Source of the DNA: Ralstonia sp. ASV6
Lineage (GTDB): Bacteria > Pseudomonadota > Gammaproteobacteria > Burkholderiales > Burkholderiaceae
Length of the DNA: 45,147 nt
Assembly (NCBI RefSeq): GCF_016429285.1
Contig: NZ_JAELUI010000038.1
Coordinates: forward strand, 1 to 45,147
Reading direction: 5' to 3'
The notes under the pieces were generated by a model. It was not told where the DNA came from. It made no database searches and saw only the letters and a list, made by a program, of their open reading frames with translations. Below are positions 1 to 45,147 of the stretch, piece by piece (the first letter of the stretch is position 1; the number at the start of each line of letters is the position of its first letter). A program made the position numbers and the translations under genes.

Positions 1-903
1 CCGCGCGGACCGGATCACGAAACGTTCTACTCCGCCACCTGGGCGCAGCCGATCGGCACCGACGGGTTGCTGGCCAAGCTCACGTGGTCGCACTATCGCG
101 GCATGCCCGAGAACCTGCCGCTTGAGCAGCTCGGCTATCAGTCGCGCTATCTGACCGACACGCAGCGACTGGGCCTGTCGCTGAGCTATCCGGTGCTGCT
201 GTCGAACACGCGCAGCCTTACGCTCACGGGCACGTTCTACGGCAACGACGACAAGCAGCAGTACTCGCCGCAGAACATCGCCATTCCGCAAACCGAGTTG
301 AGCGCCAAGGCGCGTGTGGCCGGCGCCGAAGCGCTGTACACCGAGGTCAACCCGGGTGAGACGCGTCGCGCGTCGTTCGGCCTGTATCAGGGCATCAACA
401 GCCTCGGGGCCGGGAAGTCGGCCAACAACAATGTCGACCTGAGCTTCCTGCGCACGCGCATCACCGCAAGCGAGGCACACGACTTGCCGCTGGGCTTCGG
501 CATCGTGGTCTCGGGCGCGGCGCAATACAGCGGCGCGGTACTACCGTCGTCGGAGCAGATCAGCTTTGGCGGGCGTTTCTTTGGGCTGGCCTATCCGGCT
601 GGTGAAGTGGCGGGCGACCGTGGCTGGGGCGCATCGGTGGAACTGAACCGGGTCTTCACGGTGTCGATGGAATATCTGAAGACCGTGCAGCCGTACGTGC
701 TGTACGACACGGCCAAGGTGTATTCAAACGCCGGCACGCTGGTGCACGACCAACTCGGCTCCATTGCCTTGGGAGTGCGCTTCTCTGATCGCAAGTACTA
801 CACGCTGGACTTGGCCATTGCACGCCCGGTGGGCGACAAGCCGATCAACACGAACTCTCGGAGCCTGCGCTTCACCGCCGCCTATACGTACCAGTTCAAC
901 TAG
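1..903 (+). CDS. Two-partner secretion outer-membrane transporter (ShlB/FhaC/HecB family), C-terminal part
   Basis: The reading frame is open from the first base of the window, so the N-terminal POTRA region and the true start lie outside. The 300 visible residues read as transmembrane beta-strands with alternating aromatic and polar residues. They include a segment with SFGGRFFGLAYPAGEVAGDR, which resembles the conserved lid-loop and barrel signature of TpsB transporters (family wording LGG..VRG...GE..GDRG). The protein ends in YTYQFN, an aromatic-rich terminal strand typical of beta-barrel proteins that are folded by Bam. TpsB proteins export a large TpsA partner (haemolysin or adhesin) across the outer membrane. 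No TpsA gene is visible downstream, so the partner, if present, must lie to the left. The family call is firm and the substrate is unknown. Confidence 0.8.
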   Translation, partial: PRGPDHETFYSATWAQPIGTDGLLAKLTWSHYRGMPENLPLEQLGYQSRYLTDTQRLGLSLSYPVLLSNTRSLTLTGTFYGNDDKQQYSPQNIAIPQTELSAKARVAGAEALYTEVNPGETRRASFGLYQGINSLGAGKSANNNVDLSFLRTRITASEAHDLPLGFGIVVSGAAQYSGAVLPSSEQISFGGRFFGLAYPAGEVAGDRGWGASVELNRVFTVSMEYLKTVQPYVLYDTAKVYSNAGTLVHDQLGSIALGVRFSDRKYYTLDLAIARPVGDKPINTNSRSLRFTAAYTYQFN

Positions 904-954
904 TCGACGCGCAAGGCACTGAACAGGTTAACGAATTTTGTATATTTTTTATAT

Positions 955-968
955 TTTCAGCGCTGAAA
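955..968. promoter_or_regulatory. 14-bp perfect palindrome upstream of the LuxR-type regulator
   Basis: The sequence TTTCAGCGCTGAAA is a perfect palindrome. It sits directly after a strongly AT-rich run (about 934-957) in otherwise GC-rich DNA, upstream of the LuxR-family gene. The position fits an operator overlapping a promoter, possibly for autoregulation. This is inference from position and symmetry only; no known box was matched. Confidence 0.35.
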
Positions 969-1035
969 GTCGCCCATACTCCCTCCTAACGTGGGGGATA
1001 CAGCACCGCTGGAATTTGGGAGCATCAGAAGCGGA

Positions 1036-2295
1036 ATGTTAAGTTTTTCCAAAGAGTTGCCGATTACCAAGGAAGTCGCGCAGAAGAACAACAATCAACA
1101 CAGCGACAGCGGCCGGCAGGACATTGAGCCGCAACACGCCGATGGCGGGGGTCAGCTCCCTCAGTCATCGCAATACGCACCGGGGGCCACCATGCTGCAA
1201 CGTCTATCGGATGACGCAGAATTTCATCGACTCGTCGATACCATCTACGAGGCGGTGTTAGACCCCGCGCAGATGCCGACTGCCCTGGCCTTGCTCTCCG
1301 TCTATGCCGGGGCCGAAAGCGCACATTATTTTGTCTGGGACAAGCACACCGACGCGCCACGCCAAGGCGTTTCGTCGGGCTGGTGCCAGCACTGCCCGCA
1401 ACCGGGCCACTGCAAAGCGTTCTGCCAAGACCCCCAATTACTGCCCACAGCACAGGCTGAAGACACGCCCGCGCGTGGCGTAATGTTGATGGACACGCCG
1501 GACCTGTCCATCACCATGCGCCTGCGCACACGCGAGGGCGCCTCGGAAGTGAGCGTCGCCGAACGCGAAGAGCGCCTGCAGCGCGTCCTGCCCCATCTGC
1601 AGCGTGCAGCGCGCATGCAGCAGCGCAATCAAGAACTGAACGAACTCGCCGCGCTCGGCATGGCGGGGCTGGATACGCTCGACTTTGGCGTAATGGTGAT
1701 CGAACGTAGCATGCGCGTGAAATACGCGAATGCATGGGCGCGCACGATGGCGGCAGAAGACGATCGGTTGTCGCTCGATGGCAGCGTGTTGCACTCTGCG
1801 GATCACACACATAATACGGCGCTGCGCAACCTGATCGAACAGGCAGCAGGCTCGATGGGCATACAAGGCGCTGCCGGCTCGTGGATGTATCTGGCACGCG
1901 ATGGGCGCCCCGTTCCCTTCATTGCTACGCCGCTGGCACCGTCCGATGCAATGCGCTCGGCCTGGGCGGCACCGCTTGCCCTGGTACTGGTCGGCAACTC
2001 TGAGGCACGCTCGGTCATGGATGCTGGCGTGCTCGCCTCGCTCTTCGGGCTGACGAACAAGGAGTGCATCGTCGCTGCCCGGCTGGCCGCGGGCGAAACC
2101 CTGCAGGAAATCGCCGACCGCGAATTCCTGTCGCTGCATACCGTGCGCGTGCACATCCGCGACATTCTGCGCAAGACCGGCACGCATCGCCAATCCGAAC
2201 TCGTGCGCCTGCTGCATCTGCTGCCCAGCGTCGACCTGGAACGTGCCGGCGCGGCCACCCCCGCCTCCCGCCGACGCACTCGACTGAACGCCTGA
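1036..2295 (+). CDS. LuxR-family transcriptional regulator with C-terminal helix-turn-helix
   Basis: The C-terminal 60 residues (from about DNA position 2041) form a LuxR/GerE-type helix-turn-helix: LFGLTNKECIVAARLAAGET, then LQEIADREFLSLHTVRVHIR and an ILRKTGTHRQSELVRLL recognition-helix region. The upstream ~300 residues have the layout of PAS-like LuxR regulators (LDTLDFGVMVIERSMRVKYA resembles a PAS fold) and carry no autoinducer-binding signature that I recognise. There is no receiver domain, so it is not a classical two-component regulator. The start is uncertain. A GTG at 991 is possible, 1036 is the first ATG, and an ATG at 1192 begins the part that looks conserved (MLQRLSDDAEFHRLVDTIYE). 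The residues before 1192 are polar and of low complexity. The ligand and targets are unknown. The gene follows the TpsB gene by a short AT-rich spacer containing a palindrome. Confidence 0.8.
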   Translation: MLSFSKELPITKEVAQKNNNQHSDSGRQDIEPQHADGGGQLPQSSQYAPGATMLQRLSDDAEFHRLVDTIYEAVLDPAQMPTALALLSVYAGAESAHYFVWDKHTDAPRQGVSSGWCQHCPQPGHCKAFCQDPQLLPTAQAEDTPARGVMLMDTPDLSITMRLRTREGASEVSVAEREERLQRVLPHLQRAARMQQRNQELNELAALGMAGLDTLDFGVMVIERSMRVKYANAWARTMAAEDDRLSLDGSVLHSADHTHNTALRNLIEQAAGSMGIQGAAGSWMYLARDGRPVPFIATPLAPSDAMRSAWAAPLALVLVGNSEARSVMDAGVLASLFGLTNKECIVAARLAAGETLQEIADREFLSLHTVRVHIRDILRKTGTHRQSELVRLLHLLPSVDLERAGAATPASRRRTRLNA

Positions 2296-2388
2296 ATCTT
2301 CACCCGCAATCGCGGGCGTACAGCCATTCGCGTATACCCGGGTCATGCGACCGCGGCTTTCTGCCGATGCATCAGGACAGGCGTGGAG

Positions 2389-2424
2389 CCGCCGCAATTG
2401 CTTGATGCAATGCAATAGCGGCGG
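2389..2424 (+). terminator. Stem-loop after the LuxR-type gene (weak terminator candidate)
   Basis: CCGCCGC (2389-2395) pairs with GCGGCGG (2418-2424), with a second nested ATTGC/GCAAT pairing inside. No clear T-run follows, so intrinsic termination is only a possibility. Confidence 0.3.
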
Positions 2425-2565
2425 ATTATTCCGACGCATTCTGTGAATAGCGCGCAACAAGCGGGCTTTTTCACTGCCTGAAACACCAGGCTCTTGCGCT
2501 ATCCTCGCCGCAAAACACAGATAGGCGCCGGTCGAATGTCGGGGGGCCGCGCCAAATGCGCTCGC

Positions 2566-4659
2566 ATGCATAACGATTTCCATATTGCGCTGCTGCTGTT
2601 TGCGTGGGTAAGCACGGGCTTAACCACGTTTGCCGCATTAGACGCTGCGACACGTATGCCGGGGGGCTCGACGGTCGCAAAACGCCGGAACTGGCGCATT
2701 GCCTGCGCCATCATTCTCGGCATTGGGCTATGGTCGGGGCTCTGGCTAGCTCAGGTGGGCCTGCACCGGCCATTGGCCTCGCAACTTGCGGCCCCCATTT
2801 CCGCCACGCTCATGACCGCGTTGGCGGCGTCGCTCGTGGCACTCCTGACCGTGTTGCCCGATATGCCGCCCGCCATCGCGGGGCGGCCTCCGCATCGCCA
2901 TCGCATTGCCATGGGGGCCATCGCCCTGGGGATCGGGCTGTTGATGGCCGAACTGTATCTGGCACGCCCATGGGTACACGACGACGCCCTCTCGCTGCGG
3001 CGCACGCTGGTGGGCTGGGGCGGCGGCGCCCTCGTGCTCGGCGCGGGGACATGCCTGGCGATGTGCATGGCCTTTCATCTACCGCCGGCACAACGCCGAG
3101 CCGCAGTCGGGTTGCGTGCGCGAGCGGCAGCAGTGTTGGCCACATCTGCGGTGCTCTCGTTGGCGGCCTGGCCGTCGGCCAGCGCCTGGCCCGCAGACGA
3201 GGCAACCACGCTGCATGTGGTGCCCGTCATCATGCTGAGTGCCGGCGGCGTGCTGCTCGCGCTTGGATTGCACGCGTTACTGATCATGCTGGAGACGCGA
3301 GTCGATTCGGCGCAAGCCCACCTGGCAGCATCCCTGGCGCGTGTCGCGAATCAGGCACCCACGCCGCAGCATCACGATGCGTTGACCGGCCTGCCCAATC
3401 GGCTTCAGCTTCGGCAATCGCTGGATAGCGCAATTCTCTCGACAACGCGACGCGGACGCCCTTTCGCCCTCTTCTGCCTTGACCTGGACAACTTTGGCCA
3501 GATCAACGAGCAATACGGCCGTGCCACCGGCGACCGCGTATTGCAGATCATCGCCGAGCGCCTGCGTCAGACCATGCGCGGCGAAGACATGGTGGTCCGG
3601 CTGGGCGGCGATGAGTTCGCCATTCTGGTCGAGGGCCTCACCCTGCCCGAGGCGGCTGCCACCGTTGGCGACAAGCTGCTGTTCCGCCTGCGCGAACTGG
3701 TGGAGGTGGACGGCCGCCGCCTGCGTGCGACGGCAAGCATTGGTGTGGTGATCCATCCGCACAATGGCGCAACGGCCGACGCGCTCCTGGAACATGCGGA
3801 CGCAGCCATGTTCGATTGCAAGCAGTCCACCGGCAACGCCTACCGCTTCTATGAGCCGCGCCTGAATACCACGGCCCATCGCGTACTGCAGATCCAGCGC
3901 GCACTCTCGCACGCAGCACTGAACGGCCAGCTATCGGTGTACTACCAGCCCAAATTCGATGCGTTCACGCAGGCAATGACGGGGGCGGAGGCGCTGCTGC
4001 GCTGGAATCACCCTGAGCTTGGTCCCGTGTCGCCTGCCGAGTTCATCCCGCTGGCAGAGCGCACCGGCACCATCGTCGAGCTGGGCGACTGGGTGGTCGA
4101 AGAAGTCTGCCGCCAGATCATGCATTGGGATGCGGCCGGCATGGCCCCACAGCGCATCGCAGTCAATCTTTCACCGCGCCAGTTTCAGCAGCCAGACCTC
4201 GTGCAGCGCCTGTCGCAGATCCTGCACCGCTATCAGGTGAGCGCACACCGCCTGATGTTCGAGATTACCGAGACGGCGGCCATGCGCGATGCCAGCCAGA
4301 GCATTGCCGTGATCCGTCAGATCCAGGCGCTCGGCATTGAGGTAGCCATCGACGATTTCGGCACCGGTTATTCCAGCCTCAGTTATCTCCAGCGCTTTCG
4401 CGCCCAGCAGATCAAGATCGATCGGGCGTTCATTTCCGCGCTCGATGACAACCCGCCCGAGGCAGCCGCGATCATCCGTGCCATCTGCGCGATGGCGCAT
4501 TCGTTAGACATGACAGTGGTGGCGGAAGGCGTGGAAACCGAGGCGCAGATGGAAGCCTTGGTGAATCTGCAATGCGACCAAGTACAGGGCTATCTGTTGG
4601 CGCGTCCGTTGCCGGCAAAGGATTTTCAATGCTTGCTCGAGGGAATGCAGTTCGCTTGA
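2566..4659 (+). CDS. Membrane-bound GGDEF-EAL cyclic-di-GMP protein with degenerate MHYT-like sensor
   Basis: The N-terminal ~245 residues contain about seven hydrophobic segments. The start MHNDFHIALLLF resembles the opening of MHYT sensor domains, but the later M-H-x-x motifs are lost, so the sensor looks degenerate. The diguanylate cyclase domain has an intact RLGGDEF (GGDEF at residues ~347-351) preceded at the usual distance by RGED, matching the RxxD product-inhibition site. The phosphodiesterase domain has EAL at ~475-477, VNLSPRQF, FEITETAAM, IDDFGTGYSSLSYL, a lysine in QQIKIDRAFI, and VAEGVET. All known EAL metal and catalytic positions therefore look present. Both activities could be functional, giving a bifunctional or switchable c-di-GMP enzyme at the inner membrane. 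The start at 2566 was chosen because it aligns with the MHYT family start; TTG 2494 and ATG 2536 are alternatives. The spacing to the hns-like gene is large, so it is probably its own unit. Confidence 0.88.
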   Translation: MHNDFHIALLLFAWVSTGLTTFAALDAATRMPGGSTVAKRRNWRIACAIILGIGLWSGLWLAQVGLHRPLASQLAAPISATLMTALAASLVALLTVLPDMPPAIAGRPPHRHRIAMGAIALGIGLLMAELYLARPWVHDDALSLRRTLVGWGGGALVLGAGTCLAMCMAFHLPPAQRRAAVGLRARAAAVLATSAVLSLAAWPSASAWPADEATTLHVVPVIMLSAGGVLLALGLHALLIMLETRVDSAQAHLAASLARVANQAPTPQHHDALTGLPNRLQLRQSLDSAILSTTRRGRPFALFCLDLDNFGQINEQYGRATGDRVLQIIAERLRQTMRGEDMVVRLGGDEFAILVEGLTLPEAAATVGDKLLFRLRELVEVDGRRLRATASIGVVIHPHNGATADALLEHADAAMFDCKQSTGNAYRFYEPRLNTTAHRVLQIQRALSHAALNGQLSVYYQPKFDAFTQAMTGAEALLRWNHPELGPVSPAEFIPLAERTGTIVELGDWVVEEVCRQIMHWDAAGMAPQRIAVNLSPRQFQQPDLVQRLSQILHRYQVSAHRLMFEITETAAMRDASQSIAVIRQIQALGIEVAIDDFGTGYSSLSYLQRFRAQQIKIDRAFISALDDNPPEAAAIIRAICAMAHSLDMTVVAEGVETEAQMEALVNLQCDQVQGYLLARPLPAKDFQCLLEGMQFA

Positions 4660-4795
4660 GACAATTGTAAAAATGCGCCAATTTGATGCATTTTCCATTT
4701 CCCTTTCAGCAACCTTTCAATTTCCTCCAAAAGCCTTTCGTCAAATCGGTATCCAGTACGGCTGCCGAAGCAATGAAGCAATCACATAAAAAGAA

Positions 4796-4843
4796 TGTGT
4801 GCCCTGACCGCTCAATGCCTCTCGTTGGCATTGAACGCACACA
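4796..4843. other. Long imperfect hairpin in the AT-rich region before the hns-like gene
   Basis: Inner arms TCAATGCC (4812-4819) and GGCATTGA (4827-4834) enclose a 7-nt loop. Outer arms TGTGTGC (4796-4802) and GCACACA (4837-4843) extend the stem across an asymmetric internal loop (9 nt against 2 nt). No T-run follows. The ~400-bp interval 4660-5060 holds no convincing gene. Besides this hairpin it contains AT-rich tracts and the promoter listed next. The function is unknown: it could be a structured RNA or a protein-binding cruciform. Confidence 0.4.
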
Positions 4844-4974
4844 GTAGTGCGATTTCTCACTTCTTCATATGTTCACAATTTCCATTACTCCGGATAAATG
4901 GCCGCGCCATGCCGGTTTGCGCAACGCACAGCGCTGCGCAAAATCCACGCTGTTGACATGAGGTCTTAACGAAA

Positions 4975-5004
4975 TTCATTTCACTCGGGCAAAGTCGTTA
5001 TAAT
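4975..5004 (+). promoter_or_regulatory. Sigma-70-type promoter of the hns-like gene
   Basis: A perfect TATAAT lies at 4999-5004. With an 18-bp spacer the matching -35 is TTCATT at 4975-4980, a poor match. The next gene starts at 5061 behind a good ribosome-binding site. H-NS-type genes are often autoregulated, and the AT-rich upstream DNA would suit that, but this is inference. Confidence 0.55.
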
Positions 5005-5060
5005 GCGGTGGGCAACGGGGAGCGTGCCCATGTTTCAATTGCAAAGTTGAGGAATCCATA

Positions 5061-5369
5061 ATGCCGACTTACAAGGAAATCGTTCAGAAGATCTCTGAAC
5101 TGCAGCGCCAGGCCGATGAACTTCGGGCAAACGAACAGGCGACGGTGATCGCCGAAATCAAGCAGAAGATCGTGGAATATGGCCTGACCGCCGACGACCT
5201 CGGTTTTGGTGCCAAGGGTGCAGTGGCTTCGAAAAAGGCTGGCCGCAAGGTGCCGGTGCGTTACCGCGACAGCAGCGGCAATACCTGGACGGGCCGCGGC
5301 AAGCGCCCAGGCTGGCTGGTCAAGGAACTGTCGTCGGGTCGGAAGATGGAGGATTTTCTGGTCGCCTGA
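5061..5369 (+). CDS. H-NS family nucleoid-associated DNA-binding protein
   Basis: This 102-residue protein has the two-part H-NS layout. The N-terminal helical oligomerisation part (residues ~1-45, YKEIVQKISELQRQADELRA) is followed by a basic linker (ASKKAGRKVPV) and a C-terminal DNA-binding domain. That domain contains YRDSSGNTWTGRGKRPGWL, where TGRGKRP is the AT-hook-like minor-groove motif of the family. Such proteins bind AT-rich, often horizontally acquired DNA and silence it. The ribosome-binding site TTGAGGA (5047-5053) is well spaced for the ATG at 5061. The gene is monocistronic: it is bounded by its own promoter upstream and a strong terminator downstream. Burkholderiales genomes carry several such small paralogues, and which one this is cannot be decided here. 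Confidence 0.92.
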   Translation: MPTYKEIVQKISELQRQADELRANEQATVIAEIKQKIVEYGLTADDLGFGAKGAVASKKAGRKVPVRYRDSSGNTWTGRGKRPGWLVKELSSGRKMEDFLVA

Positions 5370-5430
5370 TCCGCACAGAAAAGTAGTACATCCGAGTCTG
5401 CACACAGAGGCAACCGGAAACCACAAAAGA

Positions 5431-5461
5431 CAAGGCCGGCGATATTGCCGGCCTTGTTTTT
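5431..5461 (+). terminator. Rho-independent terminator after the hns-like gene
   Basis: CAAGGCCGGC (5431-5440) and GCCGGCCTTG (5447-5456) form a perfect 10-bp stem with a 6-nt loop, followed by a T-run. An A-rich stretch on the left side could let it also serve the convergent chemoreceptor gene that ends at 5478. Confidence 0.88.
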
Positions 5462-5477
5462 CTTAGGCTTCAGCTCG

Positions 5478-7019
5478 TTATACCTGGAAGCGCCCCACTG
5501 CCGAGCGCAGCAATTGCGCCTGTTCTTCCAATGAGAGCGCTGCAGCCGCAGCCTGCTCCACCAGCGCAGCGTTCTGCTGCGTCACTTCATCCATCTGATT
5601 CACGGCCTGATTGACCTGCTCAATACCTGAGCTTTGCTCGTCGGATGCGGCAGAAATCTCACCCATGATGTCGGTCACGCGCTTGACCGCGACCACCACT
5701 TCGTCAATCACGGTTCCCGCTTCCTGCACCAGCGCAGAACCGTTCTGCACACGCCCCACCGAGTCGCCGATTAACTCCTTGATCTCCTTGGCGGCACTGG
5801 CCGAACGCTGCGCAAGGCTACGCACCTCGCCCGCCACCACGGCAAAGCCGCGGCCTTGCTCGCCGGCGCGGGCGGCTTCCACTGCGGCGTTGAGCGCCAG
5901 GATGTTGGTTTGGAACGCGATGCCCTCGATCACGCCAATGATGTCGGCAATCTTCTTGCTGCTCTCGTTGATGCCCGACATGGTCTCGACCACACGCCCG
6001 ACCACTTCACCGCCCTTGACGGCGATCTCCGACGCGTTGACTGCAAGCGTGCTGGCCTGGCGGGCGTTGTCGGCGTTCTGCTTCACGATGCTGGTCAGCT
6101 CTTCCATGCTCGATGCCGTCTCTTCCAGCGACGACGCCTGCTGCTCCGTCCGCTGTGACAGATCAGCGTTGCCGGCCGCAATCTGCTTGGTTGCGCTGGC
6201 GATGGAATCAGCCGAGTTCTTGATGTCGCTGATCGTGCCCGTCAGCTGCTGCTGCATCTGCGACATGGCGAAGAGCATGCTGTCGCGATCACCTTGGCGC
6301 GTCTGCACGCGTACCGCCAGATCGCCGCCCGCAATGCGCGCTGCAACATCTGCGGCATACGCCGGCTCACCGCCCAACTGCCGCTGCAAACCGCGCGTGA
6401 CGGCCACCACAACCACCGTCATCAGCAGGCCAACACCCAGCAACAAACCGAGCGATTGCATGAGCGAGGCACGAAACGCAGCATCAACGTCATCGATATA
6501 CAGGCCCGTCGTCATCGACCAATCCCAAGGCTCGTAATACGAGACGTAGGTGAGCTTGGGCTCCGCCTTATCACTGCCGGGCTTCGGCCACAGATAGCGC
6601 ACGAACCCGCCGCCTGCCTTGGCCATCTGTGCGATGTCCACAAACAGATGCTTGCCCTCGGGATCGGTTGCTGCAGACATGTTCTTGCCGACCATCTCGG
6701 GCTTGATCGGGTGCATGACCGAAACGGTGTCGGTTCTCGACAGCGAGAAATAGCCGTCGGTGCCATAGCGCATGTCTTTCAAGCGCGCGATGGTCTGAGC
6801 CTTGGCCTCTTCCACCGTCATCTTGCCGTCCTGCGCCAACTGGCCGTATTCCTTGATGACGCTGAATGCGGTGGCGCTGACGTTCTGCAGATCGCGCTGC
6901 CGCTCCTCCATGCGCACAGTCCGTGCGCTCCATGCACTCCACAAGGTGATCACAAGCAGGCACAGCCAGCTCAGGACGAGCGGCAGCCACAGCTTCTGTC
7001 GAAGCGTGAGTCGGTTCAT
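5478..7019 (-). CDS. Methyl-accepting chemotaxis protein with Cache-type sensor
   Basis: This is a 513-residue chemoreceptor. It has a first membrane segment near residues 12-32 and a periplasmic single-Cache domain ([20 protein letters not shown], then [20 protein letters not shown]). A second membrane segment ([16 protein letters not shown]) is followed by a HAMP linker and a long coiled-coil signalling domain. The highly conserved hairpin tip is present ([20 protein letters not shown], then [16 protein letters not shown]). It signals to CheA/CheW, and the Cache fold suggests a small organic acid or amine ligand, which is not identified. The start ATG at 7019 is preferred over an upstream in-frame start at 7085 because a strong GGAGGAAGG ribosome-binding site lies just before it. 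There is no C-terminal CheR-tethering pentapeptide. The gene is isolated from other che genes. Confidence 0.95.
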
Positions 7020-7166
7020 TTTCCTTCCTCCAAGCGTTTCTTCTTGTCCGCATGATGCTGGCGGTGCTCCCCGGCGCGATTGCACGCGCTCTGCATGAGC
7101 TATCGGGCGAGCCGGAAGAAAACTTGAGTACCGGGCGTGATCAAGCGCCGGAAAAATGAGGAAACC

Positions 7167-8579
7167 TCAACGCAGCGCGTTGGGATTGATGCTGGGCAGT
7201 GTGCCGTTGCTGGCGGGCGCTGGTGCCGGCTCGGTCGGCACAGTCACGGTGGTTGGTGCGTCGGAGATATCGGTCGCATTGTCCAGCGGCGACCACGACT
7301 CCCACAGCCCCTGGCGACGAAGCGTCTCGGGCTGCGCAGCAGACGCGGCAATATCTGGCAAGGCAGTATTTGCCGAGGCGATTTTTAGCACCCGCTCGAC
7401 GTGCGAGCCAGCCATGCGTGTGGCACGGCCGCCCGCATCGCGCAAAGCCACACCGTGCGCGACGATCTGACGATAGCTGCCATCCTTGTGCCGCATGCGG
7501 AACTCCGCAGCATAGGAAGGCACATTGCCATCAACGTGCGCCTGGATACGGTTGAGCACGAGCGGCAGATCATCCGGGTGCACGAGGCGCAGGTACTCGC
7601 TGGTACTCGGGCCGATCTCCTTGAGCGAGTAGCCGAGCATGGCGGCAAAGCGCATGGAGAACTGTGCGCTGCGTGTAATCAGATCAAATTCCCACAAGCC
7701 GACATCCGCACCATCGAGCAGCAGTTGATGCCGCGCGGCCAGCTCGGCCTCGCGCTGCCGATAGCTCTGCTCCAGATCATTGAGTGCCTGCATCGTCTCC
7801 TTGCGGCGGCGGATTTCGCGGGTGGCAATCGCGGCGGAGGTGTCGCCCGATGCGCGGTCACGATAGCCGAGCAAAAAGCCGGCGAGCACCGTAGCCACCG
7901 CCCCGCCCGCCAGCAGCAGCTGCAGCCAGGCCGGCACGTTGCCGATGAGAGCCGATGGTGAATCCACCAGCGAAGCCGCATACACCGCGTCGACGGCCAG
8001 ACCGATACCAAACAGCACACTCACGAACAGGCTCACGATGGGGCGACGGACCGCCACCCCCGTCGCACCTGATTGCGCCGACAGCGCAAACTGCAACGCC
8101 GCCGTACAGGCCCCCGCCGACAGCAGCATAACGATGCCGAGCACGCCGGCATCCGACCACGCCAGCGCATCGAAGCTGGTGACACCCGCCAGCAACAACA
8201 CGGCCACAGGGCCGCTGATGCTCAGCAACACACCCAGCAGCACCGCGCGTACGGTGCCCGCCTGGCCACCCAGGATGCACCACAGCGCGGCCACCGCCAG
8301 ACTCCAGCAGAACGATGCCGGCGTCATCATCAACAGCGCGGCGCCCTCGTGCAGCGGCCAACGCGCAACCAGCGGCAGCAGTGGCACCGTCCATAGCGCA
8401 ATCGCGCAAAACAGTGCTGTCATCGCCAGCGGCACTCGGGCGCGCGTGACATCGGCACTGCGCAGATCGTCCAGCAAACGCAGCAGCAAACTGCCAGCGC
8501 CGCATGCCACGATCAATGGCAACAACGCGCCAGCAAGCCTGCCAGTCAGTTGAGCAACAAGGTGAGCGACATCATCCAC
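7167..8579 (-). CDS. Multi-pass membrane protein with a PAS domain and no recognisable output domain
   Basis: The first ~240 residues form about seven hydrophobic helices. Next comes a cytoplasmic helix (ATREIRRRKETMQALNDLEQ) and a PAS_3-type domain (GADVGLWEFDLITRSAQFSM, then GYSLKEIGPSTSEYLRLVHP, FRMRHKDGSYRQIVAHGVAL) ending near residue 390. The remaining ~75 residues are Pro/Thr/Ala-rich and look disordered (APTTVTVPTEPAPAPASN). Proteins with this front end usually continue into GGDEF, EAL or histidine-kinase domains; none follows here, and the frame closes cleanly at 7167. It starts with GTG at 8579. It may be a truncated signalling protein or a sensor that acts through a partner. The neighbouring chemoreceptor is on the same strand, about 150 bp downstream. 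Confidence 0.7.
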   Translation of the reverse strand: MDDVAHLVAQLTGRLAGALLPLIVACGAGSLLLRLLDDLRSADVTRARVPLAMTALFCAIALWTVPLLPLVARWPLHEGAALLMMTPASFCWSLAVAALWCILGGQAGTVRAVLLGVLLSISGPVAVLLLAGVTSFDALAWSDAGVLGIVMLLSAGACTAALQFALSAQSGATGVAVRRPIVSLFVSVLFGIGLAVDAVYAASLVDSPSALIGNVPAWLQLLLAGGAVATVLAGFLLGYRDRASGDTSAAIATREIRRRKETMQALNDLEQSYRQREAELAARHQLLLDGADVGLWEFDLITRSAQFSMRFAAMLGYSLKEIGPSTSEYLRLVHPDDLPLVLNRIQAHVDGNVPSYAAEFRMRHKDGSYRQIVAHGVALRDAGGRATRMAGSHVERVLKIASANTALPDIAASAAQPETLRRQGLWESWSPLDNATDISDAPTTVTVPTEPAPAPASNGTLPSINPNALR

Positions 8580-8623
8580 TGCGGGGTGGTTCCAGTTCTG
8601 CGGGTATCAAACAGCGTCGTGGA

Positions 8624-9646
8624 TCAGCGGGACTGAAAGCCGTCCGGATTCATGCTTTGCCAGCGCCACGAGTCTTCGCACATGCGCTCGATACCGTATT
8701 GCGCGCGCCAGCCCAGCATGGATGCAGCGAGTGCCGGATCGGCGTAGCACGCGGCGATATCGCCGGGGCGGCGGTCCACGATCTGGTACGGAACCGGGCG
8801 GCCACTCGCACGTTTGTAGGCCTCAACAACTTCCAGCACCGAATAACCGCGCCCAGTGCCCAGGTTGACGGTAAAGCCACGACCATCGCGACGCAGCACA
8901 TCAAGCGCCGACAGATGCCCGCGCGCCAGGTCGACCACATGGATGTAGTCGCGCACGCCCGTGCCATCGGGCGTAGGCCAATCGCCACCGTAGACGGAGA
9001 GCTTCTCGCGCTTGCCGATTGCCACCTGGGCCACGTAAGGCATCAGATTGTTTGGAATGCCGCGCGGGTCTTCGCCAATCAGGCCACTGTGGTGCGCGCC
9101 AACCGGATTGAAATAGCGCAGGTAGGCAATCTGCCAAGCGGCGTTGGAGACTTCCAGGTCGCGCAGCACCTGCTCGCCCATCAGCTTGGTCTGGCCGTAC
9201 GGGTTGGTGGCCGACAGCGGAAACGACTCGGTAATCGGCACCGTATGCGGATTGCCATACACGGTTGCCGACGAGCTGAACACCAACTGGCGCACATTGG
9301 CATGCGCCATCGATGCACACAGCGTGACCAGCCCGCCGATGTTGTTGTCGTAGTAGGCCAGTGGCTTCTGCACCGACTCGCCCACCGACTTGAGCGCCGC
9401 AAAGTGGATGACGGCCGAGATGCGTGTGCTGGCAAAGAGATCATCGAGCAGGCGGCGGTCACGCACATCGCCTTGTACGAACTTGGGCGTCTTGGCGGTG
9501 ATCTGCTCGATACGAGACAGTACGATCGAGCTGCTGTTGCACAGATTGTCGAGGCCGATCACCTGATAGCCCGCATCCAGCAGTTCAACCCAGGTATGCG
9601 AGGCAATGTAGCCGGTGGCGCCGGTTAGCAGAATGGTTTCTGTCAT
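8624..9646 (-). CDS. galE: UDP-glucose 4-epimerase GalE
   Basis: This is a 340-residue extended short-chain dehydrogenase. It has the N-terminal nucleotide-binding motif TGATGYIASHTWVELL, the NAD-binding GLDNLCNSS segment, FAALKSVGES, the catalytic serine segment SSSATVYG, and the catalytic YGQTK (YxxxK). The GalE-type substrate segments are also present: LRYFNPVGAH, GEDPRGIPNNLMPYVAQVA, YGGDWPTPDGTGVRDYIHVV and LGTGRGYSVLE. It interconverts UDP-glucose and UDP-galactose and so supplies galactose for surface polysaccharide. The ATG at 9646 is preferred over an upstream in-frame start at 9712 because the family starts immediately before the Rossmann motif. The motif reads GATGYIAS rather than the more common GGAGYIGS, a mild variation. 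The gene lies about 45 bp downstream of the membrane PAS gene's start and on the same strand. Confidence 0.96.
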   Translation of the reverse strand: MTETILLTGATGYIASHTWVELLDAGYQVIGLDNLCNSSSIVLSRIEQITAKTPKFVQGDVRDRRLLDDLFASTRISAVIHFAALKSVGESVQKPLAYYDNNIGGLVTLCASMAHANVRQLVFSSSATVYGNPHTVPITESFPLSATNPYGQTKLMGEQVLRDLEVSNAAWQIAYLRYFNPVGAHHSGLIGEDPRGIPNNLMPYVAQVAIGKREKLSVYGGDWPTPDGTGVRDYIHVVDLARGHLSALDVLRRDGRGFTVNLGTGRGYSVLEVVEAYKRASGRPVPYQIVDRRPGDIAACYADPALAASMLGWRAQYGIERMCEDSWRWQSMNPDGFQSR

Positions 9647-9805
9647 GGGTGCGAGGTATCGAGAAAGAGATCGTGGCGTGCCGATTCGAGCGCGGCATCG
9701 GGTTCGCAGCATCGATGCAACCGGCGCGGCGGAACAGCGCGATCATAGCAAGCCCAGCGCCGTACTGCGGGCCGTTTGCAAACGATGTTGCGCAAAAAAG
9801 CGGTG

Positions 9806-10801
9806 TTATGAAGCGGTGCCCGCGTGCGCATCCGGATGGGCTGCCGCTTGCCAGTCGGCATATGCAGAGCGCAGACGCCAGGCCGAGGTCTGGTCCCGCA
9901 AGCCCAGTGCGTACCCCACCTCGGCAGGGGCTGCGCCGGCATCGAATAGCGCCGCGGCATAGCCGTTGCGCAGTGTCTGCGGCGAAAGCCGTTCGCTGCG
10001 GTGCACCAAAGCGGGCAGCGCGGCCAGCCAGGCCTCCACACGCCGGTATATCGAGGCGGCATGCATGACACGCCCACCGGCATCGGCCACGAAGATACGC
10101 TCGCCCGGCACCTCGGCGTGACCGCGCACGGCCAGCCAGGCCGCTAGCGCAGGGCGCGCGCTCACCAGCAACGGCGCGTGATACGCCGGGCCGCGCGACG
10201 GCTCGACGGTAATGCTCTCCAGCGCCTCGCCCACATGGCGAAGCAACAATGACTGCACCTGCGCGACCTTCAGCCCCGCACCGTGGCACACCGCCACGAG
10301 TGCCCTGTCGCGCGCCAGCTTGAATGCACTGGCATTGGCAGCCGCCTCACTCGCCCGCGCGCCTACCTCCAGTGAGGCCTCGATGGCAACGCGCTCGGCC
10401 GCGGAAAGAAAGGTGGTGGGGTCATTCTCACCCTCGGCCAGTTTCTGCTTCACTGCCGCGCTGGCCGGGTTGTGCGTGCCCATGCGCAGCAATTCAATCT
10501 GATGGAAGACGCGCTCGATCAGGCGCGCATAGCGATACCGATGCAGCTTGGTCAGGCCGGACGCATCCAGGAAGGCGGCAATGTCGCCCGCACTCCAATC
10601 CGCCAACGCACGTTGGTGCGATTCGGCCCACCGCAGCCATTTGCGCCACATTGCGCGGTACACCGTGGCCGACGACTCCCGATAGCCGCGCGCGGCCAGC
10701 CAGTGCTCAAAGGCCTGAGCGGGCTGGTCGGCCCAGTCCTGCAGGGTGGGCTGAAACAGGTCGGGAACGGGCGTGGCAGGTGGCGTTGGGTTGGCGGACA
10801 T
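9806..10801 (-). CDS. Tyrosine-recombinase/integrase-like protein with eroded catalytic residues
   Basis: This 331-residue protein has the two-domain layout of XerC/XerD recombinases. The N-terminal core-binding domain (FEHWLAARGYRESSATVYRA, then MWRKWLRWAESHQ) is followed by a C-terminal catalytic fold (ARDRALVAVCHGAGLKVAQV, later ERLSPQTLRNGYAAALFDAG, AAPAEVGYALGLRDQTSAWR). Several active-site positions differ from the family. The first arginine, normally in GLRxxE, is lysine here (GLKVAQ). The HxLRHxxAT motif reads PQTLRNGYAAA, which keeps one arginine but loses both histidines. The LGH segment reads LGLRD. A tyrosine remains near the C-terminus (LRSAYADW). The length and frame are intact, so it may have been recruited as a DNA-binding protein. 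There are no other phage or island genes around it and no att-like repeats were found. Confidence 0.7.
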   Translation of the reverse strand: MSANPTPPATPVPDLFQPTLQDWADQPAQAFEHWLAARGYRESSATVYRAMWRKWLRWAESHQRALADWSAGDIAAFLDASGLTKLHRYRYARLIERVFHQIELLRMGTHNPASAAVKQKLAEGENDPTTFLSAAERVAIEASLEVGARASEAAANASAFKLARDRALVAVCHGAGLKVAQVQSLLLRHVGEALESITVEPSRGPAYHAPLLVSARPALAAWLAVRGHAEVPGERIFVADAGGRVMHAASIYRRVEAWLAALPALVHRSERLSPQTLRNGYAAALFDAGAAPAEVGYALGLRDQTSAWRLRSAYADWQAAAHPDAHAGTAS

Positions 10802-10872
10802 ACGGGAAAATGCAGGAAAAAACCGGCGGGAGCAGGCGTTTCGCGTATCCTGCCGAGCGTAACACGCAGTTC

Positions 10873-11070
10873 ATGACGCCCATTGCGGATCCCATTGTGA
10901 AGAAAACCGACCTCGAAAAACTCAAGGGCCTGAAGATCGCCAACAGTCTCAAGCGCGACAGCCAGCGCGCCGGCAAGCCCGGCCAAGGCACCGGCCGTGC
11001 GATTCCCCAGAACAAATTGCTGAAAGCGCTGCTCGGCAAGCCTGCTGAAGACGAGCCGAAGAAATCCTGA
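10873..11070 (+). CDS. Small basic hypothetical protein (65 residues)
   Basis: I do not recognise a family. The protein begins MTPIADPIVKKTDLEKLKGL and is rich in lysine, glycine and proline, with a basic middle (SLKRDSQRAGKPGQGTGRAI) and an acidic-basic tail (EDEPKKS). It has no membrane segment or signal peptide. It is divergent from the recombinase-like gene with about 70 bp between the two starts, and it is followed by fadH on the same strand about 100 bp later. A GTG at 10896 is an alternative start. Codon use fits the surrounding genes, which favours a real gene, but nothing shows its function. Confidence 0.5.
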   Translation: MTPIADPIVKKTDLEKLKGLKIANSLKRDSQRAGKPGQGTGRAIPQNKLLKALLGKPAEDEPKKS

Positions 11071-13218
<2,148 letters not shown>

Positions 13219-13502
13219 CGCCTGCAGCGTGCGCAGGGTGAAGGATTTGCACCCCGTGTCCGTTTTTACATGCCAATTTCCCATCAAACCGGCCGTAGAT
13301 GGCGAAATGACAACGCTTGAAAACCTGTGCGCGATCCGTAGCGAGCGGTCCAAGGTTGGCCTGAGAAGCGCAGCCATACATGGATACGGTGAGCATCGCA
13401 GGGCCAGGATCGGACCGCGCAGCAGGATCGTGCGCAGGTTCTGGCGCGGCCGGTCCGGTTCTTGCGTCAACAGGCGCATCACGCACATTCACATGAACCG
13501 GT

Positions 13503-14288
13503 TTGCCCAAAAACGATCGCTCACCGCATTTCACCAGCGCGGCGCCGCTCCCCAAGGTGGACGTTGCCCATACGGCCTTCCTGCTGGACTTTGACGGCAC
13601 GCTTGTCGACATCGCCCCGCAACCGGACGCCGTGCATGTCTGTGCGCCGCTGCGCGAAACACTGGCCGCTTTGCATGCCGCCTGCGGCGGTGCGCTGGCG
13701 GTCATCAGTGGGCGCACGGTACATGACCTCGAATCGTTGCTCGCCCTGCCCGGCCTGGTGATTGCTGGGGTGCACGGCGCCGAACGCCGCTATGCCGATG
13801 GCAGCTTCGTCCGCCTGAATACCGACGCAGATGTCCTCGCCGAGTTGGAGCGCGAACTGCGCGCCGAACTCACACAACTGCCGGGGGTCATGCTGGAAAG
13901 CAAGGGCATCGCCTTCGCGCTGCACTATCGCCACACCCCGGATGCGGAAAACACGGTGCTCGCTTTGGCAGATCGTCTTGCGCACCGTTACTCCGACCAC
14001 ATCCGCCTGCAGGCGGGCAAGATGGTCGTCGAGCTCAAGCCGCGCGGCGCGAGCAAGGGCGATGTCGTGCACACGCTGATGACCGAGCGCCCCTTCATGG
14101 GCCGCACGCCATTGTTTGCTGGCGATGATCTGACCGACGAAAGCGCCTTTGACGCGGTGAACGCGCTTGACGGCTGGTCGATCAAGATTGGCAACGGTCC
14201 AAGCCAGGCACTGTGGCGCGTACACGATCCAGCGGCGCTGCGTACGTGGCTTGCCGCGATGGTTGCAGACAGGCGAGGTGGCGCATGA
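13503..14288 (+). CDS. otsB: Trehalose-6-phosphate phosphatase OtsB
   Basis: This is a HAD-superfamily phosphatase of about 261 residues. Motif I is FLLDFDGTLVDIAP, with the nucleophile and acid-base aspartates at residues 29 and 31. Motif II is VISGRTVHDL and the C-terminal metal site is FAGDDLTDESAFDAVN (from ~206). The cap segment GIAFALHYRHTP and the downstream lysine of KMVVELKPRGASKGD fit OtsB. It removes phosphate from trehalose-6-phosphate to yield trehalose, an osmoprotectant. The start is not secure. The TTG at 13503 gives a normal length, a GTG at 13557 is closer to motif I, and no good ribosome-binding site is seen. Its stop overlaps the otsA start (ATGA), which implies translational coupling. 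Confidence 0.93.
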   Translation: MPKNDRSPHFTSAAPLPKVDVAHTAFLLDFDGTLVDIAPQPDAVHVCAPLRETLAALHAACGGALAVISGRTVHDLESLLALPGLVIAGVHGAERRYADGSFVRLNTDADVLAELERELRAELTQLPGVMLESKGIAFALHYRHTPDAENTVLALADRLAHRYSDHIRLQAGKMVVELKPRGASKGDVVHTLMTERPFMGRTPLFAGDDLTDESAFDAVNALDGWSIKIGNGPSQALWRVHDPAALRTWLAAMVADRRGGA

Positions 14289-15703
14289 GCCGGCTCATCG
14301 TGATCTCCAACCGCGTCGCGCCCATCGCCGAGGGCCAGGGGACGGCAGGCGGCCTGGCCGTTGGCGTGTTCGATGCGCTGCGCGAGACGGGTGGCGTGTG
14401 GTTCGGCTGGAGCGGCGAGACCACAACCACTGCCTCTAGCGAGCCCGCCATCGTCACCAAGGGCAACATCACCTATGCCACCGTCGGTTTGAACCGGCGC
14501 GACTACGACCAGTACTACCGCGGCTTCGCCAACGCGACGCTGTGGCCGATCTTCCACTATCGCGTGGATCTGGCGCGCTTTCAGCGGCAGGAGTACCACG
14601 GCTATCGACGCGTCAACTCGCAGTTTGCGCATCAGATCAAGGCGCTGGTCAAGCCAGACGACATCCTCTGGGTACACGACTATCACCTGATCCCGTTTGC
14701 CGCCGAATGCCGTGCACTGGGGCTGACCAACCGCATCGGGTTCTTCCTGCATATCCCGTTTCCGGCACCGGAAATCCTGACGACAATCCCACCGCATGAG
14801 GAACTGATGCGCGCGCTGTGTGCGTACGACCTTGTCGGCTTCCAGACCGAAACCGACCGCGTCGCCTTTTACGACTACATCGAACGCGAGGCACGTGGCT
14901 ACATCGAGAACAGGGAGCAGAACGGCCCGGTGCACGCGTTCGGCCACACGCTACGTGCAGAGGTCTACCCCATCGGCGTGCATCCCGATGAGATCGCACA
15001 ACAAGCAGTGTCGTCGCTGGCGCGGCGCAATCCGTTCGCACGGCACACCAGCCCGCGCAGTGAGCAGGAAAATGGCCCGGCGAATCAACCCAAACTCATC
15101 ATGAGCGTGGACCGCCTGGACTATTCGAAAGGGTTGCCCGAGCGCTTTCACGCATTCGAGCAATTGCTTGATGACTTTCCAGACCACCGCCGGCACGTGA
15201 CCTTCATCCAGATCGCGCCAACCTCGCGCCAGGACGTGCAGAGCTACCAGCAGATTCGCCAGCGCCTGGAGGCAGAATCGGGGCGCATCAATGGCAAGCA
15301 CTCCGAGCTGGACTGGACCCCCATTCGCTACATCAACAAGCAATACGAGCGGCGCGTACTGATGGCATTGTTCCGCACCTCGCACATCGGCTATGTCACG
15401 CCGCTGCGCGACGGCATGAACCTGGTAGCCAAGGAATACGTGGCCGCGCAGGACCCCGAGAACCCGGGCGTGCTGGTGCTCTCACGCTTTGCCGGTGCGG
15501 CGCGCGAATTGGACGCGGCACTCATCGTCAATCCGTACGACACGCGTGGCATGGCCGAGGCGCTCAACCGCGCGCTGACCATGCCACTGGAAGAACGCAA
15601 GGCGCGCTATGCCCACATGATGGATCGGCTGCGCACAGCAAACTTGACGGTCTGGCGCGAGCGCTTCGTTGCGGATCTTCGTAACGCACCTGAGCCATCC
15701 TAG
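14285..15703 (+). CDS. otsA: Trehalose-6-phosphate synthase OtsA
   Basis: This 472-residue GT20 glycosyltransferase joins UDP-glucose and glucose-6-phosphate to make trehalose-6-phosphate, the substrate of the upstream phosphatase. The family landmarks are present: [20 protein letters not shown] at the N-terminus (nucleotide-sugar loop), [56 protein letters not shown] with the phosphate-binding Arg and Lys, and [19 protein letters not shown] near the C-terminus. The start ATG at 14285 overlaps the otsB stop by four bases, so the two genes form an otsB-otsA operon as in many proteobacteria. The ohrR operator starts about 40 bp beyond the stop, so the next gene is separately controlled. Confidence 0.97.
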
Positions 15704-15741
15704 CGATAGAGCCTTAACGTCACTTTGGCATTTTCACAAAT

Positions 15742-15774
15742 TTAGCTTGCTATTAGATCGCGCACTATCTAATA
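15742..15774. promoter_or_regulatory. Probable OhrR operator at the ohrR start
   Basis: TATTAGAT (15751-15758) and ATCTAATA (15767-15774) form a perfect 8-bp inverted repeat with an 8-nt spacer, and it runs into the ohrR start codon. Just upstream, TAGCTTGCTA (15743-15752) is a second small inverted repeat. A 27-bp stretch here (15742-15768) matches the site before ohr (16303-16329) at 19 positions by eye. This suggests both are bound by OhrR, with autorepression at this one. Confidence 0.65.
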
Positions 15775-16244
15775 TGCACGACATGGACACACGCAAGACC
15801 GCCTCTCCGCACTCGAACCTGTCGCTGGACGTGCAGCTGTGCTTCGCGCTGTACTCGACCATGATCGGGTTGAACAAGGTGTATCGGACGCTGCTCAAGC
15901 CCCTGGGCCTGACGTATCCGCAATACCTGGTCATGCTGGTGCTGTGGGAGAACGACGCGCAGACCGTGTCGGCGATCGGCGAGCGGCTGTTTCTCGATTC
16001 GGCCACCCTCACCCCCATGCTCAAGCGTCTGGAGGCGTCGGGCGTGATCGAGCGCCGACGTTCCGAGGAGGACGAGCGCCAGGTGATCATCTCGCTGACG
16101 GACGCGGGCTGGCAATTGCGGGAACGCGCCAAGGACGTGCCGAACTGCATCGGTGCTGCCGCGGAATGCGCCCCAAAGGACATTGAAGCCTTGCGTACGC
16201 AGCTGAATGACTTGCGCGGGCGGCTTTTCAAACACGCCGCCTAA
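15774..16244 (+). CDS. ohrR: Organic-hydroperoxide-sensing MarR-family repressor OhrR
   Basis: This is a 156-residue winged-helix protein of the MarR family. The segment LDVQLCFALYSTMIGLNKVY carries the single reactive cysteine (C23) that OhrR proteins oxidise on contact with organic peroxides. LGLTYPQYLVMLVLWE and the DNA-binding part DSATLTPMLKRLEASGVIER, followed by the wing (EDERQVIISLTDAG), match the family closely. When its cysteine is oxidised OhrR leaves DNA and ohr is expressed. A second cysteine further along (NCIG) may form the disulfide used by two-Cys OhrR proteins. The start is set at ATG 15774, where family alignment begins; ATG 15783 is also possible. The ohr gene follows, with its own operator-like site in between, so the pair is co-regulated rather than a simple operon. 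Confidence 0.94.
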   Translation: MHDMDTRKTASPHSNLSLDVQLCFALYSTMIGLNKVYRTLLKPLGLTYPQYLVMLVLWENDAQTVSAIGERLFLDSATLTPMLKRLEASGVIERRRSEEDERQVIISLTDAGWQLRERAKDVPNCIGAAAECAPKDIEALRTQLNDLRGRLFKHAA

Positions 16245-16302
16245 AGCGAGAACACGACCCCGGCGGGTGCCGCAATACACTCGCTTTTTTTGAAGCAAAT
16301 AC

Positions 16303-16330
16303 ATAGCGCGCTATTTAATAGCAAACTATA
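16303..16330. promoter_or_regulatory. Probable OhrR operator upstream of ohr
   Basis: ATAGCGCGCTAT (16303-16314) is a perfect 12-bp palindrome and GCTATTTAATAGC (16310-16322) is a second one overlapping it. ATAG/CTAT arms are repeated at 16319-16330. The region shares 19 of 27 positions with the site at the ohrR start. It lies 70-95 bp before the ohr start codon. Confidence 0.65.
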
Positions 16331-16396
16331 TCAACCCAGTGCTTCGGCTCCGACGGCCGCTGCACTTCGCTCCCAACCTTGATCAGGAGAACTGCC

Positions 16397-16822
16397 ATGT
16401 CGATCGAAAACGTCCTGTACCGCGCCCAAGCCAACGTCACCGGTGGCCGCGACGGCCGTGCCGTCATCAGCGATGCCAACCTGGATCTGCGCCTGTCCAC
16501 GCCTCGTGAGCTCGGCGGTGCTGGTGGCGAAGGCACCAACCCAGAACAACTGTTTGCGGCCGGCTACAGCGCTTGCTTCATCGGCGCGATGAAGTTCGTG
16601 GCCGCGCGCGACAAGCTGCGCATGCCCGCAGACGCCAGCGTGCAAGGCAACGTTGGCATTGGCGTCATTCCCAATGGCTTCGGTATCGAGGTCGAACTGA
16701 AGATCAGCCTGCCCGGCATGGAGCGCGACCAAGCCCAGACGCTGATCGACCGCGCTCACATCGTCTGCCCGTACTCCAACGCTACGCGCGGCAATATCGA
16801 CGTGCGCCTGAGCCTGGTCTGA
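16397..16822 (+). CDS. ohr: Organic hydroperoxide resistance protein Ohr
   Basis: This 141-residue OsmC/Ohr-family thiol peroxidase reduces organic hydroperoxides with two conserved cysteines. Both are present: C60 in [17 protein letters not shown] and C124 in [18 protein letters not shown]. The N-terminal [20 protein letters not shown] and [20 protein letters not shown] match the family almost word for word. It acts in the cytoplasm and is recharged by lipoylated proteins in characterised members. A good ribosome-binding site (CAGGAGA) precedes the ATG. Regulation by OhrR is indicated by the neighbouring ohrR gene and the shared operator-like sites. Confidence 0.97.
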
Positions 16823-16853
16823 GTACCCTTCCGTTGCGGCGGGCGCTTCGCTA

Positions 16854-17633
16854 TCAGGCGCCTGCGCTGCCGCTACGCAGGATGCGTTCGGCGGTCTTGG
16901 GTACCCCGTCTTCTGCCTGCGGTGCCAGCATGCCAGCCAGCAGGGCATTCATACGTGCCCAATGCGAGCCCGGCCAGTAGACACGTTGGCAGACATCGCA
17001 GGTACTGAACAGGTGCTGCCGTTCTCGCACACGCGGCGGCACGCTGCCGGCGGCCTCTTCCAAGCTCAGCAAACGCAGCGGCACGTTGCATTCCAGGCAG
17101 CGTGAAAATGGCCGTGCTGCATCCGCCAGCCTGAAACGCGCAACGATCTCGCGCATCTGCGCCTGCGGCTCACGCTCGCGAATAAACGCGCCACGGCGGA
17201 TACCGCGCCGCTTGAGCAGCTCACGATCGCGCGAGAGGATAATCCAGTCGTCCGCCAAGGCCAGCGCCTCGATGGCGGCATCGGCATAATTGTTGTCGTA
17301 GGTGGTATCGAAGCCGGCCATACGCAGCAGGCGTGCGGTTGCGCCCAGGTGAGCGTCACACAGAAAGTGCAGCGGCGCAGCAGGAAGCGACGGTTCCACG
17401 CCTAGAACGGTCACGTGACCGTGCACGGGCAGCACGGCTTCCAATGCCTCCGCGCGGCCATCCACAAGCACCCGTCCCACCTCGGTATGTGGCACACCGA
17501 GCGCTTCGATGGCGTGCTTGAATGTGGCGCTCGCAGCCCAGGCACGCACAACGGTATGCCCACGCAAGGCCAGCGGCAGCAGCGGCGTCAGGATGCGATC
17601 AAACGTGAAAGCGGCGGGTGACATGCCTGCCAC
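16854..17633 (-). CDS. Mut7-C RNase-domain protein with ubiquitin-like N-terminus
   Basis: This 259-residue protein has two recognisable parts. The N-terminal ~90 residues resemble the ubiquitin/ThiS-like domain often fused to Mut7-C (LGVPHTEVGRVLVDGRAEAL, then LEAVLPVHGHVTVLGV). The C-terminal Mut7-C part has the PIN-like acidic residues (FLCDAHLGATARLLRMAGFD, then TTYDNNYADAAIEALA, IILSRDRELLKRRG). Its zinc ribbon is CLECN paired with CDVCQRVYWPGSHWARM. Family members are predicted RNases; the substrate is unknown. The start at 17633 (ATG) could also be the internal ATG at 17624. It stands alone between convergent ohr and the sensor-kinase gene. Confidence 0.9.
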   Translation of the reverse strand: MAGMSPAAFTFDRILTPLLPLALRGHTVVRAWAASATFKHAIEALGVPHTEVGRVLVDGRAEALEAVLPVHGHVTVLGVEPSLPAAPLHFLCDAHLGATARLLRMAGFDTTYDNNYADAAIEALALADDWIILSRDRELLKRRGIRRGAFIREREPQAQMREIVARFRLADAARPFSRCLECNVPLRLLSLEEAAGSVPPRVRERQHLFSTCDVCQRVYWPGSHWARMNALLAGMLAPQAEDGVPKTAERILRSGSAGA

Positions 17634-17686
17634 GATACTCCGAGGCAGGCTCGAACGGGAAACCGACGCGCAAATCAGCGCGCGAA

Positions 17687-19990
17687 TCAGTCCTTGAGCG
17701 TGCGCGGCAGGATCAGCGCGAATACCGTGCCATGCCCTGGCCGGCTGCGCACGTCGATCGTGCCACCGTGCCGCTCGATCACGGTCTTGACGAAGGGCAG
17801 CCCGAGGCCAACGCCCCCGCTGCCATCGGGCTTGCGCTCGGCTTGGAAGAACGGCTCGAACAGGCGGTGCACCGTCTCGTCGGTCATGCCGATTCCCTGG
17901 TCGGTCACGCTCAGCACGAGCGCGCCGTCACTTGTGGCGTCGATGGCGACTGACACCGTCGTGCCCGACGGCGAGTACTTGATCGCGTTATCCACAACGT
18001 TGACGAGCGCCCGCATAAGCATGTCGGCATTGCCATCAACGATAGTGTCGTCCACCGAAAACACCGGCTCGTGCAATACGATTCCCTTCTGATCGGCGGC
18101 AAGCCAGCTTTGGTCGATGGCTTCTTCGGCCACCTCGCTCAATGCCACGGGCTCGAACTCCGCGCGATCCAGACGCTCGGCGCGGCTCAACTGCATGAAG
18201 TCTTTCGCAATGCGCAGCGAATAGGCGGCCTGCTGGCGTAGATCACTCAAGAACTCACGGTCCGTCGGCGTGACCACATTGTCATTGTGGGTCGCACCGC
18301 GACGGTCGATCAACGACAGGATCGCCGTCAGCGGGCTGCGCAAATCGTGCGCAATATGCCTCAGCATGCGCTTGTCTTGCGAGACCAAGTCTTTCACATC
18401 AGCAATATCAATCAGGCAAACCAGGTGCGACCTCTGCGCCACCCCGTCGGCGCCTTCCGACTCGCTCGACAGCGGTTCGCATACCAACATGTGGGCGCGA
18501 CCGCCCCACTCGATTTCGTGGCTGATATCACCGCCCTTGAGCACGCTTTCTGCGACGAACTGTTCGACCTGTGCGAGTGCCTGCGTCGTACCGGGCGTGG
18601 CTTCGGCCGCCGCATCGGCGTTCATCAATGCCGCCGCCTTCGCATTCCACACGGCAACATGGCCGTCCATCGCCAGAAACACGGGATACGGCAACTGGTT
18701 GATCATGTCGACATACAGCGTCTGCCAGCCGCGCACCTGGCGCAGCGCAGCCTTGATCTCGGCGAGATCACCATCGGGCGCCAGTGCAAGTGCGGCTGGC
18801 GTTGACATCCGATGCTTGGGTTGAATCGATGCCGCAATCGCGCGCCACTCCGACAGTTCACGTCGCAGCAATGCGAGTGTCCGGCTATGCCGATCCCATG
18901 CAAAAAACACGTAGATCAGCAAGCACACGAACGGCAGCAGGCCAAGCGGCAGAAACATGTGAAACGCCAGCAGCACAAGCGGCACAGCAAAAATCAACAC
19001 CCCCCAGCCAATTGCGGCCACATGCATGGCGCGGCCCGGCACGAACAGGCAAATCAAGACAATGCCCAGCGCCAACGCAATGTAGACCACCACCTCGACG
19101 GCGGAGGACACTTCCCGCGCGAGGTTGCCCGCCACCACCGCATCGGTGAGCAGCGCGTCGAGCTGCGCACGGGAAACCTCGTGCGAATCAAGCGACGACA
19201 CCTGATATGCGCCCTCACCCCGCCACGCGAGATTGCCGACAAACACCACCTTGCCTGCAAATGCGGATTTCGGCACCCGCCCCCGGATGACATCGAGATA
19301 CGAGTACTGCGGCAACCCCACCCTGCGCGGCAGCATCGTCACCACCGCCTGCGTCTGTCCACCGCCCACGGATAGCGCGTAGGGCTGCGTGAACGCATCT
19401 ATGCGCAGCGGCGGCGTGATGCCAGCCACGCGCAGTGCATCGAGCGCAACGTGCGCGCGCGGCCCGCTCGCGGACGCAACATAGGGGACGAAGCCCGTCA
19501 CCACACCATAGTGACCGACGTAAACCTCGCGCTGGCTGAGTGCCGCCGCAAGCGTTACCGCGGTCGGCGGCAACATCAGCACCGGGTTTCCAGCGGGGTC
19601 GCTCGCGTTGGCGGGCGGCACCAGCAGCGTGTTCCGATGCACGCGCATGCCCGCCTCAAGGCTCGAATTGTCAAGCGCCCGCGACAAAGGCAGGTCGATG
19701 ACCACGCTGGCCGCATCCCCTAACCGATCGAGTAGCTGCTCCGAAGTATCGGCAATCTGCCGTAGGTCAAGCTGCGCCACAGTGGCCGCGTCAATGTTGA
19801 CGATGGCAACCCGACCGGTCGACGGCCGCGCAACGAGCGTCGCCATCACATCAAAGAAAACGCGGTCGAGCGCCCCGGACATCACGCCACCACTCGGATG
19901 GCCACTGAAGGCCGCCAACACCAGCATCGCAATCACGAAAAGGCCCCGCCAAGGGCCAAGCGCAGTGAGGCGGCGAAGGGTGGCAGACAT
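17687..19990 (-). CDS. CHASE2-type membrane sensor histidine kinase
   Basis: This is a ~767-residue sensor kinase. A first membrane helix (LFVIAMLVLAAFSG) is followed by a large periplasmic CHASE2 domain (DRVFFDVMATLVARPSTGRV, VAIVNIDAATVAQLD, KVVFVGNLAWRGEGAYQVSS). Three hydrophobic helices come next (VEVVVYIALALGIVLICLFV, AAIGWGVLIFAVPLVLLAF, LGLLPFVCLLIYVFFAW), then a PAS-like segment (INQLPYPVFLAMDGHVAVWN). The HisKA box is RHIAHDLRSPLTAIL (phospho-acceptor His ~548), and the ATPase domain has N (VVDNAIKYSPSG), G1 (VTDQGIGM) and G2 (GGVGLGLPFVKTVIERHGG) boxes. All kinase motifs are intact. It sits downstream of a response-regulator gene in the same orientation and partners it. The ATG at 19990 is used; a TTG at 20020 would overlap the regulator's stop codon. 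The pair lies beside a flagellin gene, but nothing in the sequence proves control of motility. Confidence 0.9.
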   Translation of the reverse strand: MSATLRRLTALGPWRGLFVIAMLVLAAFSGHPSGGVMSGALDRVFFDVMATLVARPSTGRVAIVNIDAATVAQLDLRQIADTSEQLLDRLGDAASVVIDLPLSRALDNSSLEAGMRVHRNTLLVPPANASDPAGNPVLMLPPTAVTLAAALSQREVYVGHYGVVTGFVPYVASASGPRAHVALDALRVAGITPPLRIDAFTQPYALSVGGGQTQAVVTMLPRRVGLPQYSYLDVIRGRVPKSAFAGKVVFVGNLAWRGEGAYQVSSLDSHEVSRAQLDALLTDAVVAGNLAREVSSAVEVVVYIALALGIVLICLFVPGRAMHVAAIGWGVLIFAVPLVLLAFHMFLPLGLLPFVCLLIYVFFAWDRHSRTLALLRRELSEWRAIAASIQPKHRMSTPAALALAPDGDLAEIKAALRQVRGWQTLYVDMINQLPYPVFLAMDGHVAVWNAKAAALMNADAAAEATPGTTQALAQVEQFVAESVLKGGDISHEIEWGGRAHMLVCEPLSSESEGADGVAQRSHLVCLIDIADVKDLVSQDKRMLRHIAHDLRSPLTAILSLIDRRGATHNDNVVTPTDREFLSDLRQQAAYSLRIAKDFMQLSRAERLDRAEFEPVALSEVAEEAIDQSWLAADQKGIVLHEPVFSVDDTIVDGNADMLMRALVNVVDNAIKYSPSGTTVSVAIDATSDGALVLSVTDQGIGMTDETVHRLFEPFFQAERKPDGSGGVGLGLPFVKTVIERHGGTIDVRSRPGHGTVFALILPRTLKD

Positions 19991-20016
19991 GCGACCGGAC
20001 GGCGGGCGGAGGCGTG

Positions 20017-20760
20017 TCAATCGATGTTGGAATCGGGCGCATCTGCCATGCGCTCAAGGCGATAGCCGTAGCGGTACACACTGGAGATCCCGAGCCCGTG
20101 TTTGCGCAGGCGCAGCATATTGCGAACCCGAGTCATATAGGTTGCCAGTGTGCCGGTCTGCTTACGATCGGTGTCTTTCCAGACATACTTGAGCAGCGCA
20201 TCACGACTGACAACACGACCCGCATGCTCGAGCAGGTAATAGGCAATCGCAAACTCTCGCTCAGGCAGCGTTGCTTGCGTGCCATCGGGCAGCGTTGCCG
20301 TGCGCGAGGCCTCGTCGAGCACATAGCCGGCAAACTCGATCTGCTTTTTCTGCTGCGTTTGCGGATAGTACTTGCGTAATTGCGCAACCACGCGGGCGAT
20401 CAGCATGCGCTCGCTGGCAGGCTTGACGAGGTAGTCGTCGGCACCGCTTTCCAGCCCGTGCAGGATGTCGCGCTCGTCGTCGTGCTGGGTCAGCAGCACG
20501 ATGGGGATCAGGTAGTCAACACGCTTGCGCGTGTCGATCAGCACCTCGATACCGGTCATGCCCGGCACGTCCCAATCGAGCAGCAGCATGTCGACCTTTT
20601 CCTTGTCGATGCGCTCGATGAAGCTGCGGCCATCGTGCTCGACGATGACATCGTACCCGGCACTCTCCAGCCAGCGCTGAACTGCCTGCGCTTGCGCAAG
20701 GTTGTCTTCAAGGACGGCAATGCGTTTTTTTTCGTGGTCGGTAGACATAGCCGTCGACAT
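20017..20760 (-). CDS. OmpR/PhoB-family response regulator
   Basis: This 247-residue protein has a receiver domain (KRIAVLEDNLAQAQAVQRWL; phospho-acceptor Asp ~62 in MLLLDWDVPGMTG; LLTQHDDERD; ADDYLVKPAS with the conserved Lys). It also has a winged-helix DNA-binding domain (ATLPEREFAIAYYLLEHAGR, VVSRDALLKYVW, ending in ISSVYRYGYRL). It is the cognate regulator of the CHASE2 kinase encoded directly downstream. The start is ambiguous among ATG 20760, ATG 20748 and an upstream TTG at 20793; 20760 is a compromise. It is transcribed divergently from the flagellin gene, with about 230 bp between the two starts, so the shared upstream DNA could carry control sites for both. Confidence 0.9.
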   Translation of the reverse strand: MSTAMSTDHEKKRIAVLEDNLAQAQAVQRWLESAGYDVIVEHDGRSFIERIDKEKVDMLLLDWDVPGMTGIEVLIDTRKRVDYLIPIVLLTQHDDERDILHGLESGADDYLVKPASERMLIARVVAQLRKYYPQTQQKKQIEFAGYVLDEASRTATLPDGTQATLPEREFAIAYYLLEHAGRVVSRDALLKYVWKDTDRKQTGTLATYMTRVRNMLRLRKHGLGISSVYRYGYRLERMADAPDSNID

Positions 20761-20987
20761 GGTCGAAGGAGTTCGAGATGCGTGAATTGTCAATCACTAT
20801 TGAGTGCTGCAAATAGTACCAGCCTTGCCAGCCATTTCCAGCCCCTCTGCAGCCAGAGGCGCACACGGCCCTATCGGCACGATTGATTTAATGCATGGCG
20901 CACCGCCGTCGTCTTGAACAGCCGTGGCCGTCTGATGAGCAGGCGGCAACAGATTCTTCCCCCTAACCCAATTTAGAGAGAACCATC

Positions 20988-21845
20988 ATGTTGAGCCTGC
21001 ACACCAACGCTGCTGCAATGAACATCCAGAAGGCCATCGGTAACACCCGTTCGGACCTGAACACCACCATGACCCGCCTGGGTACCGGCCTGCGCATCAA
21101 CTCGGCCAAGGACGACGCCGCTGGTCTGCAGATCGCCGTTCGCCTGCAAGCGCAAACGCGCGGCATGGGCGTGGCCATGCAAAACACGCAGAACGCCTCG
21201 TCGATGCTGCAAACGGCCGACGGTGCGTTCAACGAAGTCACCAACGTGCTGTACCGCATGAAGGATCTGGCGACCCAAGCCGCCGACGGTTCGTCCAACG
21301 ACGAAGACAAGAAGGCCATGCAGGCTGAGTACGACGCACTGGGCAAAGAGTTGAACAACATCATGGGCAACACGTCGTACGGCGGTGCCAAGCTGCTCGC
21401 CGAAGCCGGCGGCAAGCTGGGTGCGGAAATCAAGTTCCAGATCGGTGCGTCTGCCAGCGAAACGATGAGCTTCAACGTGGGCACCCAACTCACTGCGGTT
21501 CACACCGCCTTGACGGCAGCCGCCAAGTCGTACGACGGCGCCACCGCTGGCGACGAGCTGACTGCCGCCGCCAACGCCACGATCACCTTGCTCGAAACGT
21601 CGTTGGCCGCTGTTGGCACGATGCGCTCGGCCATCGGTGCTGGTGAAAACCGCCTCGACCACGTCTACAACAACCTGGGCAACATGTCGATGAACACCGC
21701 CGACGCTGAAGGCCGCATCATGGACGCCGACATGGCTGCCGAGTCCGCCAAGATGAGCTCGCAACAGGTGCTGATGCAAGCCGGCATGGCCATGCTCAAG
21801 CAATCGAGCAGCATGAACCAGATGGTCATGTCGCTGATCCAGTAA
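20988..21845 (+). CDS. fliC: Flagellin, short lateral type
   Basis: This 285-residue flagellin consists only of the conserved N- and C-terminal filament-core domains (D0/D1). The N-terminal part shows MLSLHTNAAAMNIQKAIG, MTRLGTGLRINSAKDDAAGL and IAVRLQAQTRGM. The C-terminal part shows MRSAIGAGENRLDHVYNNLG and ends in MVMSLIQ. There is no room for outer D2/D3 domains. The last ~42 residues carry about ten methionines where most flagellins have Ile, Leu or Phe (for example IMDADMAAESAKM, VLMQAGMAMLKQ). It is preceded by a modest ribosome-binding site (AGAGA) and followed by a strong terminator, so it is a single-gene unit. No convincing sigma-28 or sigma-54 promoter was found by eye upstream. 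No fliD or fliS follows. In a lateral system this gene would be called lafA. Confidence 0.96.
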   Translation: MLSLHTNAAAMNIQKAIGNTRSDLNTTMTRLGTGLRINSAKDDAAGLQIAVRLQAQTRGMGVAMQNTQNASSMLQTADGAFNEVTNVLYRMKDLATQAADGSSNDEDKKAMQAEYDALGKELNNIMGNTSYGGAKLLAEAGGKLGAEIKFQIGASASETMSFNVGTQLTAVHTALTAAAKSYDGATAGDELTAAANATITLLETSLAAVGTMRSAIGAGENRLDHVYNNLGNMSMNTADAEGRIMDADMAAESAKMSSQQVLMQAGMAMLKQSSSMNQMVMSLIQ

Positions 21846-21880
21846 GCACGCGCGGCCACCGCCGCAACCCGCTGGAAACC

Positions 21881-21913
21881 AAGCCAGCCCGCCACAAGCG
21901 GGTTGGCTTTTTT
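21881..21913 (+). terminator. Rho-independent terminator after the flagellin gene
   Basis: The arm at 21881-21892 (AAGCCAGCCCGC) pairs with 21898-21909 (GCGGGTTGGCTT), with one G-T wobble and a 5-nt loop. A T-run follows. It separates the flagellin transcript from the fliM-flhA unit that begins just downstream. Confidence 0.92.
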
Positions 21914-21916
21914 GTT

Positions 21917-21940
21917 GTTCAAGGTCTGTACAACCTTCTG
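21917..21940 (+). promoter_or_regulatory. Flagellar upstream element, copy 1 (before fliM)
   Basis: The core reads GTTCAAGGTCTGTACAAC, followed by CTTCTG. It contains two near-identical half-sites, GTTCAAG and GTACAAC, with starts 11 bp apart. The outer AAGGT...ACCTT arms also form an inverted repeat. A -10-like GACAAT begins about 21 nt downstream (21962-21967), and the fliM ATG is 52 nt beyond the element. No good -35 is seen, which suits an activator-dependent promoter. Confidence 0.7.
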
Positions 21941-22035
21941 CGCCTTTGAGCATGGGCTGACGACAATGGCGCCATCCCACCCAAACGGAACCATGAACGT
22001 GCAGGCATTGCCCACTTCCTCCCGCAACGTGCAAC
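21917..22035 (+). repeat. Duplicated control region, copy A (element, leader and 5' end of fliM)
   Basis: This stretch and 25146-25275 are diverged direct repeats lying 3.2 kb apart. The upstream element is 22/24 identical, the leader is about two thirds identical over ~76 bp with one indel, and the shared ATGAACGTG start is followed by weaker matches including GCAACCCG. The equal distance from element to ATG in both copies shows common origin. Confidence 0.75.
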
Positions 22036-22844
22036 CCGCGGCGCAGATCGTGCTCGATCCGTGCACGCTGGGCCGGCCGTATCACCTGCTCGACGATGTC
22101 CTGCACGAGGTGCAGCGGTGCATCGACCACTATTTCCACGAGCGCTTCAACCTGCGTCGTGGCACCAAGTTCACGGCAACACACATCGCCATCGGTGCAT
22201 TTCGCCCACGCGATGCCGCCGGCTGGCACGCATATACGTCTGACAACGGGGCGATTGCGGTGCGCGCCACCCGCCACCTGATGCTTGCGCTGCTGGCGTG
22301 CCATTACGACACACCGTTCGATGCAGCCGCGTCGGCTGATCCGGGGCCGGAATCGGGCACGGAACGCCGCTTTGCCGCGCAAATGCACGGTGCACTGCTG
22401 ACCGCCTTCGCAACGGCCATTACCGGTGACCGGGCAGACGCGTTCTCCCCAACCACGGATGGGTCCCCCAGCGTGGGTGCGCGCGTTGTGCGCATCACGA
22501 TCCAGGAGCCCGCGCGCAACCTTTCAGGCGATCTCGAATTCGCACTGGACGACGCTTGGCTGATCCGCCTGTTTGCGCGGCTTGACGCACAGCGCCCGCA
22601 CGCAACGACGCCCGTTGCCGACGGCACGCCCGCTGGCGTGCGCATTCCGATGCAGCTCACCGTGCGCATGCTGACCAAAGACATGCCGTTGGACGACCTG
22701 CTCAAGCTGCGCAGCGGCGACGTGCTACCGGTACGCCTGCCCGAGACCGCTGAGGTGCTGGTGGGCGACGTCCGCCTCTATCGCGCCGCGCTTGCCGAGC
22801 AGCAAGGCGCTGTGTGCATCACCGCTTTCGAACCCGTGGAGTAA
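21993..22844 (+). CDS. fliM: FliM-like flagellar motor switch protein, lateral type
   Basis: This 283-residue protein is followed immediately by fliN. Its C-terminal ~70 residues form a SpoA (FliM/FliN C-terminal) domain: VRIPMQLTVRMLTKDMPLDD, LLKLRSGDVLPVRLPETAEV, LVGDVRLYRAALAEQQGAV. The first ~200 residues are a shortened middle domain with no strong match to the CheC-like fold of standard FliM. The N-terminal CheY-P-binding motif of canonical FliM (LSQDEIDALL) is absent; the protein begins MNVQALPTSSRNVQPAAQIV. It is shorter than the usual ~330 residues. This matches FliM-like proteins of lateral systems (LfiM). ATG 21993 was chosen because the duplicated copy of this leader has its ATG at the same place; ATG 21966 is in frame upstream. 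It is the first gene of the fliMNPQR-flhBA operon. Confidence 0.8.
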   Translation: MNVQALPTSSRNVQPAAQIVLDPCTLGRPYHLLDDVLHEVQRCIDHYFHERFNLRRGTKFTATHIAIGAFRPRDAAGWHAYTSDNGAIAVRATRHLMLALLACHYDTPFDAAASADPGPESGTERRFAAQMHGALLTAFATAITGDRADAFSPTTDGSPSVGARVVRITIQEPARNLSGDLEFALDDAWLIRLFARLDAQRPHATTPVADGTPAGVRIPMQLTVRMLTKDMPLDDLLKLRSGDVLPVRLPETAEVLVGDVRLYRAALAEQQGAVCITAFEPVE

Positions 22845-22852
22845 CCCAAGAC

Positions 22853-23197
22853 ATGACCTCGCACAACGACATCGACCTGGCCGCCGCACTGGATGAATTT
22901 GACATCGGCGACGAATCGCAAACCGCCGTGGAGGCTGCGCCGCAACGCGACCCGATGCGCATGCTGCGCCGCATTCCGGTGCGCCTGACGCTGGAAGTCG
23001 GCTCTGCCACCGTACCGCTGGCGGACCTGCTCACGTTCGAGCCCGGCTCGACCGTGGAGCTCGACCGCCTTGCGGGCGAACCGCTCGTCATCAAGGTCAA
23101 CGGCGCGCAAATCGGCACGGCAGAGGTTGTCGTGTCGGGCGAGCACTACGGCCTGCGGATCGTCGATCTGGACGATCTGAAATCTCTCGCCTCGTGA
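22853..23197 (+). CDS. fliN: Flagellar motor switch protein FliN
   Basis: This 114-residue protein ends in a SpoA domain (MRMLRRIPVRLTLEVGSATV, PLADLLTFEPGSTVELDRLA, GEPLVIKVNGAQIGTAEVVV, ending GLRIVDLDDLKSL), the standard FliN signature. The N-terminal ~35 residues are acidic and poorly conserved. FliN builds the lower C-ring with FliM and docks the FliH-FliI export ATPase. It starts 8 nt after the fliM stop, and its stop overlaps the fliP GTG start (GTGA). The length is normal for the family. Confidence 0.93.
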   Translation: MTSHNDIDLAAALDEFDIGDESQTAVEAAPQRDPMRMLRRIPVRLTLEVGSATVPLADLLTFEPGSTVELDRLAGEPLVIKVNGAQIGTAEVVVSGEHYGLRIVDLDDLKSLAS

Positions 23198-23988
23198 GCA
23201 CCATGACGGCCGCCCTGCTGACTTGCCAACCTGCGCGCCAGCCCGTGCGCCGCCGCGCGATCGCGTGCGCGGGCGCAGCACTGGTGGCACTCGCCCTGCC
23301 AACGCTTGCGCAGGCCGATGCGCTGACGCTCGCAACGAGCGGCGCAAATGGCCAAGGCTTCACTGTCAAGACGCAGATCCTCGTGTTGATGACGCTGCTC
23401 GGGTTGTTGCCCGCGCTGCTGATGACGATGACGAGCTTCCTGCGCTATGTGATCGTGCTATCGCTGCTCAAGCAAGCGCTTGGGCTTCAGCAGGGCCTGC
23501 CGGCGCGCATCGTGACCGGCGTCGCACTGGTGCTGACCATGCTGACCATGCGCCCGGTGGGCGAAGAGATCTGGCAGAAGGCATTCGTTCCGTATGATCA
23601 GAACAAGATCAGCATGCAGGTGGCGCTGCAGACGGCAGAGCAACCGCTCTCGCGCTTCATGCTGGCGCAAACCAACAAGGCCACGCTCGCACAAATGGCC
23701 AAGCTATCCGGCACCGAACACATTGAAAAGCCCGAAGCGCAGCCGTTCCTGGTCAAGCTGTCCGCATTCGTGCTGAGCGAGTTGAAGACCGCGTTCCAGA
23801 TCGGCGCCATGCTGTTCATTCCGTTCCTGGTCATCGACATCATCGTCGCCTCGGTCTTGATGGCAATGGGGATGATGATGCTGTCGCCGCTTGTGATTTC
23901 GCTACCGCTCAAGCTGCTGCTGTTCGTGCTGGTGGATGGCTGGTCGCTGACGGTCAATACACTCATCACCAGTGTGAGGGCGCTCTGA
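23194..23988 (+). CDS. fliP: Flagellar export-gate protein FliP
   Basis: This 264-residue protein has a cleavable signal peptide (RRRAIACAGAALVALALPTL, then AQA). The FliP core follows: VKTQILVLMTLLGLLPALLM, TSFLRYVIVLSLLKQALGLQ, ARIVTGVALVLTMLTMRPV, FVLSELKTAFQIGAMLFIPF, LVIDIIVASVLMAMGMMMLS and KLLLFVLVDGWSL. All family landmarks are intact. FliP forms the export gate with FliQ and FliR in the centre of the basal body. GTG 23194 overlaps the fliN stop; ATG 23203 is the alternative. No fliO gene separates fliN and fliP, unlike the enteric primary system. Confidence 0.97.
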   Translation: MSTMTAALLTCQPARQPVRRRAIACAGAALVALALPTLAQADALTLATSGANGQGFTVKTQILVLMTLLGLLPALLMTMTSFLRYVIVLSLLKQALGLQQGLPARIVTGVALVLTMLTMRPVGEEIWQKAFVPYDQNKISMQVALQTAEQPLSRFMLAQTNKATLAQMAKLSGTEHIEKPEAQPFLVKLSAFVLSELKTAFQIGAMLFIPFLVIDIIVASVLMAMGMMMLSPLVISLPLKLLLFVLVDGWSLTVNTLITSVRAL

Positions 23989-24260
23989 TGCTGACACCCG
24001 ATCTTGCCGCCAGCATGGCCATTGATGCATTGCGTCTGGTGCTGGTCATCATCCTGACGCTTATCACGCCGGGCCTGATTACCGGTGTGCTCGTCGCCCT
24101 ATTCCAGGCGGCGACGCAGATCAACGAGCAAACCATGAGCTTCCTGCCACGCCTGGTGGTGACGCTGCTGGCGCTGGCGCTGGCCGGCCCGTGGGTCGCA
24201 GACCGCGTGATGCACTACACGGTCGAGATCTTCGGCCGTGCCGCGCAACTGGCAGGCTGA
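23988..24260 (+). CDS. fliQ: Flagellar export-gate protein FliQ
   Basis: This 90-residue protein has two hydrophobic helices: ALRLVLVIILTLITPGLITG (with VLVALFQAATQINEQTMSFL) and PRLVVTLLALALAGPWVADR. ALFQAATQINEQTMSFLPR is the conserved centre of FliQ. Four FliQ subunits wrap the FliP-FliR gate. The start overlaps the fliP stop (TGATG), which implies coupled translation, and fliR begins 2 nt after its stop. Confidence 0.96.
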   Translation: MLTPDLAASMAIDALRLVLVIILTLITPGLITGVLVALFQAATQINEQTMSFLPRLVVTLLALALAGPWVADRVMHYTVEIFGRAAQLAG

Positions 24261-24262
24261 CG

Positions 24263-25057
24263 GTGGAAATCGCCTTCGCCAAGCTCTTGCCGCTTGCGAG
24301 CGCGATCGTCTGGCCGTTCTGCCGGATCGCCGCCGCGCTCACTGCGGCCCCCATGCTGGGCGAGGCGGCCGTTCCCCTGCGCATCCGCGCGCTGATTGCG
24401 CTGGTGCTTGCGCTCGTGGTGCAGCCGGCCATGCCGGCAATGCCTGCAATTGATCCAATGTCGATGCAAGGCGTGGTCGCCATGGCCGAGCAGGTGCTGA
24501 TTGGCGCGCTGCTCGGCTTTATGTTCCATCTCGTGCAGGCGGTGCTGCAGATGTTTGGCGCGGTGGTGTCGTCGCAGATGGGGCTGTCGATGGCTCAGAT
24601 CAACGATCCGTTGAGCGGGCAGATGACCGACGTGGTGACGAGCATGATGTATGTCGTGTTCATCCTGCTGTTCTTCGCCGTGGATGGTCATCTGGTCATC
24701 ACGCACGTACTCGCTCGCAGCTTTACCGTATGGCCGGTCGGCAGCTTTGCGTTTGACATGGAAGCGCTCAGGCGCCTGGCCTTTGCGGCGGGCTGGATGT
24801 TCTCAGCCGCCGTTGCGCTGATGCTGCCCGTGATGTTTGCCACGCTGGTGGTGCAAATCGGGCTGGGCCTGCTGAATCGCGCGGCCCCCTCACTCAACCT
24901 CTTCTCGCTCGGCTTTTCGGTGACGACGATGTTCGGCCTGCTGCTATTGACGCTGCTGCTGCCGTCGCTGCCGGACCACTACGGCCGGATGATCTCGCAT
25001 GTGCTGGATCTGTACGACCAATTGGCCATGCCGGTGGTGCCAGCCAAGCGCATGTGA
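24263..25057 (+). CDS. fliR: Flagellar export-gate protein FliR
   Basis: This 264-residue multi-pass membrane protein shows the FliR landmarks: VWPFCRIAAALTAAPMLGEA, VPLRIRALIALVLALVVQPA, MAEQVLIGALLGFMFHLVQA, GAVVSSQMGLSMAQINDPLS, ALMLPVMFATLVVQIGLGLL and NRAAPSLNLFSLGF. It completes the FliP5Q4R1 gate. GTG 24263, 2 nt after the fliQ stop, is the only start that fits the family; longer frames would run through fliQ. The following 258 bp to flhB hold no FliR extension but contain a second copy of the fliM control region. Confidence 0.96.
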   Translation: MEIAFAKLLPLASAIVWPFCRIAAALTAAPMLGEAAVPLRIRALIALVLALVVQPAMPAMPAIDPMSMQGVVAMAEQVLIGALLGFMFHLVQAVLQMFGAVVSSQMGLSMAQINDPLSGQMTDVVTSMMYVVFILLFFAVDGHLVITHVLARSFTVWPVGSFAFDMEALRRLAFAAGWMFSAAVALMLPVMFATLVVQIGLGLLNRAAPSLNLFSLGFSVTTMFGLLLLTLLLPSLPDHYGRMISHVLDLYDQLAMPVVPAKRM

Positions 25058-25145
25058 CGAGCCCAGCGCTCGACCGTGCGCCACACGCCACAATAAGCCC
25101 CCAATCAGGGCGCTTGCGCCACATGTAGAAGGTGCCTGCCCCTCC

Positions 25146-25169
25146 GTTCAAGGTCTGTCCAACCTTCTT
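25146..25169 (+). promoter_or_regulatory. Flagellar upstream element, copy 2 (before flhB)
   Basis: This site is 22/24 identical to the copy before fliM (GTTCAAGGTCTGTCCAAC core; the A at the 14th position is C). It lies 51 nt before the leader ATG at 25221, against 52 nt in copy 1, and GACAAT occurs at the matching -10 position. It implies an internal, co-regulated promoter for flhB-flhA. Confidence 0.68.
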
Positions 25170-25275
25170 AAGGTTCCGTCATGACACGTCGACAATGGTG
25201 CCAACTCACCAGATGGGGCCATGAACGTGTCGGTATTCCTCTCCTTCTTCATCAAGGCGCAACCCGTCATGCCAG
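25146..25275 (+). repeat. Duplicated control region, copy B (between fliR and flhB)
   Basis: This is the diverged partner of 21917-22035. It carries the upstream element, the CGACAATGG segment at the same spacing, and an ATGAACGTG start followed by residual fliM-like sequence (GCGCAACCCG). Confidence 0.72.
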
Positions 25276-25316
25276 CCATGCCGTCGATGTCGCCCACGTT
25301 GGCTAAGGGGGCCTGA
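25221..25316 (+). CDS. 31-codon leader ORF overlapping the flhB start, derived from the 5' end of fliM
   Basis: The frame opens at ATG 25221 and ends with TGA at 25314-25316; the last base of the TGA is the first base of the flhB ATG. The peptide begins MNVSVFLSFFIKAQPV and ends PTLAKGA. Its first codons (ATGAACGTG) and a later GCAACCCG line up with the start of fliM, in the same frame and at the same distance from the upstream element. It therefore looks like a remnant of a duplicated fliM start kept in frame with flhB. The flhB ribosome-binding site (AAGGGGG) lies inside it, so translation of the leader could open or block flhB translation. The alternative is a chance open frame with no product. 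Confidence 0.45.
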   Translation: MNVSVFLSFFIKAQPVMPAMPSMSPTLAKGA

Positions 25317-26452
25317 TGAGCCAGCAGTCCAACGGCGACAAGACCGAAAAAGCCACCCCGCAGAAGCTGCGCAAGGCCAAGAAAGAAGGCCAGGTGGCGC
25401 GCTCGCGCGACATTGGCACCGCAGTCGGCGTGCTGGTGGCGCTCAAGCTGATTGTCGTGCTCGCGCCTGGCTGGCTGATCGACCTGCGTCGGCTGTTCGC
25501 ACTGTCGTTTGCCGATCTGTCGGCCGACGGCGCACTGGGCGATACCGCTTCCATGCTGTTTCCGGCCACGCTGCTGCTCATTGGCAAGATGCTCGCGCCG
25601 CTGGTGGCGGTGCCAGCGGCGGTGATCATCGCCTCGATAGTGCCGGGCGGCTGGGTAATGAGCAGCAAGAACTTCATGCCGAAGATGAGCCGCATGAACC
25701 CGATTGAGGGGATCAAGCGGCTCGTGTCAGGCAAGCATTACATCCAGTTCGGTACGACGGTGGTGAAGGCGATGGCGTTGATCGCGACGCTGGTCATCGT
25801 CTGCCGCGTGAACCTGGTTGGCTTTGCCAAGCTGCAAGGCGCGCCGCTTGCCAACGCATTGGCCGGGGGTGCAGACCTGTTTCTGAATTCAGCGCTGGCG
25901 ATGGCCGGCATGCTCGTGCTGTTCGCGCTGATTGACGTGCCCGTGCAGTGGATGATCTTCATGCGCGGCCAGCGCATGAGCAAGCGCGACATCAAGGACG
26001 AAATGAAACAGTCCGAAGGCAAGCCGGAAGTGAAGAGCCGGATCCGTCAGATCCAGCGCCAGCTTGCACGCCAGGGCATCCGAAAGACCGTGCCGACGGC
26101 CGATGTGGTGGTAATGAACCCAACCCACTACGCCGTGGCGCTGAAGTACGACGAATCCAGGGCGCACGCCCCCTACCTTGTTGCAAAGGGCATCGACGAG
26201 ACTGCGCTCTTCATCCGCGACGTGGCGAAAGAACACGGCGTTGAGGTGATTGAATTGCCTCCGCTGGCGCGTGCGGTGTACCACACCAGCCAGGTGAACC
26301 AGCAGATTCCGGCCGCGCTGTATCGCGCCGTCGCCCAAGTGCTGACCTACGTGCTGCAGATCAAGGCGTTCCGCCACGGCAAGCGCGGCCTGGAGCCGAT
26401 GCTACCGAACCATTTCGATATTCCTGACCATTTGCAAAAGGCCCAATCCTGA
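25316..26452 (+). CDS. flhB: Flagellar export substrate-specificity switch FlhB
   Basis: This 378-residue protein begins with the family sequence GDKTEKATPQKLRKAKKEGQ and VARSRD. It has four membrane helices in the first ~220 residues and the cytoplasmic autocleavage motif NPTH at residues 268-271 in VVMNPTHYAVALKYD. Cleavage between Asn and Pro lets the secretion apparatus switch from hook to filament export. The C-terminal domain continues AHAPYLVAKGIDETALFIRD and IELPPLARAVYHTSQVNQQI, all typical. The start overlaps the leader ORF stop, and the stop overlaps the flhA start (TGATG), so flhB and flhA are translationally coupled. Confidence 0.97.
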   Translation: MSQQSNGDKTEKATPQKLRKAKKEGQVARSRDIGTAVGVLVALKLIVVLAPGWLIDLRRLFALSFADLSADGALGDTASMLFPATLLLIGKMLAPLVAVPAAVIIASIVPGGWVMSSKNFMPKMSRMNPIEGIKRLVSGKHYIQFGTTVVKAMALIATLVIVCRVNLVGFAKLQGAPLANALAGGADLFLNSALAMAGMLVLFALIDVPVQWMIFMRGQRMSKRDIKDEMKQSEGKPEVKSRIRQIQRQLARQGIRKTVPTADVVVMNPTHYAVALKYDESRAHAPYLVAKGIDETALFIRDVAKEHGVEVIELPPLARAVYHTSQVNQQIPAALYRAVAQVLTYVLQIKAFRHGKRGLEPMLPNHFDIPDHLQKAQS

Positions 26453-28554
26453 TGAACGCACTCGCCCCCTACCTGGGTATGCTCAAGCGGATGAAGTTCG
26501 GCGTGCCGCTTGCCGTGTTCGCCATCCTTGCGATGGTGATCCTGCCGCTGCCGCCGATCGCGCTGGACATGATGTTCACGTTCAACATCGTGCTGGCCAT
26601 CGTCGTCGTGATGGTGGCCGTCACCGTCAAGCGGCCGCTCGACTTCTCGGCATTCCCGACCATCATCCTGGCCGCCACGCTGATGCGGTTGACACTGAAC
26701 GTGGCCTCCACCCGCGTGGTGCTGCTCAACGGCCACACGGGCACGGCCGCGGCCGGTCAGGTGGTGGAGTCGTTCGGTAACGTGGTGATCGGCAACAACT
26801 TCGTGGTCGGCCTGGTGGTGTTCGTGATCCTGATGATCATCAACTTCGTCGTGGTGACCAAAGGTGGCGAGCGGATCTCGGAAGTGTCGGCACGCTTTAC
26901 GCTTGATGCGCTACCCGGCAAGCAGATGGCCATCGATGCGGATCTGAACGCTGGCGTCATCACGCAGGAGCAGGCCCAGAAGCGCCGCAAGGACGTCACC
27001 TCCGAAGCCGACTTCTACGGCGCAATGGACGGTGCCTCGAAGTTTGTGCGTGGGGACGCCATCGCCGGCATTCTGGTGCTCGTCATCAACCTGATCGGCG
27101 GTCTGGTGATTGGCGTGATGATGCACGACCTGTCCACCGCCGACGCCTTCCGCCAATACGCACTGCTGACGATCGGTGACGGCCTGGTTGCGCAAATTCC
27201 TGCGCTGCTGCTGTCGGCCGCCGCTGCGGTGATCGTCACCCGGATCAACGACTCGCGCGATTTCGAACAACAAGTCGGCCAGCAGTTGTTGGCTTCGCCC
27301 GTTGTACTGTTCAGCGCCGCTGCCCTGATGGCTGCGCTGGGCCTGATTCCGGGCATGCCGACGCTGGTGTTCCTGGGCTTTGCGGCTGTGCTGGGCTATG
27401 TGGGCTGGAAAATGGCGCGGCGCCCCTCTCCGGCGGAAGAGGAAAGCGCCAGCGAAACCGCTCGCACGATGGAGGCCGCCCTGGCCGCCCCGCGTGAGGA
27501 AACGCTGGACTGGAGCAGCCTGCCGTACGTGGATGCGCTCTCGGTGTCGCTGGGTTACAAGCTCGTACAGCTCGTAGACCGTACACAAGGTGCGCCGCTC
27601 GTGCGCCGCCTGCAGGGCACGCGCCAGAGCCTGTCAGAATCGCTCGGCTTTCTGCTGCCACCCATTGGCGCGCGTGACGACATGAGCCTGCCGCCTGCCG
27701 GCTACGCCATCATGCTCAACGGCACCGCACTGGCCCAAGCGCAGGTGCAGCCCGGCAAGATGATGGCCATTCCGTCACCCACCGTGTACGGCGAGCTCGA
27801 TGGCACGCCTGGCGTGGACCCGGCCTACGGCATGCCCGTGACCTGGATCGAACCCGAACAGAAGGCACATGCGCTCGGCCTCGGCTACCAAGTGGTCGAT
27901 TGCGCCACGGTCATCGCCACGCACGCCAGCAAGCTGGTGCGCGAAGCCCTGCCCGAGCTGTTCAGCTACGACAACGTCACGGCCATCATCGAGCGTCTGA
28001 CCACCATTGCACCAGTGTTGAGCGATGCCTTGGGCAAGGCGCTGACGCACAGCCAACTGCGCAAGGTCTTCCGAACGCTGCTGGCTGAGAACGTGTCGAT
28101 CAAGGACATCGAGACTGTGGCCGCCACGCTGGTGGAGGCATCCGAGACCACCAAGGAACCGTTGCTGCTTGCTGCCGAGGTCCGCTGCGCGCTACGCCGC
28201 CAGATCGTGGCGGGGCTCAACGGCCAGCAAGCGGAGCTCAAGGGCTTCAGCCTGACGACCGAACTAGAGAACATCCTGTTGAGTGCGCTCAGCCGTTCGG
28301 AGCAATCCGGCGTGCGCGCCCCGATCGACAACTTCCCGGTCGAGCCGAATGTGCTCTCGCAACTGCAGACGCACATGCCCGCCGTGACCGAGCAGATGAA
28401 GCAGATGGGCCTGACCCCGCTGCTTCTGGTGATTCCGCGTATCCGGCCGATACTCGCGCGTTACGCCAAGCTGTTTGCACCAGGGCTGGCCGTGCTGTCG
28501 TACAACGAAATTCCGGAGAACAAGGAAGTCAGCGTCGTTGGCGCGCTGGGGTAA
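26452..28554 (+). CDS. flhA: Flagellar export-gate protein FlhA
   Basis: This 700-residue protein has a membrane half (residues ~15-330) with the FHIPEP-family segments VKRPLDFSAFPTIILAATLM, RLTLNVASTRVVLL, RFTLDALPGKQMAIDADLNA, ASKFVRGDAIAGILVLVINL and YALLTIGDGLVAQIPALLLS. A linker (AEEESASETARTMEAALAAP) leads to the large cytoplasmic nonamer-forming domain. FlhA accepts export chaperone complexes and couples proton flow to protein export. The length matches the family (about 690-700). It is the last gene of the operon and is followed by a strong terminator. Confidence 0.97.
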   Translation: MNALAPYLGMLKRMKFGVPLAVFAILAMVILPLPPIALDMMFTFNIVLAIVVVMVAVTVKRPLDFSAFPTIILAATLMRLTLNVASTRVVLLNGHTGTAAAGQVVESFGNVVIGNNFVVGLVVFVILMIINFVVVTKGGERISEVSARFTLDALPGKQMAIDADLNAGVITQEQAQKRRKDVTSEADFYGAMDGASKFVRGDAIAGILVLVINLIGGLVIGVMMHDLSTADAFRQYALLTIGDGLVAQIPALLLSAAAAVIVTRINDSRDFEQQVGQQLLASPVVLFSAAALMAALGLIPGMPTLVFLGFAAVLGYVGWKMARRPSPAEEESASETARTMEAALAAPREETLDWSSLPYVDALSVSLGYKLVQLVDRTQGAPLVRRLQGTRQSLSESLGFLLPPIGARDDMSLPPAGYAIMLNGTALAQAQVQPGKMMAIPSPTVYGELDGTPGVDPAYGMPVTWIEPEQKAHALGLGYQVVDCATVIATHASKLVREALPELFSYDNVTAIIERLTTIAPVLSDALGKALTHSQLRKVFRTLLAENVSIKDIETVAATLVEASETTKEPLLLAAEVRCALRRQIVAGLNGQQAELKGFSLTTELENILLSALSRSEQSGVRAPIDNFPVEPNVLSQLQTHMPAVTEQMKQMGLTPLLLVIPRIRPILARYAKLFAPGLAVLSYNEIPENKEVSVVGALG

Positions 28555-28573
28555 GACGCCGGTCAGGACCAGC

Positions 28574-28616
28574 ATGCAAAAGGCCCGCTGCAGCAATGCC
28601 GCGGGCCTTTTTGCAT
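28574..28616 (+). terminator. Rho-independent terminator after flhA
   Basis: The left arm at 28574-28588 (ATGCAAAAGGCCCGC) pairs with 28601-28616 (GCGGGCCTTTTTGCAT) apart from one bulged T. The loop is 12 nt, and a run of five T lies in the 3' arm. Confidence 0.85.
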
Positions 28617-28687
28617 GGGTGCGATGGACGCAGGTTCGCTATCGTGCGGGGCTGGGCTGGCTGAAGCGGATCGCATGCGCGCCAGCG

Positions 28688-29062
28688 TTAGGGCGTATGC
28701 ACGACATCACTCCGGACCGTCGGATTGCCCGCATTCCTAGGTTGCGGCGCCTCTCGGGAGTCGGTGAACTCACGCGCATTCAGTGTTTCAGCCGACGTAC
28801 CAGCACGCTTCCGATGTCGAACGCGGACCTGGTCGGCGTTGCCCTCGGAGAAAAGGACATGGCCGGCGCCACCCTTCTGGCGCCGTGATTTTCCGGTGGC
28901 CGGGTCGCCATATTCGAACCGGTTGTTCTCTGCACGCCAGATCGAGACGCCGACAACATCAGGGGTCTGCTCACCCCAGTTTTTGAGGGGCTGCGCTTCT
29001 CGTAGTGTTCGCGGCCTTCGCACGCCTCCTATTTCAGCCGTGCCAGTAGAGACCTGCAACAA
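28688..29062 (-). CDS. Unrecognised ORF or gene remnant between flhA and the transporter
   Basis: The interval 28617-29120 (about 500 bp) has no recognisable gene. The longest plausible frame is this one on the - strand, 124 residues (segments PLKNWGEQTPDVVGVSIWRA, FEYGDPATGKSRRQKGGAGH, VLFSEGNADQVRVRH). I recognise no family. It has no signal peptide or membrane helix and no clear ribosome-binding site. It could be a real small gene, a fragment of a displaced gene, or a chance frame in GC-rich DNA. The long antisense frame through the transporter (28725-30485 +) was judged a shadow. Confidence 0.2.
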   Translation of the reverse strand: MLQVSTGTAEIGGVRRPRTLREAQPLKNWGEQTPDVVGVSIWRAENNRFEYGDPATGKSRRQKGGAGHVLFSEGNADQVRVRHRKRAGTSAETLNAREFTDSREAPQPRNAGNPTVRSDVVHTP

Positions 29063-29121
29063 CAGCAGGCTCTACAACCACAGCCGATGCCCAGGAAAGC
29101 ACCTGAAGGAAACGCAACACG

Positions 29122-29146
29122 AAAAAAAGGCCACCCTGGGTGGCCT
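29122..29146 (-). terminator. Rho-independent terminator of the transporter gene
   Basis: On the - strand AGGCCACC and GGTGGCCT form an 8-bp stem with a 3-nt loop, followed by seven T residues. It lies about 55 bp beyond the stop of the DAACS transporter gene. Confidence 0.88.
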
Positions 29147-29201
29147 GTTGGTATGGGAGCGCGGCGCCGTTGGCTGCACCGTACCCCGCCTCTTACATTG
29201 C

Positions 29202-30437
29202 TTACGCGCGGTTGTACTTGTCGATATCCAGCGCACCTTCCGCACGCGCCACGACCACGGCCGTCACCGTATCGCCCGTCACGTTGGCGGACGTGCAGCA
29301 CATGTCGATCAGCCGGTCCACAGCAGCGATGACAGCGATCACCTCCAGAGGCAACCCAACCGCCGTCAGCACCAGGCTCATCACCACCAGGCCCGCGCCC
29401 GGAATGCCAGCCGCACCAATCGAGGCGAGCGTGGTCGTGACGACCACCATCACCATCTGCCCCATCGACAGCTCGATGCCATAGGCATTGCTGGCAAAAA
29501 TCGCCACGGTGCCCAGGTAGCTCGCCAGACCGGCCATGTTGATGGTCGAGCCCAGCGGCAGCACGAAGCTTGCGATGCGGCCATCGACACCCAGGCGCGT
29601 CTGGCAGGTCTCCATGTTGAGCGGAAGCGTAGCCGCGCTGCTTGCCGACGAGTACGCGAAGAGCTGCACCGGCAGCATCTTGCGCAGGAATGGCAACGGG
29701 TTGAGGCCAAACACGGCCAGCAACATGCTGCACATGACGAGCATCACCACCACCAGCACCGCATAGTTGACCGCCACAAGCGAGCCGAGATGGCCCAGCG
29801 CCGAGAAACCATGATCAGCCGTCACGTAGGCCATCAGCCCGAACACGCCAGCCGGCGCAAATTTGAGCACCATACCGATCAGCTTGAAGACGACGGCCGA
29901 CAGGCTGTCGAAAAAGCCGCGCACGGGTTCACCGCGTTCGCCCGACAGGTTGATCGCCAGGCCGAAGAAGATAGCGAACACGATGGTCGGCAGCAGTGCC
30001 CCGTCGGAAAACGATTTGAATGGATTGGATGGAATGGCCGACAACAGCGCATCTTTCAGGCTGGTCGGCTCGACAAGCGCCGTGGCGTCCACCACAACGG
30101 GCAAATCAAAACCCCTGCCGATTTCGAACAGCCCTGCCGTGCTCATGGCGAGTACGGCCGTTGCAGACATCAGCAGCGCATAGATGGCGATCGATTTCCA
30201 GGCGATCCGGCGCATGGCGGCAAGATCGGACAACGAGGTAATGCCGTTGATGAGCGACACAAACACGACCGGGATCACGCACATGCGGATCAGCGACATG
30301 AACACGTCGCCCAACGGTTGCAGCATCTTGGCCGGCTCACCAATAAAGTGGCCCGCTGCGATACCAAGGATGAGCGCAAGAAGGATTTGCGTGCCGGCGC
30401 TCAAGCGCGGGCGGAACAAACGGGGGGAGTGCTTCAT
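29202..30437 (-). CDS. Dicarboxylate/amino-acid:cation symporter (DAACS/SDF family)
   Basis: This 411-residue multi-pass inner-membrane transporter shows GTQILLALILGIAAGHFIGE at the N-terminus, PLGDVFMSLIRMCVIPVVFV, the serine-rich re-entrant loop SSASSAATLPLNME, FVLPLGSTINMAGLASYLGT, the second loop GIPGAGLVVMSL, and VDRLIDMCCTSANVTGD near the C-terminus. These are the family's substrate- and sodium-site motifs. GSTINMAG has alanine where glutamate and dicarboxylate transporters often have Asp (GATINMDG), so the substrate may differ. The start ATG 30437 has a good AAGGAGA ribosome-binding site; an in-frame start at 30506 would precede it. The gene has its own terminator and sits, apparently as an insertion, between the two halves of the flagellar locus. 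Confidence 0.93.
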   Translation of the reverse strand: MKHSPRLFRPRLSAGTQILLALILGIAAGHFIGEPAKMLQPLGDVFMSLIRMCVIPVVFVSLINGITSLSDLAAMRRIAWKSIAIYALLMSATAVLAMSTAGLFEIGRGFDLPVVVDATALVEPTSLKDALLSAIPSNPFKSFSDGALLPTIVFAIFFGLAINLSGERGEPVRGFFDSLSAVVFKLIGMVLKFAPAGVFGLMAYVTADHGFSALGHLGSLVAVNYAVLVVVMLVMCSMLLAVFGLNPLPFLRKMLPVQLFAYSSASSAATLPLNMETCQTRLGVDGRIASFVLPLGSTINMAGLASYLGTVAIFASNAYGIELSMGQMVMVVVTTTLASIGAAGIPGAGLVVMSLVLTAVGLPLEVIAVIAAVDRLIDMCCTSANVTGDTVTAVVVARAEGALDIDKYNRA

Positions 30438-30499
30438 CGCCGATGTCTCCTTTCGGGAAGTGGATCTCCCCGTCAGAGTCACTGATTCACAAGCGACGC

Positions 30500-30531
30500 T
30501 GAACAATGTTCAACAGAATCTTGATGATCAA
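30500..30531. promoter_or_regulatory. Two adjacent palindromes upstream of the transporter gene
   Basis: TGAACAATGTTCA (30500-30512) and TTGATGATCAA (30521-30531) are both perfect odd-length palindromes. They lie 63-94 bp upstream of the transporter ATG and 39 bp from the lafW-like stop codon. They look like operator sites for the transporter gene; the regulator is unknown. Confidence 0.4.
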
Positions 30532-30569
30532 CTGGCTGTTGACGATTCCGGCAACGCCGCACCCTGTGC

Positions 30570-31664
30570 TCAGGCCTTGAGCAAGGTTTCAACGCGTGCG
30601 CGGCTCAGGCCCGAGAGCGTTGCCGAGACGGCCGACAGCACGTTGTAGTCGCCGGTGCGCGAGAGTTCTGCCGTCACCGATTGGGCCGCATCGTTGGCCA
30701 GCGTTCTGGCTGCGCGCCCCGTTCCTTCCCGCACGCCCTTGGAAGCGACGTCGAGCTCCGCGCGCAGCGTCTGCTGCGCTTGACCGAGGCCTTCAAGCGC
30801 AAGCACAACCTCGCGCAATGCCACACGTTGCGATGCTCGGTCACCGGCCTTCCAGCGCCCAGGCTCCACAGCCTCCGGCGCCACATCAGCGCGCGCACGG
30901 CTTGGTCGACCACCCGGAAAGCGCTTGCCTGCGCCGCGCAGCATCATCTGGTCACGCACAACCGGCCAGCGGGATTCAGCAACCGTGAAGTCGACCTGCC
31001 CATCTGCCGCCAGCGTTACGCGGATACCATTGCTGGCCAGCGCACGGTCCAGTCGCCGCGCAAACGCAGCGGGCTCCAGCGTGTCGTCGCCAAACGTGAG
31101 CGAAGCTGTTTGCTTACCCAGCCCTGCGGGGTGAAACGTCAGCATTTCTGGGCTACCGCGGCGCCATTGCTCAACGTCCAGCCCGCGCAGGCGAAAGGTG
31201 CGTGTCGCGTCCCCCGCTGGACGCACAGCGAGTTGGGCGTCGAGCACGCCACCTGTTGCCGCCGCTCGCTCACGCCAAAGCGCATCGAACCTGGCAATCC
31301 TGGCTGCCGGATCGTCACCGGCGCGCGGCGCACCGCTCAGCGCGGCGCTCAACGATGCTTTCAGTCCATGCAAGTGCACGGCAGCCGCATCGGCAAAGGC
31401 CAACGCGCGCTGCACGCCGGTCACATCGGTATTCAGCTGGGCCTGGCTGGCCGTGAAATTGGCCGCCGCGCCAGGCAACAGAGGGGGGCCGATCAGCTTG
31501 CTTTTGGGGATCGGCAGCGTTTGCGCGCTGGCAGACAGCGCAGCCGATGCCTGGGCCGCCTGCGCCGCGTCCGCCCCGCGCCGTGAATGGCTGGATACCG
31601 TAGCATCGCTGCTACGTCCCAAATGCGCACGCTCGATGCCCTGTGTGCTCAGTCGCGTATCCAT
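30570..31664 (-). CDS. LafW-like hook-associated protein of the lateral flagellum
   Basis: This 364-residue protein is identified mainly by context: it follows flgK and flgL as the last gene of the hook-junction group, the place of lafW in lateral (Flag-2/Laf) loci. It is rich in Ala, Arg, Gln and Leu. It has a low-complexity N-terminal ~70 residues (GADAAQAAQASAALSASAQT) and amphipathic C-terminal helices (VALREVVLALEGLGQAQQTL, LSAVSATLSGLSRARVETLL) resembling the helical ends of axial proteins. It has no signal peptide, as expected for a substrate of the flagellar exporter. It begins 10 nt after the flgL stop. It might instead be a FliK-like or unrelated axial component. Its exact role in lateral flagella is poorly defined. 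Confidence 0.6.
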   Translation of the reverse strand: MDTRLSTQGIERAHLGRSSDATVSSHSRRGADAAQAAQASAALSASAQTLPIPKSKLIGPPLLPGAAANFTASQAQLNTDVTGVQRALAFADAAAVHLHGLKASLSAALSGAPRAGDDPAARIARFDALWRERAAATGGVLDAQLAVRPAGDATRTFRLRGLDVEQWRRGSPEMLTFHPAGLGKQTASLTFGDDTLEPAAFARRLDRALASNGIRVTLAADGQVDFTVAESRWPVVRDQMMLRGAGKRFPGGRPSRARADVAPEAVEPGRWKAGDRASQRVALREVVLALEGLGQAQQTLRAELDVASKGVREGTGRAARTLANDAAQSVTAELSRTGDYNVLSAVSATLSGLSRARVETLLKA

Positions 31665-31674
31665 GGCGACGATC

Positions 31675-32589
31675 TCAGATGGCGTCGAACAGCGACAACT
31701 GCTTCATGCGGCCGTAAATCTGGTACGTACCCTTCATGGCTGCTATGTAGTTATTGAGTTGGTCGTAGGCCTCAGCAAAATCCAGCTCACCCACCAGTTG
31801 CGTCGCCTGCCCATTGGCAATGAGCTGCGCCGAATGGTTGTCGTCCATCAGTTGAAGCGTGTTCTGCGCACCACCCAGGCCAGCAATCTTCGCGGACAGC
31901 GCATCCACACCCTTGCTCGACGTGGCATCGAGGGCCGCCGTCACGATGTCCCGCAGCGCGGGGGCGTTCGGATCGACGTTCGCATCGCCAAGCGCATCGA
32001 CTGCGGCTTCGAGCTTGTTCATGACCTCAGCCAATTGATCGACCGTCACGTTGGCGGTTTGCGTCACGCCATGTCCGATCACGACGCTCTGCGTCTCGGC
32101 GTTGCCCGCATACGTATATCGGCTGCCGGCGGGTGCACTCGGATCGTAGGCAATCGGGGCCGTGCCCGTGAGCGTGCCGGAGAACAGGTAGTTGCCATCG
32201 CTGTCCTTTGCGTTGGCGGCGTGCTTGAGGTTGTCGAGCAGCGTACGCAGCGGGCCCGCCATGGCGTTCAGGTCAGGCGCGCTGTGGCTGCCGTCGGCGG
32301 CGGCTGTCAGCATGTCCTTGGCCGACATCATGGTGTCGAGCATGCCGTCCAGATGGGCTTCGTTCTTCTGCAGGCGCACTGTCAGCGTGTCAATGTTCTT
32401 GCGATAGCGTGCCGTCAACGACGTGTCGCGCTCAAGCATCAGCAGCCGCACGGCGGCAATCGGGTCGTCAGACGCACGCTGCACACGCTGGCCTGACGTC
32501 ATCTTGGACGTAAGGTCAGCGGCCTTGGAGCTCGACGCCCGCAAGGTGGAGAGCATCATGTTGCCGAGTTGCTGGTTGGTGATACGCAT
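31675..32589 (-). CDS. flgL: Flagellar hook-filament junction protein FlgL
   Basis: This 304-residue axial protein begins MRITNQQLGNMMLSTLRASS. It has the flagellin-like N-terminal helix (KMTSGQRVQRASDDPIAAVR) and the FlgL segment DGNYLFSGTLTGTAPIAY. The C-terminal helix ends IYGRMKQLSLFDAI, matching FlgL endings. It forms the second junction ring between hook and filament. The ATG at 32589 has an AAGGAGA ribosome-binding site 6 nt away; a longer frame starting at 32634 would run back into flgK. It starts 10 nt after flgK and shares its operon. Confidence 0.95.
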   Translation of the reverse strand: MRITNQQLGNMMLSTLRASSSKAADLTSKMTSGQRVQRASDDPIAAVRLLMLERDTSLTARYRKNIDTLTVRLQKNEAHLDGMLDTMMSAKDMLTAAADGSHSAPDLNAMAGPLRTLLDNLKHAANAKDSDGNYLFSGTLTGTAPIAYDPSAPAGSRYTYAGNAETQSVVIGHGVTQTANVTVDQLAEVMNKLEAAVDALGDANVDPNAPALRDIVTAALDATSSKGVDALSAKIAGLGGAQNTLQLMDDNHSAQLIANGQATQLVGELDFAEAYDQLNNYIAAMKGTYQIYGRMKQLSLFDAI

Positions 32590-32599
32590 GGTGTTCTCC

Positions 32600-33940
32600 T
32601 TAGAAGCTCTTGATCGTCGCGTCAAACAACTCATTCGCGACAGAGATGACTTTCATGTTGGCCGAATACACCTGCATGTACTCAGCGATGTTGACGGCTT
32701 CCTCCTCCATGCTGACACCCGACACCGCAAGCCATGCCTCTTCCGACTGCTTGCGGACCTCGCCCGCCATCGCCAGCATCGACTGGTTTTGCTGGGCTTG
32801 AGCGCCAAGCTTGCCGACAAGCATCGTGTACGCGTCGCCAAGCGAGGTTTCACCAAAGCCCGGCAGGTTGATCTTCTCGGAGCGCAGGCCGATCAACTTG
32901 AGCAGGTTGTCGTTGTTGCCAGGTGCGCTCGGGTCCGACGAGAAGCCAAGCTGGTCAGGTGTCATGTCATTGACCGTCAAACGGCCCGTGACCGGATCAA
33001 ACGTGAACAGCGGTTGGCCCGGCTGGCCATCCATGCCGTAGCCGGCCTGCATCTGCGTGTTGAAGCGATCGGCAATCTCGCCAGCAAGTGAGCGCATCGC
33101 CTCCATTTGCGGCAGCAGCGTATCTTGTGCGAACGTGAACAGCCCGCCCAGCGAACCGCCCACCTTGCTGCCGTCCAGCGCATGCTGCGTGCCGCCAAGC
33201 TCGTAGGTCAGACCAAACGTGCCGTCTGCCAGCGTCTCGACACCCAGCTTGGCCACTTGCGACCCCGCCACGAGCGGCGCGCCACCCACGAGGTTCACGT
33301 CAATCGTGCCATCCGGCTGGCGCACCGTGCGAATCTCGGCCAGGGCGGCCAGTTGGTCGATCGCCTGGTCGCGCTGGTCGATCAGCTCGGACGGCGCACC
33401 GCCCATCGCCTCGGCATCGGCAATGCGCCGGTTCAGGTCCGCAATGGATGCGCTCAGGCCGTTGATCTGGTCTGCCGTGGCTGCGCTTTGCTGGCGCAGC
33501 GTGTCGAGCTGGCCGCGCATCATTTGCTGCAGATTGTTGAAGCTCGTGGCCAGCCCGCTCGCTGCCATCAACACCTGCTGGCGCAGCGCGGGGTTGGTGA
33601 CGTCGGCGCTGGCCTCATCAAGCGCGCCGAAGAACCGGTCGAGTCCGGCCTTGACACTGCCGTCTTCCAGGCCCATCACCTCCTCAAGCTGGCGGAAATA
33701 CGACTCTCCAACGCCATACTGGCCAGCCGGGCCATTCGATGCCCACTTCTGCTCAGTCTTGTAGTGATCGCCAAAGCGGATCAGCGAGCCCACGTCAACA
33801 CCGCCGCCAACGCGCGAGATCAGCATCACGCCCTGGCGCGTATAGCCAGGCGTCAGCAGGTTTGCGGTGTTGCGCGCCGACATGTTGAGCCCAGCCTGCG
33901 CTGCAAGCGTGCCGGACAGGCCGATTCGGGTGATGTTCAT
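32600..33940 (-). CDS. flgK: Flagellar hook-associated protein FlgK, compact
   Basis: This 446-residue protein begins MNITRIGLSGTLAAQAGLNM and SARNTANLLTPGYTRQGVML, matching the conserved FlgK N-terminal rod-like motif. It ends AEYMQVYSANMKVISVANEL followed by FDATIKSF, matching the C-terminal D0 helix. It is about 100 residues shorter than the enteric protein (~547), as is usual for lateral-type FlgK. It forms the first junction ring on the hook. The segment FTFDPVTGRLTVNDMTPDQL is the typical middle domain. It is preceded by flgJ with a 42-nt gap. Confidence 0.96.
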   Translation of the reverse strand: MNITRIGLSGTLAAQAGLNMSARNTANLLTPGYTRQGVMLISRVGGGVDVGSLIRFGDHYKTEQKWASNGPAGQYGVGESYFRQLEEVMGLEDGSVKAGLDRFFGALDEASADVTNPALRQQVLMAASGLATSFNNLQQMMRGQLDTLRQQSAATADQINGLSASIADLNRRIADAEAMGGAPSELIDQRDQAIDQLAALAEIRTVRQPDGTIDVNLVGGAPLVAGSQVAKLGVETLADGTFGLTYELGGTQHALDGSKVGGSLGGLFTFAQDTLLPQMEAMRSLAGEIADRFNTQMQAGYGMDGQPGQPLFTFDPVTGRLTVNDMTPDQLGFSSDPSAPGNNDNLLKLIGLRSEKINLPGFGETSLGDAYTMLVGKLGAQAQQNQSMLAMAGEVRKQSEEAWLAVSGVSMEEEAVNIAEYMQVYSANMKVISVANELFDATIKSF

Positions 33941-33982
33941 GATGTACGTGCTCCGTTATCCGTTGAATGCGCCCAAAGCGCG

Positions 33983-34321
33983 TTAGTCGTTCGTGCTCGC
34001 GGTCTCGCGCGGTAGCATCTGTGCGACCAGCGTGTCGGCAATGCCGAACGCCCGCTGATGCGCAATCGCATCAGCCACAACCCGGTTTGCGTAGTCGAGC
34101 ATCGAATCGCTGGACTTGTCATCAAAGCCGTTGTCCGCCTTGAGCTGGTCAGTTGCCTTCTTCATCTCGTTGAGCATCTGGGCGATGAACATGCCCTCAA
34201 ACTGCACGGCAGCGGCTTCAATTTTCTGGCGATCCGTGGCTTCGGCCGGGCGGATAGCGCTCGCATCGGCGCCTGTAGCGCTATTGGACGCGCGTGAAAT
34301 CGGCATGAAATCGTGTGTCAT
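33983..34321 (-). CDS. flgJ: FlgJ rod-binding protein without muramidase domain
   Basis: This 112-residue protein contains only the N-terminal FlgJ rod-capping domain (KIEAAAVQFEGMFIAQMLNE, MKKATDQLKADNGFDDKSSD, SMLDYANRVVADAIAHQRAF, GIADTLVAQML). Enteric FlgJ is ~313 residues with a C-terminal glucosaminidase. Here that domain is a separate gene (41406-42206), about 7 kb away beyond flgA. The single-domain form is known in other phyla and needs a peptidoglycan hydrolase in trans. It starts 14 nt after the flgI stop. Confidence 0.95.
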   Translation of the reverse strand: MTHDFMPISRASNSATGADASAIRPAEATDRQKIEAAAVQFEGMFIAQMLNEMKKATDQLKADNGFDDKSSDSMLDYANRVVADAIAHQRAFGIADTLVAQMLPRETASTND

Positions 34322-34335
34322 TGCTTGGTTCCTCG

Positions 34336-35463
34336 TCAGATCACCACCAGCTCGCCCGTCAGCGCGCCGGCTTCGGACAGCGCCTGCAGAATCGCCATCA
34401 GGTCATCAGGAGTCGCGCCGGTGCGGTTGATCGTGTCGACAATCGCCTGCAAGCTTGCACCGGACTTCCACTGGAAGGCGTTGCCGCCGCGCTGCGAGAC
34501 ATCAATCTCGCTAACCGGCGCGGCAACCGTGGTGCCACGCGCAAATTCGTTCGGCTGGCTGACTGCCGTGCCTTCGGCAATCGTCACCTTCAGCGCCCCG
34601 TGCGAAACAACAGCGGGCTTGACAGTCACCCCTTGACTGATAACGACGGTGCCTGTGCGCGAGTTAAATACGATGCGCGGCGCCACCTCTGTTTGCCCAA
34701 CCTTCAGTGCGCGCACCTTGGCGACAAACGCAACGCGCTGACTCGGCCCCTGAGGCGCGGCCACGTCTACCGAGGTCGCATCTGCCGTGCTCGCCACTTC
34801 GCCACCGAGTGCCTGGTTGATGGCATCGACAATGCGTGACGCCGTCTGGAAATCCGGCCGCTTGAGGTTCAGGCGCACGCTGGGCGTTTCTGCAAAATCC
34901 GTCGCCACTTCGCGCTCGATCGTTGCTCCTTTCGGAATGCGGCCCGTGGTGGGCGTATTGATGGTGACGCTCGACCCGCTACGGCCCTGTGCATTTAGGC
35001 CTGGAATCACCAGGTTGCCCTGCGCCAGCGCATAGACATCGCCGTCAGCCGCGCGCAGCGGCGTCATCAGCAGCGTACCGCCGCGCAAGCTCTTGGCATC
35101 GCCCAGCGACGAGACGGTCACGTCAATCGTCTGACCGCGCCGATAGCCCGGCGGAAAGGTCGCACTCACCATGACAGCCGCCGCGTTGCGCGAGCGCAGG
35201 TTGACGTTCTCCGGCAGACGCGTGCCGAACTGCTTGAGCATATTCGCCAGCGACTGCGTGGTGTACTTGGCTTGCGTGCCGTCACCCGACCCAGCCAGCC
35301 CAACGACGATACCATAGCCGACGAGCGCGTTTTCACGCACGCCCTCTACATCGACGAGAGCGCCGACCGTTTGTGCATGCACGTTGCGCACAGGACCGAA
35401 AACCGTTGCGGTCATCGCAATCAAACAGGCGGCGGCAACACTGGCGAGGCGGGTCAGTTTCAT
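34336..35463 (-). CDS. flgI: Flagellar P-ring protein FlgI
   Basis: This 375-residue periplasmic protein has a signal peptide (residues ~1-30, ending NVHA) and the FlgI landmarks: GVRENALVGYGIVVGLAGSG, TKYTTQSLANML-like KYTTQSLANMLKQFGTRLPE, RSRNAAAVMVSATFPPGYRR, IDVTVSSLGDAKSLRGGTLL and TPLRAADGDVYALAQGNLVI. The C-terminal ATPDDLMAILQALSEAGALT is also conserved. It assembles as the ring in the peptidoglycan layer. ATG 35463 follows an AAAGGA ribosome-binding site; a start at 35499 would overlap flgH. Confidence 0.97.
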   Translation of the reverse strand: MKLTRLASVAAACLIAMTATVFGPVRNVHAQTVGALVDVEGVRENALVGYGIVVGLAGSGDGTQAKYTTQSLANMLKQFGTRLPENVNLRSRNAAAVMVSATFPPGYRRGQTIDVTVSSLGDAKSLRGGTLLMTPLRAADGDVYALAQGNLVIPGLNAQGRSGSSVTINTPTTGRIPKGATIEREVATDFAETPSVRLNLKRPDFQTASRIVDAINQALGGEVASTADATSVDVAAPQGPSQRVAFVAKVRALKVGQTEVAPRIVFNSRTGTVVISQGVTVKPAVVSHGALKVTIAEGTAVSQPNEFARGTTVAAPVSEIDVSQRGGNAFQWKSGASLQAIVDTINRTGATPDDLMAILQALSEAGALTGELVVI

Positions 35464-35483
35464 AGCAAATCCTTTGAATAGGC

Positions 35484-36155
35484 TCAGAACGGCATCCACG
35501 GGCTGTTAAAGAAACGCGTCAGCCAGCCGGGTTGGTTGGCGTCGGCCAGCGAGCCGCGGCCCGCGTAGTGGATCCGCGCATTGGCCACACGCTGCGACGA
35601 CACGCGGTTGTTTGCGTCAATATCGGCCGCGCGCACATAGCCCGACAGCCGCACGGTCTCTTCCCCCTGGTTCAGCACGAGGCGTTTTTCACCACGCACC
35701 TGCAGCAGGCCGTTGGGCAGCACACGCTGCACCACCACGGTGACGGAGCCACGCAGCATGTTCTGCTGCGAGCTTGAGCCCGTACCGTCAAAGCCGCGCT
35801 TGGCACCCAAAGTGGCATCCAACGGCAGCTCCACGCCAAAGACCGATGGTTTGCTCGCACTTACGCTGCTGTTCTTGCCGACTTGCGTGCCGCTCTTCTT
35901 GCTCGCCTGCGTGGTTTCGTCCAGCTCGACGGTAAGCACATCGCCGGAGCGGAATGCGCGTATATCGGAGGTGAGCGACCACGCTTGATCCGGCACCAGC
36001 ACGCCACCCGCCGACCCACGGCGCACCTCGAATGCGGTGTCCGGCATGTCGTCCACTTCTGGCGAACGGTCGTAGTCGTGCAGTGGCCCCGTGGCGCAAC
36101 CGGCCAGCACGGCCAGCGCAGCACATGCAGCGAGCAAGCGGGCGGCGTTCATCAT
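35484..36155 (-). CDS. flgH: Flagellar L-ring lipoprotein FlgH
   Basis: This 223-residue lipoprotein has a lipobox LAGC (C20) after a short hydrophobic signal. The FlgH body includes SLTSDIRAFRSGDVLTVELD, ETTQASKKSGTQVGKNS, GTGSSSQQNMLRGSVTVVVQ, RVLPNGLLQVRGEKRLVLNQ and GEETVRLSGYVRAADIDANN. It builds the outer-membrane bushing around the rod. The start overlaps the flgG stop (ATGA), so the two are translationally coupled. Confidence 0.97.
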   Translation of the reverse strand: MMNAARLLAACAALAVLAGCATGPLHDYDRSPEVDDMPDTAFEVRRGSAGGVLVPDQAWSLTSDIRAFRSGDVLTVELDETTQASKKSGTQVGKNSSVSASKPSVFGVELPLDATLGAKRGFDGTGSSSQQNMLRGSVTVVVQRVLPNGLLQVRGEKRLVLNQGEETVRLSGYVRAADIDANNRVSSQRVANARIHYAGRGSLADANQPGWLTRFFNSPWMPF

Positions 36156-36937
36156 CGTGCCGCCTGGGAGAGGTACTGCATCATGTTGTCCGCAGCGGAC
36201 AACACCTTGGTGTTCATCTCATAGGTGCGCTGCGCAGCGATCATCTCGACCATTTCTTCCACAGCCGTCACGTTCGAGCCTTCCAGCGCGCCCTGCTTGA
36301 GCGTGCCCAACCCGTCGCGCCCCGGCTCGCCTTCGTTCGGTGGGCCACTGGCACTGGTTTCGGCGTACAGGTTGTCACCCAGTGCGAGCAGGCCGGCCGG
36401 GTTCAAGAAGTTGGCGAGCTGCAGCTGGCCGATCTCGGTCGGCGTCGTGTTTGCGCCAGTCGTGACTGACACAACACCGTTCTCGCCAATCGTCAGGCCC
36501 GTTACATCGGCGGGAATGTCGATCGATGGCACGATCGGCAGCCCCTGCCCATTGGTCAGACGCCCTTCCTGGTTGCGCCGGAGCTGGCCCGCACGGGTAT
36601 AGCCCACCTCGCCGTTGGCCATTTCGACCTGCAGGAAGCCGTTACCAACGATGGCTACGTCGTGCGTCTGACCAGTCGTCTGCAGAGCACCGGAGGTGAA
36701 CACCTTCTGCGTACCGACCAGCCGGGTACCGTTGCCCAGTTGCACGCCCGGTGCCGTCGCGTTGTCCGCAACTTGCGCGCCCGGTTGTTGCTCGGTGCGA
36801 TAAAACAGATCTTCGAAGACCGCGCGATCGCGCTTGAAGCCGACCGTGTTGACGTTGGCCAGGTTGTTCGCGATTGTCTGCAGCTTCGATTCCTGCGCCT
36901 GAATGCCTGTTTTGCTGATCCACAATGCGGGATTCAT
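36152..36937 (-). CDS. flgG: Flagellar distal-rod protein FlgG
   Basis: This 261-residue rod protein begins MNPALWISKTGIQAQESKLQ and TIANNLANVNTVGFKRDRAV. It contains the FlgG-specific FEDLFYRTEQQPGAQ and GTRLVGTQKVFTSGALQTTG, and ends GSNVTAVEEMVEMIAAQRTY, EMNTKVLSAADNMMQYLSQA. It forms the distal rod that passes through the L and P rings. The length is that of the family (260). It overlaps flgH and follows flgF with a 45-nt gap. Confidence 0.97.
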   Translation of the reverse strand: MNPALWISKTGIQAQESKLQTIANNLANVNTVGFKRDRAVFEDLFYRTEQQPGAQVADNATAPGVQLGNGTRLVGTQKVFTSGALQTTGQTHDVAIVGNGFLQVEMANGEVGYTRAGQLRRNQEGRLTNGQGLPIVPSIDIPADVTGLTIGENGVVSVTTGANTTPTEIGQLQLANFLNPAGLLALGDNLYAETSASGPPNEGEPGRDGLGTLKQGALEGSNVTAVEEMVEMIAAQRTYEMNTKVLSAADNMMQYLSQAAR

Positions 36938-36982
36938 AGTTGACCTTTAGCGTTGTGTGTTGATTGGGTCGCCTGCATCCGC

Positions 36983-37708
36983 TTAACCGCGGATCAACCG
37001 GTTACCGGCGTCGGCCATTTCGTCCGCCACCTTGTAGAGCTTCATCTGCATTTCAAACGAGCGCGTGAGCGACATGGTCTGCATCATTTCCTCGACCGCA
37101 GACACGTTGCTGCCTTCCAGATGCCCGCCCTTGACGGCGACGTTGGCGTCCGCCCCGTACTCGGTGCCGCTGCGCGACACGATCAGGCCCTGCGCGTTCT
37201 TCATCAGGTCTGCCGGCTCGGGGTTCACCAGCAGCAGGCGCCCGACGTCTTGCGTGCCCTGCTCACCGGTGGCAACGATGGAAATCGTGCCGTCCGTGCC
37301 GATCGTCAGGGTGTCGTGCTCAGGCAGCACGATGGGGCCACCGTCGCCCAGCACCGTGCGGCCGTTCAGCGTCAGAGATCCATCGCCTTCGAGCCGAAGC
37401 GAGCCGGTGCGCGTGTAAGCCACGCCGTCGTCGGTCTCCACCGCCAGATAACCGGCGCCGCTGATCGCCACGTCCAGCGCGCGGCCCGTCTCGTTAAGCT
37501 TGCCGGGCGTGTGGTCGACGTGCGTTGCCGTCAGCGCGGCGTGATGACGCGAGTCGTAGCCATAGCCCTGCGCTGCCTCACTGGTGACGGTCGCCAAATC
37601 GGCGCGAAAGCCCGCCGTCTGCGCGTTTGCCAGGTTGCCGGCCCGAACGTTGAGCGCGCGCAGCGAGTGGTCTGCGCCGGTCATCGCGGTATAGATAAAT
37701 GCATCCAT
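36983..37708 (-). CDS. flgF: Flagellar proximal-rod protein FlgF
   Basis: This 241-residue rod protein begins MDAFIYTAMTGADHSLRALN and VRAGNLANAQTAGFRADLAT, a typical FlgF start (rod motif with NLANAxTxGFR). The middle includes ALDVAISGAGYLAVETDDGV and YTRTGSLRLEGDGSLTLNGR. It ends SNVSAVEEMMQTMSLTRSFE, MQMKLYKVADEMADAGNRLI. It joins FlgB, FlgC and FlgG in the rod. It starts 4 nt after the flgE stop. Confidence 0.96.
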   Translation of the reverse strand: MDAFIYTAMTGADHSLRALNVRAGNLANAQTAGFRADLATVTSEAAQGYGYDSRHHAALTATHVDHTPGKLNETGRALDVAISGAGYLAVETDDGVAYTRTGSLRLEGDGSLTLNGRTVLGDGGPIVLPEHDTLTIGTDGTISIVATGEQGTQDVGRLLLVNPEPADLMKNAQGLIVSRSGTEYGADANVAVKGGHLEGSNVSAVEEMMQTMSLTRSFEMQMKLYKVADEMADAGNRLIRG

Positions 37709-37712
37709 CGCG

Positions 37713-38882
37713 TTACAGCGCCTGCATCAGCGTGCGCATCATTTCGTTCTCGGTGGACAGCACCTTCGAGTTGGCCTGGTAGTTCTGCTGCGCGCCCATC
37801 AGGTTCACCAGTTCGGAGGTCATGTCGACGTTCGACTGCTCGACCGCGCCCACGGCCAGCTTGCCCGCCATGCCCACACCCGCTGTGCCAAGCAGCGGCT
37901 CACCCGTAGCACCGCTGGCCTGCCAGGCTGAACCATCCACTGGCACCAGGCCGTTTTCATTCTGGAACGTAGCGATGGCCAGTTGACCCGCCGATAGCTT
38001 CTTGCCGTTGCTGTACTGCACCTGGATCGAGCCGTCTTCGGCCAGCGACACGCCCGTCACCGTGCCGGACTTGTAGCCGTCCGCGCGGTTCTTCGCGGTG
38101 CTCTGGTCTCCGCCAAACATGGTCGTGCCGGTGTAGCTGATGGCGATCGACAACGGCGCCGCGCCAGTCGGCGTGCCCAGGTCCAGATCCACGGAGCCGA
38201 TCGGCATGACCATCTTGCCCTCGGTGTCAAAGCTCAGGAATGTGGGCAGACCAACGTCTTCACCATCCATGGCGTAGTACACCTGCATATCGTTGCCGGC
38301 GCCCTTAACGAAGTACTGCGTCACGGTGTGCTCGCGGCCGAGCGAATCGGTCACGGTGGTGGCCGACATGCCGTTGTACGACTGCGGGTTGTCCTTATCG
38401 AATGGCGTGACGCTGGGCTCCTTCCAGTCGGCAGACATATTGCCGACGTACTCCAGTGAGCTGCTGGCCTCTGCGGGAATCCCGCCCGTGGGCACCGTCA
38501 GGTCGCCCAGCGCGCCGCTCTCGCCATAGCCCTGCACGCGACGAAGCATGAAGTCGACCACATTGCCGTCTTTATCGACGTCGAACATGCCGGCGCGCGA
38601 ATACACCATCGAGCCGTCGGTATCACGCGAGACAAAGAAGCCCTTGCCCGAGATGGCGGCGTCCATGCCGCGGCCGGTGGGCAGGAGGTTGCCGCTGATG
38701 CTCATCGACTGCGAGGTCGAGCCGATCGACACACCCGATGGCATGGCGTTGATGTAGCTCGACGCAAAGTTCGCTCGGCCGGACTTGAAGCCAACCGTAC
38801 CGCTGTTGGCGATGTTGTTGCTGATCTGATTGAGCTGGCCGTTGATTGCATTGATGCCAGCAAGTGCGATGTTGAAGCTCAT
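37713..38882 (-). CDS. flgE: Flagellar hook protein FlgE
   Basis: This 389-residue hook protein begins MSFNIALAGINAINGQLNQI and SNNIANSGTVGFKSGRANFA. It has the hook-specific middle domain (VDLDLGTPTGAAPLSIAISY) and ends MTSELVNLMGAQQNYQANSK, VLSTENEMMRTLMQAL. The length is near the ~400 expected. It is exported through the flagellar gate and polymerises on the rod with the FlgD cap, whose gene overlaps its start (ATGA at 38879-38882). Confidence 0.97.
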   Translation of the reverse strand: MSFNIALAGINAINGQLNQISNNIANSGTVGFKSGRANFASSYINAMPSGVSIGSTSQSMSISGNLLPTGRGMDAAISGKGFFVSRDTDGSMVYSRAGMFDVDKDGNVVDFMLRRVQGYGESGALGDLTVPTGGIPAEASSSLEYVGNMSADWKEPSVTPFDKDNPQSYNGMSATTVTDSLGREHTVTQYFVKGAGNDMQVYYAMDGEDVGLPTFLSFDTEGKMVMPIGSVDLDLGTPTGAAPLSIAISYTGTTMFGGDQSTAKNRADGYKSGTVTGVSLAEDGSIQVQYSNGKKLSAGQLAIATFQNENGLVPVDGSAWQASGATGEPLLGTAGVGMAGKLAVGAVEQSNVDMTSELVNLMGAQQNYQANSKVLSTENEMMRTLMQAL

Positions 38883-39622
38883 GACAGGAACCTATTCAGA
38901 AAGGGGATGGGAAAGAGACCGTTTTCTCGCTCTTGCTCGTGGGCTTGTTCTTTCTTCTGCGGACGACCAAGGAAGCGGGTGATATCAGCGGTGTCAACGT
39001 CGCCAACGCCGGCAACAGACAGGATCACGCGGCCGTCGGCGCCTAGGCGCACGCTCTGCAGTTCTCCGGTCAGTTCAACGTCGGGCTTTTCGCCGGTGTC
39101 GGTCGATATGCGCACCTTGTAGTCGCCGGGCGGCAGATCATGTTCAGCCGGGTCGATCTCGAAATCGACCGTGCCGGCCTCGCGCGGGCCCAGCGGGATC
39201 TTGTGCTCTGTGCCGTCAGGGCCAGTCAGAATGAGCTCCACATCGCTGGCCGACGAGTCCAGCGTAAAGCCGCCGCGCACGGTCTCGCCATCCAGCTCGA
39301 CGGAATCGGCACGCACACGCACCAGCGAACCCACCTGCGAGCCAAGCGACACGACGAGCATGCTTTCCTGCATGGCGGCCGTCGCGGCGCTGATCTGAGC
39401 CAGCGTCTGCATGGCTTCCACCTGGCTCATCTGCGCAAACTGCGTGACGAACTGGCTGGCTTCCATCGGGGCGAGCGGATCCTGATTCTGGATCTGCGCG
39501 ATCAGCAGTGTGGTGAACATGTTCGACAGGCTGCCCGAATCTTTGTTGGCGCCCGGCAGCGATGCACCGTCACCCACGCCTGCGCCGTTGTTGGCTTGCG
39601 TGCCGTTGTTTTGGATATTCAT
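38879..39622 (-). CDS. flgD: Flagellar hook-cap protein FlgD
   Basis: This 247-residue protein has the FlgD N-terminal motif MFTTLLIAQIQNQDPLAPME and ASQFVTQFAQMSQVEAM. A Tudor/FnIII-like middle follows (GSLVRVRADSVELDGETVRG, DVELILTGPDGTEHKIPLGP, PPGDYKVRISTDTGEKPDVE). The first ~30 residues are disordered (Asn/Gly-rich), as expected for the export signal. It caps the growing hook. The C-terminal charged tail (QKKEQAHEQERENGLF) is unusual in composition but close to the family length. Confidence 0.94.
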   Translation of the reverse strand: MNIQNNGTQANNGAGVGDGASLPGANKDSGSLSNMFTTLLIAQIQNQDPLAPMEASQFVTQFAQMSQVEAMQTLAQISAATAAMQESMLVVSLGSQVGSLVRVRADSVELDGETVRGGFTLDSSASDVELILTGPDGTEHKIPLGPREAGTVDFEIDPAEHDLPPGDYKVRISTDTGEKPDVELTGELQSVRLGADGRVILSVAGVGDVDTADITRFLGRPQKKEQAHEQERENGLFPIPFLNRFLS

Positions 39623-39627
39623 CCTGG

Positions 39628-40026
39628 TCAGCCCTCGCCCATGCGCAGCAAGTCTTGCTGCATGCCCTTGAGGCGCGTGAGCACCTCGGCGTTGGTGGAG
39701 AAAGCGCGCGACGCGGCCATCATGTCGGTCATTTCCTCGACCGGGCTGACGTTCGAGTAGTACACCATGCCGTTTTCATCGGCCAGCGGGTGCCCAGGCT
39801 CGTGCCGCGTCGTGAGCGCGTCGTCGGTGGAAATGACATCGAGCACCTGCACGCGCGCACCACCGTTCTCAAATACCGATGCGAACACCGGCTTGCGGGC
39901 GCGGTACGCAGTGTCTTCCGTACCGGACGTGCCTGCGTTGGCGAGGTTGCTTGCGATCGTGTTGAGCCGCACGGTCTGCGCGGTCATCGCCGAACCGGCG
40001 ATCTGTGAAATGTCTTTGAAGCTCAT
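39628..40026 (-). CDS. flgC: Flagellar proximal-rod protein FlgC
   Basis: This 132-residue rod protein begins MSFKDISQIAGSAMTAQTVR and LNTIASNLANAGTSGTEDTA, with the FlgC feature YRARKPVFASVF. It ends SPVEEMTDMMAASRAFSTNA, EVLTRLKGMQQDLLRMGEG. The length is normal (~134). The start overlaps the last base of the flgB stop (TGATG), so the two rod genes are coupled. Confidence 0.96.
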   Translation of the reverse strand: MSFKDISQIAGSAMTAQTVRLNTIASNLANAGTSGTEDTAYRARKPVFASVFENGGARVQVLDVISTDDALTTRHEPGHPLADENGMVYYSNVSPVEEMTDMMAASRAFSTNAEVLTRLKGMQQDLLRMGEG

Positions 40027-40394
40027 CAGATATTCCCGGTGATCGCGGCCTTCAGGCCTTTGATCTTCATGTTGACGAAGGTCAGGCTCGCCTGGAAATC
40101 GGCCGTGTTCTGCGAGAACGCGGCTTGCTCGACGCCGAGCTCCACCGTGTTGCCGTCTTGCGAGGGCCGGCTCGGCACGCGGTACTTCGGGTCGCTACCG
40201 CCGAACTGCAACGCGGCCTCGAACCCATCGTTGGCGAGTGCCTGGTCCAGACTCGCGCGGAAATCGAGATCGCGCGCCTGATAACCGGGCGTCGACTCGT
40301 TGGCGAGGTTGGATGCGAGGAGCTTCGTGCGTTCCGCGCGCACTTTCAATGCCGCGGGGTGGACGCCGAGCGCGTTTTCCAAATTCAGTCCCAT
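40026..40394 (-). CDS. flgB: Flagellar proximal-rod protein FlgB
   Basis: This 122-residue rod protein has LENALGVHPAALKVRAERTK and LLASNLANESTPGYQARDLD, the FlgB wording with NLANxxTPGYxARDxDF. It continues with FRASLDQALANDGF and ends NTADFQASLTFVNMKIKGLK, AAITGNI. ATG 40394 is preferred by family alignment; an ATG at 40454 gives an unconserved extension. A GGAGG lies upstream at a somewhat long spacing. It is the first gene of the flgBCDEFGHIJKL-lafW operon and is read from the flgB-flgA intergenic region, which carries the third copy of the upstream element. Confidence 0.94.
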   Translation of the reverse strand: MGLNLENALGVHPAALKVRAERTKLLASNLANESTPGYQARDLDFRASLDQALANDGFEAALQFGGSDPKYRVPSRPSQDGNTVELGVEQAAFSQNTADFQASLTFVNMKIKGLKAAITGNI

Positions 40395-40494
40395 CTTGGC
40401 TGCTTGCCTCCGGAAGAAGCCGCACAGCGCTGGCGCTGGCGGCGGATTGGTCATCGGACAGACAGGAGGTTATGCGGATCGAAAATGCGCGGCG

Positions 40495-40517
40495 AAGAAG
40501 TTGTACAGACGTTGAAC
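40495..40517 (-). promoter_or_regulatory. Flagellar upstream element, copy 3 (flgB-flgA intergenic, inverted)
   Basis: Read on the - strand toward flgB, the site is GTTCAACGTCTGTACAAC followed by TTCTT and CGCC. It matches copy 1 at 17 of the 18 core positions and in most flanking bases. The half-sites are GTTCAAC and GTACAAC, with starts 11 bp apart. A CATAAC hexamer about 21 nt downstream falls at the place of the GACAAT seen in copies 1 and 2. The element lies 101 bp from the flgB start and 96 bp from flgA, so it could serve both. Confidence 0.72.
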
Positions 40518-40612
40518 GGGGAATTGAGACGGGGGCAAACGAACCGTTTTGCATGGGACGGCGTGAGCACATCTTTCCTATAATCGGGCCACGTTCACAA
40601 ACGGAAACCCAC

Positions 40613-41383
40613 ATGCCCGTACCCTGTGTTTTGCGACAGATCGCACGAATGGCGACGGTAATGGCCCCAACAGCGGCCACGATGGTGGCTGTGTTCGCGC
40701 TATCGAGCCTGGCGGGGGCGGCGTCTGCACAGGCGCTGCCACTTGCTGGTGATCCTGCCGCCGCGCAGGTTGAGCAGGCGGCGCAGGAATGGATCGGGCG
40801 CTACGTTGAAGAACATCGGCTTACCGACGCAGACACCTCGGTGACGGTGGTGCCGCCGCGCCGGGCTGCCCCTGCGTGCGGCGAGGCTTACAACGTATCC
40901 CCTGCCGACACGAAGGTGCTCACACGAATGCGCTTTTCGGTGCGCTGCCCGGGCACGTCACGCGCGAGCGTTTATGTGGTGCATGCCCACATTAAGACGC
41001 CGGTAGTCGTCACAGCGTCCGCGCTGCTGGCCAATCAACCGCTCACGGCGGATGATGTGGCACTTGAAGTACGTGATCTGGCACTCACCCCCGATGCGCT
41101 GCTCGACCCAGCTGCCGTTGTCGGGCGGGCACCTCGGCGCGCGTTGAAAGCCGGCCAAGTCGTTCAGGCACGCATATTGAAAGGGGTGGTGGTGGTCCGC
41201 CGGGGGCAGGCAGTGCAGATCGTGGCGAATGCCGGCCCGATCGAAGTGACAAGCGCGGGCACCGCCATGCAGGACGGCGCCATCGATGACGTGATCCGCG
41301 TGAAGAACGTGAGCACCAGCAAGGTCATCACGGCGCGCATCACCGGCGCCGGCATCGTTGAGCCGGTCGGCGCAGCAAAATAG
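40613..41383 (+). CDS. flgA: P-ring assembly chaperone FlgA
   Basis: This 256-residue exported protein has an N-terminal signal peptide (TMVAVFALSSLAGAASAQA). A SAF-type C-terminal domain follows: VVVTASALLANQPLTADDVA, LEVRDLALTPDALLDPAAVV, GRAPRRALKAGQVVQARILK, GVVVVRRGQAVQIVANAGPI and DGAIDDVIRVKNVSTSKVIT, the full set of FlgA motifs. It helps assemble the FlgI ring in the periplasm. ATG 40613 is used because the signal peptide begins there; longer in-frame extensions run back through flgB. It is transcribed away from flgB, and a TATAAT (40579-40584) lies 28 bp upstream with no good -35. Confidence 0.93.
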   Translation: MPVPCVLRQIARMATVMAPTAATMVAVFALSSLAGAASAQALPLAGDPAAAQVEQAAQEWIGRYVEEHRLTDADTSVTVVPPRRAAPACGEAYNVSPADTKVLTRMRFSVRCPGTSRASVYVVHAHIKTPVVVTASALLANQPLTADDVALEVRDLALTPDALLDPAAVVGRAPRRALKAGQVVQARILKGVVVVRRGQAVQIVANAGPIEVTSAGTAMQDGAIDDVIRVKNVSTSKVITARITGAGIVEPVGAAK

Positions 41384-41405
41384 GGATAGCCCAGGAACGC
41401 TGCCG

Positions 41406-42206
41406 TTATCGGAAGAGCTTCCTTACCTGCTCAACAACCTGCACGAGCTTGTTCTCATAGGCCGGATCGGTTGCATAGCCGCCCCGTTTGAGCGCGCGTG
41501 CGAACTGGCGTGCGTCACTGCCGGCGTCGAGCGCATCGGCATAGCGCGGTGAATTTTTCAGCAGCGCCGCGTAATCGCGAAACGCGCCTGCGTACGTTGG
41601 ATACGCGCGGAAATGCTCCACCACCTTGGTTGCAACGCCACCCAAGTATTCCGTGGTGGTGGACGCCGCCGATGCGCCCTTCCAGTTGCCCGTTGCCTTG
41701 ATGCCGAACAGGTTGTGCGTGGTCTCGCCGCGCGCATTCGTCAGCGGCTTGGCCCCCCAACCTGATTCCAGCGCAGCGTGTGCGGCGATCAGCTCCGGCG
41801 CAGCGCCGAGCGTTTCACCCGCGCGCCGGGCGTGCGGCATGATCTTTGCCAAGAAAGCCTGTCGATCCGGGTCGACCGGCCCGGCCGTGGTCACGAATGC
41901 GGCAGACGTCAGCGCCTTGCCGTTGGTGGTGCGCTCGGCCTTTGCCGCCTCGTTGCGCATGCGCATGGCTTCGTGCCACTGCACGGCCTGCGACGACAGT
42001 TGCGAAGTACTCGTCCGCTCAAAGCCGTTGCGAATCGAACCGTTGATATCGCGGCTCAGTGAGGTGTACAACGACCCAAAGCTCGCGGCCGACGCACGCG
42101 AACGTGCGCCGGCAGCAAGCGAAGCCTGAGCGACTGACGGCGCCGGCGCAGCCGATGGCGTGGAAGGCGTTGACCGCAGCGCTATGTCACGCAGGGACAT
42201 AGACAT
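41406..42206 (-). CDS. Flagellar peptidoglycan hydrolase (FlgJ C-terminal glucosaminidase domain as a separate protein)
   Basis: The 266-residue protein has a glucosaminidase domain in its C-terminal half (residues ~115-266): DRQAFLAKIMPHARRAGETL, GAAPELIAAHAALESGWGAK, HNLFGIKATGNWKG, EYLGGVATKVVEHFRAYPTY, FRDYAALLKNSPRYADAL, YATDPAYENKLVQVVEQVRK. Glu in ALESGWG is the expected catalytic acid. This is the domain fused to the rod-cap domain in enteric FlgJ. The N-terminal ~110 residues are Ser/Ala-rich, with no clear signal peptide and no rod-cap similarity. It probably opens the cell wall for the rod and is exported by the flagellar gate. Its start overlaps flgN by 20 bp (ATG 42206; ATG 42200 also possible). 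Confidence 0.9.
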   Translation of the reverse strand: MSMSLRDIALRSTPSTPSAAPAPSVAQASLAAGARSRASAASFGSLYTSLSRDINGSIRNGFERTSTSQLSSQAVQWHEAMRMRNEAAKAERTTNGKALTSAAFVTTAGPVDPDRQAFLAKIMPHARRAGETLGAAPELIAAHAALESGWGAKPLTNARGETTHNLFGIKATGNWKGASAASTTTEYLGGVATKVVEHFRAYPTYAGAFRDYAALLKNSPRYADALDAGSDARQFARALKRGGYATDPAYENKLVQVVEQVRKLFR

Positions 42207-42612
42207 GGCGCTCTCCGTGCATGAGGCGTTGCATCGCTTCGTACTGTGCGGCTAGCAGCGCGCCATTGCGCGCTCCCAGCGCCTTGCAGCGGGCCGTCAG
42301 GGCATTCAGTTCATTGCAGCGCGCAATGAAGGACTTCCGCTGTGCCGTGTGCCGCTCCCCTGCCAACGCGCGTTCACCGAATGCTTGGACCGCGCCGGGC
42401 GCATTGCCCAGCAGTTCAACGCGATGACGACGACGTGCATCGATCGAATCTGCCTCAGCAGCAATCGTTTTGGCGAGCTGGCCAAGCAGCGCGGCGTCGA
42501 GCCGCAGCGCCGCGGCAAACTGGTCATCCAGCAGTTGCGCGAGCTTTCGGTAACCGACGCCATCAGCAACGATGTCGGCCACGAGTTGGCGAGGATTGCC
42601 TTTTACCGTCAT
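42187..42612 (-). CDS. flgN: Flagellar export chaperone FlgN
   Basis: This 141-residue, almost wholly helical protein (YRKLAQLLDDQFAAALRLDA, ALLGQLAKTIAAEADSIDAR, FIARCNELNALTARCKALGA, LLAAQYEAMQRLMHGE) matches the FlgN family in length and helix pattern. It follows flgM directly. FlgN holds FlgK and FlgL until export. Its start overlaps the flgM stop by four bases (42609-42612). Recognition is by context and helix pattern more than by strong motifs. Confidence 0.82.
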   Translation of the reverse strand: MTVKGNPRQLVADIVADGVGYRKLAQLLDDQFAAALRLDAALLGQLAKTIAAEADSIDARRRHRVELLGNAPGAVQAFGERALAGERHTAQRKSFIARCNELNALTARCKALGARNGALLAAQYEAMQRLMHGERHVYVPA

Positions 42613-42896
42613 TCATGTCCTCCGTGGTATCTCTGAATCACACCTGCGAGCTTTGCCGCATCGAAGCGGATCTCACCGGCCTGCAATGCCGCGCGGATCT
42701 CCGCAACGCGTGCGGCATCCACCTCCGGCGTGCGGTCGAGTGCGGCACGCGCCGCCTCGATCGCTTCCCGGTCGCGGGTCTTATCGGCGGCACCCATGGT
42801 CGGAACAGGCGCTTCCGTACGTTTCACCGCGTCGGCGCGCGGGGTGCTGTCCGGTTCATTGATTGCGGGCAGGCCCGCCGCATTTGCGATTCGCAT
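42609..42896 (-). CDS. flgM: Anti-sigma-28 factor FlgM
   Basis: This 95-residue protein has a disordered N-terminal half and the FlgM C-terminal helix pattern (TPEVDAARVAEIRAALQAGE, IRFDAAKLAGVIQRYHGG), which wraps the sigma factor. FlgM holds FliA inactive until the hook is done and is then exported by the flagellar gate. The fliA end lies about 2 kb away on the same strand, past motB and motA, so this flagellum seems to carry its own sigma and anti-sigma pair. The length fits the family (~97). Confidence 0.9.
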   Translation of the reverse strand: MRIANAAGLPAINEPDSTPRADAVKRTEAPVPTMGAADKTRDREAIEAARAALDRTPEVDAARVAEIRAALQAGEIRFDAAKLAGVIQRYHGGHE

Positions 42897-42949
42897 GATT
42901 TCACCTTACGGCCACTCGGCCTTTAAAGATTCAATAGACACCTGAACCC

Positions 42950-43996
42950 TCAAGACGACCGATTTTCCGCACCCATTAAATTCTGTTCGTGTTCTCGCGC
43001 GGCTTCGATCCGCACGCCAATCTGTGCGGCCTCCGGATCCCCTCCCGATGCCGCGTTAACGCCCTCGACGAGGGGTACGACTTGCTCCGGCAGCCCAAAC
43101 ATCGCCTTGATCGCGTGTGCGCGTTGCGGCGTGAGCACCAGGAATTCGATCCGGCGGTTGGTCGCCGCACGGGGGTTGTCCACCAACGGTGCGCGATCGG
43201 CCATGCCGACCACCTGCAGCACTTGCGATGAAGTCATGCCCCCTTCAATCAGACCGCGCCGGGCCGCCATGGCGCGGTCTGTGGACAAATGCCAGTTCGA
43301 CCGCGTGCTGAACCCCCGGCCCCGATATGGCACCGAATCGGTATGGCCAATCACCAGCAGCGGGTTACCGACCGCACCCATGAGTGCGCCCAGCTTAGTG
43401 AGCATCGGCCGGAACAGCGCTGATGGCGTCGCTCCACCGCTCACGAATACACCCTGCTCATCGGTATCGTGCAGCATCACACGCAAGCCGAGCGGCGTAA
43501 TGATCGCTTGCAGGTTGTCGCGCAGGCCAATGTCTTCGCCCACCTGGCGAACACGTTCTGCCAGCGCACGCAATGCTGCTTCCGTTTCGGCAGGCATCGT
43601 TGCAGGTGCTGCAGTGTCCGCGCTGTATGCGTCCTGGCCGCGCGGTGCCAACTCCTCTCGGGGGGTGACAGAAGGCGGCGCCGCGGGTGTGCCATCCAGC
43701 ACACCAGAACTGCCCTCATAGGCAACACTGTCTGCCATCTCAATAAGCTTGAGGCTGGTCTCTTCCTCATTGCGTGCGCCCAGCACCCACAGCAACAGAA
43801 ACAGACACATCAGCGCAAGACAGAAATCGGCAAACGCGACTTTCCAGGTACCGCCATGGTCATCATCGTGACCGCGCTTGGCCGCGCGCTTGATGATCAA
43901 GTCACCATGCTCCGCGCCCCGGCGCCCGCGTTTCGGTAGCGCCGTGTCCGTCTTCGCGCCAGCCTCGGACAATGTCAGGTCAGGGTTCGAGCTCAC
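42950..43996 (-). CDS. motB: Flagellar stator protein MotB, lateral type
   Basis: This 348-residue stator subunit has one membrane helix (WKVAFADFCLALMCLFLLLW) with the essential proton-carrying Asp at residue 57 (FADF). The C-terminal OmpA-like peptidoglycan-binding domain reads LLVIGHTDSVPYRGRGFSTR, SNWHLSTDRAMAARRGLIEG and NPRAATNRRIEFLVL. A charged, Pro/Ala-rich linker joins them. It anchors the MotA ring to the cell wall. The start overlaps the motA stop by four bases. It is longer than enteric MotB (308). An Asp in the helix is used by both H+ and Na+ motors, so the ion cannot be told from this. Confidence 0.95.
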   Translation of the reverse strand: MSSNPDLTLSEAGAKTDTALPKRGRRGAEHGDLIIKRAAKRGHDDDHGGTWKVAFADFCLALMCLFLLLWVLGARNEEETSLKLIEMADSVAYEGSSGVLDGTPAAPPSVTPREELAPRGQDAYSADTAAPATMPAETEAALRALAERVRQVGEDIGLRDNLQAIITPLGLRVMLHDTDEQGVFVSGGATPSALFRPMLTKLGALMGAVGNPLLVIGHTDSVPYRGRGFSTRSNWHLSTDRAMAARRGLIEGGMTSSQVLQVVGMADRAPLVDNPRAATNRRIEFLVLTPQRAHAIKAMFGLPEQVVPLVEGVNAASGGDPEAAQIGVRIEAAREHEQNLMGAENRSS

Positions 43997-44865
43997 GCGC
44001 GGACTCCGTCGAGGCTGCCGATCCAGCCCTCAAGCTGCAAGAAGCTCGGCTTGTCCGTCAGTTGCATAACGCGGCGCCCGGAATCGATAGCGAGCAACGC
44101 GGGCTTGCCGGCAGCAAACGCAATCAGCACAACCTTCACGCATTCGAGGTCGGACATCTCTGCCTTGACGACCTGCTTGATCAGGTTCGAGAGTGGGTCA
44201 AGCACGCCATAGCAGAAGAAAATGCCGATGAAGGTTCCGATCATCGCCGCGCCCACTTTTTCGGCAAGCTCACCGGCGCTGGCACCTTCGTTGATGCTGT
44301 TCATTGCCATCACAATGCCAAGCACGGCCGCGACAATCCCGAAACCCGGCATCGCATCCGAAATCTTCTTCATGGAGCGCGACGGCTGTTCAAGATCTTC
44401 ATGGATGGCAAGCAGTTCGTGCTCCATCACACTTTCAAGCTCGTGCGCGCTGATTTTTCCCATCGCCATCAGACGGAAGTTGTCGACGATGAAGGCCAGC
44501 AGCGGCGGGTCCTGAAGCACAAGCGGATAACGCTGGAACAGTGGGCTGTCTGCCGGTGCCTCGACGTGGCTGTCGAGCGCCTTCAGGTCGCGGCCCAGGT
44601 TGAGCAGCTCATACATCAGCAGCAGAAGCTGACGCTGAAATTCTTTGTTCGTTGCGCGCTTGCGGATCGTGACGACCTTGCGCAGCTGCGCCCCCATCTC
44701 AACCAGCACGTGACGGGGGTTGCCGAGCACCATTGCACCCGCCGCCGCACCAACAATGATCAGCAGCTCGACCGGCTGCCACAGCTTGTCGAAGTTGCCG
44801 CCCATGAACATGAAGCCGCCAAACACGCAGGCCATCACGACCAGAATGCCAAATATCTGTTGCAT
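43993..44865 (-). CDS. motA: Flagellar stator protein MotA, lateral type
   Basis: This 290-residue protein has four membrane helices (FGILVVMACVFGGFMFMGGN, ELLIIVGAAAGAMVLGNPRH, GFGIVAAVLGIVMAMNSINE, GAAMIGTFIGIFFCYGVLDP) and a long cytoplasmic loop (~residues 60-165). The functional prolines fall at 173 (AMPGFGIVAAVLG) and 224 (VLDPLSN), close to the enteric protein. It forms the pentameric ring around MotB that drives rotation. An AGGAAAA ribosome-binding site precedes ATG 44865. It lies directly downstream of the fliA end with 48 nt between, so the order here is fliA-motA-motB-flgM-flgN. Confidence 0.96.
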   Translation of the reverse strand: MQQIFGILVVMACVFGGFMFMGGNFDKLWQPVELLIIVGAAAGAMVLGNPRHVLVEMGAQLRKVVTIRKRATNKEFQRQLLLLMYELLNLGRDLKALDSHVEAPADSPLFQRYPLVLQDPPLLAFIVDNFRLMAMGKISAHELESVMEHELLAIHEDLEQPSRSMKKISDAMPGFGIVAAVLGIVMAMNSINEGASAGELAEKVGAAMIGTFIGIFFCYGVLDPLSNLIKQVVKAEMSDLECVKVVLIAFAAGKPALLAIDSGRRVMQLTDKPSFLQLEGWIGSLDGVRA

Positions 44866-44913
44866 GATCTTTTCCTGTGTTGCCGCCGCGCGGTCACGAC
44901 GGCGAGCGCCCTA

Positions 44914-45147
44914 TCAATGCTGTCCAAGATGCTCTCGCATCTTCATCAGCGCCTTCTTGCTGATCTGGCACACACGTGCCGATGTCAGTCCGAGCACCGC
45001 ACCGATCTCGGCCAGGCTCAGGTCAAACTCGTAGTACAGCTGAATCACGGTCTGCTCGCGCTCATCGAGCAGGCCCAATGCCTTCTCCAGCGACTGCCGC
45101 ACCACGATCTGACGTTCAATGCCGTCGTCGGCGCCATGTACAGCACC
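44914..45147 (-). CDS. fliA: Flagellar RNA polymerase sigma factor FliA (sigma-28), C-terminal fragment
   Basis: The frame is open from the right edge of the window (77 residues visible), so only the C-terminus is seen. VVRQSLEKALGLLDEREQTV and IQLYYEFDLSLAEIGAVLGL, then TSARVCQISKKALMKMREHL, form sigma region 4.2, which contacts the -35 element. This matches FliA. The GTG at 45105 is not a start; translation enters from outside. It probably directs late flagellar genes and is held by the FlgM encoded about 2 kb away. Confidence 0.93.
   Translation of the reverse strand, partial: GAVHGADDGIERQIVVRQSLEKALGLLDEREQTVIQLYYEFDLSLAEIGAVLGLTSARVCQISKKALMKMREHLGQH

What the first reader, a model, noticed from the sequence alone, without database searches (positions are those of the whole stretch)
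21917..40517. A repeated bipartite upstream element, seen three times, marks the structural operons of this flagellar system
The core GTTCAASGTCTGTACAAC occurs at 21917-21934 (before fliM), 25146-25163 (before flhB, one change) and inverted at 40500-40517 (before flgB, opposite flgA). Each copy has two 7-bp half-sites of the form GTWCAAS about one helical turn apart (11 bp), and each half-site is itself a near-palindrome. A degenerate -10 (GACAAT or CATAAC) lies about 21 nt downstream and no -35 is visible. That is the geometry of an activator that replaces the -35. All three sites are at starts of early (class II type) flagellar transcripts, and none was seen before the flagellin, motA or unrelated genes. 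I infer a master-activator site private to this system. Activation of class II promoters by FlhDC from the -35 region is known in enterics, but this core does not look like the enteric FlhDC box.
Basis: partly seen in the sequence, partly recalled or inferred. Interest (0 to 1): 0.82.

Follow-up and report, generated by a model that had tools for sequence, protein, structure and literature searches.

The report
Lateral-flagella promoters with response-regulator operators
The repeated element looks like a pair of 11-base repeats of the kind bound by OmpR/PhoB response regulators, at a fixed distance from a weak promoter before the early operons of a lateral flagellum, and its likely activator is a two-component system encoded beside the flagellin gene.

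Summary
The element is real. The three copies are where stated (3 hits, 0.02 expected) and are the only good matches in the 5.9-Mb genome. It is best read as an operator for an OmpR/PhoB-family response regulator: two half-sites 11 bp apart. Seven lateral-flagellar systems gave 20 promoters (fliM, fliE, flgB, one duplicate before flhB) with one layout: two 11-bp units, a weak -35 and a -10 (NANNNT) exactly 27 bp after the second half-site. Held-out-operon matrices recover 20 of 20; none of 26 other upstream regions stands out.

The likely regulator is in the window: an OmpR-type response regulator (20017-20760) and a CHASE2 histidine kinase (17687-20020) beside the flagellin gene. All seven systems have such a pair, but they were found through it. 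The motif also precedes flagellin-methylase genes in two genomes and, more weakly, chitin-related genes near paralogues.

Corrections: the flhB copy is a duplicated fliM promoter; the -10 lies 27 nt, not 21, downstream; CATAAC is 2 nt out of register; a weak -35 exists.

Binding and activation are inferred. New variant of a known kind.

The parts
21917..21934 (+). Operator of the fliM operon: GTTCAAG-GTCT-GTACAAC, two 7-bp half-sites 11 bp apart
   Evidence: sites in register before fliM in six other systems
21939..21944 (+). Weak -35 of the fliM promoter (TGCGCC; comparative consensus TCGCCN)
   Evidence: column conservation; inference
21962..21967 (+). -10 of the fliM promoter (GACAAT), 27 bp after the core
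   Evidence: A and T invariant at these columns in 19 of 19 aligned promoters; letters checked
21993..22844 (+). fliM (first gene of fliMNPQR)
   Evidence: Pfam FliMN_C
25146..25163 (+). Operator upstream of flhB (GTTCAAG-GTCT-GTCCAAC), a duplicated copy of the fliM promoter
   Evidence: 86/122 identity to the fliM region starting at core base 1
25191..25196 (+). -10 of the duplicated promoter (GACAAT), 27 bp after the core
25221..25316 (+). 31-codon leader reading frame, apparently derived from the fliM start, overlapping the flhB start codon by one base
25316..26452 (+). flhB
   Evidence: relatives at 64-75% identity by tblastn
40500..40517 (-). Operator of the flgB operon: GTTCAAC-GTCT-GTACAAC
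   Evidence: conserved in B. latens and Burkholderia sp. MS389
40490..40495 (-). Weak -35 of the flgB promoter (TCGCCG)
   Evidence: inference
40467..40472 (-). -10 of the flgB promoter (TAACCT), 27 bp after the core
   Evidence: TANNCT at this place in 6 of 6 flgB promoters; letters checked
40026..40394 (-). flgB (start at MGLNLE, as in B. latens)
   Evidence: start codon inferred
20017..20760 (-). OmpR/PhoB-family response regulator, proposed activator of the operators (start codon inferred from relatives)
   Evidence: Pfam Response_reg and Trans_reg_C; homologue beside the flagellin in 7 of 7 systems, which were found through it
17687..20020 (-). CHASE2 sensor histidine kinase, proposed partner of the response regulator
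   Evidence: Pfam CHASE2, HisKA, HATPase_c
20988..21845 (+). Lateral-type flagellin gene; no operator upstream
   Evidence: Pfam Flagellin_N/C; best NCBIfam model LafA_2, below its cut-off; no site upstream
20887..20915 (+). Possible sigma-28-type promoter of the flagellin (TTTAA-N16-GTCGTCTT)
   Evidence: similar element read by eye upstream of relatives' flagellins; the scripted search for the E. coli-type consensus in that call gave no convincing hit; inference
42609..42896 (-). flgM (anti-sigma-28 factor)
   Evidence: Pfam FlgM
44914..45147 (-). 3' part of the lateral fliA (sigma-28), cut by the contig end; its 5' part is on contig C97
   Evidence: tblastn of B. latens FliA: 71% over residues 170-242 here, 69% over residues 1-207 on L094; B. 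latens FliA passes NCBIfam FliA_WhiG

Best explanation
The element is the operator of an OmpR/PhoB-family response regulator (RR, 20017-20760) that, with a CHASE2 histidine kinase (17687-20020), is the master activator of this lateral flagellar system. Phosphorylated RR binds as a head-to-tail dimer to two tandem 11-bp units (half-site NTTNARN, here GTTCAAS and GTNCAAC) at about -57 to -40. There it meets sigma-70 RNA polymerase at a promoter with a poor -35 (TCGCCN) and a poor -10 (NANNNT) 27 bp from the second half-site, expected to be weak without it. It switches on the fliM, fliE and flgB operons, and flhB in this genome through a duplicated fliM promoter. The fliE transcription unit seems to run on through fliA, motAB and flgMN, so it would supply sigma-28 and its anti-sigma factor; flagellin then follows from a sigma-28-type promoter. 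Shown by sequence: the layout, its conservation, its confinement in the genome, the regulator's domains and position. Inferred: binding, phosphorylation, activation, transcript starts, operon extent, the regulator-site pairing and the signal.
For: (1) Geometry: two half-sites 11 bp apart in an 18-bp site, as for ArcA and PhoB boxes (PMC3798270, passages). (2) T1, A4, T12, A15, T19, T22, A46 and T50 are invariant in 19 of 19 aligned promoters and hold in the 20th, found afterwards. (3) Held-out-operon matrices: the best hit in 250 bp upstream is the site in 20 of 20, reached by 0-7 of 1000 dinucleotide shuffles each; of 26 other upstream regions none stands out (lowest 15 of 500). (4) Genome-wide pattern hits: 7 sites (all in the matrix) score 34-43, the 17 other hits scored in three genomes 0.2 or less. 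(5) RR and kinase homologues beside the flagellin-fliM block in 7 of 7 systems, which were found through them. (6) The 51-column matrix, built only from fliM, fliE, flgB and flhB sites, also hits before flagellin lysine-N-methylase genes in two genomes, and before GspE, LPMO10 and GH18 chitinase genes within about 20 kb of paralogous RRs that have no lateral flagellar genes beside them. (7) The helix stretch ATY[MI]TRVRN goes with GTTCAA sites, ATY[VI]SKLR with NTTNAG sites. (8) No sigma-54-activator Walker motif in 16 cluster loci (two stray GAFT strings); one FlhC and one FlhD in the genome, on another contig. (9) PMC5773237 (passages) independently places a 'CheY-like response regulator' beside B. 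dolosa lafA.
Against: No binding or expression data. The seven systems were found through the regulator, so its co-occurrence with the site is not an independent test. The helix-site covariation rests on two or three events, and the RR tree leaves many forks open (10 of 28 inner branches) and does not settle whether the flagellar RRs form one clade. In the window, B. latens and MS389 the first fliE half-site is poor (ATCAATG) and the held-out scores are modest (6-7 of 1000 shuffles; up to 120 of 1,065,822 background positions as high). No site stands out before the RR gene itself. Chitin-related hits (13-22) overlap background (three hits at 13-16 away from these RRs). In G774 a related RR and kinase lie next to lateral-type flhBA, with no hit above 12 in the 9.8 kb examined. 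FlhDC of the polar system could still act upstream.
Confidence: 0.85

Rival explanations
1. FlhDC of the polar (primary) system binds these elements and drives the lateral operons.
For: The genome encodes one FlhC and one FlhD; a B. dolosa study that found no lateral flhDC suggested shared regulators (PMC5773237, passages); FlhDC promoters also match the -10 and -35 consensus poorly (PMC4183435, passages).
Against: The element is confined to the lateral operons in the genome; the layout is that of OmpR/PhoB-family boxes; the composite motif also occurs near paralogous RRs without lateral flagellar genes. No FlhDC matrix was scored here, and only part of the primary flagellar genes was fetched.
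Confidence: 0.06
2. Another, unlinked regulator (for example a different OmpR-family RR; one search counts 53 matches to this RR in G000) recognises the sites, and the linked RR acts elsewhere.
For: OmpR-family members are many and their boxes are alike; linkage is not proof.
Against: RR and kinase sit in the cluster in 7 of 7 systems (found through them), while no match above 38% identity is listed for the 15 other same-genus genomes; site and helix letters vary together.
Confidence: 0.07
3. LafK-type sigma-54 control, as in Vibrio lateral flagella.
For: [quoted passage not shown]
Against: No sigma-54-activator Walker motif in 16 cluster loci (short motifs only); the conserved columns fit a sigma-70 -10, and no GG/GC pair at -24/-12 is among them.
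Confidence: 0.01
4. A recent duplication plus chance similarity, not a regulatory element.
For: Two of the three window copies share one origin.
Against: Conservation at fliM, fliE and flgB promoters across systems whose regulators are only about 50% identical.
Confidence: 0.01

Closest known systems
ArcA/PhoB-type boxes of OmpR/PhoB-family response regulators (E. coli)
   Same: 18-bp site of two direct repeats 11 bp apart; OmpR and PhoB recruit RNA polymerase directly (PMC3798270, passages)
   Different: Other half-site letters (NTTNARN); here the -10 lies 27 bp from the second half-site, whereas the Pho box is recalled to overlap the -35, about one turn closer to the -10
FtcR, ActR and Rem, OmpR-family flagellar regulators of Alphaproteobacteria
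   Same: OmpR/PhoB-type response regulator acting on flagellar genes, FtcR called a master regulator (PMC8639532, passages; Rem recalled)
   Different: Here in Burkholderiaceae lateral flagella, paired with a CHASE2 kinase and with a recognisable operator-promoter layout; orthology was not tested
Lateral flagella of Burkholderia dolosa (lafA cluster)
   Same: lafA borders fliM on one side and a 'CheY-like response regulator' on the other; no lateral flhDC found (PMC5773237, passages)
   Different: The passages seen name no regulator-site pair; its genome was not examined here
Vibrio lateral flagella with LafK
   Same: Second flagellum with its own gene set
   Different: LafK works with sigma-54, and the fliM operon is not LafK-dependent in V. 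parahaemolyticus (PMC3930126, passages); no such activator was seen here
Enteric FlhDC class II promoters
   Same: Activator-dependent sigma-70 promoters of early flagellar operons with poor hexamers (PMC4183435, passages)
   Different: FlhDC is not an OmpR-type regulator (recalled) and was found only on another contig of this genome
Chitin two-component regulators of Burkholderia (CdsS/CdsR-like; recalled, not checked)
   Same: Non-flagellar paralogues found here lie within about 20 kb of chitinase and LPMO genes that carry a similar composite motif
   Different: Different targets; identity with any published system was not tested

Membership tests
OmpR/PhoB-family response-regulator operator | Two direct-repeat half-sites 11 bp centre to centre | tested here: met
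   T1/T12 and A4/A15 invariant in 19 of 19; T8 in 17 and T19 in 19 of 19
OmpR/PhoB-family response-regulator operator | Fixed, promoter-proximal position suited to sigma-70 activation | tested here: met
   -10 columns 46 and 50 invariant at 27 bp in 19 of 19 and in the 20th; transcript starts not known
OmpR/PhoB-family response-regulator operator | Candidate regulator with receiver and winged-helix (Trans_reg_C) domains | tested here: met
   PF00072 and PF00486; homologue linked in 7 of 7 systems, which were found through it
OmpR/PhoB-family response-regulator operator | The regulator binds the site | not testable with these tools
   needs footprinting
Pho regulon (PhoB) | Regulator passes the PhoB equivalog cut-off | tested here: not met
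   TIGR02154 154.6 bits against a cut-off of 296.2
FlhDC class II promoter | FlhDC encoded with, or shown to act on, the system | tested here: inconclusive
   One FlhC and one FlhD in G000, both on contig C200; action on these promoters not testable
FlhDC class II promoter | Match to the FlhDC box | not tested
   No FlhDC matrix was scored; resemblance judged by recall only
LafK/sigma-54 lateral flagella | Sigma-54 activator gene in the cluster | tested here: not met
   No GESGTGK/GETGTGK string in six frames of 16 loci; two stray GAFT strings; short motifs only
Lateral (Laf) flagellar system | Second set of flagellar genes beside a primary set | tested here: met
   fli, flh, flg and mot genes on C352 and C97; a second, divergent fliF on C520 at about 30-35% identity
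Lateral (Laf) flagellar system | Flagellin passes a LafA model | tested here: not met
   NF038071 333 bits against a cut-off of 365, best of 27 families

The most novel reading that the evidence does not exclude
One family of CHASE2-kinase/OmpR-type regulators carries a fixed promoter grammar (two 11-bp units, 27 bp, NANNNT) that has been deployed on separate surface-related modules in Burkholderiaceae: lateral flagella, a chitinase/LPMO/type II secretion set, and possibly an injectisome. The lateral flagellum moves between genomes together with this private control circuit and depends directly on neither FlhDC nor LafK.
Probability: 0.55. Interest if true: 0.75.

Novelty: new variant of a known kind. 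Interest (0 to 1): 0.66.

Why it matters
What controls the second (lateral) flagellum of Burkholderia-type bacteria was left open in the one study of it whose passages were seen here, which suggested shared polar regulators (PMC5773237). This gives a named candidate pair, three or four target promoters and base-level predictions, so the question becomes a simple reporter and footprint experiment. It would add a betaproteobacterial two-component master activator to the known flagellar regulators, show how a patchily distributed flagellum can bring its own control, and give a matrix with which to find further targets.

Tried and rejected
Rejected readings: FlhDC box; LafK/sigma-54; sigma-28 control of these promoters (a few -10s resemble GCCGATAA, but no TAAA lies at the right distance and the columns are not kept; judged by eye); a LuxR-type palindrome (the conserved columns repeat directly; the inverted repeat at window fliE, AATGTTC-CATT-GAACATT, has one mismatch in B. 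latens and is not seen in G483, G540 or G704). The first-stage -10 for flgB (CATAAC, 25 bp) was dropped for TAACCT at 27 bp, because TANNCT is kept there in 6 of 6 flgB promoters. The plasmid collection gave no match to the regulator (E limit 1e-45); a blastn of the fliM-flhB region there gave only short matches covering 12% or less of the query in the rows listed. In 20 related genomes the original core with up to 2 mismatches gave one hit in each of six, the backwards control five hits in four genomes; these were not followed up. The matrix hit at window 30475 (16.4, before a dicarboxylate symporter) was left out as near background.

Limits: sites were first aligned by eye and the 27-bp spacing was seen before the matrix was built; the G704 fliE site and the flagellin-methylase sites came from the matrix. 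MS389/B. latens and G483/G540 are near pairs, so 20 promoters are about 13 independent ones. Many gene starts used for upstream regions are ends of tblastn matches, not proven starts; the primary fliF control is the most approximate. G700 gave only its fliM promoter (fliE and flgB were not found in the 78 kb of its contig examined); G774 gave none. Genomes were drawn evenly from larger groups, so the counts hold for those drawn. Genomes with G numbers are unnamed. No structure was predicted.


Full report
WHAT WAS CLAIMED AND WHAT IS THERE. The window (45,147 bases, contig C352 of a 5.9-Mb draft genome in 718 contigs) carries a second flagellar system: flagellin, fliMNPQR, flhBA, flgB-L, flgA, flgM/N, motAB (gene names by Pfam for the proteins, by reading and tblastn for the rest). 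The core GTTCAASGTCTGTACAAC is at the three stated places. Within 3 mismatches the window holds only these, against 0.02 expected. The whole genome adds five places, each with 3 mismatches; the backwards control gives 3. With the relaxed core GTTCAANNTCTGTNCAAC (relaxed after seeing two relatives) the genome has the three at 0 mismatches, none at 1 and nine at 2; backwards control 4. Those nine, and the one further hit, lack the rest of the promoter: matrix score 0.2 or less, against 36.9-39.7 for the three, which are in the matrix.

THE COPIES ARE NOT INDEPENDENT. The flhB copy is a duplicate of the fliM promoter: 86 of 122 positions identical, starting exactly at the first base of the core and running past the fliM start codon, leaving a 31-codon leader frame that overlaps the flhB start. 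In the other six systems the tblastn matches to fliR and flhB end 17-77 bp apart, against 261 bp in the window, so none has room for such an insert. The window thus has two independent sites plus a duplicate whose core is kept (17 of 18).

RELATIVES. One scan of named genomes found three relatives of the response regulator (RR), two of them close: 72-73% in Burkholderia sp. MS389 chromosome 3 and B. latens, inside the same type of cluster. Among 398 genomes drawn from the family, 25 have a match at E <= 1e-52: the window's own, those two (73-74%), and the rest at 48-54%. For the 15 other same-genus genomes no match above 38% is listed. Of ten loci of this branch fetched, three (G483, G700 contig 16, G704) have RR, kinase homologue, flagellin and fliM side by side; G540, fetched later, is a fourth. 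The other seven have no lateral cluster beside the RR (one, L131, has export genes of another kind). Kinase searches gave 19 of 65, 2 of 144 and 1 of 58 genomes in three genera (the E limits differ), most of the 19 being non-flagellar relatives at about 40%. That makes seven flagellar systems: the window, B. latens, MS389, G483, G540, G704 and G700. All were found through the regulator, which is a bias. An eighth, G774, has RR and kinase next to lateral-type flhBA on a short contig without the promoters in question.

FOOTPRINT. B. latens and MS389 carry the site before fliM and before flgB, and neither genome has another match at 0 or 1 mismatch. The fliE operon of the window genome lies on contig C97. 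Its upstream region and those of the relatives have a diverged copy with the same layout. Lined up (19 promoters), eight columns never vary: T1, A4, T12, A15, T19, T22, A46, T50. T1/T12 and A4/A15 are 11 apart, and T8 (17 of 19) pairs with T19. T22 begins a weak -35 (TCGCCN), 23 bases before the start of the -10. A46 and T50 are the second and last bases of the -10, always 27 bp after the second half-site: SANAAT for fliM and fliE, TANNCT for flgB. The 20th promoter (G704 fliE) was not in that alignment; a matrix built without any fliE site picked it out with the same layout.

TESTS. With each operon held out in turn, the best hit in 250 bp upstream is the site in 20 of 20 cases, and 0 to 7 of 1000 dinucleotide shuffles of the same stretch reach the score. 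Of 26 other upstream regions (flagellin, RR, motA, flgA, flgM, flgK, flgL, fliA, fliD, fliK and one more in several systems, plus one primary fliF), none stands out; the lowest is 15 of 500. In an earlier form of the test, 14 to 120 of 1,065,822 background positions, known sites included, scored as high. The weak cases are fliE of the window, B. latens and MS389 (6-7 of 1000; 34 and 120 background positions). Scanning 32 loci with the full 51-column matrix gave 35 hits above 9: the 20 sites and 15 others. Of the seven others above 20, two precede flagellin lysine-N-methylase genes (G540 and G483; NCBIfam NF038110, 233.5 and 216.5 bits against a cut-off of 85), one a GspE-type ATPase gene and one an LPMO10/GbpA gene, one a pseudopilin-like frame (by eye), and two lie beside paralogous RR genes.

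PARALOGUES. In nine further loci around such RRs, seven had hits above 12, nine hits in all (13-22). The proteins after four of these nine were checked: two LPMO10/GbpA proteins, one GH18 chitinase, one PKD-domain protein. These scores overlap background (three hits at 13-16 that are not near these RRs), so this is support, not proof. The hits lie within about 20 kb of the RR, not always next to it. G482 and G754 have RR and kinase homologues; in G482 they lie beside genes that read as SctV and SctN of an injectisome (by tblastn resemblance and eye, no profile test), with no strong site (13.7). G754 was not fetched.

REGULATOR. The RR has a receiver and a Trans_reg_C winged helix; the kinase has CHASE2, HisKA and HATPase_c (the relatives' kinases were compared by tblastn only). 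The PhoB model is the RR's best NCBIfam match but far below its cut-off (154.6 against 296.2), so it is not filed as PhoB. In the stretch that corresponds to the recognition helix (by recall from PhoB), systems with GTTCAA sites read ATY[MI]TRVRN, G483, G540 and G704 (NTTNAG sites) read ATY[VI]SKLR, and G700 (GTTCAGG) reads ATYVSRLRN. This is covariation in the expected place, but over only two or three events; the tree (32 rows) does not settle whether the flagellar RRs are one clade.

HOW IT WOULD WORK. Phosphorylated RR binds the two units head to tail at about -57 to -40, next to sigma-70 polymerase on a weak promoter, and starts fliM, fliE and flgB (inference). The lateral fliA is split between the two contigs: residues 170-242 at the window's right edge, 1-207 at the start of C97. 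So fliE...fliL, fliA, motA, motB, flgM and flgN run in one direction, as in B. latens, and fliA may be under the fliE promoter (operon extent inferred). Upstream of flagellin a TTTAA-N15/16-GYCGTYYT element can be read by eye in several systems, which would fit sigma-28; the scripted search for the E. coli-type sequence gave no convincing hit. What the CHASE2 kinase senses is unknown; surface or chitin-related cues are a guess.

KNOWN OR NEW. The operator type is known: ArcA has an 18-bp site of two repeats 11 bp apart with the same spacing as PhoB boxes, and OmpR and PhoB recruit RNA polymerase (PMC3798270, passages). OmpR-type flagellar regulators are known in Alphaproteobacteria (FtcR, ActR: PMC8639532, passages). 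For Burkholderia lateral flagella, the B. dolosa paper notes a 'CheY-like response regulator' beside lafA and no lateral flhDC, and suggests shared regulators (PMC5773237, passages). Ten literature searches were answered, among them lateral flagella + Burkholderia + OmpR + response regulator (2 papers, listing only), CHASE2 + histidine kinase + flagell + Burkholderia (1 paper, listing only) and fla2 + Burkholderia + regulator (11 papers, listing; passages of one). In these listings and passages I saw no description of this regulator-operator pair; most subscription papers are not held. Hence: new variant of a known kind.

Noticed in passing
window 30475-30525 (-): Weak match (16.4) to the composite promoter just before a sodium:dicarboxylate symporter gene lying between the flagellar blocks; near background.
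   Followed up: partly
L129, L130, L171-L173, L178 (paralogous regulator loci): A similar 11/27 promoter layout precedes LPMO10/GbpA, GH18 chitinase and T2SS ATPase genes within about 20 kb of non-flagellar relatives of the regulator, suggesting a chitin regulon with the same grammar.
   Followed up: partly
L131 (G482): A related kinase-regulator pair sits beside genes that read as SctV and SctN of an injectisome; no strong operator seen.
   Followed up: partly
L161:3774 and L159:12958: Predicted operator-promoters upstream of flagellin lysine-N-methylase (FliB) genes in two genomes.
   Followed up: yes
window 20887-20915 and flagellin upstream regions of relatives: Flagellin genes seem to share a TTTAA-N15/16-GYCGTYYT element, perhaps a variant sigma-28 promoter (by eye).
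   Followed up: partly
window 17687-28554 and L094: Compared with the B. latens cluster, the window's is rearranged: the kinase-RR-flagellin-fliM-flhA block is separated from fliE-fliA, which lies mainly on contig C97; fliA spans the contig break.
   Followed up: partly
window 40579-40584 (+): A TATAAT sequence before flgA, also present in B. latens and MS389, pointing away from the flgB promoter.
   Followed up: no
L175 (G774): An eighth lateral-type arrangement: flhBA next to the kinase and RR, on a short contig without fliM, fliE or flgB.
   Followed up: partly
G003:C4:1031094 and G012:C212:76738: Two same-genus genomes share a two-mismatch match ATTCAAGGTCTGGACAAC to the core; context not examined.
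   Followed up: no
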